64,000 nt of DNA from Astrocystis sublimbata (lineage: Eukaryota; Ascomycota; Sordariomycetes; Xylariales; Xylariaceae). Below are positions 1-64,000 of the stretch, piece after piece. A program made the translations under genes and the position numbers. Location of the stretch: positions 62,001-126,000 of the forward strand of contig JAJNNY010000080.1 in NCBI GenBank assembly GCA_022453515.1. Reading direction: 5' to 3'. The stretch's first letter is position 1, and each line of letters opens with the position of its first letter. The notes below the pieces were generated by a model that was not told the origin of the DNA, did no database searches, and saw only the letters and a list, made by a program, of their open reading frames with translations.

Positions 1-67
1 TAACGCGCTCCGCGTCATCCGTCGGAGATAACCAAGTAAGTTGTATATGTGAGCCTGTAAGTAAGCC

Positions 68-1105
68 CTATTCAACACCAACCGGCTTACAAGTTGATCC
101 GTCGAAAAGCCGTTCAAGCTCCGTCAGCGAGACTCCGACGAGCTTAGAAAGCCGCTTCTTGAGCTCGTCGACCGAAATGCTGTCGCTGGGGTCATGACTT
201 CCCGCAGGATTGTAGCCGTGGCTATTGCCGTCTGCTTTGCAGCCACCTAGTATGGCCTCGTCATCCCCACCACTACTAGCACTTCGATGCTCTTTCTCGT
301 GTTGTCGCATGCGCAGCGCTGATCTCGACTTGTCTCGATGTTCTGCGCCGCAGTGCTGGTGGTGGTCTCGAGTCTGGGCCGGCGAGCGCGAACGACGCGC
401 TATCTGCTCTATTTGTAATTTCCCTCCGGCAGCTCTGCCACGAGCCGGCGGCAAAGCCTTCATCTCCTTAGTCCACCTTCGCGGCTCGCTAGCCTCCATG
501 CCAATCCTCGGAGCCGGCCAGCCGCTGGACCTAGGTCGTAGACTTCTTGTTGTAGCAGGACTCGGAAGTGCAAGTTTACGCGTGCTGTAGTCGCTTTTTA
601 ACATTGCACTCGGCTCCATCGCCGCATTCCTGCCTGTAATTCCTTGTTTTGCTGCCTTCTGGGTCTTAGTCTTGTCGAATCCATCGTTTGACGGCATTCT
701 CACTGTCTCTGCTTTTTCTTCCTCTTTAGTGCAGCCCGCTCCGATAGACGACCGATTTGGTGGCGATGAGTTTTTCGCTGGCGTCATCTGCCTGTGTTCC
801 TTCGCCTTCGCTGCAGGCTTGAGAACGGAAGTTTCCGAGGATTCCATGGGTAGCTTGGGCTCTGGACATAGAAAGCCGTCGTAATACGGGATGCGGAACC
901 GCGCACCAGGCCGTCGGTTCCAGACGCGACGATCGCCTTTACCGTGGAAGTCGGCAATCGCGGCCGTTGCATGCTGGTTCGCCTGCGACAAGGGTGCATA
1001 TAACGAAATTGTGCGCAATGCAATGCTATTCCCGGTAAGAAATTGTGGCCGGATCAATTCCCGTGCCGCAGTCGCTGTTGTCGACCAATTCGCATCGGTG
1101 AACAA
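68..1105 (-). CDS. Hypothetical disordered protein, start unresolved
   Basis: This is an open frame of 345 codons on the minus strand ending at a TAG at 68-70. I do not recognise it. The predicted protein is rich in Ser, Pro, Arg and Lys and looks disordered. Only the last ~35 residues (SVDELKKRLSKLVGVSLTEL) look like ordered amphipathic helix. There is no ATG at the 5' edge: the frame opens after a stop and its first start-like codon is TTG. The true start is therefore either an internal Met (residue 87, MESSETSV) or an upstream exon that I could not join in frame. It lies downstream of, and on the same strand as, the metallopeptidase-like gene at 1223-2388, with about 120 bp between. It could be a real small gene, a terminal exon, or chance coding. 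Confidence 0.35.
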   Translation of the reverse strand: MFTDANWSTTATAARELIRPQFLTGNSIALRTISLYAPLSQANQHATAAIADFHGKGDRRVWNRRPGARFRIPYYDGFLCPEPKLPMESSETSVLKPAAKAKEHRQMTPAKNSSPPNRSSIGAGCTKEEEKAETVRMPSNDGFDKTKTQKAAKQGITGRNAAMEPSAMLKSDYSTRKLALPSPATTRSLRPRSSGWPAPRIGMEASEPRRWTKEMKALPPARGRAAGGKLQIEQIARRSRSPAQTRDHHQHCGAEHRDKSRSALRMRQHEKEHRSASSGGDDEAILGGCKADGNSHGYNPAGSHDPSDSISVDELKKRLSKLVGVSLTELERLFDGSTCKPVGVE

Positions 1106-1222
1106 ACGCGTGATGCTGGAAACTCGTTACCATCGACGATCTCGGAAGTGAAATCTGTTATCTCAATGGCATGAAACATCACCAAGTAATGATGGCACAG
1201 ATGAAGTTCAAGGGCAAACCTA

Positions 1223-2388
1223 CTAGTCTACAGATATTGAGTAATGAGCGCGGTACTTAGGTCTCATGCGATGGTGATCCCAACTCAACGCTTGTCGCCA
1301 GGCCACTCCGTCTGCGAAACTGAAGTCTTGTCGTAACCTGGAAGGTTCGCGTACGGGAATTGGGACCCAGCCCCCGAAAATGGCAGCAACGAAGCTGTCT
1401 CCAAGCTCCATCTCCAGATCGGCGCCGTAGAACGGCTCACGCATATCCTGCGTTAAGGAGCGTTTGTGTTGCCAATATACTGCGTGACCAAGCCTAGAGT
1501 CGGTCGTTCATAGTCAGTGAATATAGTCATCCCGAAGCCTGTATGTTTCTGTTTTGGTGCTACTCAACTCGTGTAATATCGTCACAGTTGCCATGAATGC
1601 AGTCAGAAGATACTCCTCGCCCTGCGCTTCTCCCTTCCGTCTAAGTTCTGCGAGGCGGGCTGGAAATTCGGCCATTATCAAGATCGTCAGGCTTCGCAAG
1701 TCTTGATCTGGAGACTGTTCGTCGAACGTCTTGATGTTCTCGTATTGATCTATGTCATCCAGGGGCAGGTCACCTCTCGGATGGCGACAAGTATAGCCGT
1801 TCCAGCCTTTCTGTTGGAACATAATTCCATCTATTTGCCATTTTATCAGTTTGGGAAACTGGATGCTGAGCTTGTCGCGCGTGTGTTGTCTCCATTTCGA
1901 CTGAATCCTTGGCGTCGCCCAAGAAGCCGTGTGATATCTCACAATCGAACATGGGATTTTGCTATCTTCGTATGCTACCGCCGTGCCAGAAATCCCGGTT
2001 GCTTCCCTCCCTGGATAGTCCTCGCCGAATATATCGCGAACTAAGAAGTCGGACAGCCATGTAAGACCTGCGGTTTCGAGAATCTTACTTGCGAGTAAAA
2101 TGGGCTGCTTGAGTTCTTGGTATAGATTCGGTTCGTTTGCAGTCCAATTGGCAAACATAGGATGCGCTTGACCCTCCAAGTCTGGCTTCAATGTGATACC
2201 GGTTCCTACACAGAGATTGACTTAACTCCTTATTCTCAAGGATGATGTTCAAAGCGAATCAAGTGCACCTCCAACTTACCTGTTGCGCGACATCTGATCA
2301 GTTCATCACGATCCCAGCGTCTTGCGATTGAGCCAGGCTCAGCAGCTGCCCAGTTGAGTGTCTTTGTGGCGGCTTGGGATACCATCAT
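1223..2388 (-). CDS. HExxH metallopeptidase-like hypothetical protein
   Basis: I model three exons, 2388-2280, 2205-1569 and 1493-1223, giving 338 aa. Intron 1 (2206-2279) has GTAAGT...TAG. Intron 2 (1494-1568) has GTTGAG...CTCTAG with a CTGAC branch site. Splicing intron 2 joins codons for HE to LGHAVYW and so creates HELGH, the HExxH zinc-binding signature of zincin peptidases. It is followed about 20 residues later by REPFYG and an acidic LEMELGDSF segment, where a third zinc ligand or catalytic support could lie. Without the intron the frame hits a stop six codons after a short, unrelated tail. Fungal proteins with HELxHA..REPF..ELGDSFE-type segments exist as uncharacterised families (recollection). 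The substrate is unknown and no signal peptide or membrane segment is obvious. The start is uncertain: ATGs at 2388 and 2385 are the first plausible ones, and the frame stays open to about 2553. Confidence 0.65.
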
Positions 2389-2656
2389 CACAAAGCCGAC
2401 TCGCAATACACGCCATTCAAGGATATCCAAGAACCACGACGGGATTAATAATAGGATAATTGCGAAAGTGTCAATTGGCAATCGATGGCTTGATACACTC
2501 CAACAAGATAGGCGTCCAAAGTCTTTGCCTACGCTGTTCGCTGGGCAACTCAATCTATTGATCTGTTACTTCGACTTGGCCCGATGCGTCACAAAAGGAT
2601 TCTTTATCACTTTGTCTCCGGCCATTCACCGCTTTCGCTCCAACATTACCTCTCTA

Positions 2657-3808
2657 CTAATGCTCATACTCCATTCTGCCCCCACCAATGACGCGCCAAA
2701 ACTGCTCGACCATCTCTTTCTGACCGCTAGGCGCGTAGCGAACAGCAAGATACCTCCGAGAATCCAGCTCGGGCGTCCAGTTGCCGGGGTTGCCATCTGC
2801 CATGACACCGCCGGCTTCAGAAAGAATGCACCACCCGGCGCAGACATCCCACGCCCAGCAGCCGCCCTCCCAGTACACGTCAAGCTGGCCAGCAGCTACA
2901 GCGCAGATGTTGAGCGCGGCGCTGCCCATGCTGCGCAGCGAGTGCACCATGGCGCCGCCGCTCTCCTTGGTCGCGCAGAGCTTCTTGAAGACCTCGGTCT
3001 TGACTTCGTAGTTGATGCCGTCGCGCTGACTTCCCCACTCGATGCTAACGAGAGCCGTGTCCAAACCAGCCAGCGGGATGGGGTTCTTTGCCAGAGGCAG
3101 CTTGGACTTGCGTCCCTTGCCGCCCTCTAGACCCCATTTCGCGCCGACCGTCATGAATGCGCCGCCGCCGCGAGTTGCGCTGTACAAGGTGTCCTGCCAG
3201 GGGTTGTACACGACGCCGACCGCGGGTTTGCGGTCGACCGCGAGGCCCAGGGAGATGCAGGCGCTGGGGAAGCCGTGGACGAAGTTGGTGGTGCCGTCGA
3301 TCGGGTCCACGATGAATGTCGGCGCCGATGTTATCTTGGTGCCCGGCTTGTACGTCTCCTCACCTACGAATTCAAATGTCGGGTACGCAGCCGTCAGGCG
3401 CGAGGTCACAAACGCCTCGACTGCCTTGTCGGCCGCTGTTACGATGTCGGCAGCTATGATGATACAGTTAGCAAAAAAAAAAAAAAAAGAAGGATCAGTG
3501 CAGCGCAGCGCAGTGCAGCGCAGTGCATTCAGCACGAGGTCCCTTCCACCAAATCTATCCCTCGCATCGGTATCGTCTTTCTGATCATTGAATATGGCAG
3601 CAGTGAAAATAGCTTCATACAATCATGGAGGGGCAGAATGGCGGGGTAGTAGTTCATCGACGGAGTACCCCACGTCTGTGGTGGACTTACAATTGAGCTT
3701 CGTCCCTTGGTCGATATCTGTAGGATTGGCCTCCAACATCATACGGCCTGCCTCGTGGGCAACCTCTATCAGTGTCTCCAGGATCTGCTGTAAATTGATG
3801 TCCGCCAT
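2657..3808 (-). CDS. Inositol-1-monophosphatase family protein
   Basis: Two exons, 3808-3691 and 3453-2657, give 304 aa, the usual length for the family. The 237 bp intron (3454-3690) has GTAAGT, a GCTAAC branch site and TAG. Splicing yields KLNSADIVTAADKAVE at residues 37-52, the conserved N-terminal IMPase segment. Metal-binding motifs are all visible: GEET at 70-73, DPIDGTTNF at 89-97 and WDVCAGW at 241-247, with the last Asp at 242. The family hydrolyses myo-inositol monophosphates in a Mg2+-dependent, Li+-sensitive reaction to supply free inositol. Fungal relatives include yeast INM1/INM2 and the QutG proteins of quinate clusters. No quinate genes are near, so a housekeeping inositol phosphatase is the simplest reading. 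The ATG at 3808 is the first in frame and lies just downstream of a 7 bp tandem repeat. Confidence 0.93.
3473..3527. repeat. Poly(A)16 and GCAGC/GCAGT tandem tract in an intron
   Basis: On the plus strand there are 16 consecutive A at 3473-3488. Eight bases further on, at 3496-3527, runs a short-period array of GCAGC and GCAGT units. The whole tract lies inside the single large intron of the inositol monophosphatase gene and probably accounts for that intron's unusual length (237 bp against 49-113 bp elsewhere). Confidence 0.8.
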
Positions 3809-4546
3809 TGTGTTTTGTCGTGTTGGTGCTTGATGCTTGATGCTTGATGCTTGTTTATTGTAGAATCATGTGTAAGAAGCTTTGAGGCAGCTTTGGGGTA
3901 GAACAGCTCCGACAACTGGGGCGTAAGGTGTAACTGCAACGTACGTAAAAACCTACCTGAAATAATACTGTAACGCATATGAGCCAACCTCCCGCACATG
4001 TGGATTGACTCCTATTATGTCATTGGCTCGTCGCGCGCAAGTCGCCGGACGGTTTCGGAGGCGTCCTCTATCATGACAGGACAGTATACATCAGTTCGAC
4101 TATAATCGCTTTATCGTATCTAAGTCTATAGCTATGAGACACACTAGAATCAGAATAGAGGATATAACCTCAGGTTATCAACTACCTAGCAACTTGGTTA
4201 GACATGTGGAAGAAGATCTCAAGTACCTACTGTTACCGTCGCCGCCCCACGGCCGTGACGACACTCCACAGGGGTCCGCTATGTAAGTAGGTATCGAGCA
4301 ATTACCTAGCAGAATGGGACGATGATGAATCTCACACATGAATTACCAACCCTGTAAGTAAACACTTAAAAGAGGCGGTTCGATACATCTTGAAATTCCA
4401 ACGCCGGAGACCATCATTCACTGGCAGCATAGTACTTAAGACAACTATCCAACTAGAAGCGTGTGTCCATGTACATCGTAATTGAAGACAGTCGATCCGA
4501 ACAACACAACACTGCCAGCAGCTCATCATCATCACAACCCGCAACC
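3809..4546. other. Divergent intergenic region
   Basis: This 740 bp stretch separates the monophosphatase (-) from ribokinase (+) and must contain both promoters. I see no further ORF, RNA gene or convincing TATA box. Confidence 0.6.
3828..3853. repeat. 7 bp tandem repeat, GCTTGAT x3.7
   Basis: Three full GCTTGAT units plus a partial fourth (GCTTG) start 20 bp upstream of the monophosphatase ATG. They probably lie in its 5' leader, where they read ATCAAGC in the transcript. Confidence 0.85.
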
Positions 4547-5527
4547 ATGGCCGCCAAAACACCCACCATCACGGTCCTCGGGTCCCTCAATATCGACCTA
4601 GTCTCCTACGTCTCGCACCACCCCTTGCCGGGCGAAACCATGACGTCCAACTCATTCGCCGTGTCGCCCGGCGGCAAAGGCGCCAACCAAGCCGTCGCCT
4701 GCGCCAAGCTCTCGCGCTCGCGCACCACCTCCTCACGCACCTCAGCCAATGATGAAAGCGCCCACATCCGCATGCTGGGCGCCGTCGGCGCCGACAGCTA
4801 CGGCACCCTACTGACCTCGAACCTCTCATCCCACGGCGTCGACGTCTCGGGCGTGACGTCCTCCGCAGACCTCAAGACCGGCATCGCCATCATCGTCGTC
4901 GACGAGCCGACGGGGCAGAACCGCATCATCCTATCCCCCGAGGCGAATCACAGTCTGAAGCCTGAGGACTTCGCGAGGCTTCCCGCGCCAAAACCAGATC
5001 TGCTGATCATGCAGCTCGAGATCCCGCTCCCCACAGTCCTGGCCGCGTTACGCGCGGCGAAAGACGCTTCCGTCCCCGTGCTGCTGAACCCCGCGCCCGC
5101 GCAGAAGCTGCCGGACGACGCGTACCGCGGCCTGTCGCACCTGATCGTCAACGAGACGGAGGCGGCCCTGCTGGGCGGCGTCAGCGAGGCGGAGCTCGAG
5201 ACCGAGGAGGGCATGGAGCGCGTGTCGATGATCTTCGTGAACCGCGGGGTCAACAACGTCATTATCACCCTGGGCGGCCGCGGGCTTTACTACATGTCGG
5301 CCGCGGGGCCCCGCAAGGGCCTGATTGATGCGATAGAGACCAAGGTGGTCGATACTACGGCCGCCGGGGATACGTTTGTGGGCCAGTATGCGCTGGAGGT
5401 GGTGGCGAGCGGGACGGGCCTGGCGTTTGATATCGAGGGCGCCGTGCGCAAGGCGAATCGCGCGGCGTCCAAGACGGTGGAGAAGTTGGGGGCGCAGGAT
5501 TCGATTCCGTGGCGGGATGAGTTATGA
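4547..5527 (+). CDS. RBK1: Ribokinase
   Basis: This intronless gene encodes 326 aa of the PfkB carbohydrate kinase family and should phosphorylate D-ribose at O5 using ATP. The N-terminus (VLGSLNIDLVSYVSHHPLPG, residues 10-29) is the ribose-binding edge. PfkB signature 1 is GGKGANQAVA at 42-51. Signature 2 is DTTAAGDTF at 269-277, with the catalytic base D275. A VNETEA segment matches the NxxE metal/phosphate motif. I chose the ATG at 4547 because its context (CAACCATGG) is strong, the conserved domain starts right after it, and the frame upstream has only an ATG at 4469 leading into a Ser-rich, unconserved stretch. An AATAAA hexamer lies about 25 bp after the stop. Codon use is strongly GC-rich at third positions, as in an expressed gene. 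Confidence 0.94.
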   Translation: MAAKTPTITVLGSLNIDLVSYVSHHPLPGETMTSNSFAVSPGGKGANQAVACAKLSRSRTTSSRTSANDESAHIRMLGAVGADSYGTLLTSNLSSHGVDVSGVTSSADLKTGIAIIVVDEPTGQNRIILSPEANHSLKPEDFARLPAPKPDLLIMQLEIPLPTVLAALRAAKDASVPVLLNPAPAQKLPDDAYRGLSHLIVNETEAALLGGVSEAELETEEGMERVSMIFVNRGVNNVIITLGGRGLYYMSAAGPRKGLIDAIETKVVDTTAAGDTFVGQYALEVVASGTGLAFDIEGAVRKANRAASKTVEKLGAQDSIPWRDEL

Positions 5528-6006
5528 TGATGATGGATGGACTTTTGAATCAATAAAAAAAATTAGGTACTACTAATTGCTACTTACTTAGATCTATCTC
5601 GTGATCAAATAGACCAAAGCAAGAATAAGAGTGGCCTCCTACGATACGAAAAGCAGCACATAGGCCCGCAATACGAAAGACAGATTAAAACCTCCTTTAA
5701 AATAGAGCACTGTTTGTGTCAATTCTCTGTGAGATGATGTATACACTGCTGAACATCTGATTAAATCAATTACTTACCTAATCATATCGACGTCATTCAA
5801 ACATGGTCCACAGGATATACGGTAGTCATTACGGATTCAAGCAGAATGTTGGTCAGCGGTTTGTGTAAAAACTTCATTCTATTTCTCATACGATATTATG
5901 GCAGGGGGGGCTCATACTGACTCTAAAGCAATTCCTCTCAAAACAAAACAAACAATAACTGATCTGTATCAATGTGTATGCAATTGAGACAACCACCCAC
6001 CCACCC
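5528..6006. other. Convergent intergenic region
   Basis: This 480 bp stretch lies between the 3' end of ribokinase (+) and the 3' end of the disrupted membrane-protein gene (-). It is AT-richer than the flanking genes, and I see nothing beyond an AATAAA just after ribokinase. Confidence 0.6.
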
Positions 6007-8203
6007 TCACTCACCCCACCTAGCAACACTCCAACGACCTTCCTTCTCGTGCCCAGGCGGCATATTCTCTTTATTCTCAGAATCATTCGACGAGGTATCT
6101 CCCCAGGTCTCCTTGCTGTTCAGATCAAGGTTCATCATCGACGGCACCAAACTCTTCAGGCTGTCCGCGCCAATCGACCTCTTGTTGCGCAACGCCACGT
6201 CGCGTATCTGATCCCTGCGACGGTCGATATCCGTCTTCATCCTCACTGAGCCGGCACTAGGCAGTGTCCCTCTGCCGGGCATGGTTCGAAGTGGCGTGTG
6301 TCCAGCATTGACGGTGCGCATGTCTTGACGGCTACCAGAGGCTCTGCGGCGCATCCCCGCCCAGATCTTACGGGCAGGGTCGTCGTCTTCTTCTTCTTGG
6401 TCGAGGAAGGAAGGTTGCGTCTTGCACAGTACCTCGTTGGCGCGGATGGGGCCCCAGTACGAAGCAGCGATGTCGAAGATGGAATTCTCAGCCAACATGC
6501 GTGATGGGTCTAGCGGCAGGTCCAAAGCTCGTTTATCAATGACGCTGGTGGCAGTGGTCTTGAGTTGGGTTTGACAGTTTGTTGTTCCGTCTGCTGTTGT
6601 GACGTTGTTCGATGTGGGAAATCCGGAATGGCGGTACGTCAGGGACACTTGGAAAAGCTCAGAATAAGCGAGCCCGAGCTCGCACTCGAGCTCGGCGATG
6701 AGCTCTGAGCTTCGTAGCATTGCTTTGCTGGCAGGCTGTGGCTGTCTACGTTCGACTTCCAGTTTTGTAAGAACCAATGTGGTAGAGCCAAGACTGAGGA
6801 TTCTAACGAGGGTAAGTTCAAAGAATCGACGAGAGGCAAAGGGACTTCTTGCTTACTGTGTTCTGTGGTCTTCGATGACTTCGATCACGGTAGTATCTGG
6901 CGCAGGAGAGACGTCGACGTGTATGTTGTAAAGATATCCGAAACGGTATGCACTGCCCACACGCAGAGGGTTGACCACGAATGAGCTGTTGTCGTGTTCC
7001 GCATCCAGCGGAGTGTCGATGCTGGAGCTAGGCTGGGACAGTTGAACAGAAACTTCGATAGCTGCCTAAACTATGACAATGTTGCCGTTGGATGCTTGCA
7101 CCTCGGGTGTGATTGTGATACGAGGAACCAAGACGTGACAGTCCTCGCTGTAGTCGGCCGATGAGTACATGCTTGACAGAGAAGCCTCCATCTGTGCTGA
7201 GCTTCGAGACTCCCAACACTCTGGTGTCAGTGCCTTGTCGAGGAAACTGATGCTTGGCAATCGCTCAATGGACGACATATCCGTAGACGAACCGCAACTC
7301 TGTGAGCTGCGCTTGTGACGAGTGGTGCCAGAGGAAGAAGTGCTTTGCCTGGAGAACCATCGTAAGGGAGTTTGTGACTTGGACTGCTGCCGAGTTAACG
7401 AGCTCCATCTCTTGGTAGGTTTGAAGCTGCTCAGTAGAGATGCAGAGCTACCACTGGTGGTTTGTCTCTCGCGGGCCTGAGCACAAGGAGCAACTGCGTC
7501 AATCGGCCCAGGATATTGACGCTTCTTGGCCACGCTTAGTGGCCCATCCGGGCCGTTGTCAAAGCTGACATTACTCGTCTCTCTCCTCGAATCCCTCCTC
7601 GGATGCCATACTGGAGCTGGACTTCGTTGAAACTCCATAGTCTTTGTCCGTTTGATTATCTGAAGAGGTGGAGGCATGCCGGGAAGTTGAGAGTCTCTCC
7701 ATTGGCATTGGCTTGGCCTTTTCGACTGGGGGTGTGGCCGGTGAGGCTGGGGATCTGGCCATTTCAAATGTTCCAATCGGTCCGTACGGTCCAAACATTC
7801 CCGGGTTCCCCCGGCCCTACTGGGGGATGGGTCTCTGGTCGGGAAAATGGTCGAAGACATTGTCAATTGTCCTTGGGGGTTCGACCCACTCTGGCGGAAT
7901 AGCTGTAGCTGGATTTGGATTTGGATTTGGATTCGGATTTGGATTTGGATCTGGATCTGGATCTGGATATGGATTTGGATATGGATTTGGATATGGAGGT
8001 GGATTTGGAGGAGTTGGAGGAGTTGGAGGAGGAGGTGAAGGTGACTCCTCCCTGAATTCCTGTCTTCTGCCAAAACACCAATGACCAGGTGTCCGCCAAT
8101 AGGCCCAATAACAAGCAATAAGAATCACAATGAAGACCGAGGGGATACTTATTGCAAGAGCGGCTATGTTTCCAGGGTCATGAACGTCAAAATGTGAAAT
8201 CAT
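6007..8203 (-). pseudogene. Disrupted single-pass membrane protein with Pro/Asn repeat
   Basis: I read one long gene with breaks. From the ATG at 8203 the frame gives a short outer N-terminus, one strong membrane helix (ALAISIPSVFIVILIACYWA, residues ~15-34), a Pro-rich segment and PNPNPN/PYPNPY repeats. The same frame then meets TAG at 7817-7819 and continues with well-formed sequence (MFGPYGPIG...) until about 7571. There it must shift by one base to continue through about 7070. A second in-frame TAG (7066-7068) precedes another coherent stretch. A normal intron (6794-6856, GTAAGC...CAG) then joins in frame to a C-terminal part ending at 6007. A 73 bp GTGGGT...TAG intron could remove the first TAG, but it throws the following ~80 codons into a less protein-like frame. 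I recognise no family. It may be a young pseudogene or a gene with sequence errors. Confidence 0.5.
7911..8033. repeat. Hexanucleotide GGATTT-type tandem repeat
   Basis: About 15 degenerate 6 bp units (GGATTT, GGATCT, GGATAT, then GGAGTT/GGAGGA) run along the plus strand. On the minus strand they encode the Pro-Asn, Pro-Asp and Pro-Tyr dipeptide repeats next to the membrane helix of the gene at 6007-8203. Such arrays change length easily, and here a unit change keeps the frame. Confidence 0.85.
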
Positions 8204-8843
8204 ATCGAATGCTACTAAGGTATAGCGATTGATATAGTGCTTTGGACACGAGACACTATCATGGGTGAGACATGAGGCCTATTGGAAAGCTTGGATATGA
8301 TGCGGGAAGAACTGAATGGTGGAGATGTTTCTACCTAGTCGCGAGAATATATATTTACATCCAATACGACACATATCCGCAGAGTAGAAGCCATGGTGGA
8401 CATCCAGGCAAGGGCGACGAAGACTTGAGTCCAGAGGCAATCCCTTCCCAACCCCTGCCCTGCCCAGTGAATCATTGAGCTTTACGTTGTTCCTTCCAAT
8501 ATCTGCTCATCGTTTAAATGAGAGATGACGATCAATTCTCTATGATCAACAGTGGGTTTACGGTTGACTCAATTTGACGTTTATTAAGCGTCCAAGAATA
8601 TTTTCAACTATTTGACTTATAGTTGAAATCAGCATTAATGTCCGGGGCAAGATAATCTCTTGGGCAACAGTTTACTGGACACGACTAGATTTAGTACGGT
8701 AGTAATTAGAACTACAAATTCCCGGAATGGGCCGTTCGTGGCAAGAAAGTGGCGCGTGTCCCGGACCAGAGCTTCCTCATGCTCTTGATGAGGAAGAGCG
8801 AAGCGGCCCAATACATGCTGCCTGCTTAGATGATGAACTGACA
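8204..8843. other. Intergenic region
   Basis: This 640 bp stretch contains the upstream region of the membrane-protein gene and the 3' flank of the E2-variant gene. I see only short chance ORFs. Confidence 0.55.
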
Positions 8844-9889
8844 TCAGGAAGGGGTATCCATGGTGCGCAATAGGTTTTCTCTGATGGTGTTCAGGTCGTC
8901 ATCTCCGACATTCAGAAATCGTAACTGCCAGTTGGTGAGCGATTGATCGTGCTTGAAGAATAAACATCTACCCATCATCGTGTGACATCAAATGTAGCAC
9001 AAACTTACCACGTCGTCAGCGGAACCTGTGCCACCAAACATAACCGGCTCCGATAAGCTAGCCGCGACACCCTTCTTGACCCTCTCCTCCCACACGCCTT
9101 CCCAGTTCCACTCTCCAGGTCTTCTCGCTGTTCCTTGACTCGTCGGAGACGTCAGGGACGGCGTCGCCCCTTCCGCAGGAGTTGCTGGCTCGAACTCCTT
9201 CCCCTGCTCAACGCGATATGTCCGCCAGGCGTGCCACGCACCTGCATTACCCGCTGCCTCCTGTGGTATCGCATCCAAAGTATCCTCGTCATCGAATGTG
9301 CTGCGTATGTAATGAAGGACAGCAAATATGGAAACCTCGTCCTTTTGCTTGTCAAAGAACCCCGGTGATTGACTCATTGCCGAGTTCCGCGAACTGGGAG
9401 TGCCTCCACCAAGATCTGTCGGCGGCGGTGGCTGATGCGGAGTTTTTCGCGTTGCTTGCTCTCCTTCGGACTGCTTCTTGTCTGCCGAGTTTCGTGCCCG
9501 ACGACCATACCACTCTGGGAAGCCGTGCCTTAGACTGAAGCCTCCGGGTGGCAGGCGTTCCACATCAGTCGCACTCACTGCGCCGTTGTCGCCTACACTG
9601 AGAGGTGTGATTAAAGGATGGAACATGTCAGTTGAGAAGGTCACCAAGGGTGGCAGCCTGGGGTATGAGTCTGGGAAGGAGATCTGGAAGCGCATCACGG
9701 CTGGAGCATACGGGCCTTTGCGATTAGGTACGTTAGAAGAAGCACTTATACATTTTGATTCATTCCGGTCTTACCATCGCGCACGAAGATAGCTCCAGAC
9801 CAGAGACTTGGATCACCGGGGGTTAAAGCGACGTATACGCCATCTGGGCAGGCCTGCCTGAGCCCAGCACTGAAGCTCATGTTAGCCAT
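8844..9889 (-). CDS. Ubiquitin-conjugating enzyme variant (no active Cys)
   Basis: Three exons, 9889-9775, 9715-9009 and 8924-8844, give 300 aa. Introns 9716-9774 (GTAAGA, TCTAAC branch, AAG) and 8925-9008 (GTAAGT...CAG) keep frame. The UBC fold is clear: CPDGVYVALTPGDPSLWSG, then GPYAPAVMRFQISFP and SYPRLPPLVTF form the E2 beta-meander. After it comes MFHPLITP instead of the HPN motif with the following catalytic Cys, then ERLPPGGFSLRHGFPEWYG. This resembles fungal proteins related to AKTIP/UEV-type E2 variants, which bind ubiquitin or partners but cannot form a thioester (family knowledge). The C-terminal half is a low-complexity region followed by a W-rich EWNWEGVWEERVKKGV segment and an acidic helix. 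The start is uncertain: homologues usually have about ten more residues before this Met, so a 5' exon may be missing. Confidence 0.85.
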
Positions 9890-11330
9890 GTGGTTCTGAT
9901 TGGTAGATGCTGCGGCGGTTGTCACTCATGGAGCTATACCTACAATTCGGCCAGCAGGTGCTGTCTCCTGAGCGCTGGTAAGCTGCTGAATTTTTGAGGA
10001 TTCATTTCTGTTTTCGTTGATGCGTCGATTAAATGAACCAAGTGTAAGTCAAGAGCAAAAGGCGACGCGCATTGCATTAGGCATTGGGGCTCTTTGAGAC
10101 GTTCATGCATTGATCGTCAGGGACTCGGGCATGGCCACGGGTCAGGGCGGATGCTTATCGATAACACGCATCCCCAGCAGCGGCAGAGCTCTGTAAGTAC
10201 TCTGGCATGCAGTATGAACAACAACAATCAATAAAACATTTACACTTCCCTCCAGTGATCAACATTCTGTTTAATCTCAAAATAACTACCTAGGTATCGT
10301 ATTACCTTTGGACATATTTTCAATATATCCAACATAGTCACATTACATACGATATATACTTAAGGACCCAGCTCGCCAGCCATGTATTACACAAGTGATC
10401 CGGCAGGGCGTCACTGTAGTTTTCCCACTGCGGGTCTGGGGCTGTCTGATGCCCTCCAACAAACTGCCCTTTCAACGATTGCATGTGAATGTCGAATAGT
10501 ACCAATTGAAAGTGATCTTGAATAGAATCATCTATTGGCATGTGAAGCAAATGACCTCACCGTACCTGAATGGACCATTCCGATACAGTACATACTAAGA
10601 GTCCTCCGATCCCTGAACCCTTTCCCACTGCCCCTCAACCCCACCAAGGCCGCGGCCACGGCAACTACCTACCCCATGCCCCCTATCATCCTGTGTCCTG
10701 ATGTATGGAGGTAGTATAATATCATCATTCATCAACGTGCAGAAGAATCTCGTTCTAAGCTATTATTCGCAGCCTTACATATCCAAGGTATCCTATAGAC
10801 AATTTAATTGTAACAGTAAAATATCTAGCTCCATGCCGTTACATGAAGCGAGAAACCTCGGGAAGTCCGAAACGTCTTGGGAACACTACACCTACATAAG
10901 TAATTTGCTTACTGCTTCCAAATAAAGATAGATACAGGCAAAATGATCCCCCTAGCCAATCCAACCATCCTCACGAGCATTGCCGGTGTTCAATTGCACA
11001 ACACCCCTCATTCATTACCCGGCTGTCTATCACTTTCCCCCACATGACTCCCTGATAACCTACCTACCGCGATTCTCGTCCTTAGATATTCCTCACCGTT
11101 GAACAAGGTCCTGCCCGGGACTTTTTATTGCCCGTCATGTTCCCTCTCTCTCCCAAGTACAATTGTGCGACGTGGGCGTTCGTCTCTTCCGAACTAGCGA
11201 ACGGTCTATCTATTGCGTGCATCGCATCGCGTTCCGATGAGACAGAGAGAGAGCTGTTATAAGTAGCTCCCCATAACCTCGAGTTTGGAACCTCGAATAT
11301 CAGAACGTCGCAACCCAACAAACAATCACA
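9890..11330. other. Intergenic region, no supported gene
   Basis: This 1.44 kb stretch lies between divergent genes (E2 variant -, FAD monooxygenase +). Open frames are under 80 codons and look random. CT-rich and AT-rich patches occur, and the only site I would name is the TATA-like box at 11258. Confidence 0.55.
11258..11263 (+). promoter_or_regulatory. TATA-like box
   Basis: TATAAG lies 68 bp before the monooxygenase ATG and downstream of a GAGA tract (GACAGAGAGAGAG). The spacing suits a fungal core promoter with a short leader, but this is one hexamer and no experiment supports it. Confidence 0.35.
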
Positions 11331-12820
11331 ATGACGGACGTCAAAGACCTGCGGATATCAGTCATCGGCGCAGGTAAGGGACTCTCCTCTACCACCATAC
11401 CATCCCTCCCGTCATCTACATAAAAATCCCATCTTAAAATGCATGTATACTTTACTGACTCACGCTGTCCACGAACCCAGGCATGGGCGGCCTAGCCTGC
11501 GCCCTCGCCTTCGCAAAGAAAGGGTTCCGCCACATCGCCGTGTACGAGACGGCGTCGAACCTCGGCTTCGTCGGCGCCGGGATCCAGCTGGCGCCCAACC
11601 TCGCGCGCGTCCTGGACCGCTGGGGGTGCTGGGCCGGCATCCACGCCGAGGCGACGACGGTCACGTCCTCGAGCATCCGCGAGGGCGCCACCAACAAGGA
11701 GCTGGCGCTGGTGCAGATGGGCGACGTCGCCGACCTGTACGGCTACGCGCACTGCGTCGGCCACCGCGCCTCGCTCGCGGGCAGTCTCTTCGAAGGCTGC
11801 CAGCGCGAGGCCGCCATCACCTTCCACTTCTCCACGGCGCTGGAAAGCGTAGATGCCTTCGGCCCCGAGGAAGTATCCTTCACAGTGCGGCCGCGCGGCG
11901 GGGATGCATATAGCGTGAAGAGCGACATCCTGCTCGGCGCAGACGGGATCAAATCAGCCGTGCGCACGACTCTCTTAAAAGAAATCAACAGCAGCGCAGA
12001 AATCGAAGACACGGGCCAGGCGGCGTACCGCATCATGCTGACGCGGGATCAGATGGCGCACGACGCGGAGATGCTGCAGCTGCTGGACTCGGACTGCGCG
12101 CTGCGCTGGATCGGCGAGAAGCGGCACATCGTAGCGTACCCGATCTCCAACCACGGCATCTACAACCTATCCACATGCCAGCCCGACACGAGCTTCGCCG
12201 CGGCTCCCAGCGTCACCTACACGACGCGCGGCGACAAGCGCGCCATGCTCGACGTCTACGGCGACTTCTGCCCGCTGGTGCGCCGCATGCTGGACCTGGT
12301 GCCCGAGGGCGAGCTCTGCGAGTGGCGGCTGCGCTCGCACCGGCCGCTCGAGAGCTGGACGCACGGCGCCGTCACGCTGCTGGGCGACGCGTGCCATCCG
12401 ACGCTGCCGCATCTTGGGCAGGGGGCCACCATGGCCATTGAAGACGCGGCCGTTGTGGCGGAGTGTGTTAGCGCGGTCCCTGCTGTTGCTGCGGACGGGA
12501 AGATCGGAAGAGAGGCCCTGTCGCGCGCGTTAAGGGTCTACGAGGAGCTGCGCAAGGAGCGCACGTACGGGCTCGTGGAGATGGCAGCGTTTTCGGGCCG
12601 CACGCTGCATCTCGGCGAGGGCAAGGCCAAGGAAGAGCGCGATCGCCAGTTCGCCGAGGCCAGGACGAAGGGGAGCGCCGTGCCGGATAAGTGGACGAGT
12701 CCGGATGTGCAGAAGATGATCTACTCGCATGATTGCGTTGGGGAGGCGCAGGAGAAGTTTGCTGAGTTGTTCGAGAGTGTAGGGGCGGAGAAGGAGAAGA
12801 CGAACGGCGTTGCTAAGTGA
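11331..12820 (+). CDS. FAD-dependent group A monooxygenase (salicylate hydroxylase-like)
   Basis: Two exons, 11331-11373 and 11481-12820, give 460 aa. The intron (11374-11480) has GTAAGG...CAG and splits the dinucleotide-binding loop, so the spliced protein begins with a Rossmann GAGMGG at residues 13-18. The second FAD motif, GADG, is at 167-170. The third, LLGDACHPTLPHLGQGATMAIEDA, spans about 314-337 with GD at 316-317, and includes the flavin-contact PHLGQG. These three motifs and the length mark the p-hydroxybenzoate/salicylate hydroxylase group, which uses NAD(P)H and O2 to hydroxylate aromatic rings. The exact substrate cannot be read; aromatic catabolism or secondary metabolism are both possible. 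No cluster partners are adjacent. There is no signal peptide. Codon use is very GC-rich, and the plus-strand frame is strongly better than the many overlapping chance frames. Confidence 0.9.
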
Positions 12821-13452
12821 GGATGCAATCTCGATCATAGCATGTCAGTCGGAGCTTACATCTATTATATTACTATTACAATATCTATAGCGTGCATCAA
12901 TCAAGAGGAATACATTTGGTTTGGAAGCAGAATACAAAGAAGCGGAAGTGTGAACATCAAGACATGATATATGTATTCGTAGTGATAGCCACTACTGGCT
13001 GCGAAAGAGTTGCTAGTGGCGAAGCATACGCCAAATTCAATGCTTCTGAAAGACAATCCTGTACCGTACCTGTGACTCCCTCCCTGACCTGAACACCGAA
13101 TTCGATAATCTGCCACCCTCAAACGATATAATCCTCCTATGTGTAGTGTATACCTCCCATCGACTAATCGTCAACATCTTACTTTATTTTAGACCCGCTG
13201 TCCGTTCAGAGCGGTTCGTGCCCAAGTAGCCATCGTATCTGGCCACTCATTTTGTCGTATTTTGTACAGCGACGACTTTTGCGTAGTCATCTTTCACAGC
13301 ACCGGTCGCAAGCGCAACCTTGCCATAATTGAGGGCCATGGTGTGTGCTCTCTTAGCCTCCCACCCTGATCATATTTCTCCCAAACTGCCCGTGCGACAC
13401 ATCTTGGCGAGAGCAACCTGTCGCTAAACCACCCGCCACGCGGCGCAGAGAC
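12821..13452. other. Convergent intergenic region
   Basis: This 630 bp stretch lies between the 3' ends of the monooxygenase (+) and the CYSTM gene (-). I see nothing beyond short chance ORFs. Confidence 0.6.
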
Positions 13453-13851
13453 TTAGAACAGGATGTCCAAGCAACAGCAGCAGGCAAGCGTACCCAGCAG
13501 AGCACCTAGACATCCGCCCGCGGCACCACCACCAGCTCCCCTATCCTGCTGGTAGTAGCCGCCCTGGGGCGGGTAGTATCCTCCCTGCGGGGGGCCGTAG
13601 TAGCCTCCGTTCTGTGGCGGGCCGTAGTAGCCACCTTGCTGCTGTGGCGGGTAGTAGCCGGGGCCCTGCGGAGGGTATTGCTGGTATTGTTGCTGTTGAG
13701 GTTGTTGGTGGTAGCCCATCTGGGGGCCTGGCGAGTAGCCGGGGTAGTTCGGGTCTCCGCTGTAAGGCTGCTGTTGTTGCTGCTGGTATGCAGGCTGGGG
13801 TGCCTGTGGGCCGCCGTTGTAGGCTGGCGGGTCGTCGTATTTTTGAGACAT
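13453..13851 (-). CDS. CYSTM-type Cys-rich tail-anchored protein
   Basis: This intronless gene encodes 132 aa. Residues 1-110 are a flexible Gln/Pro/Gly/Tyr region with GGYYGPPQ- and GYYPPQ-type repeats. The last ~22 residues (GGCLGALLGTLACCCCLDIL) are a hydrophobic helix with a run of four Cys, the hallmark of the CYSTM module. CYSTM proteins sit in membranes through this tail and have been linked to stress tolerance, perhaps through palmitoylation or metal/redox binding of the Cys run (family knowledge). The open frame extends 121 codons upstream, but MSQKYDDPPAY is the usual fungal start and the upstream part is unconserved leader, so I chose the ATG at 13851. Confidence 0.88.
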   Translation of the reverse strand: MSQKYDDPPAYNGGPQAPQPAYQQQQQQPYSGDPNYPGYSPGPQMGYHQQPQQQQYQQYPPQGPGYYPPQQQGGYYGPPQNGGYYGPPQGGYYPPQGGYYQQDRGAGGGAAGGCLGALLGTLACCCCLDILF

Positions 13852-16188
13852 TGTCGATGGACTGACTTCTTGGTAGAGTGGCTTGAGTGACTCAGATGGA
13901 GGTACTGTAGATGGAAGATGAGGCTGGGAATTGGTGGGTTTCGGAAGTGTCGGCCGGCTGCGACGGCGGAGTAGACGCTGACGGAGGACGGATCGCGGCC
14001 GATGGAGCGGGTTGAGATTGTTATTAGAGTGTCGCCAAGAAAGGTGTATTTGGTCGACAGTGGGCGCTTCTTGTTGCGCGTGATGTTCGGTGATGAATCC
14101 TTGAAGGTTGGGATAGGTTGGTGATGGTGATGGAAGAGGTTGTTGGGTGAAAGTTGTCAATTCACATTGGCAATTTGGAGATATCGGAAACGCGGGCGAA
14201 ACACGCACGTGCAAGAGGAGGATTAGGATTGGGGATTAGGGATTAGAATGGTCTAGTAAGCAGGTCAAGCCGACCTATTGCCTCCCTCATATTGAAACAT
14301 TTGCCATCTCTTAGGGAGGGTCGTCGTCTAGACACAGGTAGCTACTTACACTATTGCCGCCTAGCCACCAAAAATTGAGGTACCTTTACCTTGCATACGG
14401 CAATAACCTTAGGATGCTTTTTCGCGTGTGGCGAAGCCGCCGGGCCGCGTGGCTTTGGCTGCTATCTTCTTGGCCTATCTTGGAAAGCCTACAATTTGGA
14501 ATTGGACAAAGGTTTCCAAGTTTCTTGTCAAATCAAGTGCGGGAGGCCTCCGCGACAAAATGCCCACATCCGACATTTGTCGGTCTGGTAACAACGGCGC
14601 GAGCACACTTGCCAGAATGTGATCTATCATCCTCAAAGTGGTTTGTGTTTTATGTTTATGGGGTTGCGCTGCACGAATCCGGGATGCCAGCAATATGGCC
14701 CAGCATGGCCTAGACATGGCCAAGACATGGCCTGGGTGACCCGCTTGGCGGGCTACCTTAGGCAGCAGGCTCGGCAGGTTCGCTGAACGGGCACAATCCC
14801 CACATGAAATGTACATTGGTACAAGCAGATAGCGGGGTACTCAGAATCTCCAGTGAAGTCAGCTGTTGGCTCCTCGGGCTCCTCGATTCTGGTGGGGTCG
14901 CAGCGAATGCCGGTACTCACTTCCAAACCAAAGGGATCCATTTGCCATCCTAGGTAACTTTTGAGCATCGCAAGCATCGCAAGCCTCCATGCAGCCATCT
15001 ACCAATTTCTAGTCAACTCGTCGATCTCAGAGTGGAAGTCACCCTGACTATTTATCCAGATCTGGATATTCTGTGGTTTTAGTGTATGCACGAACGGACC
15101 GTTGCGGTAAACTACCTAGCCTACCTTCTACGCCGTATTCGAGCTCGAGTTAAGTCTCGATGCGAGCTTCTTTTTCCTGTGCGAAAACGCCCATATCCGT
15201 CCATGTATCGATACCTCGATGCATGATCTGACATGAGGCCCCACCGCCATGTTCTACTTTTTATTGTTGTTTCTGAAATGATTACCTACCAAAGATCGAG
15301 GCATACTGGAATTTGCCATTTTCGCTACCTTCGACGGACCGATTCTGGGTTGGGTACAAACAAGCAAGCAAAAACTAACGGGCCTCGTCGTGGGAATAAG
15401 AAATAAATCAGATGAGATAGCCTACGTGCCAAGATGCCCAGCTGCTTCATGGCGTCGCGAAGCGGTAGATGGCCAAAGTCGCGGTGAAAAAAAGACAAGT
15501 CATCTGCGTCCGGATGATTCCGTTTGTCAGCACAGGCAGTTGTGATTCATGATGATACTAAGATAGGCCGCAGCCGTGACCGCGTCGACATGACAGCAAT
15601 ATGCGAATCCGAAATCAGAGTCTGAGCACGGTGAGACGTCTCTCTAATTATCGACAGCAACCTACGATCAAAAGACGAACAGGGTGAAGTATTACATGTC
15701 AAGCTTCTTGAACCAATCTAGACATCACAGCTCAAAAAGGCAGGATGCCTGGATGATTGTTTAGCCTTGTAGGAAGGTTCACGCAAATTACCTGCTAAAT
15801 TGACCAGTCCGGTCCAGTGATGGCGATTGGCGAGATGGTCCGGGATCAGTCGAGGTGAGGTACTTTTGGCATTCCGGTGACCCACTACGATCATGAACGC
15901 TTGCTTACTTCTAACTTCAAACATCCATTTTCCGGGATCGGTGTACCGAATTATCAACATTTCGGTAGCTCCACGTAGCTACTACCGAAGCTTCAAGACT
16001 TCCGGCACGTGGGGTGCAGTTTACGCCCTTTCGTCCACAGGCAGCGAGGCAACACCGCATCGTACAGGCGGCACAGCTGCAGCTGCAGCAGTTGAGCTTG
16101 GGATAGGAGCCAGATATCACATCTCGTCGCTCGTGTAACCACGGCGTTAGGCGGACGAAACGCCCGGTCACTTGTAACGAAGACTAGA
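13852..16188. other. Divergent intergenic region, 2.3 kb
   Basis: This stretch separates the CYSTM gene (-) from RIB7 (+). The longest frames are about 120 codons, overlap on both strands and show no domain or splice logic. I see no RNA gene or repeat worth naming. Confidence 0.55.
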
Positions 16189-17082
16189 ATGGCGGAGGCA
16201 CAGGCAGAAGAACCGCTCTACTTTGCAGCGGCCGACCGCGCGCGTCTCGAGCCTCACCTACCGCCGCCGCCACCCCCATCTTCATCGTCGCACCATCACG
16301 CCAGTTCTGATACTGATCCTGACTCTGATGCCCATTCACCGCTCCCCTTCGCCACGCTCACCTTCGCCACCTCGCTCGACTCGGCGCTGGCGCTAGGCCC
16401 CGGCATCCGCACTGCGCTAAGCGGGCCTCAGTCCAAAGCCATGACGCACTACCTGCGCAGCCGGCACGATGCCATCCTCGTCGGCGTCGGAACTGCCATT
16501 GCGGACGACCCCGGGCTGAACTGTCGCTTAGCAGCAGCTGACGATGGCAATCCTCCCCACGCTCTAACGTCCTCACACAGTAAGATCACCTCTCGTCAAC
16601 CGCGGCCCTTCGTTGTTGATCCGCGCCTGCGCTGGGACTTCACGGCACAGAGCAAGGTTCTGCGTCTAGTGCGTGAAGGGAAGGGGCTGGCGCCGTATAT
16701 CATCACGCTCAAAAAGGAGCCGTCGGCTCACAAGAGGGACGTCTTGGAAGCTGTAGGGGGTAAGATTATAACGTTGGATGCGGTCAGCGAAAGCACGCAT
16801 GCCCTCGACTGGCATGCCATCTTGGCGGCCGTGCGGCGGGAGGGACTCCGTAGCATTATGATCGAAGGGGGCGGCGAGGTCATCAATTCCCTGCTGGGTG
16901 CGAACGCGACATTGGTGGATAGTGTCATTGTCACGATCGCGCCGACGTGGCTGGGGCAGGGCGGTGTCACCGTCTGTCCACCGCGGACGCGGGGTGCCGA
17001 TGCGCCTGTGGCGAGGCTCTCTAATACTACGTGGTTACCGCTTGGTGACGATGTCGTGTTGTGCGGGAAGATAGCGCCATGA
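16189..17082 (+). CDS. RIB7: 2,5-diamino-6-ribosylamino-pyrimidinone 5'-phosphate reductase
   Basis: This intronless gene encodes 297 aa of the RibD C-terminal/DHFR-like reductase family. In fungi this enzyme reduces the ribosyl side chain of the riboflavin precursor with NADPH before deamination. Core motifs are LTFATSLDSAL (57-67), SGPQSKAMTHYLRSRHDAIL (78-97) with VGVGTAIADDPGLNCR (98-113), PRPFVVDPRLR, and the nucleotide-binding IMIEGGGEVINSLL (223-236). The length fits yeast Rib7p-like enzymes plus a fungal insert: residues 24-50 are a Pro/Ser/His-rich low-complexity loop. The enzyme is cytosolic and the gene stands alone, as expected for riboflavin genes in ascomycetes. The ATG at 16189 is the first in frame. 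Confidence 0.92.
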   Translation: MAEAQAEEPLYFAAADRARLEPHLPPPPPPSSSSHHHASSDTDPDSDAHSPLPFATLTFATSLDSALALGPGIRTALSGPQSKAMTHYLRSRHDAILVGVGTAIADDPGLNCRLAAADDGNPPHALTSSHSKITSRQPRPFVVDPRLRWDFTAQSKVLRLVREGKGLAPYIITLKKEPSAHKRDVLEAVGGKIITLDAVSESTHALDWHAILAAVRREGLRSIMIEGGGEVINSLLGANATLVDSVIVTIAPTWLGQGGVTVCPPRTRGADAPVARLSNTTWLPLGDDVVLCGKIAP

Positions 17083-17901
17083 TACACCCTAATATGATGT
17101 TGTCAAGCACTAGAAAGCTGAAATTAAAGAAATAGCATAGAAGTTGTTATCAAAGGTAAGGTCGGTGCTATGTTCGTCTAGGATACGATAATGTTCGAGT
17201 CTTATTGGGTTTTTGACATCACGCATCAAATTCAGCTCAAAACGGAGATGTTATAGAAAATATGATCAATTCAATGCTGTCCCATTCATGGACCCTGAAA
17301 TTCCTACTTAGATACTAGGTAACTATTGAGTATGCTGTCAATTCCAACGCCAATTTGCAAGTATCCTGTGGAAGGGAATAAATAACCCGGTCCCAAAGTC
17401 CCCCGAGTCGAGGACAGTCCAGTTTCCCATGCGTGTATATTGTCCCTATCATAACCCTTGATGAAAATCAAACCCATATCCATAATCAAAAAGCCCAGAG
17501 ATAACCATGTTACTACTCAGTTGCCTCGCCCAGTCTATGCAAGTACGATTCGAAAAAACCAGAAACCCCATCATATCGGGTTGTAAGTAGGACCCAAGCC
17601 ATTAAAAGGCCGGCCCGGAATGCGCAGAGGGGGGGTATCGGGGAAGTAAAAAACAAAATGGGCCACTATTTCCAATTCATCAAGGTGGAGAGAGAGAGAT
17701 GCAGTCGCAGCCAGCCAACAATGTTCTGGCTACAGATAAGAGACCGCAACAAATTGGTGGTGGTGGTGATGGCGGGGGGTATGGTCGAAATGGAAATGCG
17801 CCGAGATGGTAGTAGAGTGTGCCCCGTCTAGTAATCAAACGCCTCGATAAAAGCCAAAACAATTAAAAATGCCGCAAAAATCGTATTCCCAGGGGAAGGC
17901 G
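17083..17901. other. Convergent intergenic region
   Basis: This 820 bp stretch lies between RIB7 (+) and the MFS transporter (-) and likely holds both 3' UTRs. It has GA-rich and (GGT)n-like simple patches near 17690-17790 but no supported gene. Confidence 0.6.
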
Positions 17902-19936
17902 CTAACTCGTCGCCCTAACTTCATGCGAGGGGCCCGAAGCCGGAAGTGGCTCGGCGATCTCTACATCGCAATCTTGGCCGTCCGCGGTCTCGTGTTGTGG
18001 CGGTGAGCAGCCACCGCCCACCACGAGGTTCGAGGGGTCCGGGATGCGGGCCGCGACCAGACCGCCGCCGACGGCGACGAGGGCAGCGAACCACCAGGCC
18101 AGGCCAGAGTAGCCCGTCTCGAGGCCGATGGCGTAGAGCATGCCGGAGATGATGGGCCCGAAGGCGCGGCAGAGGCTGGCGGTCGAGGCCGCGACGCCGT
18201 TGATGGTGCCGAGCACCAGCTTGCTGGACGACGAGTTGGCCGTCAGGATCGCGTTGCTCGGGTACATGGTGGCGGCGAAGAAACACTTCAGCGCCAGGAT
18301 CACGGCCAGCCCGGCCATGCGGTACGCCGGGTGCACGAGCACCAGGTACGGCGTGATCAGGTGCAGCGCGAAGAAGATGGCCGCGATGAAGCGGAAGGAC
18401 CGCCATGCGCCGAAGCGCGCGATGACCTTGGGCACGATGAACGAGTTGAGGAAGAGCTGCCAGGCGCCCTGGATGCTCATGATGATGCCCACCGTCTTCG
18501 AGTCGAGGTTGAAGCCGCCTACGAATTTCAGAGGAAGTGACATGACGCCGTGCTCGGGTGCCGGTGTCGCCAGGAACACGGGTAGTAGTTGATCGAAGGC
18601 CATGGTGTGGCTGGGTGCTGTGTTAGTCACGATGCGTGATGTCACTTTCAAAGTGCTTGTTACTTACAAGGCCAGAATGCCGAAGGAGACAATGTTCAGT
18701 ACGACGGGCAAGGTAAACGTCTTGGAGAAACCCACGCCCATCTCTTTGGCTGGCTGGGCGAGGTCGAGCGAGTCTCGAGGGATCGTCGGTGCCGGTGCCG
18801 ATTTGAGACGGGGCGAACTGGCGGGCGTGTTCTCATTCGTTCGGTACGTCGGCAGCTGCTCGTCGTGGTCGATGAGGGGCCTCATATCATCGTCGCGAAC
18901 TACCAGCTTCGATTTCTCATCGCGCGGCTCGGTGCACTTTCGGAAGCTCGTGAGCTTGGACACGATCCAATCGCCAATCTCCAGCCCGCGATCCCGCTCC
19001 ATCTTCTTCTGGGCGTGCGTCTCCTCGAGGAACAAAAAGCCGGTAATGACGCCGATGAGTACGACAATGGCGCTGAAGAGGTTGGGGAGCAGGTACGGGA
19101 ATCGCTCCCATATTGTGCCCGCCGAGAATATGGCCGGGAAGTTGGCGCATGGTCGTGCAAGTGCTCCTCCGATCATAGGCCCAACGATAGATCTGCAGCA
19201 AGGTCAGCATCCCTGTGTGCGACTTGAGGCTGTGCCCGAATTCAATGATGGTAACTAACCCAAGACACCAAACCATGGGCAGAACGGTGTAAGCACGAGC
19301 TGTACGTCATTTAGTAAGATTTCCTCATTTCTTGCGCCGACTCGGGACGTACGTTGGTGTTTCTTGTGTGTAACCATTTCCGCCAATGTGCTTGACATTA
19401 CTCCCATGTTCCTAGACAATGTTAGCATAATGACCTCATACCATAAAACGGCTCGAGTGAATTGTACCCGTTGAGAAGGCCACCGATCGCTCGGGCGAGG
19501 AGGGCCACAGTCAGGTTGGGAGCGAAACCGAAAACCAGAACACTCAAGGCAGTACCAGCTAGACCTGTCAATATGACGGGTTTTCTCCCAATCTTGTCGC
19601 TCAACCGTCCCCATAGGAGGCCGGTGGAGAATTCGGCGAATGTGAATGCTGAGGTGACCAGGCCGGCGTAGAAAGAGATTCTGCTTGTATCTTCGGTGAC
19701 ATGGAAGTCTTGTATCATGAAGTACACATAAGGGAAGATTCCCATGAAGGCAATTGGTTCACATATCCGGCAGATTGCTAGTGAAGCCAGCATTATTAGC
19801 CCGTGGTTCTGTCTGGTCCGGAGCTGTCGAGGCACGTACCTAATACGAGCAACTGCCGTCTCGGAAAAGGTGGGATATCCCCATCGTCGTCACGAAGGGT
19901 TGGACTCGACGTCCTCGTCAATGAATCACGCACCAT
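17902..19936 (-). CDS. Major facilitator superfamily transporter
   Basis: Six exons, 19936-19840, 19777-19468, 19411-19353, 19299-19260, 19192-18668 and 18610-17902, sum to 1740 nt (579 aa) with all phases matching. Introns are 53-67 bp, and several show CTAAC-like branch sites. The protein starts with a short acidic cytosolic tail (RDDDGDIPPFPRRQ). It has a first helix LAICRICEPIAFMGIFPYVY and MFS motif A, GRLSDKIGRK, at residues 89-98. Around the exon 2-3 junction lies LLNGNMGVMSSTLAEMV, and PRAYTVLPMVWCLGSIVGP is restored across exons 3-5. A ~110-residue hydrophilic central loop follows, then six more helices. The pattern is that of the fungal drug:H+ antiporter-like group that includes yeast YCR023C and plant ZIF-like carriers. 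The substrate is unknown. The short exons 3 and 4 are easy to miss. Confidence 0.9.
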
Positions 19937-20774
19937 CACGACAATATGTGTGCACTGATAGTCGTCCGCCGTTTGTATGATTCCACGATGAGAGTATGCG
20001 TAGTAGAGAGGCTACCGGAGCGAACAAAAGTGAGATTTGGAGTGGAACGGAGGAGACCCGAATCGTCCGGCTTCTTAAGAATAATTCCGATGATGCTTGT
20101 TTATATGGATACACACAGTACCACCGCAGCTATTCTTCTGGAAAGGCGCTGAGTGAGAACCAGACAAAGGCCGAGCCTGAGTAACCTAACCAAATGTCTC
20201 GACGACTGAGACGAGCAGGCGTCCTAAGGCACGTAAGATGAGGTAAGATGGAGACAACCAGAATTGGGGAGCGAATTCTAGCTTGGCACAAGGGATGTCA
20301 CAATAACAATGGCTCAAGTAGTCAGAGATTTGGAAAGTAGGAATAGCAGCACAAGCTGACGGTACGATTAAGTAGGCGTGGCTGATCCATGGCGGGAAGG
20401 CTACGGATATTAAGGATATTAAATATTGGACCAAGCAGCGGTGACAAGTCTCGTCCGTCTAAGGCGGGATCAAAGCCCAAGAGATCAGCCATGCTAGGTG
20501 TAACCGGTGATACTGAAAATAAAGTACATATGGAGACGTCGAAGTCCCAACTTCATGGGATTAGACTACCGTGAAGCATCATGGAGCCCAGGAGTGGACT
20601 TGCAAGTGGAACCCACACCGGCGTGGTAGCAATGACGAGGTACACGTACCGGTACATCGACGTGGAGGGGTGCTGGCGTGCCGTTAAGTCACTTGCCCTC
20701 AAGCCTTATGAGGATGCATGTGGGCGTGGGCATGGGCAACAAGACCAAGAGAGCGCAGAGGACCATTCGTGTCT

Positions 20775-20825
20775 GGGACCGGGGGTTGGGACCGGGACTG
20801 GGACATGGGGGACTTGGGACTTGGG
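20775..20825 (+). repeat. G-tract cluster, possible G-quadruplex
   Basis: Nine runs of three to five G occur within 51 bp, separated by loops of 2-5 bases (units of the type GGGAC, GGGACTT). This satisfies the G3+N1-7 pattern more than twice over. It lies in the gene-poor region, about 840 bp upstream of the MFS start on the opposite strand. Whether it folds in the cell is unknown. Confidence 0.7.
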
Positions 20826-21428
20826 AACGAGGACCAAGGGCGAGCAGGGGGTGTAAGAACAAGACTTGTATGTATGTACTGTAGCCTGACACTGAGTGGT
20901 GAATACGGCCTCCCTGTTGGAGAGGAGTAGCGAGAGCAAGCCGGCAATGGGCCGTCCGTCGTACGCCGTGGGTCTCGCAGAGCCAGCGCTCCTAGAGAAA
21001 TTACATCGAGTGTAGTGTGCCTAGTGTGGTTAGGGAGGACGTCGAAACAGAAAACCGCCCGACCACGCGGGAGAAAAAGAAGAAGAAAAAAATAAAGGAA
21101 TAAAATTGGTCGACGCCATGCCTTCTCGGGACAAGCTCGCGAGTCAGCCGGTCATGGCAAAGCCGTCCCTCATTGGCAGCGCGTCGGAGACAAAACTGGC
21201 CGGTGGAGACGAGCCGAGCGGAGTGTGTCCCTGACTCCCTGTCCCTGACAAGCCTGAGCAGCGACTGGGCTAGTCTGGCGAGTTGGCTCGTCTGGCGCTC
21301 TGGTTGGCCTGGGCGGCCGACTTACACGTCAATTGGGTCAGTGGGAGCACGGCGGTCAAGCGGTGAAGGATTATGTGCACTGCTGCTGCTTGCTGGCTGC
21401 ACTACGGACAGACACTACATTGTACAGA

Positions 21429-21461
21429 CGGGCTCACGGGCTCACGGGCTCACGGGCTCAC
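21429..21461. repeat. 8 bp tandem repeat, CGGGCTCA x4
   Basis: Four exact CGGGCTCA units are followed by one more base. No gene reads through it. Confidence 0.9.
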
Positions 21462-24400
21462 TTACATGTACAGGCTCGATGGGCGATGCTCGATGGCTAA
21501 CGACGAAACAAGATCAGCCTATCCCCTGGCCTGTCCCGCCTGTGCTCGTTCGTCCAGCTGTGCCTACATGCTGCATGTCTGACAAGGCTTGAGCGATGCT
21601 GAGCACCAAGCGACAACTCCAGCCGAGCATGATGCCGAGCGTGACCCTGAGCCCCAGGGCCCGGAGCGCCCGGCAACGAGCGCGCTGGACGCTGGGATTG
21701 GACCGCTCGCCTGGTCGGGGAGGTACTCGTAGGTGTTGTCGGGAGCACGACTATATGAGGATGTGAGGATATCGACATTGGGCTAAAGCAGTCCCGGAGG
21801 GCTGGGACGGCCAGTCCACCATGACGCAGCCTGTGCAGAAAGGCATCGCCAAGCCTCGTGCGGTCGCCCGTTTCCGACGATAGCCCATTTAACAGCTGCA
21901 GGGCCTTGGGCTCTATCGAGACGGGATGTGCTGCTGCAAGGCTCGATCCCTACGCCGACACAACGTCAGGCTCGCCACCCCGGTCGTCGTCGCTGTGCTC
22001 GTCCTCGTTGGCTTCGTTGTCGTCGCAGTGTCAGCTCGACCTGTTGTCCCCGTCCGACCGGCCATGCTCCGCCTGCTACTGGCTGGCATTTGTTGCCCGT
22101 CAAAGACTCAGCCGCCGCCCGCTGCAGCGAGATGCGAGCTGCCAGACTCCTGTCCAACGTGATACGTCCCGTCCCTTCTATGATGAAATGATCGTGGGAT
22201 TGGCCTATCCAATGAGTATTTGCCGTCCGGATACATACCGAATGTGCCTGTCCGGCTTACCGTCGTCTTACCGTCTTGCAGTCCTCGCATTGTTGCACGT
22301 CCACAGCATCGGCTTCTTGGTCCGAGAGACCCGCGTATGCAGTAATCATCTCACGGCTATATAGATGACAGCCTCGAAGAGGGCGTCTTTCCGCCCGTAC
22401 CGACCGGTGAGGGAGATGCGCATTTTCTTACTCAGGCGCCGTTGTACTGGAGTATATCTTCAACATGTGATCGCTGTGGTTGGTCTGCGCGATGTATTTC
22501 CCGAATACCACACCACGTGGTTCTTCGCTAGTGCCACAGATCCGGTCAAGGGTCATGCCAGAAGTACATACATACGTCGTGGGCTCGTGGGCTCGTGGGC
22601 GACGACAAAAGCCGTTTGGTTTCTTTCCGGCTACTAATGTACGGGGTCTTGATGCGACGTTACTTGGCCCGGCCATATTAGCGCCGAGAGAACCAACGAC
22701 ACCGCTATCGATGAATCATATAATTCTATCATCACGATTCCGTGCCGTCCTGATTGTCGTGCTTGATTGTACATAGTCATTCGTGCGACGCGGCGGGTGT
22801 TTCGCAAAAACCAGCGCATCGTGACCGATTGTCCAACATTGGCACTCGACCAATGAGACGGTAAAGGATTGCGTTCAACAGGATTTGGCCACTTAGGTCG
22901 CAGAACCTAACATTTCCCGCACTCTATCGGGGCATCCGACGACGAATTTCTCAAAAAGCTGTTCAGTGCACTTTATCCTCCTGGTGCGACATCTCTCTAC
23001 GAGTAAGGCCTGCAAACTTCTGCTTTCAAGGGGAAATACATAGATAGCTCTACATAGGGTATCCCTACATACACATTGTGGCAAATTGCGAACGTCAAGA
23101 GCAGCTCTTTGCCAGAATTACCTACAATGAGCTTATTGTGTGCTAGGAATAAGCGCCGCTTATCCGGTGGTCGCGGATCACATCCGGTCAGGAACCACCG
23201 GGAAGTGGGTGATGAGTGTCAGAAGGAGGGTCGAATGATGAGAATGGAGTCGGGCGAGTCGGACGAGTCGGACTAGTCGTGTACAAGTAGCGCTTTGTCC
23301 CTGAGCGAACAGCTTGTGATACTGGAAATCTTACTTAAAGGGGCAGAACTTACCCAATTGATCTTGGAGCCGTCTAGGGCTAGATGCCCTTGACGTAGTA
23401 ACTACGTATCTAGATTAGATGGGTTTTTTTCGCGTGGTCGACGATCTCACCACTTAAACACTTCCTTTGGCCGTTAGAGTCTCGACAGTACCGAGGGTAC
23501 CATGCGAGGCGAGGGAAGATGAGGTCCTTTAGCCTCCACGCTTACCAGGGATGCCATGCCCTGACTATTATAGTGTGAGCCCGTGTGGCTTTTCGAGGTG
23601 GAGTGCCGGATGCTTGCCGGGTGCTACCTAAACTAACTTCTTCTAGCCCACGAGGAGCCACCCCTGGTTCCGTTTGAGAAGCAAGACGAGAGCCCTGCAC
23701 TAGGGCTGAGAGAGCTGGAAAAGTTGTTATTTGACAGGCCTGAATAACAGACGTTCCAGACCTAGCGACCTGACTCCCTGGCGTCTACCCTGCAAAATTT
23801 TATCATCATTCGCCGTAACATAGCCGCCAACGACATAGTCTCACTCAGATCCCAGGTAACATGATTTGGGTATGCGCAGTCAGTGTGCAGGTATTGTAAA
23901 TTTCAAATGGGTAGCAGACCGACAAAACCAACGCATCGCAGTGGGGTAGGCCACCGGAACATTGTTCCAACCTAATTCATTCTAGAAAAACTAGAAACAC
24001 GTTGGATGGGACTACTAATTAGTATTCTTAGGCGCATGTATGGGCAATCATCTGACTTTTTCATAAATCTCGGTTTTGCGCTCGGACTCGATGTATTGCA
24101 TCTTGAAGCTGCGGTCAAAGGCTCATGAGTTGATGCGCTGTCTGTGAGATGGTGACCGCTGTGATCAGATCTCAATTGCGTGATACCGCAATTCGATGCC
24201 ATTAAATCAAAGATTCTATGCAGCTCGGAGTGCACGAGCCAAGCAGCAACATGTCAGTATCATCCCACGGAATCTCATAATACCCCAGAAAAAGTGTTTT
24301 TCTCGGCGTAATAGAGCTTATCAGTTTATCAGTTTAATAGCTCGATGGCTTGATCTACATCTACATGAACTCGCTTTCAGGTTCCTGTCAACCTGTCATA

Positions 24401-27400
24401 ACACGTCTCAGAGCAGTGTTCTAGGCCATATAAGCCGTATGATATGACGACCATGCGCTCACCTGAGGGGCTTGGGCGTCGGGAACTGCACTTTATAGTC
24501 AACTAACTGCACTCGACTTCGAGCATGATTACCTAACCTACCTAGTACTTATGTAAGTCTACAGAGTGGTACGCTGTTGATGTAGTGTACATTGCTCAGC
24601 AAGTATAGTACGTATCGAACCGACTGTGCGGAACTTGGATCGAATGAGCCAAGTCGCACCAAACGCTGGCAATGGTCCCGAGTGGTCACATAAGGTTCCA
24701 CTAGTCACCAATTCACCGTTTAGTGTCTTCAAAAGCTTCGCTAGGTAAGTCCGATTACCGCTAGAGGCCTGGTGGCACATGGATTTGAGGGCTGGGAAAG
24801 GGGCAAGCCAGTCCAGGGCGGGTGTGGCGCTTCGTTATCATGACGTGAATTCCCTGCCTGGCTTGCCTCCCTTCCTTCAAAATTGAGACTTAATTTACAT
24901 CCTTCCCCCGTACCGAGCTGAAACTACCATACACGTGTTACGGTACTCTATTGGTGCAGTAGTGTATGCCACTGTCCTCTCCACTCCATACGCTTTGCCG
25001 CTTGTGTGTATAATGGCCCAGGGGAGCCATGTCCGCCCGGGTACCAGTACCGCACGCCCCCCATCTCGCCCATTACGATCCTGTGGAATCCCAGAGACTG
25101 CAAATAACCGATAGGATCAAATGCATTGTCGCGGCGTGATCAAGTTGTCGGCCGATGGGCAGTGCTCAACGACAGCGCTATAGTATGTTACACGTATCTG
25201 CTGTTCCTACAACCTGCGTGCTGTACCGGTACCGGCGCCTAAAGAGAGTCATACCGTTGTGTTAGACTCCACTGTTGGGTTGAGCAGTGCAGGCGGTGAG
25301 AGACTGAGGATCAGGCTCGAGCTTGATCATCCCGCTCACATGACCAACAAAAAGATTTCCAAGTGCGCCACGATCCTGGCCTGACGGTTGTGTAGTTGGG
25401 CGTGGCATTTCCCTGTGCAGGGATGTTCTCATTCGGGACTTTAAAACCGTGGAATGGCCGGTGTATGTAGTGTAGTAGTATGTAGTATCGGCTGTTGATA
25501 GGATTTGCGATGAAATCCCCGCAAAGATCAATTCCTCAAGAAACAACCCCAGTTACAGGGCCCCTCGGCCCCAGCCATGAACCCCAGCAGTCGCCTTGAT
25601 GCACGGCCAGGATCTGTGTTGTGTGTCTTGTACTTACCGTATCTGTAACAAGGTGAGGGAGGTAGGTATGTCAAGCATGTGTCAGCCCTCCAGCGGTGAT
25701 TGCTGACAGGGAAAAGATGCTTCCCCATACTTGATATAGCCAGACTCCGTGGAGTGGTAGCAACACTACTGGGGCTTGTCGCCGGTAGCTCTTGGTATCA
25801 GCAATGCCAACTATACGGATTCTAGGGTTAAGTGCTGATGGGCACGGACAAAGTAAACAGGTAGTGACCGCCCACGGGAGGGCTGAATGAGCCCAATCCC
25901 ACAAGCAGCTCAAAGACTGGGGGGTCTCCGCGGCGCTTTTGCTTGCGGGTTTTCAAATCGATTCAATTTTTAGTGTTAGAGATAGGAAACAGCCACTAGT
26001 TTACGGTTGGAGGGAATCAAGACCCTTCTCGCAGATAACGCCGCCACGTATCAGACTAAGTATTGTAATGCTGACTTGCAGAATAATTGAGTCATTGCTC
26101 TTCAACTGTTCTGAGATCACATGTCTTGTATTTATCTGTGAGCAACGGCTACAGGAGATATCCCAGGACCGGTGCATGAAGAATAAGCTGTAATATGACG
26201 TTCTTGCCGAGGTCAATTGCTACCTAGACCAGCTTCCAAAGAGATGGATGGCATTCACAGAGCTACATCGTCCAATCTAGAGCTATGTTGCCGTGTATTA
26301 CATGATTGTGGTTTGTATATTGGACACCTTAACTTGTGCATAGCTCAATCACTGTATACTATACTATCTTCCTGTCTGTATCAGGTACCATGTAATAGGG
26401 GTACCCCCAATTGGGGTCATCCAGCCGCAGCCATTGCCCACCCAAGCTTTTGCTTTGAAGGTACACACATAAGCACACACACATGTGTATGTATGTACGT
26501 GAGCGATTCAAGTAGGTATGGACCAAATGTTTGTCTGAAAAAGTGGCGAAGTAGTTTGAGAGTTACGAAGCACTTGTTGTCATCTCACCATATCACGACC
26601 TCCAACCGGCCAGATGCTTTATAATCGCAACCATCTGATCCGTACATTGGTTCATGCTCTATAAAAATCCAGCTTACTTTAGGCCATTGCCCGAGGTCTG
26701 CTTTGTACCCCTGCAATCTGTGCCTCATTCCGGCATACGCGTACATCGAGCATTGATGATTTACTCATTGGCCTTCATCGCGATTCGTCCTTTTCACGGT
26801 ACGCATGACTGAAGAAACAGTGCAATGCCTTCAGCACGGAGCATTGCATCGCAATGCACACCGTCTGCTCTCCATAGCAACCAGTGTTGCCAGGCATCGC
26901 TCAATGCACCCCAATCGATCAATTGCAATCCAGAAGCGTACATCCGTAGTTGTTGGACAGCAGAGCCGAGGGCGCTAATTGGACGGATTAACTTGATTGA
27001 CCTCCTTTCGTTGGAGGCGTGTTTTTGTCGTCGTAATTGCTTACGAGCGGGTAAGGTAATCCGCTGACCACCGCATCATCCATCTCTATAGAGAACCGTG
27101 ATTGCCGTATCAGGAAACCAGCAGGAATCAAACGGTTATTGGCCGCCCTGATTACGAGATATACCAGGTTTTTGGATACTTACATAGGGATAGGGGCACG
27201 AACGACGCTGCATCGGAAGTGCATACTAGTAAGCGGAACAAGGCAAGTGAGGCGGACATGGTCCTCTTGCTCATTATACTGGCCTAGTGCCCGTTTTCTA
27301 ATGCAGTCTGCACAATGGAGTATAAGCCAAGAAGCTGGTTTAGGCATGACAGATCATGATGAAATACCTCTCAGTAGAGAATCGCTTGTTGCTCGGCGGG

Positions 27401-30400
27401 ACCGGCCGGAGCTGATGCAACTCTGACTTACAGGGCTTCGCATTGCACGTAATGAGAACCAACGGTATCGTGATATATTTCCTAATCCAGATCCAATTGC
27501 ATTCGGTAAGGCTGAACCCATGGGTATTATGAACGTATACGGGCCGGGGCTATACACTTATACAGTAGGTAATTATAGCATACGAACACCATACTACTAG
27601 GTAGTTACTGCGAATCGTGACCGGCTGGTGTAGCTTCATGGGATGCGTTTGCGATTCTTTTGAAACCGGACAAGCTATAGTTGTTTTCTTTTTTTGGTAA
27701 ACCCAATGTCTGAGGCATACAAGTTAGTAAATGGATGATCATCCGATCAGTACCTTAAGCCTCTCCGAGGACTTGGCACGCCGTCAACGTGCTGCACCTC
27801 GGGCCGCTACTTGTGACGGCTCTATTTTGTCCGTATACTGTGGTGTGTATGTATAGAATAAACGGGCTTCTGCAATGATTAAGCCCAACTCCAAGCCCCG
27901 ATCCACTGCAGGCCGGGATTGTTTCTAGATTTTTTCCTGTTGGGTTCATTATACCTGGTATTCCGACTCAACCGAACTCGGGCGGGACTTAAGTCTTGGG
28001 GTCCAGCCATTTCATAGCAGCACAGATATAGGAGCCCAATCGCTCCAAAAATTGAAGAAGTTGAGAGAGACTACATCCAATCACTAAGCACTTTGAATGC
28101 TTGCCATGAAGGATCAGCACCCCTCTCGTTCAATGGAGGGACAACTAACTACGGACTCGGAGTACAGAGCATCAGAGCAATGCGATCGGGTTCCCGGGTT
28201 ATTACAAAACCGAATTACGTATTTGTGATTGTGGGAGTTGGTCTAGCCTACTGCAATGTTGCAGAGCCGATTTCACCGGTGAGTCTGACAGACCTCAATA
28301 TGTGCTTCTATCATCTTAATACATCGCTATTGAACCTTGGTAAACAGCCAAGCCATGGACCGGACGGGCACGGGCCAGCCTGGACCCTCGGATTTCCATG
28401 TTTCATGTGCGGTATGATTGGCCCTCTAGGATTATATTGATATACTAGGGAGTATACAGCGTCGGCGCTCTGACAGTACTGCGACAAGTGACCAACGAAG
28501 AGTGACCAGGCGATGTCGCATACAGATACCACGATGCAGCCACCTCGTCAATCATTGTCTTAGGCTGACAATGAACAACACAGAGAGATGATACGTCTCA
28601 CCCCGGCTGAATGTATTCAGATTAGCGGTCAGAGCCCGTTTTACTATTTCACATGCGAAAGGGCTACTCAACCGGTGGGCATGGCCGCTTCTCGTCATCA
28701 AGAAGTTGAGACGACCTCATATGCGATCTTGGCTGAGATCTCGGCAGTCAAAGGAACGAAAAGCCTTCATCGATACTATGTTGCAGAGTTCGTTCGCTAC
28801 CGAGGCACGCGCTTTCGTGTCACATCTGATAAGGGATGCCGTACGATTTCCCAAATCCTTTGACATCGAACATGCGCCGCGTGGGTTCGGTCAGCCATTA
28901 TCGCCGCCGATCCCCGTGGCTGCTGCATGCACCGTGGCATCGCAGCAAAGTCCCTGGAAAAGATCAATCGCATGTTTATTACGTCGCGCTAAGAGATCAG
29001 GTCAGGCCAGGCAGGCTGGGGTCTCGTCGAGTCTGGTGTGAGCGTTCAGACGATCTCCATATCGGTGAAGCGGTTCTCGCTGATCACGTCCATCCCCGTC
29101 ACATTGCGACTTCGATGTGATGGGAAAAGCAACTCTCAAGGCTACGCTGACCCAGCATGCTGGCTAAGCGACGCAACAACGGCCTGGGGTTGGCGACCTA
29201 ACCCAGCAATCGGATTTTGGGCTGAATGACCGGTCAGATTGGATGCAGTATGGCAGATCCCCAAAGCAGTAAGGTCCTGCTAATAGTTGAGCAACCTTGA
29301 CATTATCATCCAATCCCATTTGCCATCCCAGAGGGAAAGTTCAACAGCATAGTAGCTCTGTCCTGTCCAAGAGTAGCTGCATGCAATTCCGGTCTGCCGC
29401 GGTCACCAGGCACACGATGACTAGTTCGCATATCTACAAGCTTAGTCAAGACGTCGACGAGACTATCTATCTCTGAAGCGAGATCGCCCAATCATTCTCT
29501 GCTGCGTTGTGGTCGGTCAAAAACTGTATCTGGTGATCCCTAGATCGCCTACGACCAATGCGTCAGATCACAGCAAGGAATAAACCTAGCATCTGCATTC
29601 AGACCTGTGAGAGAAACCGAGTCATAGTCGCGTCTCGCGCCATTTCCAGCTGACGCAATGGCACCCATCCCCTGATGGTGTTTAGTAGCCCGGCCCCCTG
29701 TTCTTGTCGTCGAGTGCCCGGGTGTCCGACAATACCCTTCGAAGTTCATTGGGCTCGGTCCTAAGTTGAGATAGTGACGTGAGCGCTCTTGATTGCGCTC
29801 GCTTCCTGTCCGATACAACCCAGCGCAAAAATGCCGCGTAACCGGGATTTTCTCTCGGGGTGCCTGCAAGCCTTCACCACATCTCACCATAGAGGTAAAC
29901 TTTATGTTTATCATATGGTATACAATGACAACAACGCTGCCAAGCCACTTGCTGGCTGCACTCATTCTCCTATCTGCCCTGTGAGGGGTAGAGGTAGGGT
30001 GCAACTCGGCGCAGCAGTCTCGTAGGATGCGTCGTAGCCGGGATGATACGCCCGGAAAACGCCAGAGCAAGCCTCGTATCTATCGGCACACGATTTTCCG
30101 CTTCAAAAGATGTTGAAAAGTATCGCTGCTGTATATTTGCTGTGTCCGGTTTCATCTCGAACCCTTCCCCGGTCCTGTCGGATCGGCAGCTTCATTCGGT
30201 ATCCCGATACATGTTCCGAAGGCCTCGGCTGGATAAACGGCGCATGAGACATTTAAGTCTGCTTAGTGCGGATATCGATTTAATTGATTTCCGAATGTGA
30301 AGTAAGCAATTCGAGCTTTCCAATAGCGATTAAACACGCGTGCGTTTTTTGTCATGTTCGGTAGTCGCCTGATCATGAGATGTGAGTTATCGGAAGGCAA

Positions 30401-33400
30401 GGTGTAGAGAAGAGGCAGGCCAAGATCATTAACAAGACCTTCTAGGCTTGGTATCCGGTCGTTATTGCGCTTTCTGCCGGTTCATAGTTGTGTCGATTAT
30501 TGGACAGGTCGGATCAATGCATCGGAAGTGGGATACCTTGAATATACCTTGTCTTCTATACATCTCTTCATTGCGAGTCAGTGTTGAGCATGAGAGTATT
30601 GTGTGTCATAAATGACACAAACTCTGTCAGAGGCAAAGACGTCGCCGTCAAGGAATACCATCCGCGGCTGATACCTCGGTCAGCGACTTTATCGTGAAGC
30701 TATATCGGAGCAATCGTGAGGCGAGGCAACACACCATTTATTTTCTACTACAATTTCAGTATGTGACATTTACGCCACTAGGAGGTATATGACTCACTGT
30801 ACTTCAACCCAATCTCCCTATGTAGCTTTCTGTGATAGCGCTTTTGCCGTCGTGAAACGATGGCCCTCGCCGTGATTACAGTTTAGGTGGCGATGTGTCA
30901 GCGTCGACACCACCAACCTTAACCCTTGTCAAATGACTTGTCGCCACCGACCGACCTCTACGCAAGATGACCTGTAGATATACGATACACGTTGGCCTTT
31001 ACGGCGAAGCCAAAGCTCGTGACCTTCCGATATCATCAATATGCGCGTAATCTGAGGCGGCTATCGCGCTTGTAGCTAAGGAGGATTGTATCCGGTTTTG
31101 GTGGGAGTCGGGTCGGTTGTACTTTGGCTTTGCCCCTTGTCGAACTTCTGTCGATGGTTCTCAGTTTGTCTAAGGTTGTTAGATTGTTGTTAGATTGTTT
31201 TTTCAATGTGCTTGGTCAAACAGTAATAAGGATGTTCAGCATGAAGGCGACATACAGTAAAGGCGGTGGAACATTTGGTTTTATAGGGTCAAAGGACATG
31301 AAAGCTCCGCAATTACTCCGCCTAAGATTGAATTGCTATTGGCACATGGTTTAGCATTTAACGAATAGTAAGACCGCCTGAGTAAGGACTGCTGTCACAC
31401 AATAGGCAGAGACAAGTTTCTTTTGGTTATGACTTTATCCAGGTTGATCCCAATAAATAACAGACATCCTTCCATACTCCGAGAGTTTCTTTTTTTCGTA
31501 AAGCTCAATTCATTGGGTATATTCGGAGTCGGGGCTGACGATGTTGGGCAGCCTTGTAATACGCGTAACGGATTACTATTGTAATGGTGGATTCCTTCAG
31601 CGGAGTTGCGCAAGCAATGGGCCTATCACAAGTGATATATCCTTACAAGAATAGCCTTTGATGGCTCAGGAATTTGAGATCATATTCCATGGCAGCATGA
31701 CTGATCCTTAAGTCTTCATCTTGGAACTCGATTGTGGTGTCAGGTTCATTGCGATTTAGAGACCGAGTGCGTATCGGTGTCGCAATATAAAACTACATCG
31801 ATAATAGCCGATTGTATTTGCCAGTGTGAGTAGGCTTGGGCGTGGAAAGGATATCATGTCCGTATCCAGCATAGCAGTAGCCTCAATGAATCCTTCATCG
31901 TACGAGAATTCCACCCTTTCATCTAGGATTCAGGGGGCTAGATTGTTCGATCTAGTGTACCCACAAATCACATACACACGAGCTACTTGGGGCTCACTTC
32001 AAATAGCAACAAATCAGGCCCTACTGAGTATCAGAGCTATTTGAGACTTCCAGCAGCTAAAACTGCGTTCGAGCAGTTCCAACATCCTTGGGATCTCGCC
32101 GACTATGAAAAGTACGTAGCCCCACGATAGAGATATTGAATGCTAGGTCGCAGTGATCCGTGCATAGTCGCCGAGCACGTCATCTCAGCCATATTGCTTG
32201 GGGTAGAACTTGGCGTCGGGCCTGGGCTATGTGATTGTCTTCTTCAACAGTCTGGGCAGATCAAACGAGATCGAATATTGCGAAATGAACATTTCATCAA
32301 GTGATTCTGTATTCACGATACATCGGCGTTTTTGTTCTGTTTGTGTAGGCGTCTTTAAAGATACGCCCTTTCCCCTAATCCTGCCCCAGGATTACGAATA
32401 GGGGAGACTTTAGTAGCCCTCGACCCAAGTGCTTAGCCATGGCAACAGCGGATCGGCCTTCCTTTTGGCCACTGGCAGGTAATTAAGCTTATATAACCAC
32501 TGTAAAGACACTGATCCCACATTGTTACGGGGTCAAATTTACCAAACTCCAGTCTATGAACGGCCCGCCAGCTTATAAAGCAATGACCGGATCAAATATT
32601 CGTAGACATCGACGGACAAGGCGTGGGAAAAATTAGGTACACCAGACCCTCGAATATCGTCTATGGGGATTTGGTACTGATTGCTATAGTGGTTCCAGTC
32701 AGCTACCTATGGTATGGCTTGAGCGATGCAATCAGCTGTAGGCGACGAGCACTAGTTTGTCCACTGTCAGGTAAGCACGCCAATACGCCGTCAGGGAGGA
32801 AATCGCAGCTCAGAATTGGCTTTCTATACTAGTAACAGAAGTCTGTAATTATCCGTTACGAAGAAACTCAAGTTATAGAACTTGATGAGCATCTGATTGG
32901 GACTAAATCGAAGACCAAAATAGCGGGTGCTTCCTCTCGGAGATAGTAAGTAATGTTCAATCGCGACGGGTGATACTATGTTCACTTTGTGACATGATCG
33001 TGACCGGAATAGGTACAGACGTAGGGAAAATAGTCGTTTTAAGAATTTATCAAATATATGATGTTTTTCTGGCAAAGTTACGCATTGCTGACTGCAGTAA
33101 ACGAGGGTTTCTACAAGCCAAAGGGGCAATATTGTACTTTTGAGAGCATCACCAAAGACTGCCAATGGTGCAAATGACTGTCGGTGTGCGGCACGGCCGA
33201 GCTTAAAAGGGAACGCTCAGCGTCACGTTGCCCACCTACCAATACATGCGAAGGGTCGACTGCTGTTTATTGTCCCAGGCATATATTGAATTTATCTTAA
33301 GGGGTATCAATGTTGTTATTCATGAACAAGTCCCATAGCGTTGCCAAGTATAATTTGAATTTGTGTTTAGAAAGGTTCACTCAGCATCGGGTAACGACTT

Positions 33401-35041
33401 CGAGCCGGTGGCACTATTCAGATTGTTATACAAAGCAGATGCTTAGGGCTACCTAGTGTGAAACTCGGAAGATGAGCCTGTGTACGGCTTCCCAGCAGCC
33501 TGGTTCCGACTTGACCGACAACCTTGCTCAAGGAGTAGGTGCCTAAAGTCTCGTGCATGAAAAGAAGTCACCCGAAACCACCCTGACGCCAAGGTAGATC
33601 GGATCTGCGTGGAGAACCGGGTTCCCCCTAAGCTTGGTCAGAGACATGGTTCAATCCATGGGGCGCAAACTAGGAGGGCATATGGTTGAAGCGGTCGGGT
33701 CAGGGGGTCCTAATGTACAGTACAGTACGCAGCAAGGGTGAGCGACCAGTATTCTCAGGATATTCTTCCCACGTTTACTAAAACCTCTCACACTTGGTAC
33801 GGACGGTGGTTTGGAGCAGCCTCTAAATGCCTTGCAGGTCATTGAGCTGTTTATTCGAATTTCATTACTCCTCCCTGAAGCTAGTTTGGGATTTCGGCCG
33901 CACCTCTATCCCCAACGATGCCCTGATTCGACTATCTACCTGGCTTAGGGCAATCACTGTACTCACTGCCCTCGTATCGAAACATTCAATCCCGTGATGT
34001 GTAGCTCACAAGTTGTGCTAGCGGTCAAATGGAACGGAGAGTGCAAGTAACCACTCAGAAATGAGCTGCTCGACCGGCTCAATGCTAGATACAGCACTTT
34101 TGTGACACCATATTGCGTTGTGCTCGAATCGTGAACAAGCCCCTACTAATTTACGGTATTTTGTATACTGACTTCCCAATACCGCCTCGCTAGCCGATCT
34201 CTTCCTCCCAAAAGTGTTCACGAATTGGTTGTACAAACTTTAGCCGGCCCCCTCCCCCGGTTTGAGCCAGGGCGAGCTGCAGCTGCAACACATGGGTAAG
34301 GGATTGGCAACTGCATGGGATTTTCAAAGCCACTTAGCCTTCGATGATTTGTCACGTACCACCCGACTGGTATCTGGATCTGACCAGATAGCGTCGCAGA
34401 TTCCACACATGGAAACATACCGTGAGCCGAAACCCTGACGCATGTGGCAAAACGGTAGTCTACTTGGCGGAGACCCCTATCTCTGCCCAGAACTTCTGCC
34501 CTATCAATATCGTTCGCATCCCGACAATCCGGATGCTTCAATCAATCACTAATCTCGTCCCGTTCATGTTATACGAACGATCTGCATTACGTCTTATGGT
34601 ACCACGAGAATCTGCTGTAGATGATAGAAACTGCCGATCAACGAAAATGATTGCAATCGAAAAAAATCTGTAAATGCAGGCAAGCCACCCCTAGGAAGTA
34701 GGTATGTACTTAGATAAGGCAAGATGCATGTGAGAATAAAGTAGTGCTACAAGTTCGAGCAAGTCACCATGCCCCAGAAAAACGCACCCGGCCTAGAGGA
34801 ACGGTAAGCGTGGGGTAGCACCAGGGGTAACACTAGCCCCAGACTCTCCGCCAATAAAGACTTTTTTACTCGCCGTCTTGGCGTACCGGCCCGATTCCGA
34901 CGATACCCGGAACTCGCCTCTTGAAAGAAAGGCGAAAAATCTCGGACGCGGGGAGAATATAGTAAATTGTCTCCATCCCAGCCCGACGAGTAAAGCCAGC
35001 GGTTGCAACGTTAATACGACCGACCAATCGCCTCGTATCCG

Positions 35042-36958
35042 ATGCTTTTCTCCCGAGACAGTGGCGGCGGGACGACAACAACACCAACAACTGCTGCTGG
35101 GATGGGTGGCGACGTCGAGAAGGATGGAGGGAGGAGGAGCAGAGTAGCACGGGAGCAGCGAGACACCAATGGCGGCTTGGTGTCACTCTTCACTGTCGAG
35201 GATGGGGTCGTGTACAAGCCCGAGGCAGAGGAGCACAGGCGATGGTATCAGAAACTGCTTGACGCCGGCGTGGAGGAGAATGGCATCAAGCCGGTGCCTG
35301 TGGAGAAGCGCACCAATACCCAGTACAACAACTTATTTACGGTCTTCTTCACCGGTCTCCTGTGCATCTTGCCGTACGTCATCAGCTGAATATATCACGG
35401 AAGCACACATCCGGCTAATGATATTGCGAAGGTTACCCACGGGCATGCTCGCGACAACAGTCTTCGAGCTGAGCTTGCGCGATGCGTCATTGACGATATT
35501 ATTCTTTTCTGCCCTTTGCACTACTGCCCCGGCCTTTATGGGCTGTGGCGGCTACAAGACTGGGTTACGACAGATGATACAGGCCCGCTACTCCTGGGGG
35601 TGAGTCATTCCCTTGAAGGCCCTTCCTTGTCTTTTCTCTTTCGGAGGTTTTGGTGGCTAAGATATTGCACCAGTCTCTACATTGTCACGATATTGCTCAT
35701 CTTGAATGCCGCAACCGTGACAGGCTTTTCTATTGTCGCCGCCATCGTCAGCGGGCAGACAATTGCTGCCATCAATCCAGGAAACGTGAGCGTCACGGTC
35801 GGTATCGTCATCGTCATCCTAGCAAGTTTCGTGCTCTCACTGCTAGGGTATCGGGTTTTGCATATTTGGGAACGCTGGCAATGGCTCCCCAACCTTGTCG
35901 TCATTACAATCACCGTCGGTGTGGGCGGGAAACACCTGGTTAACCAACAGGAAGTCCCGGCCGCTACGGCATCCCAGGTTCTTTCATACGGCGGGCTAAT
36001 AGCAGGATACTTCATCACTTTTGGCGGTACCGCGTCGGACTTCTCCATTTACCATGATTCCAAGGCTCCCCTGTAAGTTCACATCACGGTCAAGGCAAGA
36101 TCCACATTATGCTGATACCCAAGTATAGGCGGAAGGTCTTCACGTACATCTACTTGGGAATCTTCACACCCTCAGTCCCTCTTCTCATACTCGGCGCAGC
36201 TATGGGTGGTGCTGTGCCCGTTGTTCCAGGATGGGCAGAAGCATATGAGGCATACGGCACTGGAGGATTGATGGCAGTCATGCTCGCGCCGACTGGGGGT
36301 TTCGGCAAATTCGTTCGTATGTACAGCCCTGCAAGCTCACGAGTGATGTGCACATGTTCAAGTGAAGCAAGATTTGCTGACTTCGATGATGAAAGTGGTC
36401 CTTCTGGCGCTCTCCGTCATAGGAAACATTGGAATCTCCAGTAAGTCATTTTCAGAATAACACTTGCAGTGACTATAGCTGACTATATCAAAAGTGTACC
36501 CGGTAGCCCTCAACCTGCAAATGCTCCTACCACCATTCACCAAAGTCCCGCGCTTCGTCTTCACCCTTGCCGTCACCATACTCATGATCCCGCTCTCGAT
36601 CGCCGCATCGCGCGCCTGGGAGGAGTCGCTCGAGAACTTCCTCGCACTCATTGGGTACTGGGCGGGCTTCTTCGACGCCGTGCTTATCGTCGAAGCCGTG
36701 GTCTTCCGTCGCTTGGACTGGGAGTCCTATGACCACGCAATCTGGAACGTTGGACGCAAGTTGCCTTCGGGTATCGCGGCTCTGGCCGCTTCGCTGTTTT
36801 CGCTTGGCCTTGTCGTTCCCGGGATTAATGAGGTCTGGTTCGTGGGGCCGTTCGCGAAGACAACGGGGGATATTGGATTCGAGCTGGCGTTCTTTGGGAC
36901 GGCGCTGTTTTATCTGCCTTTGAGGTGGGCTGAGATTAAATGGAGGGGTCACTTATAG
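35042..36958 (+). CDS. Purine-cytosine permease (NCS1 family, FCY2-like)
   Basis: Six exons, 35042-35373, 35432-35599, 35662-36072, 36129-36316, 36396-36440 and 36495-36958, total 1608 nt (535 aa). Introns are 54-79 bp and all junction phases agree. The N-terminus is a ~65-residue hydrophilic tail, then VEKRTNTQYNNLFTVFFT, the entry to TM1. The ARYSWGYCTSLY junction in exons 2-3 and the SFV..LLGYRVLHIWERWQWLP and GKHLVNQQ segments match fungal FcyB/FCY2 proteins. About 12 membrane helices follow. FASDFSIYH-type sequence appears here as TASDFSIYH before TM7, a substrate-region motif in this clade. The usual role is H+-coupled uptake of cytosine, adenine, guanine and hypoxanthine at the plasma membrane. 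It lies 3 kb from the outer end of a UaY-like regulator gene, which might be functionally relevant but could be chance. Confidence 0.92.
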
Positions 36959-37484
36959 ATCAAGCATGTCGACACTTGAAACAATCTGACTAGAAGGGAT
37001 ATAGAGGTAGAGTATTCAAGAGCTCGAATAACGCTGCTCACTGGGCGAAGATACCCTGGCTTTCAAAAATACATCAATTTCAGTCAAGAAGCGCAACAAG
37101 CTATTGACACTAAGGTTTTCAAGCTGTACTGAATTTCTCTTACCTAGGTACGTCGATATCTCATTCAGTGATAGCCTGCCTATCACCGCTAATGCCGCTC
37201 CCCTTCAAGTCCTTTGTCCATGAGCTTCACCTGCTATGCTGAATATTCCAACAAAGGTCTAGTTAGAAAGCAATCCAGAAAGAGCGAAAACACAAACCAC
37301 GTTTCAGTATTGGCTACTGGATATAAAGCTCGGCCAAGCGCTGCGTCCGACTTGTAATAATTTCACTCATAGGTACGCAGGGATCACCACTCAATCCATA
37401 ACAACCCAGTAAGTTTTAGACGCATCAGATTTCACAAGCACAGGTCCTATCTCTGGAATACCCTCACTCACCCAACAAAGCAAA
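36959..37484. other. Intergenic region
   Basis: This 525 bp stretch between two plus-strand genes contains the permease 3' flank and the leader of the small membrane-protein gene. I see nothing else. Confidence 0.6.
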
Positions 37485-37772
37485 ATGGCTTCACCAGCTT
37501 CAGCTCCAGCTCCAGCTCCAGCTGCTTCACCCTACCCAACCCCGCGCGTCAACCTCCTGCCCAGCGCTGTCGTCCTCTTCATCATCTGCGTCGTCCTCTT
37601 CGTCTCGCGGGATGCCAAGGCCTCAGCGTTCATTCAGATTTCTACGGTTCTCGTTCCCATGCTCTTCTTGCTCCACTTCTTCGTCTCTCCCTTCATGCAC
37701 TCGCGATTACAGCGCCAAGAGACGTCATCTGGCCCTACTGTTACAGGTACAAGTACAGCTACAATGATGTGA
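37485..37772 (+). CDS. Small two-helix membrane protein
   Basis: This intronless frame encodes 95 aa. The ATG has good context (CAAAATGGC). Residues 4-14 are an Ala-Pro repeat from CCAGCT units. Two hydrophobic helices follow, LLPSAVVLFIICVVLFVS (about 24-41) and FIQISTVLVPMLFLLHFFVS (about 49-68), separated by a short charged RDAKAS turn. A hydrophilic Gln/Ser/Thr tail closes the protein. I recognise no named family. The hydrophobic pattern, start context and codon use favour a real gene. It is the last feature before the palindrome begins to be detectable at 37,944. Confidence 0.6.
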   Translation: MASPASAPAPAPAASPYPTPRVNLLPSAVVLFIICVVLFVSRDAKASAFIQISTVLVPMLFLLHFFVSPFMHSRLQRQETSSGPTVTGTSTATMM

Positions 37773-38753
37773 GTAGGCTGATCGAGGAGAGGTTAATGTC
37801 GTAAGGGTTCTTTTTGGCAAGTGATAAGCGCTGTGTGTAGAGTGAAGTAGATACACAGGGCGCTAGCGAGGGGCGTGTGAGAGGAGAAGGTGTATGAGGA
37901 ATTTAGATGGAAAGCGAACATTCTTGAGTAGCATCATAGCTAGCAGGTACCTAACCTAAGCGAGTTGATTTCTTAGCAAAGTACCCTAGACAAAATCTAA
38001 TGAGATGCTTGTTTGAACAATTATTGTGCTATGTTGAACCTGGCAAGTTACTAGGAATGTGAAATGCATATAATTTATGAGAGTGTGTACTAATCGTTTC
38101 GCCCTCCGGTCTCGCCTCTGGCCATTCTTTTTGAAAATAAACAGTCGCCCTATCTACTAGATTATAAACGTCTTAACAAGGGTGCTCACTAAGCGGATAT
38201 ATTTATTTTCTGAACGTTCCTAAAGTTTTAATGTATGAATTCCTCCTTCATAAATACCAAAAACCGATCTCCGTAGCCATATGACGTTGACTTTTGATAG
38301 TAGCTTCCCCCCATCACAACTAACCCCATCCCATCCCACCTCAACCCCTTTGTCAAAATTACAGCTACTGCACTAGTCAGCAATACCATTTCAATTCAGA
38401 AGACAAGGCCCTTGTTATACAAAGAAACAGGAGAGAGGACACAAAGACCATGTTTCTACAGTCGATCCTAGATACTAACTCATCAGACAAGGCACAATGC
38501 TTCCTCCTAAATCAATATAAGTTCACTCATAATTACTCACTCAGAACTTTACGATCAGCTTCACGACAGACAACACAGCACCCAAATCCCGGGCGCAGCA
38601 ATTCCCATCACCAGTACCTTGCTCAGAACAGCTAGCTAGTAGGTAGCGTCGTAACGTCCGAACGTGACAGGTTAGGTTAGGTTTGCAGTGTCCCGTCCCA
38701 TCCCATCCCATCCAAACCCTTCCCCTCCCATTCAGCAAGCAAGCAAGCAAGCC
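37773..38753. other. Intergenic region crossing into the left palindrome arm
   Basis: I see no supported gene. From 37,944 the sequence is mirrored at the right end of the window; whether the mirror continues leftward cannot be seen. Short repeats include GCAAGCAAGC and CCCATCCCATCC just before 38754. Confidence 0.55.
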
Positions 38754-39141
38754 ATGCCTTCCCCCCGTCTCCTAATCCTCCAACTCTGCCTCATGCTGCT
38801 AGCAATCTACCTAATCCTCCTCGCGGCGCACGACTCGCTCCTTTCTCCCTTCCCCATCTCCCCCTCCTCCAATTATCTCCATCGCCCTCGAGACCGCCAC
38901 AGACTCCGAGATCCTCGCCCTCTCCGCGCCCTATTTCCCCTCGCTTGTTCTCCCCGGAGAGCCCGACCGGAGTTGGAGTTGGAGTAGTAGTGTCTCCCGC
39001 GAGGACCGCGTGGCCTACGCAAGGCTGTTCTTGCAGAGCCCTGCGCGCTGCGAGTACGATCGGCAAGTCCTGGGCGCCAGCGATGAGCATGTGATAGAGT
39101 GTCTCAAGGGGCTGCAGAGATGGCGGGAGGGTGGAGTTTAG
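38754..39141 (+). pseudogene. Small membrane/secreted protein gene with frame break (left copy)
   Basis: From the ATG at 38754 the frame gives a strong hydrophobic segment (LLILQLCLMLLAIYLILLAA, residues 5-24), a signal anchor or signal peptide. A coherent second frame, shifted by +1, runs from about 38875 to the TAG at 39139. It gives an acidic, well-formed sequence (SIALETATDSEILALSAPYF, then VSREDRVAYARLFLQ and CLKGLQRWREGG). The switch falls in the CT tract 38848-38870 (TCTCCC, CCCC, CCCCC runs), a place prone to slippage or sequencing error. No intron with usable sites joins the two. If the frames belong together the product is about 128 aa. I do not recognise it. The right arm carries exactly the same break at 62803-63190. 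Confidence 0.4.
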
Positions 39142-40029
39142 GTGAGTTGAACTACCTACCTAACCTACCCGGGGTCCAGAACATGGTTAGTTGCTGATCT
39201 GAATGGATTGTTGTTCATATGCATTCAATGTACTCTAGCAAACATTCAAATAATGAACTGTGTAGAAAAAAAAAGAATAATTTTGAAGCTGACAGTCCAA
39301 GGACATCCTGACATTTTCTTTGTTCAAAAGTCGTTCATAGCTTAGTAATGGAGAACTTTAAATTGCCCAAACTCCATATACTACTTATCTCCTTAGCAAC
39401 TCCTTAAGACCCGAGATTACATTTCTCATCACCATTCACACTTAACTCAAAGCTCTTCTAATCAAGTAATCATCACCTATGCCGCAAGCTTTTGAACAAT
39501 CGTTTTCCTTTCTCATTCCCCAATTGAACTGCAATGCTATTTCGCTATTCGCTACTTTCAATGCCCTTCTCGATAATCACATCTATAAATTCAACAACCA
39601 AGCACAAACCGTAGGTATTCTTTCATGACGCCCCTCTTAACATGCCATGACAGTGCTTTTTCGCTTCGTTTCTCCCCTCCTTTTGATAATCCTCAACGCC
39701 GCTACGTGTAAGTAGTAGTCATGCGTAATATGCACCTAGCTACTCAGAAAAAGAAGGGGGTATGAAGAAATAAGCAAGATCCATGCAAACATTATTGATA
39801 ATGCCATACAAATTCCGTACACATCGTTGACTCGTTCAATATTTGATCATGAGACGTCCAGTGAGATCGTCAGTGAGATATTTAGAAGGTCTCCATAGCA
39901 AAAGGATATCACTTGGTCTCTTCCGTTCGAATCGTCGTCTCTATCCGCTTGCAAGATGCATATCCTGTCTCAATGCAGCGAGATCCCAGGCATGAAAATA
40001 TCAAGATGACGGGATGGTTGGTTTCTTTC
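39142..40029. other. Convergent intergenic region
   Basis: This 890 bp stretch lies between the 3' ends of the small gene (+) and the regulator (-). It is AT-rich without a supported gene and repeats at 61915-62802. Confidence 0.55.
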
Positions 40030-43000
40030 TTATACACCGGGACCATTTCCAGGTGGCCCCTGTGGCGCACCGAAGAAGAACCCGTCGAAGAGATCGACCT
40101 GCTGCCCATCGCTGAAGTCATGATGCATGCCCTCCCAGCCGATGCCGAAGCCCATATCCATCTGCATGTCTGGGTTGTTATAGCCATCGCCGCCTGATTG
40201 ATCTTGTATGTTTTGGAGAAAGTCCATGCCCTGCAGATCAGATAAATTGAGGGCGACGGGTCCCGGAGTGAAGTTAGCCGGCGGGGTGCTCATTAGTTGG
40301 AAATTCGAATTGGGACCGCTTTGCGGGGTATACTGTTGGTGCGTGCTCTTCGGTGTCAGGCTGGCTGCGGATCCAGGCGAGTTTACCTGTGAACTTTGCG
40401 AGGGTAGCAGAATGGGATCAATTGCCGAATTATCCGGCATGGTGCCCATGTTTGGCAGATTGCCAAGATTCATATTTGTCTCAGGCATCGGCCGAGGCAT
40501 GGTGTATACATCATGCTCTGATTTGACTTTTGCGGTAGGTATACGATAAGAGGGTGCTTGCGGGATAGGTTGCATAGCTGCCATCTGTGTGATGGGCTTC
40601 CGAGTATATTGCTCATGGGGTGACGCATCATACGCTGTAGCTGGGCGAGAATTAGACTGGTCTCCAGGCGAGTTGGAGTTATATTTCTGGCGATTTGCCG
40701 TCGCTTCTCTCGCGGTTAGATAGTCGATCCTATCGCTGCTTCCTTTTGAACCACGCGTATGCCGGTTCAAGAGATGATTGCCAAATCCACCGTTCGAGTT
40801 GGCCATTTTTATCGTCGCCTTTGCTGTGCGGTCAAATGCATCACGGCATGCTTCTGCAGGGGGACATTTGTCGATAAGGTCAGTAAAGACCGATGTAGCA
40901 GCCAATATAGTAAAGTCAACTTCATCCATAGTCTGTATGCCGGTTAGTCTGTGTCGTTAGCTTTTGCAACAAGCGCACTTACTAGGCGGCTCCGGACAAC
41001 GAGTGAATGCCAGATTGCATAGAGGTACGAAACACCGGCCATGAAGAGGTGATGTGTGGCCAAATACGTATAGTTCACAAGCCCTTGCAAATGTAATTGT
41101 CGGTAGAGGCGCAGGATCTTCTGCCCTGCCTCAGCGACCTTGAGGTAAACTCTCTCCTGGTCCTCTTGGCGCTCCTGGGAGTATATCGATGGACTGTTGA
41201 CTTCTTTGGAGGTATGATATTCGCTCTCGAACATAGCGGGAACACTCAGACTCTGCCGATAAAGCATGATGATAGCTTGCCAGTAGTTCAGCTCCAAAAA
41301 TTCGGGTGAGAAAGCTACTCCCGAATCTTGCTTCGTTGGCGCAGAGTTCTTCCACGCATATAACCGCTCATCGATGTTCTTTCTCCAACTTCGAAACGAC
41401 TCGAACTTGGAGAGGAACGGCGAAGGCAGCTGAGTGTGCATATACTCATTCCGTAAATTTTGGCCGTTGATCCTCGCCGTCTGAGCTTGCTGATATTGCA
41501 AGACCTGAAGAATCTCGGATTGTAGTAACCGGAGTCGTAGGTAATGCTTAGCAACAACTTTGTAAGTAGGCTCACCATCCATAGGAGGGTTGATGATACC
41601 TGCCGGCGTGATATATCGATCTTCAAGCATCGATGGAAACTCTGTCGTGATCACCTGATCAGACACCCCAAATGGTCTTCCGACACAGGTGCTCACAATT
41701 CTGTCGAAAGCGTATGTGCACCACCATAGTCGTCTTCGGAGATCACGAACGTATTCACGCCTACCTCGTTCTCGTAATGCCGCCTCGCGCGATTTGTCGT
41801 TGGCGTCCGGAACACTCGGACCCCCCTTTCGCTCGCCCAGATCGAATTCGACATCTTTCCCGTCTTCGTAGTATAAGCCGAGGTCGACAGCTAATCTTCC
41901 TGCTACACCAACGATGTACCTACGGCGCTTTAGTTCATATACCAGTCTAAGAGCTCAAGTTGACTTACCATAGCCCTGGCGGGACTGGGCGAAGCAGAGC
42001 GAAATTCGCCAATAGGAGAACAGCCTGAAGCTCCTCCAGCCCGCCGCCGTTCAGACAAGCTTCAAGATGGATGATGGCGCTCGCGTGATATTCCTCTGGC
42101 TGAGCCTGCTTCTTCTCCTCTCCCGAAGCTCTTGAGGTGGTTTGGCTGTCCATGATAATGCCGCCACCAATGGCAAACACCATATTTAGTATGTAGAGCT
42201 CCCGGGGGCCTCGTTTACCTTCCTCTGCATAGGCTTGCTCGAACATTTGCATGAAATCTACACGGTGGAGCACTGGGATCTGCGGGTTGGCATATTCGAA
42301 ATATAGATCGACAAGTTTGAGAGCCAAATCTCTGTCGGGAAATACCGCTGGACTGATGGTTGGACGTGTATGCAGACCGAAGAACGAGTCGCGCATCGAT
42401 GTACCCCCTACGCCGTCTCCGTTTCCCGTTAAGGACTTGTAGGGACGTATTCCGGCCTTGTCGGATGTCGACCTATGATCCCCGACGGAGGATTGAACGG
42501 CGGCAAACACAACACGAGCGAAAGAGACACCATTAGCGGAACCAAGATATCTGCCGCGGGTAGTGTTGTTGTCGGTTCGCATGATCTTGTTGGGCCGCGC
42601 GGACTCGTCGTTGCTCGGGAATGTCTGTGGCATACCAGACACCTCGGCAGCTTCGGAGAGCATGGTGAGAGCGCTCTCATTGGGCGACCGGGCATGGCCG
42701 CCATCATTGCCTGGTCTCGAACAGTACTCGAGGTTTTCGGCGGGAGGAAATGGTATGTTCTGGGCGCGGAGGAGGGTCTCCAGCTGGCTGACACGCGTTT
42801 CAAGATAGTAGACATAGCTTGAAGAATCATCAGCTTATGGGAGATACTAATGGGCCAGGCTACTATTGACTACTAACCTGCGAGGTATTTCTCTTTTGGT
42901 TATGGGATCATAGCCAACACAGGCAACCCTTGCCTTCTCACAACTGGCGCAACTGGGTAGCTTCTGGTCGCAGCGATTCTTCCGCAGCCGGCAGCGATTG

Positions 43001-43227
43001 CATGCGCTGACATTGCGAAAGCTACTGCTACTATGAGCATGGCCAGATTTGGCGCTGCCGTGTCCAGTTCCGTCATGCAAATGGTCAGTGGAAGGGGAGA
43101 GCGGACCGACGGAGCCTGAGGTAGGCGAATGCTTCGCGCTTGGTGGGGATGAGGGACGTGGACGTTTCGGAGGATGGGGATGCGGTGACGACGACGACGT
43201 GCCCGGGGATATGACATCCAAATCCAT
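40030..43227 (-). CDS. Zn2Cys6 transcription factor, PPR1/UaY-like (left copy)
   Basis: Four exons, 43227-42878, 42817-41969, 41919-40983 and 40932-40030, give 1012 aa. Introns are 60, 49 and 50 bp. The Gal4-type cluster is Cys76, 79, 86, 93, 96, 103 (C-x2-C-x6-C-x6-C-x2-C-x6-C) within ACNRCRLRKNRCDQKLPSC. The linker PRSYVYYLETRVSQLE, created by splicing intron 1, is followed by a coiled coil. This Cys-cluster/linker pair resembles yeast PPR1 and Aspergillus UaY, the activator of purine use (recollection, not a search). A fungal-specific TF domain spans about 250-700, with YFEYANPQIPVLHRVDF and LWWCTYAFDR..CVGRPFG. The C-terminal ~200 residues are Pro/Gln/Asn/Met-rich with an acidic end, a likely activation region. 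It is nuclear. The gene points away from the palindrome axis and is identical in frame to the right copy. Confidence 0.92.
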
Positions 43228-46055
43228 GGCTGCGAAGTAGATGCAACCAGCACAGACAATTGAGAAGCGCTTGGTCGGCGGCTCGAAGGATAGCGGTCGA
43301 GGCTGGCGAGTGAGTGGTGTGTCAGGGCCACGTCCACCGCGCACTAAGACGCTGTACGGTGCAAGGCGCACTCGTACTCGCACAGCGGGCGTGCACAGGC
43401 TCGCTCGGGAACTGTATGAGAGGAAGCTCTGCACCCCCTAAAGAAGAAGGGCAACTCAATTTTCACTTGTAGAGGTCGGGTGTCGGATTCGTCTGCTCCA
43501 TCTCTGACACGGAATTCCCTGGATGGCCGGCTGTGGTCGAGAGTGTCGCCTATGGTGCGGATAGCAGCTCAATGCTCGATAGCGAAAACAAAGAGACGAG
43601 TGCTAGATCGTGTGTATCCGGCCGTCGCACGGGAGATGTTACGCGGGTGTTCGGGCGCGGCGCGGCGCGATGCGGTGCGGTGCAGTGCGATGTGGCCGTG
43701 GTGGTTGCGGTACTCGTTGGTGCGGGGAGAGGGGAGTACAGGTGCCGAAGGCTGGAATCTGGACTGGACCTGGACTGGACTTGTATGCTGATGAAGAATC
43801 AGTGCCGGTACGCTATTTTCTTATGAGAGACGAGGGCGACAGGCGGTGCAGATGGTGCAGATGGTGCCGAGTGCGCTCTGCTCGAGGCGCTGCAGGTTGG
43901 AAGCAACATAAGCGTATAAGCAGCAGGCATCGGGCAAATGAGCAGCAATCAAACGGGCAAGCAGGCAAGCGGCCAAGATGTCACTGGACTTGAGCTGCCG
44001 TCCCTCTCGTATAAGTGGGCAATGTACACCTACTTGGGCAATGCAGGCGGGAAAGTTGAATCATGTAGGACCGTACTGCTCATCTGTGCAACCGAGACTC
44101 CTCCTTCTCCTGGCCTTACTGCAGTGCAGATGCAGTAGGAGTGGGTAGGTAGGCAATAGCTGGCTAGGCGCACGCCCCTTTTGGGACCCCAAGTAAAATG
44201 GAAATAAAAAAAAGTGAAATAGGGCAGAAAAGGGAGCTGACTGGGAGGTAGAGAGGTAGAGAGGTAGAGGTAGACACAGCCTTCGAGGGTAAGCTCTCCT
44301 TGGGTTGGGTAGCTACTTGTGTTTCAAAGTATGCGCAGCCAGGCAGACGATGCCCGTGACGATGATGATGCTCTCTACCCACGCACATGCGCATGATACA
44401 TGATACCTGCAAGTGGGAGCAGAGGGGAGTGGGACATTGGAGCTTGCTCGTTGCCCGTGGGTGGGTGTATGATTGAAACGGTATCCGAGGACACCCGAAG
44501 AAATGGAGATATACTCACATATACCTGGTAGGTAGGTAGTGTAATTATTAGTATTATAGCTGCTGGGCTGCAATTGTAACGAGTAAGAATACTGGCGGTA
44601 GACCCGGAGGAGTCTGAGGTCCGGCAAACCGAACCTAACCGTATTGCTGCTGTACGTAAGATGCGCAGGTAGAGAGGCGGACGGGACTTGGTTCCAAGGT
44701 TGACAACAAACCGATTTGCCCATTGTTGAGAATGGAGAATGGAGGGTCCAAGTCTGGCTCCAAGCCAGACTCCAAGCGGCCGAGCAGCTTTCCCCAAGGC
44801 CGAGCCAAGCGAGCCAAACTCCCAGCCCGATCCATCAACGGCCTCAAGCTCGCTCAAGGGTAGCGAGCGTAGTGGGCGAGGTGGGGGCACTTTTCGGTGG
44901 GGGACCGCTGGCTCGCGCTGGGGAGGTGCCATCTGATGTACCTAACTTACCTAGTAGATTTCACTGATAAGAGCTCCAGCGAATGACGTGTCACAACCTC
45001 AGGCGCTACGAAGCTCATTTTTGGGCCCAGGCCCCCAGGACCGGGGCGGTATACAATCATACATACAGCGACAGCCACGCTAATCTCAAAGCTCGGTCGA
45101 GCTACCTAAAGCTTGGCCCACGCAGGGGTAGTAGCAGTAGCAACTAGCACTAAAATCCACCACTTCTCACGCATCTCTCTACCTACCTTTTGTATCAGTT
45201 CCAATCATGATATTCCTATTTCGATACCTTCCTGCCTATTGTGATGTGTTTTGAATACAAGACAAATAATCTGATAATAACGAATAATGCTGTTGAAAAG
45301 TAGTTGGATTGAGATGCGAAAGCATTTGGGCCTGGTCTCGCAGGCTTAACAGGCGAGACAGGCCACGCATGACAGGCTAGACAAGGTTCCATGACAGAAA
45401 CAGCAGGATTTGCTTGTGACGCTACTGATAGAAAGATAGAAGAAATGCGTTAGAGGCTATGATCTACACACATGATATCTCGAGGCTGGAAGATGGTTAT
45501 TGATCACACTTTAGCAACGTAGGTGTGCGAATAGTCACAGACTCAAGTAAATACACTTCAAGTACCCTCTCCCGTACCTGAACAGTGTATTGTCTAAACC
45601 TCATAAGCGAGTCTATTATTACTCGGCTCCAGTTACGCGCATGAGTAGGTAGGAAGGTAGGTATCAGGTTGAAAGCAACCTTTCTACCTACTTCATTTTA
45701 GACCTTTTCTCCGTCTCCGCGCAATCAGGCTTCGACTACACAGTATCACCTCGTCATCTTCTTTCGCGTAGGAAACAATGATTGGACTCCAAGGAAGCCT
45801 ACCACCTCTCTCCATTGACACAGCGCCTAGAAACAATGATCCTGTGCGAAGAGGATGTCTTTGTCGAGGAGCAAGTAAGAATAAGATTGTGCCAAAGGCA
45901 CAAGTCTATTGTCGGTGGACAAAGGCCAGAGGATAACTAAGCCAGTATGATGAAGCTACTCACCGGTGTATTTAGGATCAAGATGGAATCGCTACCCTCT
46001 TAGGGTTGACCACGCTCCAGCATCCCATCGAGTTCTTCACATCATATGAGCAAAG
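43228..46055. other. Divergent intergenic region, 2.8 kb
   Basis: This region lies between the regulator (-) and the zinc-ribbon gene (+). Frames up to 185 codons occur (for example 44375-44932, -) but are Ser/Pro-rich, overlap other frames and lack domains. GGTAGGTAGGT-type microrepeats are frequent. It repeats at 55889-58716. Confidence 0.5.
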
Positions 46056-47715
46056 ATGCCTTTCACTCCTATTAACAAGACGCGATGTCGACCGAGTACC
46101 CACGGCATGTCAACTCGCTCACGCGTTCAAGATGATAGACCCGAGACCGAGGACGAGCCCATGGAAAGCACTGAACAACAGCAACTTGCATCATCAGAAA
46201 GCTGCACAGATGTATATATAGCAGCTGCATTTCACGTACGATCGGACATTGCAACCCCGACGACCTCGAACGAACAGTGCTCAGTGTGTGGCTCATTCCC
46301 CGCCTTTATGTCGAGGGAAGGAACTACTTGTATTTGGTGCTCGACTGAATCTCAGCGAGGGCACAAGCCGCAAAGCGAAATTGAAAAGAAGCTAGAATAT
46401 GACCGTCTTGGGCTGTGCGCCTATTGTGGTTTAACTGCCGACAACGATGACATGTGCTCGGCCTGTCGTCTCAGACAGAAGGCCAGAGTCATGGAGATAA
46501 GAAGAAAACGCAATGCCGAATGTATTAAGCAGAGCCTTTGCATAACTTGTAGAATTGCCATCGTTCAGCTTGGCTTTCTCCAGTGTACGGAATGTAGGGC
46601 GAAAAAGGCTGCTGAAAAAAACGAGTCGCGAACTCGAACGCCGACAACATCAGATGGTAAATGCTCAGAGTGTGGTGGCCGCCCTACCTGGCTGTCAAAA
46701 GAAGGACTTTGTCTTTGGTGCACAAGTCCTTCCAAGGCAATCTGTCACAGGTCACAAGAGCGAACCGAAAAGGCAGTTGACTATAACCGTCGCGGGCTGT
46801 GCCACTTTTGTGGTGAGACTACCGATAACAACAAGACTCATATGTGTTCGACCTGTCGTCGCAGGAAATATGATAGGTCAACAGAGGGTCGAAGGAGACA
46901 TTTCGCCGAACATGCCAAACATAATCGTTGCAGATATTGCGGGCTTGCTCCATCCCTACCGGAAAAGGTGTATTGCGCCAAATGCCGCCAGAAAACCCGT
47001 GCTCGTGAAAACAGGGACCGCGAGAGAAGGCGAGAGAAGGCGAAAGAAGACCCAAGAAACCAACATTTGTATCCTTTGTCAGCGGTTTCCCGCCGCACCC
47101 TCTACCCTGAAATGCACAGGATGCAGGGAGAAAGCACATATCCACTACAAACGGTGGCAGGCCAAAAATCAAGAAGAAAGGAAAGAATATGATCACACCT
47201 TCTATGCTGAGAATAGAGAAACTACCTTGGCGAAAACGGCTAGAACTAGAAGGTCCCCAGCCAAAGAGCAAAAGAAGCAACGAGCGACCATAGAAGCACA
47301 CGGAGACGACGCCGATATGATCGACACAACTTCTCAAGATCCACAAACGTCAACAGCATCGCCAGAGTCAGATCAGGTGTTGGCAGCGCAACGTAACGAA
47401 TCTGACATTGAGGAACAAGAAGACGACACCGAGATGATGGATATTGCTCAAGATATGCGAGCGTTATCTGTATCGCCAGAGCCAGAGCAGATGATGGCGC
47501 CGCAACGTTCTCAGGTAGACATTGAGGCGTCCTTGCAGCTTATAGCTATGTCTACCCTAGGAGAACAGCAACACGATACTGAGATTGTCGATTCGGTATC
47601 TCAAGGTACACAGACAATGACTTCGTTACCGGAGCAGACGACGGCAACGCAAGATGATGAAGCTGACACTGGGCCACCTTTGCGACGCATAACAATATCT
47701 GATTTACTGAACTGA
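46056..47715 (+). pseudogene. Zinc-ribbon array protein gene broken by 10 bp duplication (left copy)
   Basis: From the ATG at 46056 the frame encodes six CxxC-x(9-17)-CxxC modules: residues 75-95, 121-137, 162-180, 203-222, 249-267 and 292-310. Residues ~66-185 and ~195-313 are a tandem duplication of a three-module unit: each starts TPTTS, then a CxxCG module, a spacer with DRLGL or NRRGL, and a second and third module ending CR.KxR. At the tandem CGAGAGAAGG pair (47021-47040) the reading must shift. The other frame then gives a seventh module (CILC...CTGC, 47068-47124), a basic segment and three degenerate ~37-residue acidic repeats (DDADMID, DDTEMMD, HDTEIVD) to the stop at 47715. Left as is, the protein ends after 378 aa with 65 unrelated residues. 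Zinc ribbons of this kind bind nucleic acid or protein; the function is unknown and I recognise no named family. Confidence 0.7.
47021..47040. repeat. 10 bp tandem duplication causing a frame shift (left copy)
   Basis: Two exact CGAGAGAAGG units are followed by a diverged third (CGAAAGAAGA). The extra 10 bp moves the zinc-ribbon reading frame by one base; counting shows that a single unit would leave the upstream and downstream frames in register. Confidence 0.85.
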
Positions 47716-48558
47716 ACTGTGAGTCACAGGAAAACAAGCTAACGCTACTGCTCTAGGCCAACTTCCTTTTTCGAGGATGCAGTAAATCGCCAGTTGGCAT
47801 CCTGGCTAACCCAAAAATATGATATTTTCATTTGTTCATTGAAAAGTTGTCGGTGGGAAGTATTAGTTACATGGATAGGTAGTTATCGGTTGTTAGTATT
47901 CAAGATTGTAGTTGCGAAGCAAGTCAGATTTTTTAATACCGATATGTCAACTTGAAAAAGCATTTTGCTGTCCTTATTAAGTTACTATTTGCGCAGTGTG
48001 TAGGTATCACGAGGAAATTGTCTGACTTGGGATTAATATTTCCAGCAAAACAAAGACCCTCTGTCAGGGTATGCTGAGATCGACGCTTGGTCTATAGTAT
48101 GTGGGCTAAGTAATATATCCATCTGAATATTTGAACAATAACTCATGTTTCAATCCTATCATCGTTGTGCTTACATTGGAAGTTAACCCAGAACGCAGAA
48201 GTCAGAAGCGTGGTTCAAAGAACCCGTCATAGCGATGATTTCATAGCATATCATCCTGCAGCACACTTCCTTCCGCCCTCCGCCCTCACACTACTTCGCT
48301 CCTCCCTTCCCCTGCGCCTTTCAACTTGACCGAACTTACCTTCTCAGCAACAGGTCAATCATACCCAGAACACGCTCAGCTAAGATGCCAGATACGAAGG
48401 CGTTCATATCTCGCAAGCCATAACACCATCCTGGACATCCATACATCCATACACCCATCATGCATTTTACCCACCACATCACATATCACCCCCCTCACCC
48501 GGAGCCTCACCCTCATCCCCCACCCCCTACCCACCACGAACCTAACACAACCCCAGCA
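47716..48558. other. Intergenic region
   Basis: This 840 bp stretch lies between two plus-strand genes. I see no supported gene; it repeats at 53386-54228. Confidence 0.55.
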
Positions 48559-50034
48559 ATGCCTCCCCACAACAACAAACATCAATACACCGGCCTCATC
48601 CCCAACGTCTGGACGCTGAGCCCACCAAGCCCCGACTGCGGCAGCCCCAACCACACACACACGACGGGCTTCTCCCACTCGTCGCACAGTCCACACCTCA
48701 AGACAAAAGCGCGCTCTACCGTCCACAAGCCCAAGTACTCGGCCCAACACCAGCAGTACCTGGACGACTCGTAGGACGAGCTGGTCGAGAGCACGCCGCC
48801 GAAGGAGGCGGGCGTCGAGGAGGTGCGCACGTGGGTGTTGAAGGTGTTTCATCGGCGGTGTCATCCGGATCCGGCGGTAAGTCGATGGACTAACACATCT
48901 ATGACACAGAGATGTTCTCATTGGTGGGTGACTCAATGCCTGACTGACTGACGTCTCTTTTCTGCAGACGGCCCTCGACGGGTTCTACTGGAAAGGCCGC
49001 GACCTCCATTCCCAGCGGCGATATCTCGCTCTACGCCTCCGGTTCCGCGGGGAGCCGTATAATTATCTCATCGCGCACGACATATCGGATGCTGTCTCTG
49101 TAAGTAGAAATCAAATCAATCCATCGTCCACAGCAGTCAAATTAGTCGAGCTAGTCGTCATTCGGAGCTACGAACGATCTCTCATCATTTATCTGAATGT
49201 GTGTGACAACAGGAATACCGCAAAAGAACCCGACAGCGAGCCAAGGAAGCCAAGAAGCAGAGCAAGAAGCAAAGCAAAGACAAAAGAAGAGCCACGAGAG
49301 AACCTGTTCCTGTTTCTGCTTCTGCTTCTCCCCCATCGAGCCATATTACGCAAGAGGAGCATCAACCACGCGCTCCCGCCCCAACGCCCGCAAGCCTACA
49401 TGTCCAGTTCCACGAAAACACAAATGCAAACACGCAAACACGTCCCGAACAGCTGGAGCCTGAGGAAGAAGGCGCCAGGGAAGGGGTCCTGATCGACTTC
49501 AGCAGCAGTGTCTACAGCGAGCCAGACGCAGACGCCAATCAGCCGACGGACCCCGATGTAGACCCAGACCCAGACCAACGATCGCATTCTGCTCCCGCCG
49601 AGACGAGCACGGCCGCTCCATCCAGCAGAAACAACAACATTCCCAAACTGAAAGGCAAGAAGCGATCAAGGCTTTTCCCCGTCGAGATAAGGAAGCGCAG
49701 GGCTTTGTCGAAGCACAAGCACGCGCCCACGAAACCGACAAACCCCTTCCGCGACCCCAGCCCCAAGCCCAGACACATCAACATCAGATTGCGAAAATCA
49801 AAAGAAGAAGACAGAGCGGGGCGCAAAGACAAGAAGCAAAAGGGAGAGGAGGAGGAGGAAGAGAAGCGGCAGCAAAAGCGGGCGAAGAAGGAAATGAAGA
49901 AGAAGCAAAAGAGGAAGAAGGGCATGACGAGTAATCTCGAGTCTCCTCCCAATGACGCCCAGAACCCTTTCCGGGACCCTCCACCTCCACCTATGCGCAT
50001 CATCGACGCAGATGACTATCGTCTCTATGTATGA
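48559..50034 (+). pseudogene. Lys-rich hypothetical protein gene with in-frame TAG (left copy)
   Basis: Three exons, 48559-48876, 48968-49099 and 49213-50034, are joined by GTAAGT...CAG introns of 91 and 113 bp, both phase 0. They read 424 codons with one internal stop, TAG at 48772-48774. Sequence on both sides of the TAG is coherent: KPKYSAQHQQYLDDS before, DELVESTPPKEAGVEEVRTW after. Exon 2 encodes a conserved-looking segment (TALDGFYWKGRDLHSQRRYL, then YNYLIAHDISDAVS). The last exon is low complexity: an acidic PDADANQPTDPDVDPD stretch, basic KLKGKKRSRLFPVEIRKRR and a long Lys/Glu/Arg helix (residues ~360-395), suggesting a nuclear or nucleolar protein. Two NPFRDP repeats frame the basic helix. 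I do not recognise the family. The TAG is one base from a Tyr codon, so this may be a recent nonsense allele, readthrough or a sequence error. Confidence 0.6.
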
Positions 50035-50329
50035 ATGGATGCTCGCATGGGTAATTACAAAGTAGATGATAGCCAGAGAGAGCCCTTCATGATAGGTCAT
50101 TGATTGATTACCTTAGGTACCTTAGTCTAGTAACCAGCATTAGCATCCTAGAATTCAGGTATTGTTTAATCTGCATGCCATAAATCATCACATCTCGTGG
50201 TTTTCTTCTTGTTCTTTTGCTTCTTTTTCTTCCTACCCATTCAGGCCAAGCATTCACTATATCGCATACATTCGAAATAAGACCTTACACGGCGGCAAGG
50301 TCTGCCTCTCGAGGTGCCATACAAAATAG
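50035..50329. other. Spacer between last gene and transposon relic
   Basis: This stretch is non-coding and of normal composition. It ends where the strongly AT-rich core starts. Confidence 0.5.
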
Positions 50330-50447
50330 ATAAGATACTTATAGGTTTTTATAGGTTGTTTATAAAATAGTTATATTATAATTAAGGAATAATAGTATAA
50401 CGTCATCCACAAGTCAGTGTCGCACCCAAGTCACAACAACAACGAAG

Positions 50448-50702
50448 TTAAAATAGTTCAAATCAATCAGAATCGTCTTCTTTAGAGGTTTCTACTTCTA
50501 TTTAACATGTTCGCGCATTATACCCGGTATTGCTGCATATGCCACAACGTTGCGGACCGCCACAAGCCCTCTTTATAGGATAACTATTTTCACTTTAGAC
50601 TACCGATTTAATATCCTTATCGCTTTTTAATTCTTATAAAACTTAAGAATCCTTTATAGTAAGAGGTCCTTTATATATTAGTTACTTGTTTTTTATTTTA
50701 TA
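50448..50702 (-). pseudogene. pogo/Fot1-type transposase C-terminus, RIPed (left copy)
   Basis: This is the mirror of 51242-51496, with the same reading and the same stop codons on the minus strand. See the right copy for motif details. Confidence 0.7.
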
Positions 50703-50954
50703 ATGTTTATTAAATATATGGTTAGTTTTATAAAGTTTTTTGTTTTTTTAGTATAAAAGGGTATTTTTATATATTATAATATATATAGTTTTTATAATTA
50801 AATTAATTAATTTTAAAATCAGTATTAGTAAGCTTTTTTAATATTTTTAGATACTGTTTTTAATAAGAGTTAACTATTTTAAGGCTTTAAAGGAGGTAGT
50901 AAGTGTTCTAGAAGTTTAAGCTAAAGGGTATAATTTAAGCTTAATAAAAGGAGT

Positions 50955-50989
50955 TTTTTTGTTTTTTTTATATTTAATAAAAAAAAAAT
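50955..50989. other. Palindrome spacer, 35 bp, A/T only except one G
   Basis: At 50955-50989 the mirror rule fails at several bases (for example 50955/50989, 50961/50983, 50966/50978, 50969/50975). The spacer is T-rich on the left and A-rich on the right, so it is still partly self-complementary. The axis is at 50,972. Confidence 0.9.
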
Positions 50990-51241
50990 ACTCCTTTTAT
51001 TAAGCTTAAATTATACCCTTTAGCTTAAACTTCTAGAACACTTACTACCTCCTTTAAAGCCTTAAAATAGTTAACTCTTATTAAAAACAGTATCTAAAAA
51101 TATTAAAAAAGCTTACTAATACTGATTTTAAAATTAATTAATTTAATTATAAAAACTATATATATTATAATATATAAAAATACCCTTTTATACTAAAAAA
51201 AACAAAAACTTTATAAAACTAACCATATATTTAATAAACAT

Positions 51242-51496
51242 TATAAAATAAAAAACAAGTAACTAATATATAAAGGACCTCTTACTATAAAGGATTCTTA
51301 AGTTTTATAAGAATTAAAAAGCGATAAGGATATTAAATCGGTAGTCTAAAGTGAAAATAGTTATCCTATAAAGAGGGCTTGTGGCGGTCCGCAACGTTGT
51401 GGCATATGCAGCAATACCGGGTATAATGCGCGAACATGTTAAATAGAAGTAGAAACCTCTAAAGAAGACGATTCTGATTGATTTGAACTATTTTAA
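51242..51496 (+). pseudogene. pogo/Fot1-type transposase C-terminus, RIPed (right copy)
   Basis: One frame reads through six internal stops: TAA at 51260, 51299, 51308, 51347 and 51440, and TGA at 51479. It ends at TAA 51494. Between them lies ACGGPQRCGICSNTGYNARTC (TGT at 51398 to TGT at 51437), a CCHC-like zinc knuckle with Tyr where His is normal, then an acidic ETSKEDDSD tail. Fungal pogo/Fot1 DDE transposases end in just such a CxxCGxxGHNARTC knuckle plus acidic tail (family knowledge). Each TAA is one C-to-T change from CAA, and Tyr for His is also one C-to-T change, as RIP produces. The catalytic DDE part is missing because the frame runs into the palindrome axis. Confidence 0.72.
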
Positions 51497-51614
51497 CTTC
51501 GTTGTTGTTGTGACTTGGGTGCGACACTGACTTGTGGATGACGTTATACTATTATTCCTTAATTATAATATAACTATTTTATAAACAACCTATAAAAACC
51601 TATAAGTATCTTAT

Positions 51615-51909
51615 CTATTTTGTATGGCACCTCGAGAGGCAGACCTTGCCGCCGTGTAAGGTCTTATTTCGAATGTATGCGATATAGTGAATGCTTGGCC
51701 TGAATGGGTAGGAAGAAAAAGAAGCAAAAGAACAAGAAGAAAACCACGAGATGTGATGATTTATGGCATGCAGATTAAACAATACCTGAATTCTAGGATG
51801 CTAATGCTGGTTACTAGACTAAGGTACCTAAGGTAATCAATCAATGACCTATCATGAAGGGCTCTCTCTGGCTATCATCTACTTTGTAATTACCCATGCG
51901 AGCATCCAT
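51615..51909. other. Spacer (mirror of 50035-50329)
   Basis: Non-coding, same content as the left copy. Confidence 0.5.
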
Positions 51910-53385
51910 TCATACATAGAGACGATAGTCATCTGCGTCGATGATGCGCATAGGTGGAGGTGGAGGGTCCCGGAAAGGGTTCTGGGCGTCATTGGGAGGA
52001 GACTCGAGATTACTCGTCATGCCCTTCTTCCTCTTTTGCTTCTTCTTCATTTCCTTCTTCGCCCGCTTTTGCTGCCGCTTCTCTTCCTCCTCCTCCTCTC
52101 CCTTTTGCTTCTTGTCTTTGCGCCCCGCTCTGTCTTCTTCTTTTGATTTTCGCAATCTGATGTTGATGTGTCTGGGCTTGGGGCTGGGGTCGCGGAAGGG
52201 GTTTGTCGGTTTCGTGGGCGCGTGCTTGTGCTTCGACAAAGCCCTGCGCTTCCTTATCTCGACGGGGAAAAGCCTTGATCGCTTCTTGCCTTTCAGTTTG
52301 GGAATGTTGTTGTTTCTGCTGGATGGAGCGGCCGTGCTCGTCTCGGCGGGAGCAGAATGCGATCGTTGGTCTGGGTCTGGGTCTACATCGGGGTCCGTCG
52401 GCTGATTGGCGTCTGCGTCTGGCTCGCTGTAGACACTGCTGCTGAAGTCGATCAGGACCCCTTCCCTGGCGCCTTCTTCCTCAGGCTCCAGCTGTTCGGG
52501 ACGTGTTTGCGTGTTTGCATTTGTGTTTTCGTGGAACTGGACATGTAGGCTTGCGGGCGTTGGGGCGGGAGCGCGTGGTTGATGCTCCTCTTGCGTAATA
52601 TGGCTCGATGGGGGAGAAGCAGAAGCAGAAACAGGAACAGGTTCTCTCGTGGCTCTTCTTTTGTCTTTGCTTTGCTTCTTGCTCTGCTTCTTGGCTTCCT
52701 TGGCTCGCTGTCGGGTTCTTTTGCGGTATTCCTGTTGTCACACACATTCAGATAAATGATGAGAGATCGTTCGTAGCTCCGAATGACGACTAGCTCGACT
52801 AATTTGACTGCTGTGGACGATGGATTGATTTGATTTCTACTTACAGAGACAGCATCCGATATGTCGTGCGCGATGAGATAATTATACGGCTCCCCGCGGA
52901 ACCGGAGGCGTAGAGCGAGATATCGCCGCTGGGAATGGAGGTCGCGGCCTTTCCAGTAGAACCCGTCGAGGGCCGTCTGCAGAAAAGAGACGTCAGTCAG
53001 TCAGGCATTGAGTCACCCACCAATGAGAACATCTCTGTGTCATAGATGTGTTAGTCCATCGACTTACCGCCGGATCCGGATGACACCGCCGATGAAACAC
53101 CTTCAACACCCACGTGCGCACCTCCTCGACGCCCGCCTCCTTCGGCGGCGTGCTCTCGACCAGCTCGTCCTACGAGTCGTCCAGGTACTGCTGGTGTTGG
53201 GCCGAGTACTTGGGCTTGTGGACGGTAGAGCGCGCTTTTGTCTTGAGGTGTGGACTGTGCGACGAGTGGGAGAAGCCCGTCGTGTGTGTGTGGTTGGGGC
53301 TGCCGCAGTCGGGGCTTGGTGGGCTCAGCGTCCAGACGTTGGGGATGAGGCCGGTGTATTGATGTTTGTTGTTGTGGGGAGGCAT
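51910..53385 (-). pseudogene. Lys-rich hypothetical protein gene with in-frame TAG (right copy)
   Basis: Exons 53385-53068, 52976-52845 and 52731-51910 mirror the left copy exactly, including both introns. The same nonsense codon is at 53172-53170. Because the two copies share the stop, it either predates the duplication or both arms come from one consensus. Confidence 0.6.
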
Positions 53386-54228
53386 TGCTGGGGTTGTGTT
53401 AGGTTCGTGGTGGGTAGGGGGTGGGGGATGAGGGTGAGGCTCCGGGTGAGGGGGGTGATATGTGATGTGGTGGGTAAAATGCATGATGGGTGTATGGATG
53501 TATGGATGTCCAGGATGGTGTTATGGCTTGCGAGATATGAACGCCTTCGTATCTGGCATCTTAGCTGAGCGTGTTCTGGGTATGATTGACCTGTTGCTGA
53601 GAAGGTAAGTTCGGTCAAGTTGAAAGGCGCAGGGGAAGGGAGGAGCGAAGTAGTGTGAGGGCGGAGGGCGGAAGGAAGTGTGCTGCAGGATGATATGCTA
53701 TGAAATCATCGCTATGACGGGTTCTTTGAACCACGCTTCTGACTTCTGCGTTCTGGGTTAACTTCCAATGTAAGCACAACGATGATAGGATTGAAACATG
53801 AGTTATTGTTCAAATATTCAGATGGATATATTACTTAGCCCACATACTATAGACCAAGCGTCGATCTCAGCATACCCTGACAGAGGGTCTTTGTTTTGCT
53901 GGAAATATTAATCCCAAGTCAGACAATTTCCTCGTGATACCTACACACTGCGCAAATAGTAACTTAATAAGGACAGCAAAATGCTTTTTCAAGTTGACAT
54001 ATCGGTATTAAAAAATCTGACTTGCTTCGCAACTACAATCTTGAATACTAACAACCGATAACTACCTATCCATGTAACTAATACTTCCCACCGACAACTT
54101 TTCAATGAACAAATGAAAATATCATATTTTTGGGTTAGCCAGGATGCCAACTGGCGATTTACTGCATCCTCGAAAAAGGAAGTTGGCCTAGAGCAGTAGC
54201 GTTAGCTTGTTTTCCTGTGACTCACAGT
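53386..54228. other. Intergenic region (mirror of 47716-48558)
   Basis: No supported gene. Confidence 0.55.
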
Positions 54229-55888
54229 TCAGTTCAGTAAATCAGATATTGTTATGCGTCGCAAAGGTGGCCCAGTGTCAGCTTCATCATCTTGCGTTGC
54301 CGTCGTCTGCTCCGGTAACGAAGTCATTGTCTGTGTACCTTGAGATACCGAATCGACAATCTCAGTATCGTGTTGCTGTTCTCCTAGGGTAGACATAGCT
54401 ATAAGCTGCAAGGACGCCTCAATGTCTACCTGAGAACGTTGCGGCGCCATCATCTGCTCTGGCTCTGGCGATACAGATAACGCTCGCATATCTTGAGCAA
54501 TATCCATCATCTCGGTGTCGTCTTCTTGTTCCTCAATGTCAGATTCGTTACGTTGCGCTGCCAACACCTGATCTGACTCTGGCGATGCTGTTGACGTTTG
54601 TGGATCTTGAGAAGTTGTGTCGATCATATCGGCGTCGTCTCCGTGTGCTTCTATGGTCGCTCGTTGCTTCTTTTGCTCTTTGGCTGGGGACCTTCTAGTT
54701 CTAGCCGTTTTCGCCAAGGTAGTTTCTCTATTCTCAGCATAGAAGGTGTGATCATATTCTTTCCTTTCTTCTTGATTTTTGGCCTGCCACCGTTTGTAGT
54801 GGATATGTGCTTTCTCCCTGCATCCTGTGCATTTCAGGGTAGAGGGTGCGGCGGGAAACCGCTGACAAAGGATACAAATGTTGGTTTCTTGGGTCTTCTT
54901 TCGCCTTCTCTCGCCTTCTCTCGCGGTCCCTGTTTTCACGAGCACGGGTTTTCTGGCGGCATTTGGCGCAATACACCTTTTCCGGTAGGGATGGAGCAAG
55001 CCCGCAATATCTGCAACGATTATGTTTGGCATGTTCGGCGAAATGTCTCCTTCGACCCTCTGTTGACCTATCATATTTCCTGCGACGACAGGTCGAACAC
55101 ATATGAGTCTTGTTGTTATCGGTAGTCTCACCACAAAAGTGGCACAGCCCGCGACGGTTATAGTCAACTGCCTTTTCGGTTCGCTCTTGTGACCTGTGAC
55201 AGATTGCCTTGGAAGGACTTGTGCACCAAAGACAAAGTCCTTCTTTTGACAGCCAGGTAGGGCGGCCACCACACTCTGAGCATTTACCATCTGATGTTGT
55301 CGGCGTTCGAGTTCGCGACTCGTTTTTTTCAGCAGCCTTTTTCGCCCTACATTCCGTACACTGGAGAAAGCCAAGCTGAACGATGGCAATTCTACAAGTT
55401 ATGCAAAGGCTCTGCTTAATACATTCGGCATTGCGTTTTCTTCTTATCTCCATGACTCTGGCCTTCTGTCTGAGACGACAGGCCGAGCACATGTCATCGT
55501 TGTCGGCAGTTAAACCACAATAGGCGCACAGCCCAAGACGGTCATATTCTAGCTTCTTTTCAATTTCGCTTTGCGGCTTGTGCCCTCGCTGAGATTCAGT
55601 CGAGCACCAAATACAAGTAGTTCCTTCCCTCGACATAAAGGCGGGGAATGAGCCACACACTGAGCACTGTTCGTTCGAGGTCGTCGGGGTTGCAATGTCC
55701 GATCGTACGTGAAATGCAGCTGCTATATATACATCTGTGCAGCTTTCTGATGATGCAAGTTGCTGTTGTTCAGTGCTTTCCATGGGCTCGTCCTCGGTCT
55801 CGGGTCTATCATCTTGAACGCGTGAGCGAGTTGACATGCCGTGGGTACTCGGTCGACATCGCGTCTTGTTAATAGGAGTGAAAGGCAT
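54229..55888 (-). pseudogene. Zinc-ribbon array protein gene broken by 10 bp duplication (right copy)
   Basis: This is the mirror of 46056-47715 with the same 3+3+1 module layout, the same 10 bp tandem pair (54904-54923) and the same two reading frames. The ATG is at 55888 and the final stop at 54229-54231. No base difference from the left copy was seen. Confidence 0.7.
54904..54923. repeat. 10 bp tandem duplication causing a frame shift (right copy)
   Basis: Two CCTTCTCTCG units, the mirror of 47021-47040. Confidence 0.85.
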
Positions 55889-58716
55889 CTTTGCTCATAT
55901 GATGTGAAGAACTCGATGGGATGCTGGAGCGTGGTCAACCCTAAGAGGGTAGCGATTCCATCTTGATCCTAAATACACCGGTGAGTAGCTTCATCATACT
56001 GGCTTAGTTATCCTCTGGCCTTTGTCCACCGACAATAGACTTGTGCCTTTGGCACAATCTTATTCTTACTTGCTCCTCGACAAAGACATCCTCTTCGCAC
56101 AGGATCATTGTTTCTAGGCGCTGTGTCAATGGAGAGAGGTGGTAGGCTTCCTTGGAGTCCAATCATTGTTTCCTACGCGAAAGAAGATGACGAGGTGATA
56201 CTGTGTAGTCGAAGCCTGATTGCGCGGAGACGGAGAAAAGGTCTAAAATGAAGTAGGTAGAAAGGTTGCTTTCAACCTGATACCTACCTTCCTACCTACT
56301 CATGCGCGTAACTGGAGCCGAGTAATAATAGACTCGCTTATGAGGTTTAGACAATACACTGTTCAGGTACGGGAGAGGGTACTTGAAGTGTATTTACTTG
56401 AGTCTGTGACTATTCGCACACCTACGTTGCTAAAGTGTGATCAATAACCATCTTCCAGCCTCGAGATATCATGTGTGTAGATCATAGCCTCTAACGCATT
56501 TCTTCTATCTTTCTATCAGTAGCGTCACAAGCAAATCCTGCTGTTTCTGTCATGGAACCTTGTCTAGCCTGTCATGCGTGGCCTGTCTCGCCTGTTAAGC
56601 CTGCGAGACCAGGCCCAAATGCTTTCGCATCTCAATCCAACTACTTTTCAACAGCATTATTCGTTATTATCAGATTATTTGTCTTGTATTCAAAACACAT
56701 CACAATAGGCAGGAAGGTATCGAAATAGGAATATCATGATTGGAACTGATACAAAAGGTAGGTAGAGAGATGCGTGAGAAGTGGTGGATTTTAGTGCTAG
56801 TTGCTACTGCTACTACCCCTGCGTGGGCCAAGCTTTAGGTAGCTCGACCGAGCTTTGAGATTAGCGTGGCTGTCGCTGTATGTATGATTGTATACCGCCC
56901 CGGTCCTGGGGGCCTGGGCCCAAAAATGAGCTTCGTAGCGCCTGAGGTTGTGACACGTCATTCGCTGGAGCTCTTATCAGTGAAATCTACTAGGTAAGTT
57001 AGGTACATCAGATGGCACCTCCCCAGCGCGAGCCAGCGGTCCCCCACCGAAAAGTGCCCCCACCTCGCCCACTACGCTCGCTACCCTTGAGCGAGCTTGA
57101 GGCCGTTGATGGATCGGGCTGGGAGTTTGGCTCGCTTGGCTCGGCCTTGGGGAAAGCTGCTCGGCCGCTTGGAGTCTGGCTTGGAGCCAGACTTGGACCC
57201 TCCATTCTCCATTCTCAACAATGGGCAAATCGGTTTGTTGTCAACCTTGGAACCAAGTCCCGTCCGCCTCTCTACCTGCGCATCTTACGTACAGCAGCAA
57301 TACGGTTAGGTTCGGTTTGCCGGACCTCAGACTCCTCCGGGTCTACCGCCAGTATTCTTACTCGTTACAATTGCAGCCCAGCAGCTATAATACTAATAAT
57401 TACACTACCTACCTACCAGGTATATGTGAGTATATCTCCATTTCTTCGGGTGTCCTCGGATACCGTTTCAATCATACACCCACCCACGGGCAACGAGCAA
57501 GCTCCAATGTCCCACTCCCCTCTGCTCCCACTTGCAGGTATCATGTATCATGCGCATGTGCGTGGGTAGAGAGCATCATCATCGTCACGGGCATCGTCTG
57601 CCTGGCTGCGCATACTTTGAAACACAAGTAGCTACCCAACCCAAGGAGAGCTTACCCTCGAAGGCTGTGTCTACCTCTACCTCTCTACCTCTCTACCTCC
57701 CAGTCAGCTCCCTTTTCTGCCCTATTTCACTTTTTTTTATTTCCATTTTACTTGGGGTCCCAAAAGGGGCGTGCGCCTAGCCAGCTATTGCCTACCTACC
57801 CACTCCTACTGCATCTGCACTGCAGTAAGGCCAGGAGAAGGAGGAGTCTCGGTTGCACAGATGAGCAGTACGGTCCTACATGATTCAACTTTCCCGCCTG
57901 CATTGCCCAAGTAGGTGTACATTGCCCACTTATACGAGAGGGACGGCAGCTCAAGTCCAGTGACATCTTGGCCGCTTGCCTGCTTGCCCGTTTGATTGCT
58001 GCTCATTTGCCCGATGCCTGCTGCTTATACGCTTATGTTGCTTCCAACCTGCAGCGCCTCGAGCAGAGCGCACTCGGCACCATCTGCACCATCTGCACCG
58101 CCTGTCGCCCTCGTCTCTCATAAGAAAATAGCGTACCGGCACTGATTCTTCATCAGCATACAAGTCCAGTCCAGGTCCAGTCCAGATTCCAGCCTTCGGC
58201 ACCTGTACTCCCCTCTCCCCGCACCAACGAGTACCGCAACCACCACGGCCACATCGCACTGCACCGCACCGCATCGCGCCGCGCCGCGCCCGAACACCCG
58301 CGTAACATCTCCCGTGCGACGGCCGGATACACACGATCTAGCACTCGTCTCTTTGTTTTCGCTATCGAGCATTGAGCTGCTATCCGCACCATAGGCGACA
58401 CTCTCGACCACAGCCGGCCATCCAGGGAATTCCGTGTCAGAGATGGAGCAGACGAATCCGACACCCGACCTCTACAAGTGAAAATTGAGTTGCCCTTCTT
58501 CTTTAGGGGGTGCAGAGCTTCCTCTCATACAGTTCCCGAGCGAGCCTGTGCACGCCCGCTGTGCGAGTACGAGTGCGCCTTGCACCGTACAGCGTCTTAG
58601 TGCGCGGTGGACGTGGCCCTGACACACCACTCACTCGCCAGCCTCGACCGCTATCCTTCGAGCCGCCGACCAAGCGCTTCTCAATTGTCTGTGCTGGTTG
58701 CATCTACTTCGCAGCC
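55889..58716. other. Divergent intergenic region (mirror of 43228-46055)
   Basis: Presumed promoters of the zinc-ribbon gene (-) and regulator (+). No supported gene. Confidence 0.5.
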
Positions 58717-61700
58717 ATGGATTTGGATGTCATATCCCCGGGCACGTCGTCGTCGTCACCGCATCCCCATCCTCCGAAACGTCCACGTCCCTCATCCCCA
58801 CCAAGCGCGAAGCATTCGCCTACCTCAGGCTCCGTCGGTCCGCTCTCCCCTTCCACTGACCATTTGCATGACGGAACTGGACACGGCAGCGCCAAATCTG
58901 GCCATGCTCATAGTAGCAGTAGCTTTCGCAATGTCAGCGCATGCAATCGCTGCCGGCTGCGGAAGAATCGCTGCGACCAGAAGCTACCCAGTTGCGCCAG
59001 TTGTGAGAAGGCAAGGGTTGCCTGTGTTGGCTATGATCCCATAACCAAAAGAGAAATACCTCGCAGGTTAGTAGTCAATAGTAGCCTGGCCCATTAGTAT
59101 CTCCCATAAGCTGATGATTCTTCAAGCTATGTCTACTATCTTGAAACGCGTGTCAGCCAGCTGGAGACCCTCCTCCGCGCCCAGAACATACCATTTCCTC
59201 CCGCCGAAAACCTCGAGTACTGTTCGAGACCAGGCAATGATGGCGGCCATGCCCGGTCGCCCAATGAGAGCGCTCTCACCATGCTCTCCGAAGCTGCCGA
59301 GGTGTCTGGTATGCCACAGACATTCCCGAGCAACGACGAGTCCGCGCGGCCCAACAAGATCATGCGAACCGACAACAACACTACCCGCGGCAGATATCTT
59401 GGTTCCGCTAATGGTGTCTCTTTCGCTCGTGTTGTGTTTGCCGCCGTTCAATCCTCCGTCGGGGATCATAGGTCGACATCCGACAAGGCCGGAATACGTC
59501 CCTACAAGTCCTTAACGGGAAACGGAGACGGCGTAGGGGGTACATCGATGCGCGACTCGTTCTTCGGTCTGCATACACGTCCAACCATCAGTCCAGCGGT
59601 ATTTCCCGACAGAGATTTGGCTCTCAAACTTGTCGATCTATATTTCGAATATGCCAACCCGCAGATCCCAGTGCTCCACCGTGTAGATTTCATGCAAATG
59701 TTCGAGCAAGCCTATGCAGAGGAAGGTAAACGAGGCCCCCGGGAGCTCTACATACTAAATATGGTGTTTGCCATTGGTGGCGGCATTATCATGGACAGCC
59801 AAACCACCTCAAGAGCTTCGGGAGAGGAGAAGAAGCAGGCTCAGCCAGAGGAATATCACGCGAGCGCCATCATCCATCTTGAAGCTTGTCTGAACGGCGG
59901 CGGGCTGGAGGAGCTTCAGGCTGTTCTCCTATTGGCGAATTTCGCTCTGCTTCGCCCAGTCCCGCCAGGGCTATGGTAAGTCAACTTGAGCTCTTAGACT
60001 GGTATATGAACTAAAGCGCCGTAGGTACATCGTTGGTGTAGCAGGAAGATTAGCTGTCGACCTCGGCTTATACTACGAAGACGGGAAAGATGTCGAATTC
60101 GATCTGGGCGAGCGAAAGGGGGGTCCGAGTGTTCCGGACGCCAACGACAAATCGCGCGAGGCGGCATTACGAGAACGAGGTAGGCGTGAATACGTTCGTG
60201 ATCTCCGAAGACGACTATGGTGGTGCACATACGCTTTCGACAGAATTGTGAGCACCTGTGTCGGAAGACCATTTGGGGTGTCTGATCAGGTGATCACGAC
60301 AGAGTTTCCATCGATGCTTGAAGATCGATATATCACGCCGGCAGGTATCATCAACCCTCCTATGGATGGTGAGCCTACTTACAAAGTTGTTGCTAAGCAT
60401 TACCTACGACTCCGGTTACTACAATCCGAGATTCTTCAGGTCTTGCAATATCAGCAAGCTCAGACGGCGAGGATCAACGGCCAAAATTTACGGAATGAGT
60501 ATATGCACACTCAGCTGCCTTCGCCGTTCCTCTCCAAGTTCGAGTCGTTTCGAAGTTGGAGAAAGAACATCGATGAGCGGTTATATGCGTGGAAGAACTC
60601 TGCGCCAACGAAGCAAGATTCGGGAGTAGCTTTCTCACCCGAATTTTTGGAGCTGAACTACTGGCAAGCTATCATCATGCTTTATCGGCAGAGTCTGAGT
60701 GTTCCCGCTATGTTCGAGAGCGAATATCATACCTCCAAAGAAGTCAACAGTCCATCGATATACTCCCAGGAGCGCCAAGAGGACCAGGAGAGAGTTTACC
60801 TCAAGGTCGCTGAGGCAGGGCAGAAGATCCTGCGCCTCTACCGACAATTACATTTGCAAGGGCTTGTGAACTATACGTATTTGGCCACACATCACCTCTT
60901 CATGGCCGGTGTTTCGTACCTCTATGCAATCTGGCATTCACTCGTTGTCCGGAGCCGCCTAGTAAGTGCGCTTGTTGCAAAAGCTAACGACACAGACTAA
61001 CCGGCATACAGACTATGGATGAAGTTGACTTTACTATATTGGCTGCTACATCGGTCTTTACTGACCTTATCGACAAATGTCCCCCTGCAGAAGCATGCCG
61101 TGATGCATTTGACCGCACAGCAAAGGCGACGATAAAAATGGCCAACTCGAACGGTGGATTTGGCAATCATCTCTTGAACCGGCATACGCGTGGTTCAAAA
61201 GGAAGCAGCGATAGGATCGACTATCTAACCGCGAGAGAAGCGACGGCAAATCGCCAGAAATATAACTCCAACTCGCCTGGAGACCAGTCTAATTCTCGCC
61301 CAGCTACAGCGTATGATGCGTCACCCCATGAGCAATATACTCGGAAGCCCATCACACAGATGGCAGCTATGCAACCTATCCCGCAAGCACCCTCTTATCG
61401 TATACCTACCGCAAAAGTCAAATCAGAGCATGATGTATACACCATGCCTCGGCCGATGCCTGAGACAAATATGAATCTTGGCAATCTGCCAAACATGGGC
61501 ACCATGCCGGATAATTCGGCAATTGATCCCATTCTGCTACCCTCGCAAAGTTCACAGGTAAACTCGCCTGGATCCGCAGCCAGCCTGACACCGAAGAGCA
61601 CGCACCAACAGTATACCCCGCAAAGCGGTCCCAATTCGAATTTCCAACTAATGAGCACCCCGCCGGCTAACTTCACTCCGGGACCCGTCGCCCTCAATTT

Positions 61701-61914
61701 ATCTGATCTGCAGGGCATGGACTTTCTCCAAAACATACAAGATCAATCAGGCGGCGATGGCTATAACAACCCAGACATGCAGATGGATATGGGCTTCGGC
61801 ATCGGCTGGGAGGGCATGCATCATGACTTCAGCGATGGGCAGCAGGTCGATCTCTTCGACGGGTTCTTCTTCGGTGCGCCACAGGGGCCACCTGGAAATG
61901 GTCCCGGTGTATAA
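58717..61914 (+). CDS. Zn2Cys6 transcription factor, PPR1/UaY-like (right copy)
   Basis: Exons 58717-59066, 59127-59975, 60025-60961 and 61012-61914 give 1012 aa. Donors are GTTAGT, GTAAGT and GTAAGT; acceptors are AAG, TAG and CAG; a GACTAAC branch site lies in intron 3. Domain layout and residue numbers are those of the left copy: Zn2Cys6 at 76-103, coiled coil to ~132, fungal TF domain ~250-700, Pro/Gln/Asn-rich acidic tail. I took the ATG at 58717 (GCAGCCATGG context) although the frame is open from 58510, because the earlier part is Arg/Pro-rich leader. The gene is intact in both arms, which shows that the arms have not been RIPed. Confidence 0.92.
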
Positions 61915-62802
61915 GAAAGAAACCAACCATCCCGTCATCTTGATATTTTCATGCCTGGGATCTCGCTGCATTGAGACAGGATATGCATCTTGCAAGCGGA
62001 TAGAGACGACGATTCGAACGGAAGAGACCAAGTGATATCCTTTTGCTATGGAGACCTTCTAAATATCTCACTGACGATCTCACTGGACGTCTCATGATCA
62101 AATATTGAACGAGTCAACGATGTGTACGGAATTTGTATGGCATTATCAATAATGTTTGCATGGATCTTGCTTATTTCTTCATACCCCCTTCTTTTTCTGA
62201 GTAGCTAGGTGCATATTACGCATGACTACTACTTACACGTAGCGGCGTTGAGGATTATCAAAAGGAGGGGAGAAACGAAGCGAAAAAGCACTGTCATGGC
62301 ATGTTAAGAGGGGCGTCATGAAAGAATACCTACGGTTTGTGCTTGGTTGTTGAATTTATAGATGTGATTATCGAGAAGGGCATTGAAAGTAGCGAATAGC
62401 GAAATAGCATTGCAGTTCAATTGGGGAATGAGAAAGGAAAACGATTGTTCAAAAGCTTGCGGCATAGGTGATGATTACTTGATTAGAAGAGCTTTGAGTT
62501 AAGTGTGAATGGTGATGAGAAATGTAATCTCGGGTCTTAAGGAGTTGCTAAGGAGATAAGTAGTATATGGAGTTTGGGCAATTTAAAGTTCTCCATTACT
62601 AAGCTATGAACGACTTTTGAACAAAGAAAATGTCAGGATGTCCTTGGACTGTCAGCTTCAAAATTATTCTTTTTTTTTCTACACAGTTCATTATTTGAAT
62701 GTTTGCTAGAGTACATTGAATGCATATGAACAACAATCCATTCAGATCAGCAACTAACCATGTTCTGGACCCCGGGTAGGTTAGGTAGGTAGTTCAACTC
62801 AC
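61915..62802. other. Convergent intergenic region (mirror of 39142-40029)
   Basis: No supported gene. Confidence 0.55.
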
Positions 62803-63190
62803 CTAAACTCCACCCTCCCGCCATCTCTGCAGCCCCTTGAGACACTCTATCACATGCTCATCGCTGGCGCCCAGGACTTGCCGATCGTACTCGCAGCGCG
62901 CAGGGCTCTGCAAGAACAGCCTTGCGTAGGCCACGCGGTCCTCGCGGGAGACACTACTACTCCAACTCCAACTCCGGTCGGGCTCTCCGGGGAGAACAAG
63001 CGAGGGGAAATAGGGCGCGGAGAGGGCGAGGATCTCGGAGTCTGTGGCGGTCTCGAGGGCGATGGAGATAATTGGAGGAGGGGGAGATGGGGAAGGGAGA
63101 AAGGAGCGAGTCGTGCGCCGCGAGGAGGATTAGGTAGATTGCTAGCAGCATGAGGCAGAGTTGGAGGATTAGGAGACGGGGGGAAGGCAT
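62803..63190 (-). pseudogene. Small membrane/secreted protein gene with frame break (right copy)
   Basis: This is the mirror of 38754-39141. The ATG is at 63190, a hydrophobic N-terminus follows, the frame changes in the GA tract around 63074-63096 and the stop is at 62803-62805. It has the same uncertainty as the left copy. Confidence 0.4.
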
Positions 63191-64000
63191 GGCTTGCTTG
63201 CTTGCTTGCTGAATGGGAGGGGAAGGGTTTGGATGGGATGGGATGGGACGGGACACTGCAAACCTAACCTAACCTGTCACGTTCGGACGTTACGACGCTA
63301 CCTACTAGCTAGCTGTTCTGAGCAAGGTACTGGTGATGGGAATTGCTGCGCCCGGGATTTGGGTGCTGTGTTGTCTGTCGTGAAGCTGATCGTAAAGTTC
63401 TGAGTGAGTAATTATGAGTGAACTTATATTGATTTAGGAGGAAGCATTGTGCCTTGTCTGATGAGTTAGTATCTAGGATCGACTGTAGAAACATGGTCTT
63501 TGTGTCCTCTCTCCTGTTTCTTTGTATAACAAGGGCCTTGTCTTCTGAATTGAAATGGTATTGCTGACTAGTGCAGTAGCTGTAATTTTGACAAAGGGGT
63601 TGAGGTGGGATGGGATGGGGTTAGTTGTGATGGGGGGAAGCTACTATCAAAAGTCAACGTCATATGGCTACGGAGATCGGTTTTTGGTATTTATGAAGGA
63701 GGAATTCATACATTAAAACTTTAGGAACGTTCAGAAAATAAATATATCCGCTTAGTGAGCACCCTTGTTAAGACGTTTATAATCTAGTAGATAGGGCGAC
63801 TGTTTATTTTCAAAAAGAATGGCCAGAGGCGAGACCGGAGGGCGAAACGATTAGTACACACTCTCATAAATTATATGCATTTCACATTCCTAGTAACTTG
63901 CCAGGTTCAACATAGCACAATAATTGTTCAAACAAGCATCTCATTAGATTTTGTCTAGGGTACTTTGCTAAGAAATCAACTCGCTTAGGTTAGGTACCTG
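63191..64000. other. Outer part of right arm, no supported gene
   Basis: This is the mirror of 37944-38753. It contains GCTTGCTTGC and GGGATGGGAT short repeats. The next mirrored gene, if the palindrome continues, would be the small membrane protein at 37485-37772 on the minus strand just beyond the window. Confidence 0.55.

Follow-up and report, generated by a model that had tools for sequence, protein, structure and literature searches.

The palindrome at the end of contig C169 of the Astrocystis sublimbata assembly is almost certainly not a real genomic feature, but the product of AT-rich DNA that was folded back in sequencing or assembly. We estimate at about 95% the probability that it is a fold-back artefact stemming from molecules or reads and built into the contig end. 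We favour this reading because many other contigs end in the same mirror structure, and the evidence for it includes 1) a mirror that is terminal; 2) its recurrence in the assembly; 3) the AT-rich composition of the axes; 4) one locus that is also present unfolded; and 5) one locus with two different fold points. Several observations count against it: the junction of C169 is clean, without errors of the kind found in contig C7, and real fold-back repair would be expected to leave a similar junction; the continuation of C169 was not found; the fold point of contig C48 is not AT-rich; and the predicted folding at the axis is ordinary.

An inverted duplication that ends with the contig

The stretch of DNA analysed here (the window, 64,000 bp, C169:62,001-126,000) belongs to an assembly of 42.6 Mb in 189 contigs. 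A mirror comparison of the whole contig places the palindrome, which is present in the deposited sequence, at C169:94,857-131,087, with arms of 18.1 kb that differ at 2 of 18,098 positions when the spacer is left aside (Table 1). A match of such length is far beyond chance. An initial annotation of the window had proposed that every position x mirrors 101,944-x over 13,011 bp around a 35-bp spacer. The rule is valid for x in 37,944-50,954 but for a single TG/GT pair; of the 8 differing positions overall, the other 6 lie inside the spacer. The left-arm start that the annotation gave, 37,944, was wrong: that position merely mirrors the final base of the window, and the arm in fact begins at 32,857 (C169:94,857). 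The right arm continues for 5,087 bp past the end of the window and reaches the last base of the contig (131,087). There is thus no unique DNA past the far arm. Comparing C169 with itself in words of 28 bases revealed no repeat other than the palindrome, and neither strand of the contig carries a TTAGGG or TTTAGGG doublet. The left arm is most likely the true copy and the right arm is most likely spurious.

Table 1. Features of the palindrome. Positions are those of the window unless a contig or locus is named.
Feature	Position	Strand	Basis or remark
Left arm	32,857..50,954 (C169:94,857-112,954)	+	Mirror comparison; continuous with 94.9 kb to its left
Spacer, 35 bp, A/T-rich, axis at 50,972	50,955..50,989	.	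Mirror comparison
Right arm, reverse complement of the left arm	50,990..64,000, on to C169:131,087	-	Mirror comparison
Sole arm difference outside the spacer	50,741-50,742		TG, against GT when 51,202-51,203 is read in mirror
Near half of the 1.7-1.9 kb inverted-repeat DNA transposon, RIP-mutated	50,398..50,985	+	Copies elsewhere run on, C169 turns back
Mirror copy of the transposon near half	50,990..51,546	-	Mirror comparison
Transposon copies	L003:182-2047; L007 (C143):89-1773; L008:144-2077		
Zn2Cys6 transcription factor gene	40,030..43,227	-	Exon limits approximate
Mirror copy of the Zn2Cys6 gene	58,717..61,914	+	Mirror comparison
Open frame, 378 aa	46,056..47,192	+	Mirrored at 54,752-55,888

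It is highly improbable that this is a real chromosomal palindrome, in which a break in the transposon was followed by fold-back repair or sister-chromatid fusion that gave the strain sequenced here a second copy of the 18-kb arm. The near-perfect symmetry, a spacer this short and the weak inverted repeat native to the axis would fit fold-back repair, but no DNA follows the far arm, the same structure stands at many other contig ends, and, as described below, C143 contradicts C7 and C48 contradicts C2. The 21 sequenced spacers of true fold-back duplications in people given in PMC3907307 measure 766-70,466 bp, against 35 bp here. These duplications and C169 are alike in having inverted copies about a single-copy spacer. 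The former show short inverted homology where the spacer begins or ends; for C169, the native transposon copies have at this point a weak inverted repeat, seen by eye, and fold no better than usual. Unlike the inverted copies described in that source, which end in a telomere or a translocation, C169 simply stops. A fold-back formed in vivo should show a spacer of hundreds of base pairs or more and continue to a telomere or a translocated segment, and C169 shows neither. It does have traits of an artefact, namely the absence of new sequence after the mirror and the recurrence of the structure elsewhere in the assembly, at loci that have no relation to it. The arms show no sign of RIP (index -0.43, against -0.46 in the rest of the contig), which also speaks against a chromosomal palindrome, though a recent mitotic event could escape RIP, as could any very recent duplication.

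The axis lies in a RIP-mutated transposon

The axis of C169 sits within an AT-rich, RIP-mutated copy of an inverted-repeat transposon. A genome search with the sequence left of the axis, which comprises flank and element, placed related repeats at some 40 places at least, with 40 of the 63 candidates scored; counting also a search with the far half of the element, the family has several dozen matched places. In the three copies that were fetched (L003, L007 and L008), the element is 1.7-1.9 kb long and has inverted terminal repeats matching over ~34-73 bases. RIP has mutated it strongly, with a TpA/ApT ratio of about 1.4 and composite indices of 0.83 to 0.90, and one fragment of it tried against Pfam gave no match. 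Judged by eye, it may be a Tc1/mariner-pogo (Fot1-like) element that inserts at TA.

Six copies, three of them at the C7/C143 locus and hence four loci in all, align with C169 through its axis to ~50,985 and then enter the other half of the element. The spacer of C169 is native transposon sequence up to this same point. The native copies have, as judged by eye, a weak inverted repeat at the axis, and their predicted folding there is not unusual (z of -0.37, -0.84, -1.65 and -1.49 at the four loci), so that we claim no special hairpin at the axis of C169.

Palindromes recur at contig ends across the assembly

At least 14 contigs of the assembly, C169 among them, end in palindromes, with arms of 3.4-19.4 kb (14.6-19.4 kb in 8 of the 14). 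Five of these contigs (C169, C7, C38, C45 and C111) were discovered through the transposon, and the family they share is therefore a matter of ascertainment and not evidence. The palindrome of C7 occupies 43,921-76,071 of its 76,071 bp, and its arms are identical outside a central region (59,549-60,443). There, 55 single bases are missing from the left half and 12 in the opposite sense, and 9 bases are substituted. The palindromes of C38 and C45 span 1-6,777 of 29,240 bp and 1-17,475 of 25,765 bp, respectively. The palindrome of C111, with its axis at ~470,795, mirrors 501 of 501 bases where it was compared at one place, and the final 99 bases of the contig are mirrored too.

In a sample of contig ends chosen irrespective of the transposon, at least 8 of 34 ends carried a palindrome, with both ends of C9 ambiguous in addition. 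The sample comprises C1-C21 by number without C7, which was already known, and hence mostly small contigs that are not a random draw. Of 20 contig starts fetched, 19 were kept (C13 was dropped for low complexity) and all 38 candidates were scored: the first 60 bases of C2 and of C20 recurred in inverted orientation on their own contigs, C9 was ambiguous, and C48 surfaced as a second contig holding the start of C2. Twenty contig ends were likewise fetched and 15 kept, after C2, C5, C10, C15 and C21 were dropped as AT-rich, transposon-like or telomeric. Their last ~60 bases had an inverted partner for at least C1, C11, C12, C13, C14 and C16, with C9 again ambiguous; this count is a lower bound because 40 of the 63 candidates were scored. 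The predicted axes of C1, C2, C13, C14, C16, C11, C12 and C20 were fetched and all eight are palindromic. When five of them were compared with the transposon (the axes of C11, C12 and C20 being left out), C1 and C16 gave short weak matches, and C13, C14 and C2 gave none.

Some minor observations were made on the sampled ends. Both ends of C9 are repeated on C9 in both orientations and have further copies on C60 and C62, which are perhaps several fold-backs of one multicopy sequence; C9 was not counted. Ordinary telomeres do occur in the assembly, as C15 ends in TTAGGG repeats (L055, C15:57,778-58,027). The sampled end of C1 recurs at 100% identity on C56 (22,256-22,315) and the start of C5 recurs on C153 (183,942-184,002), matches that hint at further redundant or overlapping contigs. 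By eye, the start of C13 (L033, C13:1-250) contains a short A/T-rich inverted repeat.

The axes share a base composition. All 12 measured in 200-bp windows have 6-36% GC, when only 0.2% of 1,894 windows of C169:1-94,856 have 36% or less, a comparison that is confounded by the tendency of contigs to end in AT-rich repeats anyway. The axis of C111 lies outside these 12, and the fold point of C48 has 42% GC over 301 bases. Arm length depends on the side of the contig: it is 3.4-8.7 kb at contig starts (n=5) and 4.9-19.4 kb at contig ends (n=9; exact p=0.004, or p=0.011 without C48). We would expect such a dependence to be produced by the assembly rather than by biology. How often palindromes occur does not differ clearly between starts (2 of 19) and ends (at least 6 of 15; p=0.10).

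Loci that are unfolded or folded differently

The locus of C7 is represented twice. The first 88 bases of C143 (L007) are flanking sequence shared with the two arms of C7 only (L004, L005 and L018-L021). C143 then matches the right arm of C7 over ~1.17 kb with one single-base gap, diverges where C7 turns, and continues to the far terminal repeat of the element at C143:1,773 and into further sequence. As C143 runs through the whole element, the ordinary form of the palindromic locus is in the assembly, and C7 and C143 probably lie next to each other on the same chromosome. A second locus is folded in two ways: C48 duplicates the start of C2, with 300 of 300 flank bases found at these two places only, and the spacer of the fold is 234 bp in C48 and 29 bp in C2. 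Two fold points at one locus are impossible for one haploid chromosome, though two nuclei or two molecules could hold them. Together, the two loci indicate that such palindromes are not a fixed structure of the chromosomes.

The coexistence of folded and ordinary forms (C7/C143) and the differing fold points (C2/C48) might also be expected if a minority of palindromic molecules existed in the living culture, arising repeatedly at AT-rich islands in different nuclei beside ordinary chromosomes. We find this hardly credible, given that arm length follows the start or end of the contig, which biology cannot know, that the arms are of the order of read lengths, and that a library artefact explains both patterns without new biology. 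It is very unlikely, too, that the palindromes reflect a real and ongoing process in which chromosomes in culture break repeatedly at AT-rich, RIP-mutated islands, fold back and are copied, giving genuine palindromic ends as long as 19 kb at points differing slightly between nuclei.

These loci also bear on the two branches of the initial annotation. The branch that invoked a fold-back read or assembly error, with half of the right side nonexistent, is borne out by the end of C169 within its far arm, the 14 contigs alike, the continuation of C7 by C143, and the different folds of C2 and C48. For the other branch (sister-chromatid fusion, fold-back template switching in vivo, or terminal amplification), we found no support.

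An ordinary continuation of C169 itself was not found when the genome was searched with the flank and the transposon (40 of 63 candidates scored), nor with the far half of a native copy (40 of 74 scored); both searches returned many copies of the transposon. C38 and C45, which carry far halves, were considered as partners of C169 and rejected, since they are terminal palindromes themselves.

How the fold-back may have formed

We propose that a long DNA molecule or read ran rightward along the left arm, entered the transposon copy with its AT-rich sequence and turned back on itself at ~50,972, so that its own complement was then copied or read. In assembly, the fold-back would have been built into the end of C169, and the contig would stop where the fold-back stopped. 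The fold itself could be a snap-back during library preparation, in which a single-stranded 3' end pairs with a nearby A/T-rich complement and is extended. The near-identity of the arms would be explained if both were the consensus of the same reads. We infer the shared origin of C169 and the other palindromes, the physical snap-back, the consensus step, and the choice of snap-back over missed adapters and amplification chimeras.

Fold-backs of this type are known in reads. In the nanopore genomic data described in PMC12870357, they make up 0.55-0.6% of reads and are attributed to library preparation; virtually none occur in the few PacBio HiFi data considered there, a point against our reading should the present assembly rest on such reads. 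Like C169, those reads consist of two reverse-complementary halves separated by a short spacer, but they were seen as reads and ours in assembled contigs. When inverted duplicates pass through a nanopore, bases are missed after the junction, according to PMC7229812. The one-base deletions of C7 resemble this effect, a likeness that is only suggestive. PMC6218980 describes palindromic reads after whole-genome amplification, and a rate of 0.5% in an unamplified PacBio control that it attributes to false positives and missed adapters. In that study, as here, false inverted duplications enter assemblies, and there they were removed by splitting the palindromic reads; unlike here, where the 12 measured axes are AT-rich, no GC bias of palindromes is reported there.

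The artefact could therefore be of another kind, and it is possible, if doubtful, that amplification chimeras or missed PacBio adapters, and not AT-rich snap-back, lie behind these contig ends. Both are described in PMC6218980 as sources of palindromic long reads, and the arms of 14.6-19.4 kb found in 8 of the 14 contigs resemble insert or read lengths. Yet missed adapters would be expected to place their folds wherever molecules happen to end, and 12 of 12 measured axes are AT-rich; moreover, the spacer of C169 is native to ~50,985, as a loop would be. Nothing here indicates amplified DNA. Our literature search recognised, by title, no paper on this Astrocystis sublimbata genome, although two papers mention the species, and it gave nothing of use on similar assembly artefacts in fungi.

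Consequences for the assembly and for the genes of the arms

In this public assembly, the inverted duplications at the ends of at least 14 contigs are probably false, and those found amount to ~334 kb of palindromic sequence (with the single locus of C2 and C48 counted twice). Close to its contig ends, the number of genes, their duplications and synteny are thus untrustworthy. Other assemblies can be checked with a simple test, in which the last bases of each contig are sought in reverse orientation up to some 40 kb inward.

In C169, the effect is the doubling of the genes of the left arm, whose right-hand copies are probably nonexistent. The initial annotation counted four genes per arm. One is clear, a regulator of the Zn2Cys6 type, whose spliced product is 100% identical to a protein of Astrocystis sublimbata (Xylariaceae) and some of whose named relatives bear the name "positive regulator of purine utilization"; beside it, the arm holds several long open frames, mostly without Pfam match, as candidate genes. 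A search of the assembly with the stretch that carries the regulator gene gave 2 candidates, both scored, and these are the two arms of C169. The second copy of the gene is therefore most likely spurious. Pfam returned no match for the open frames submitted from 33-37 kb and from 49-50 kb, nor for one of four pieces of the regulator. The 378-aa frame, for which a protein search gave no relative but itself, is cysteine-rich with repeated cysteine pairs, as seen by eye, and possibly represents an orphan gene.
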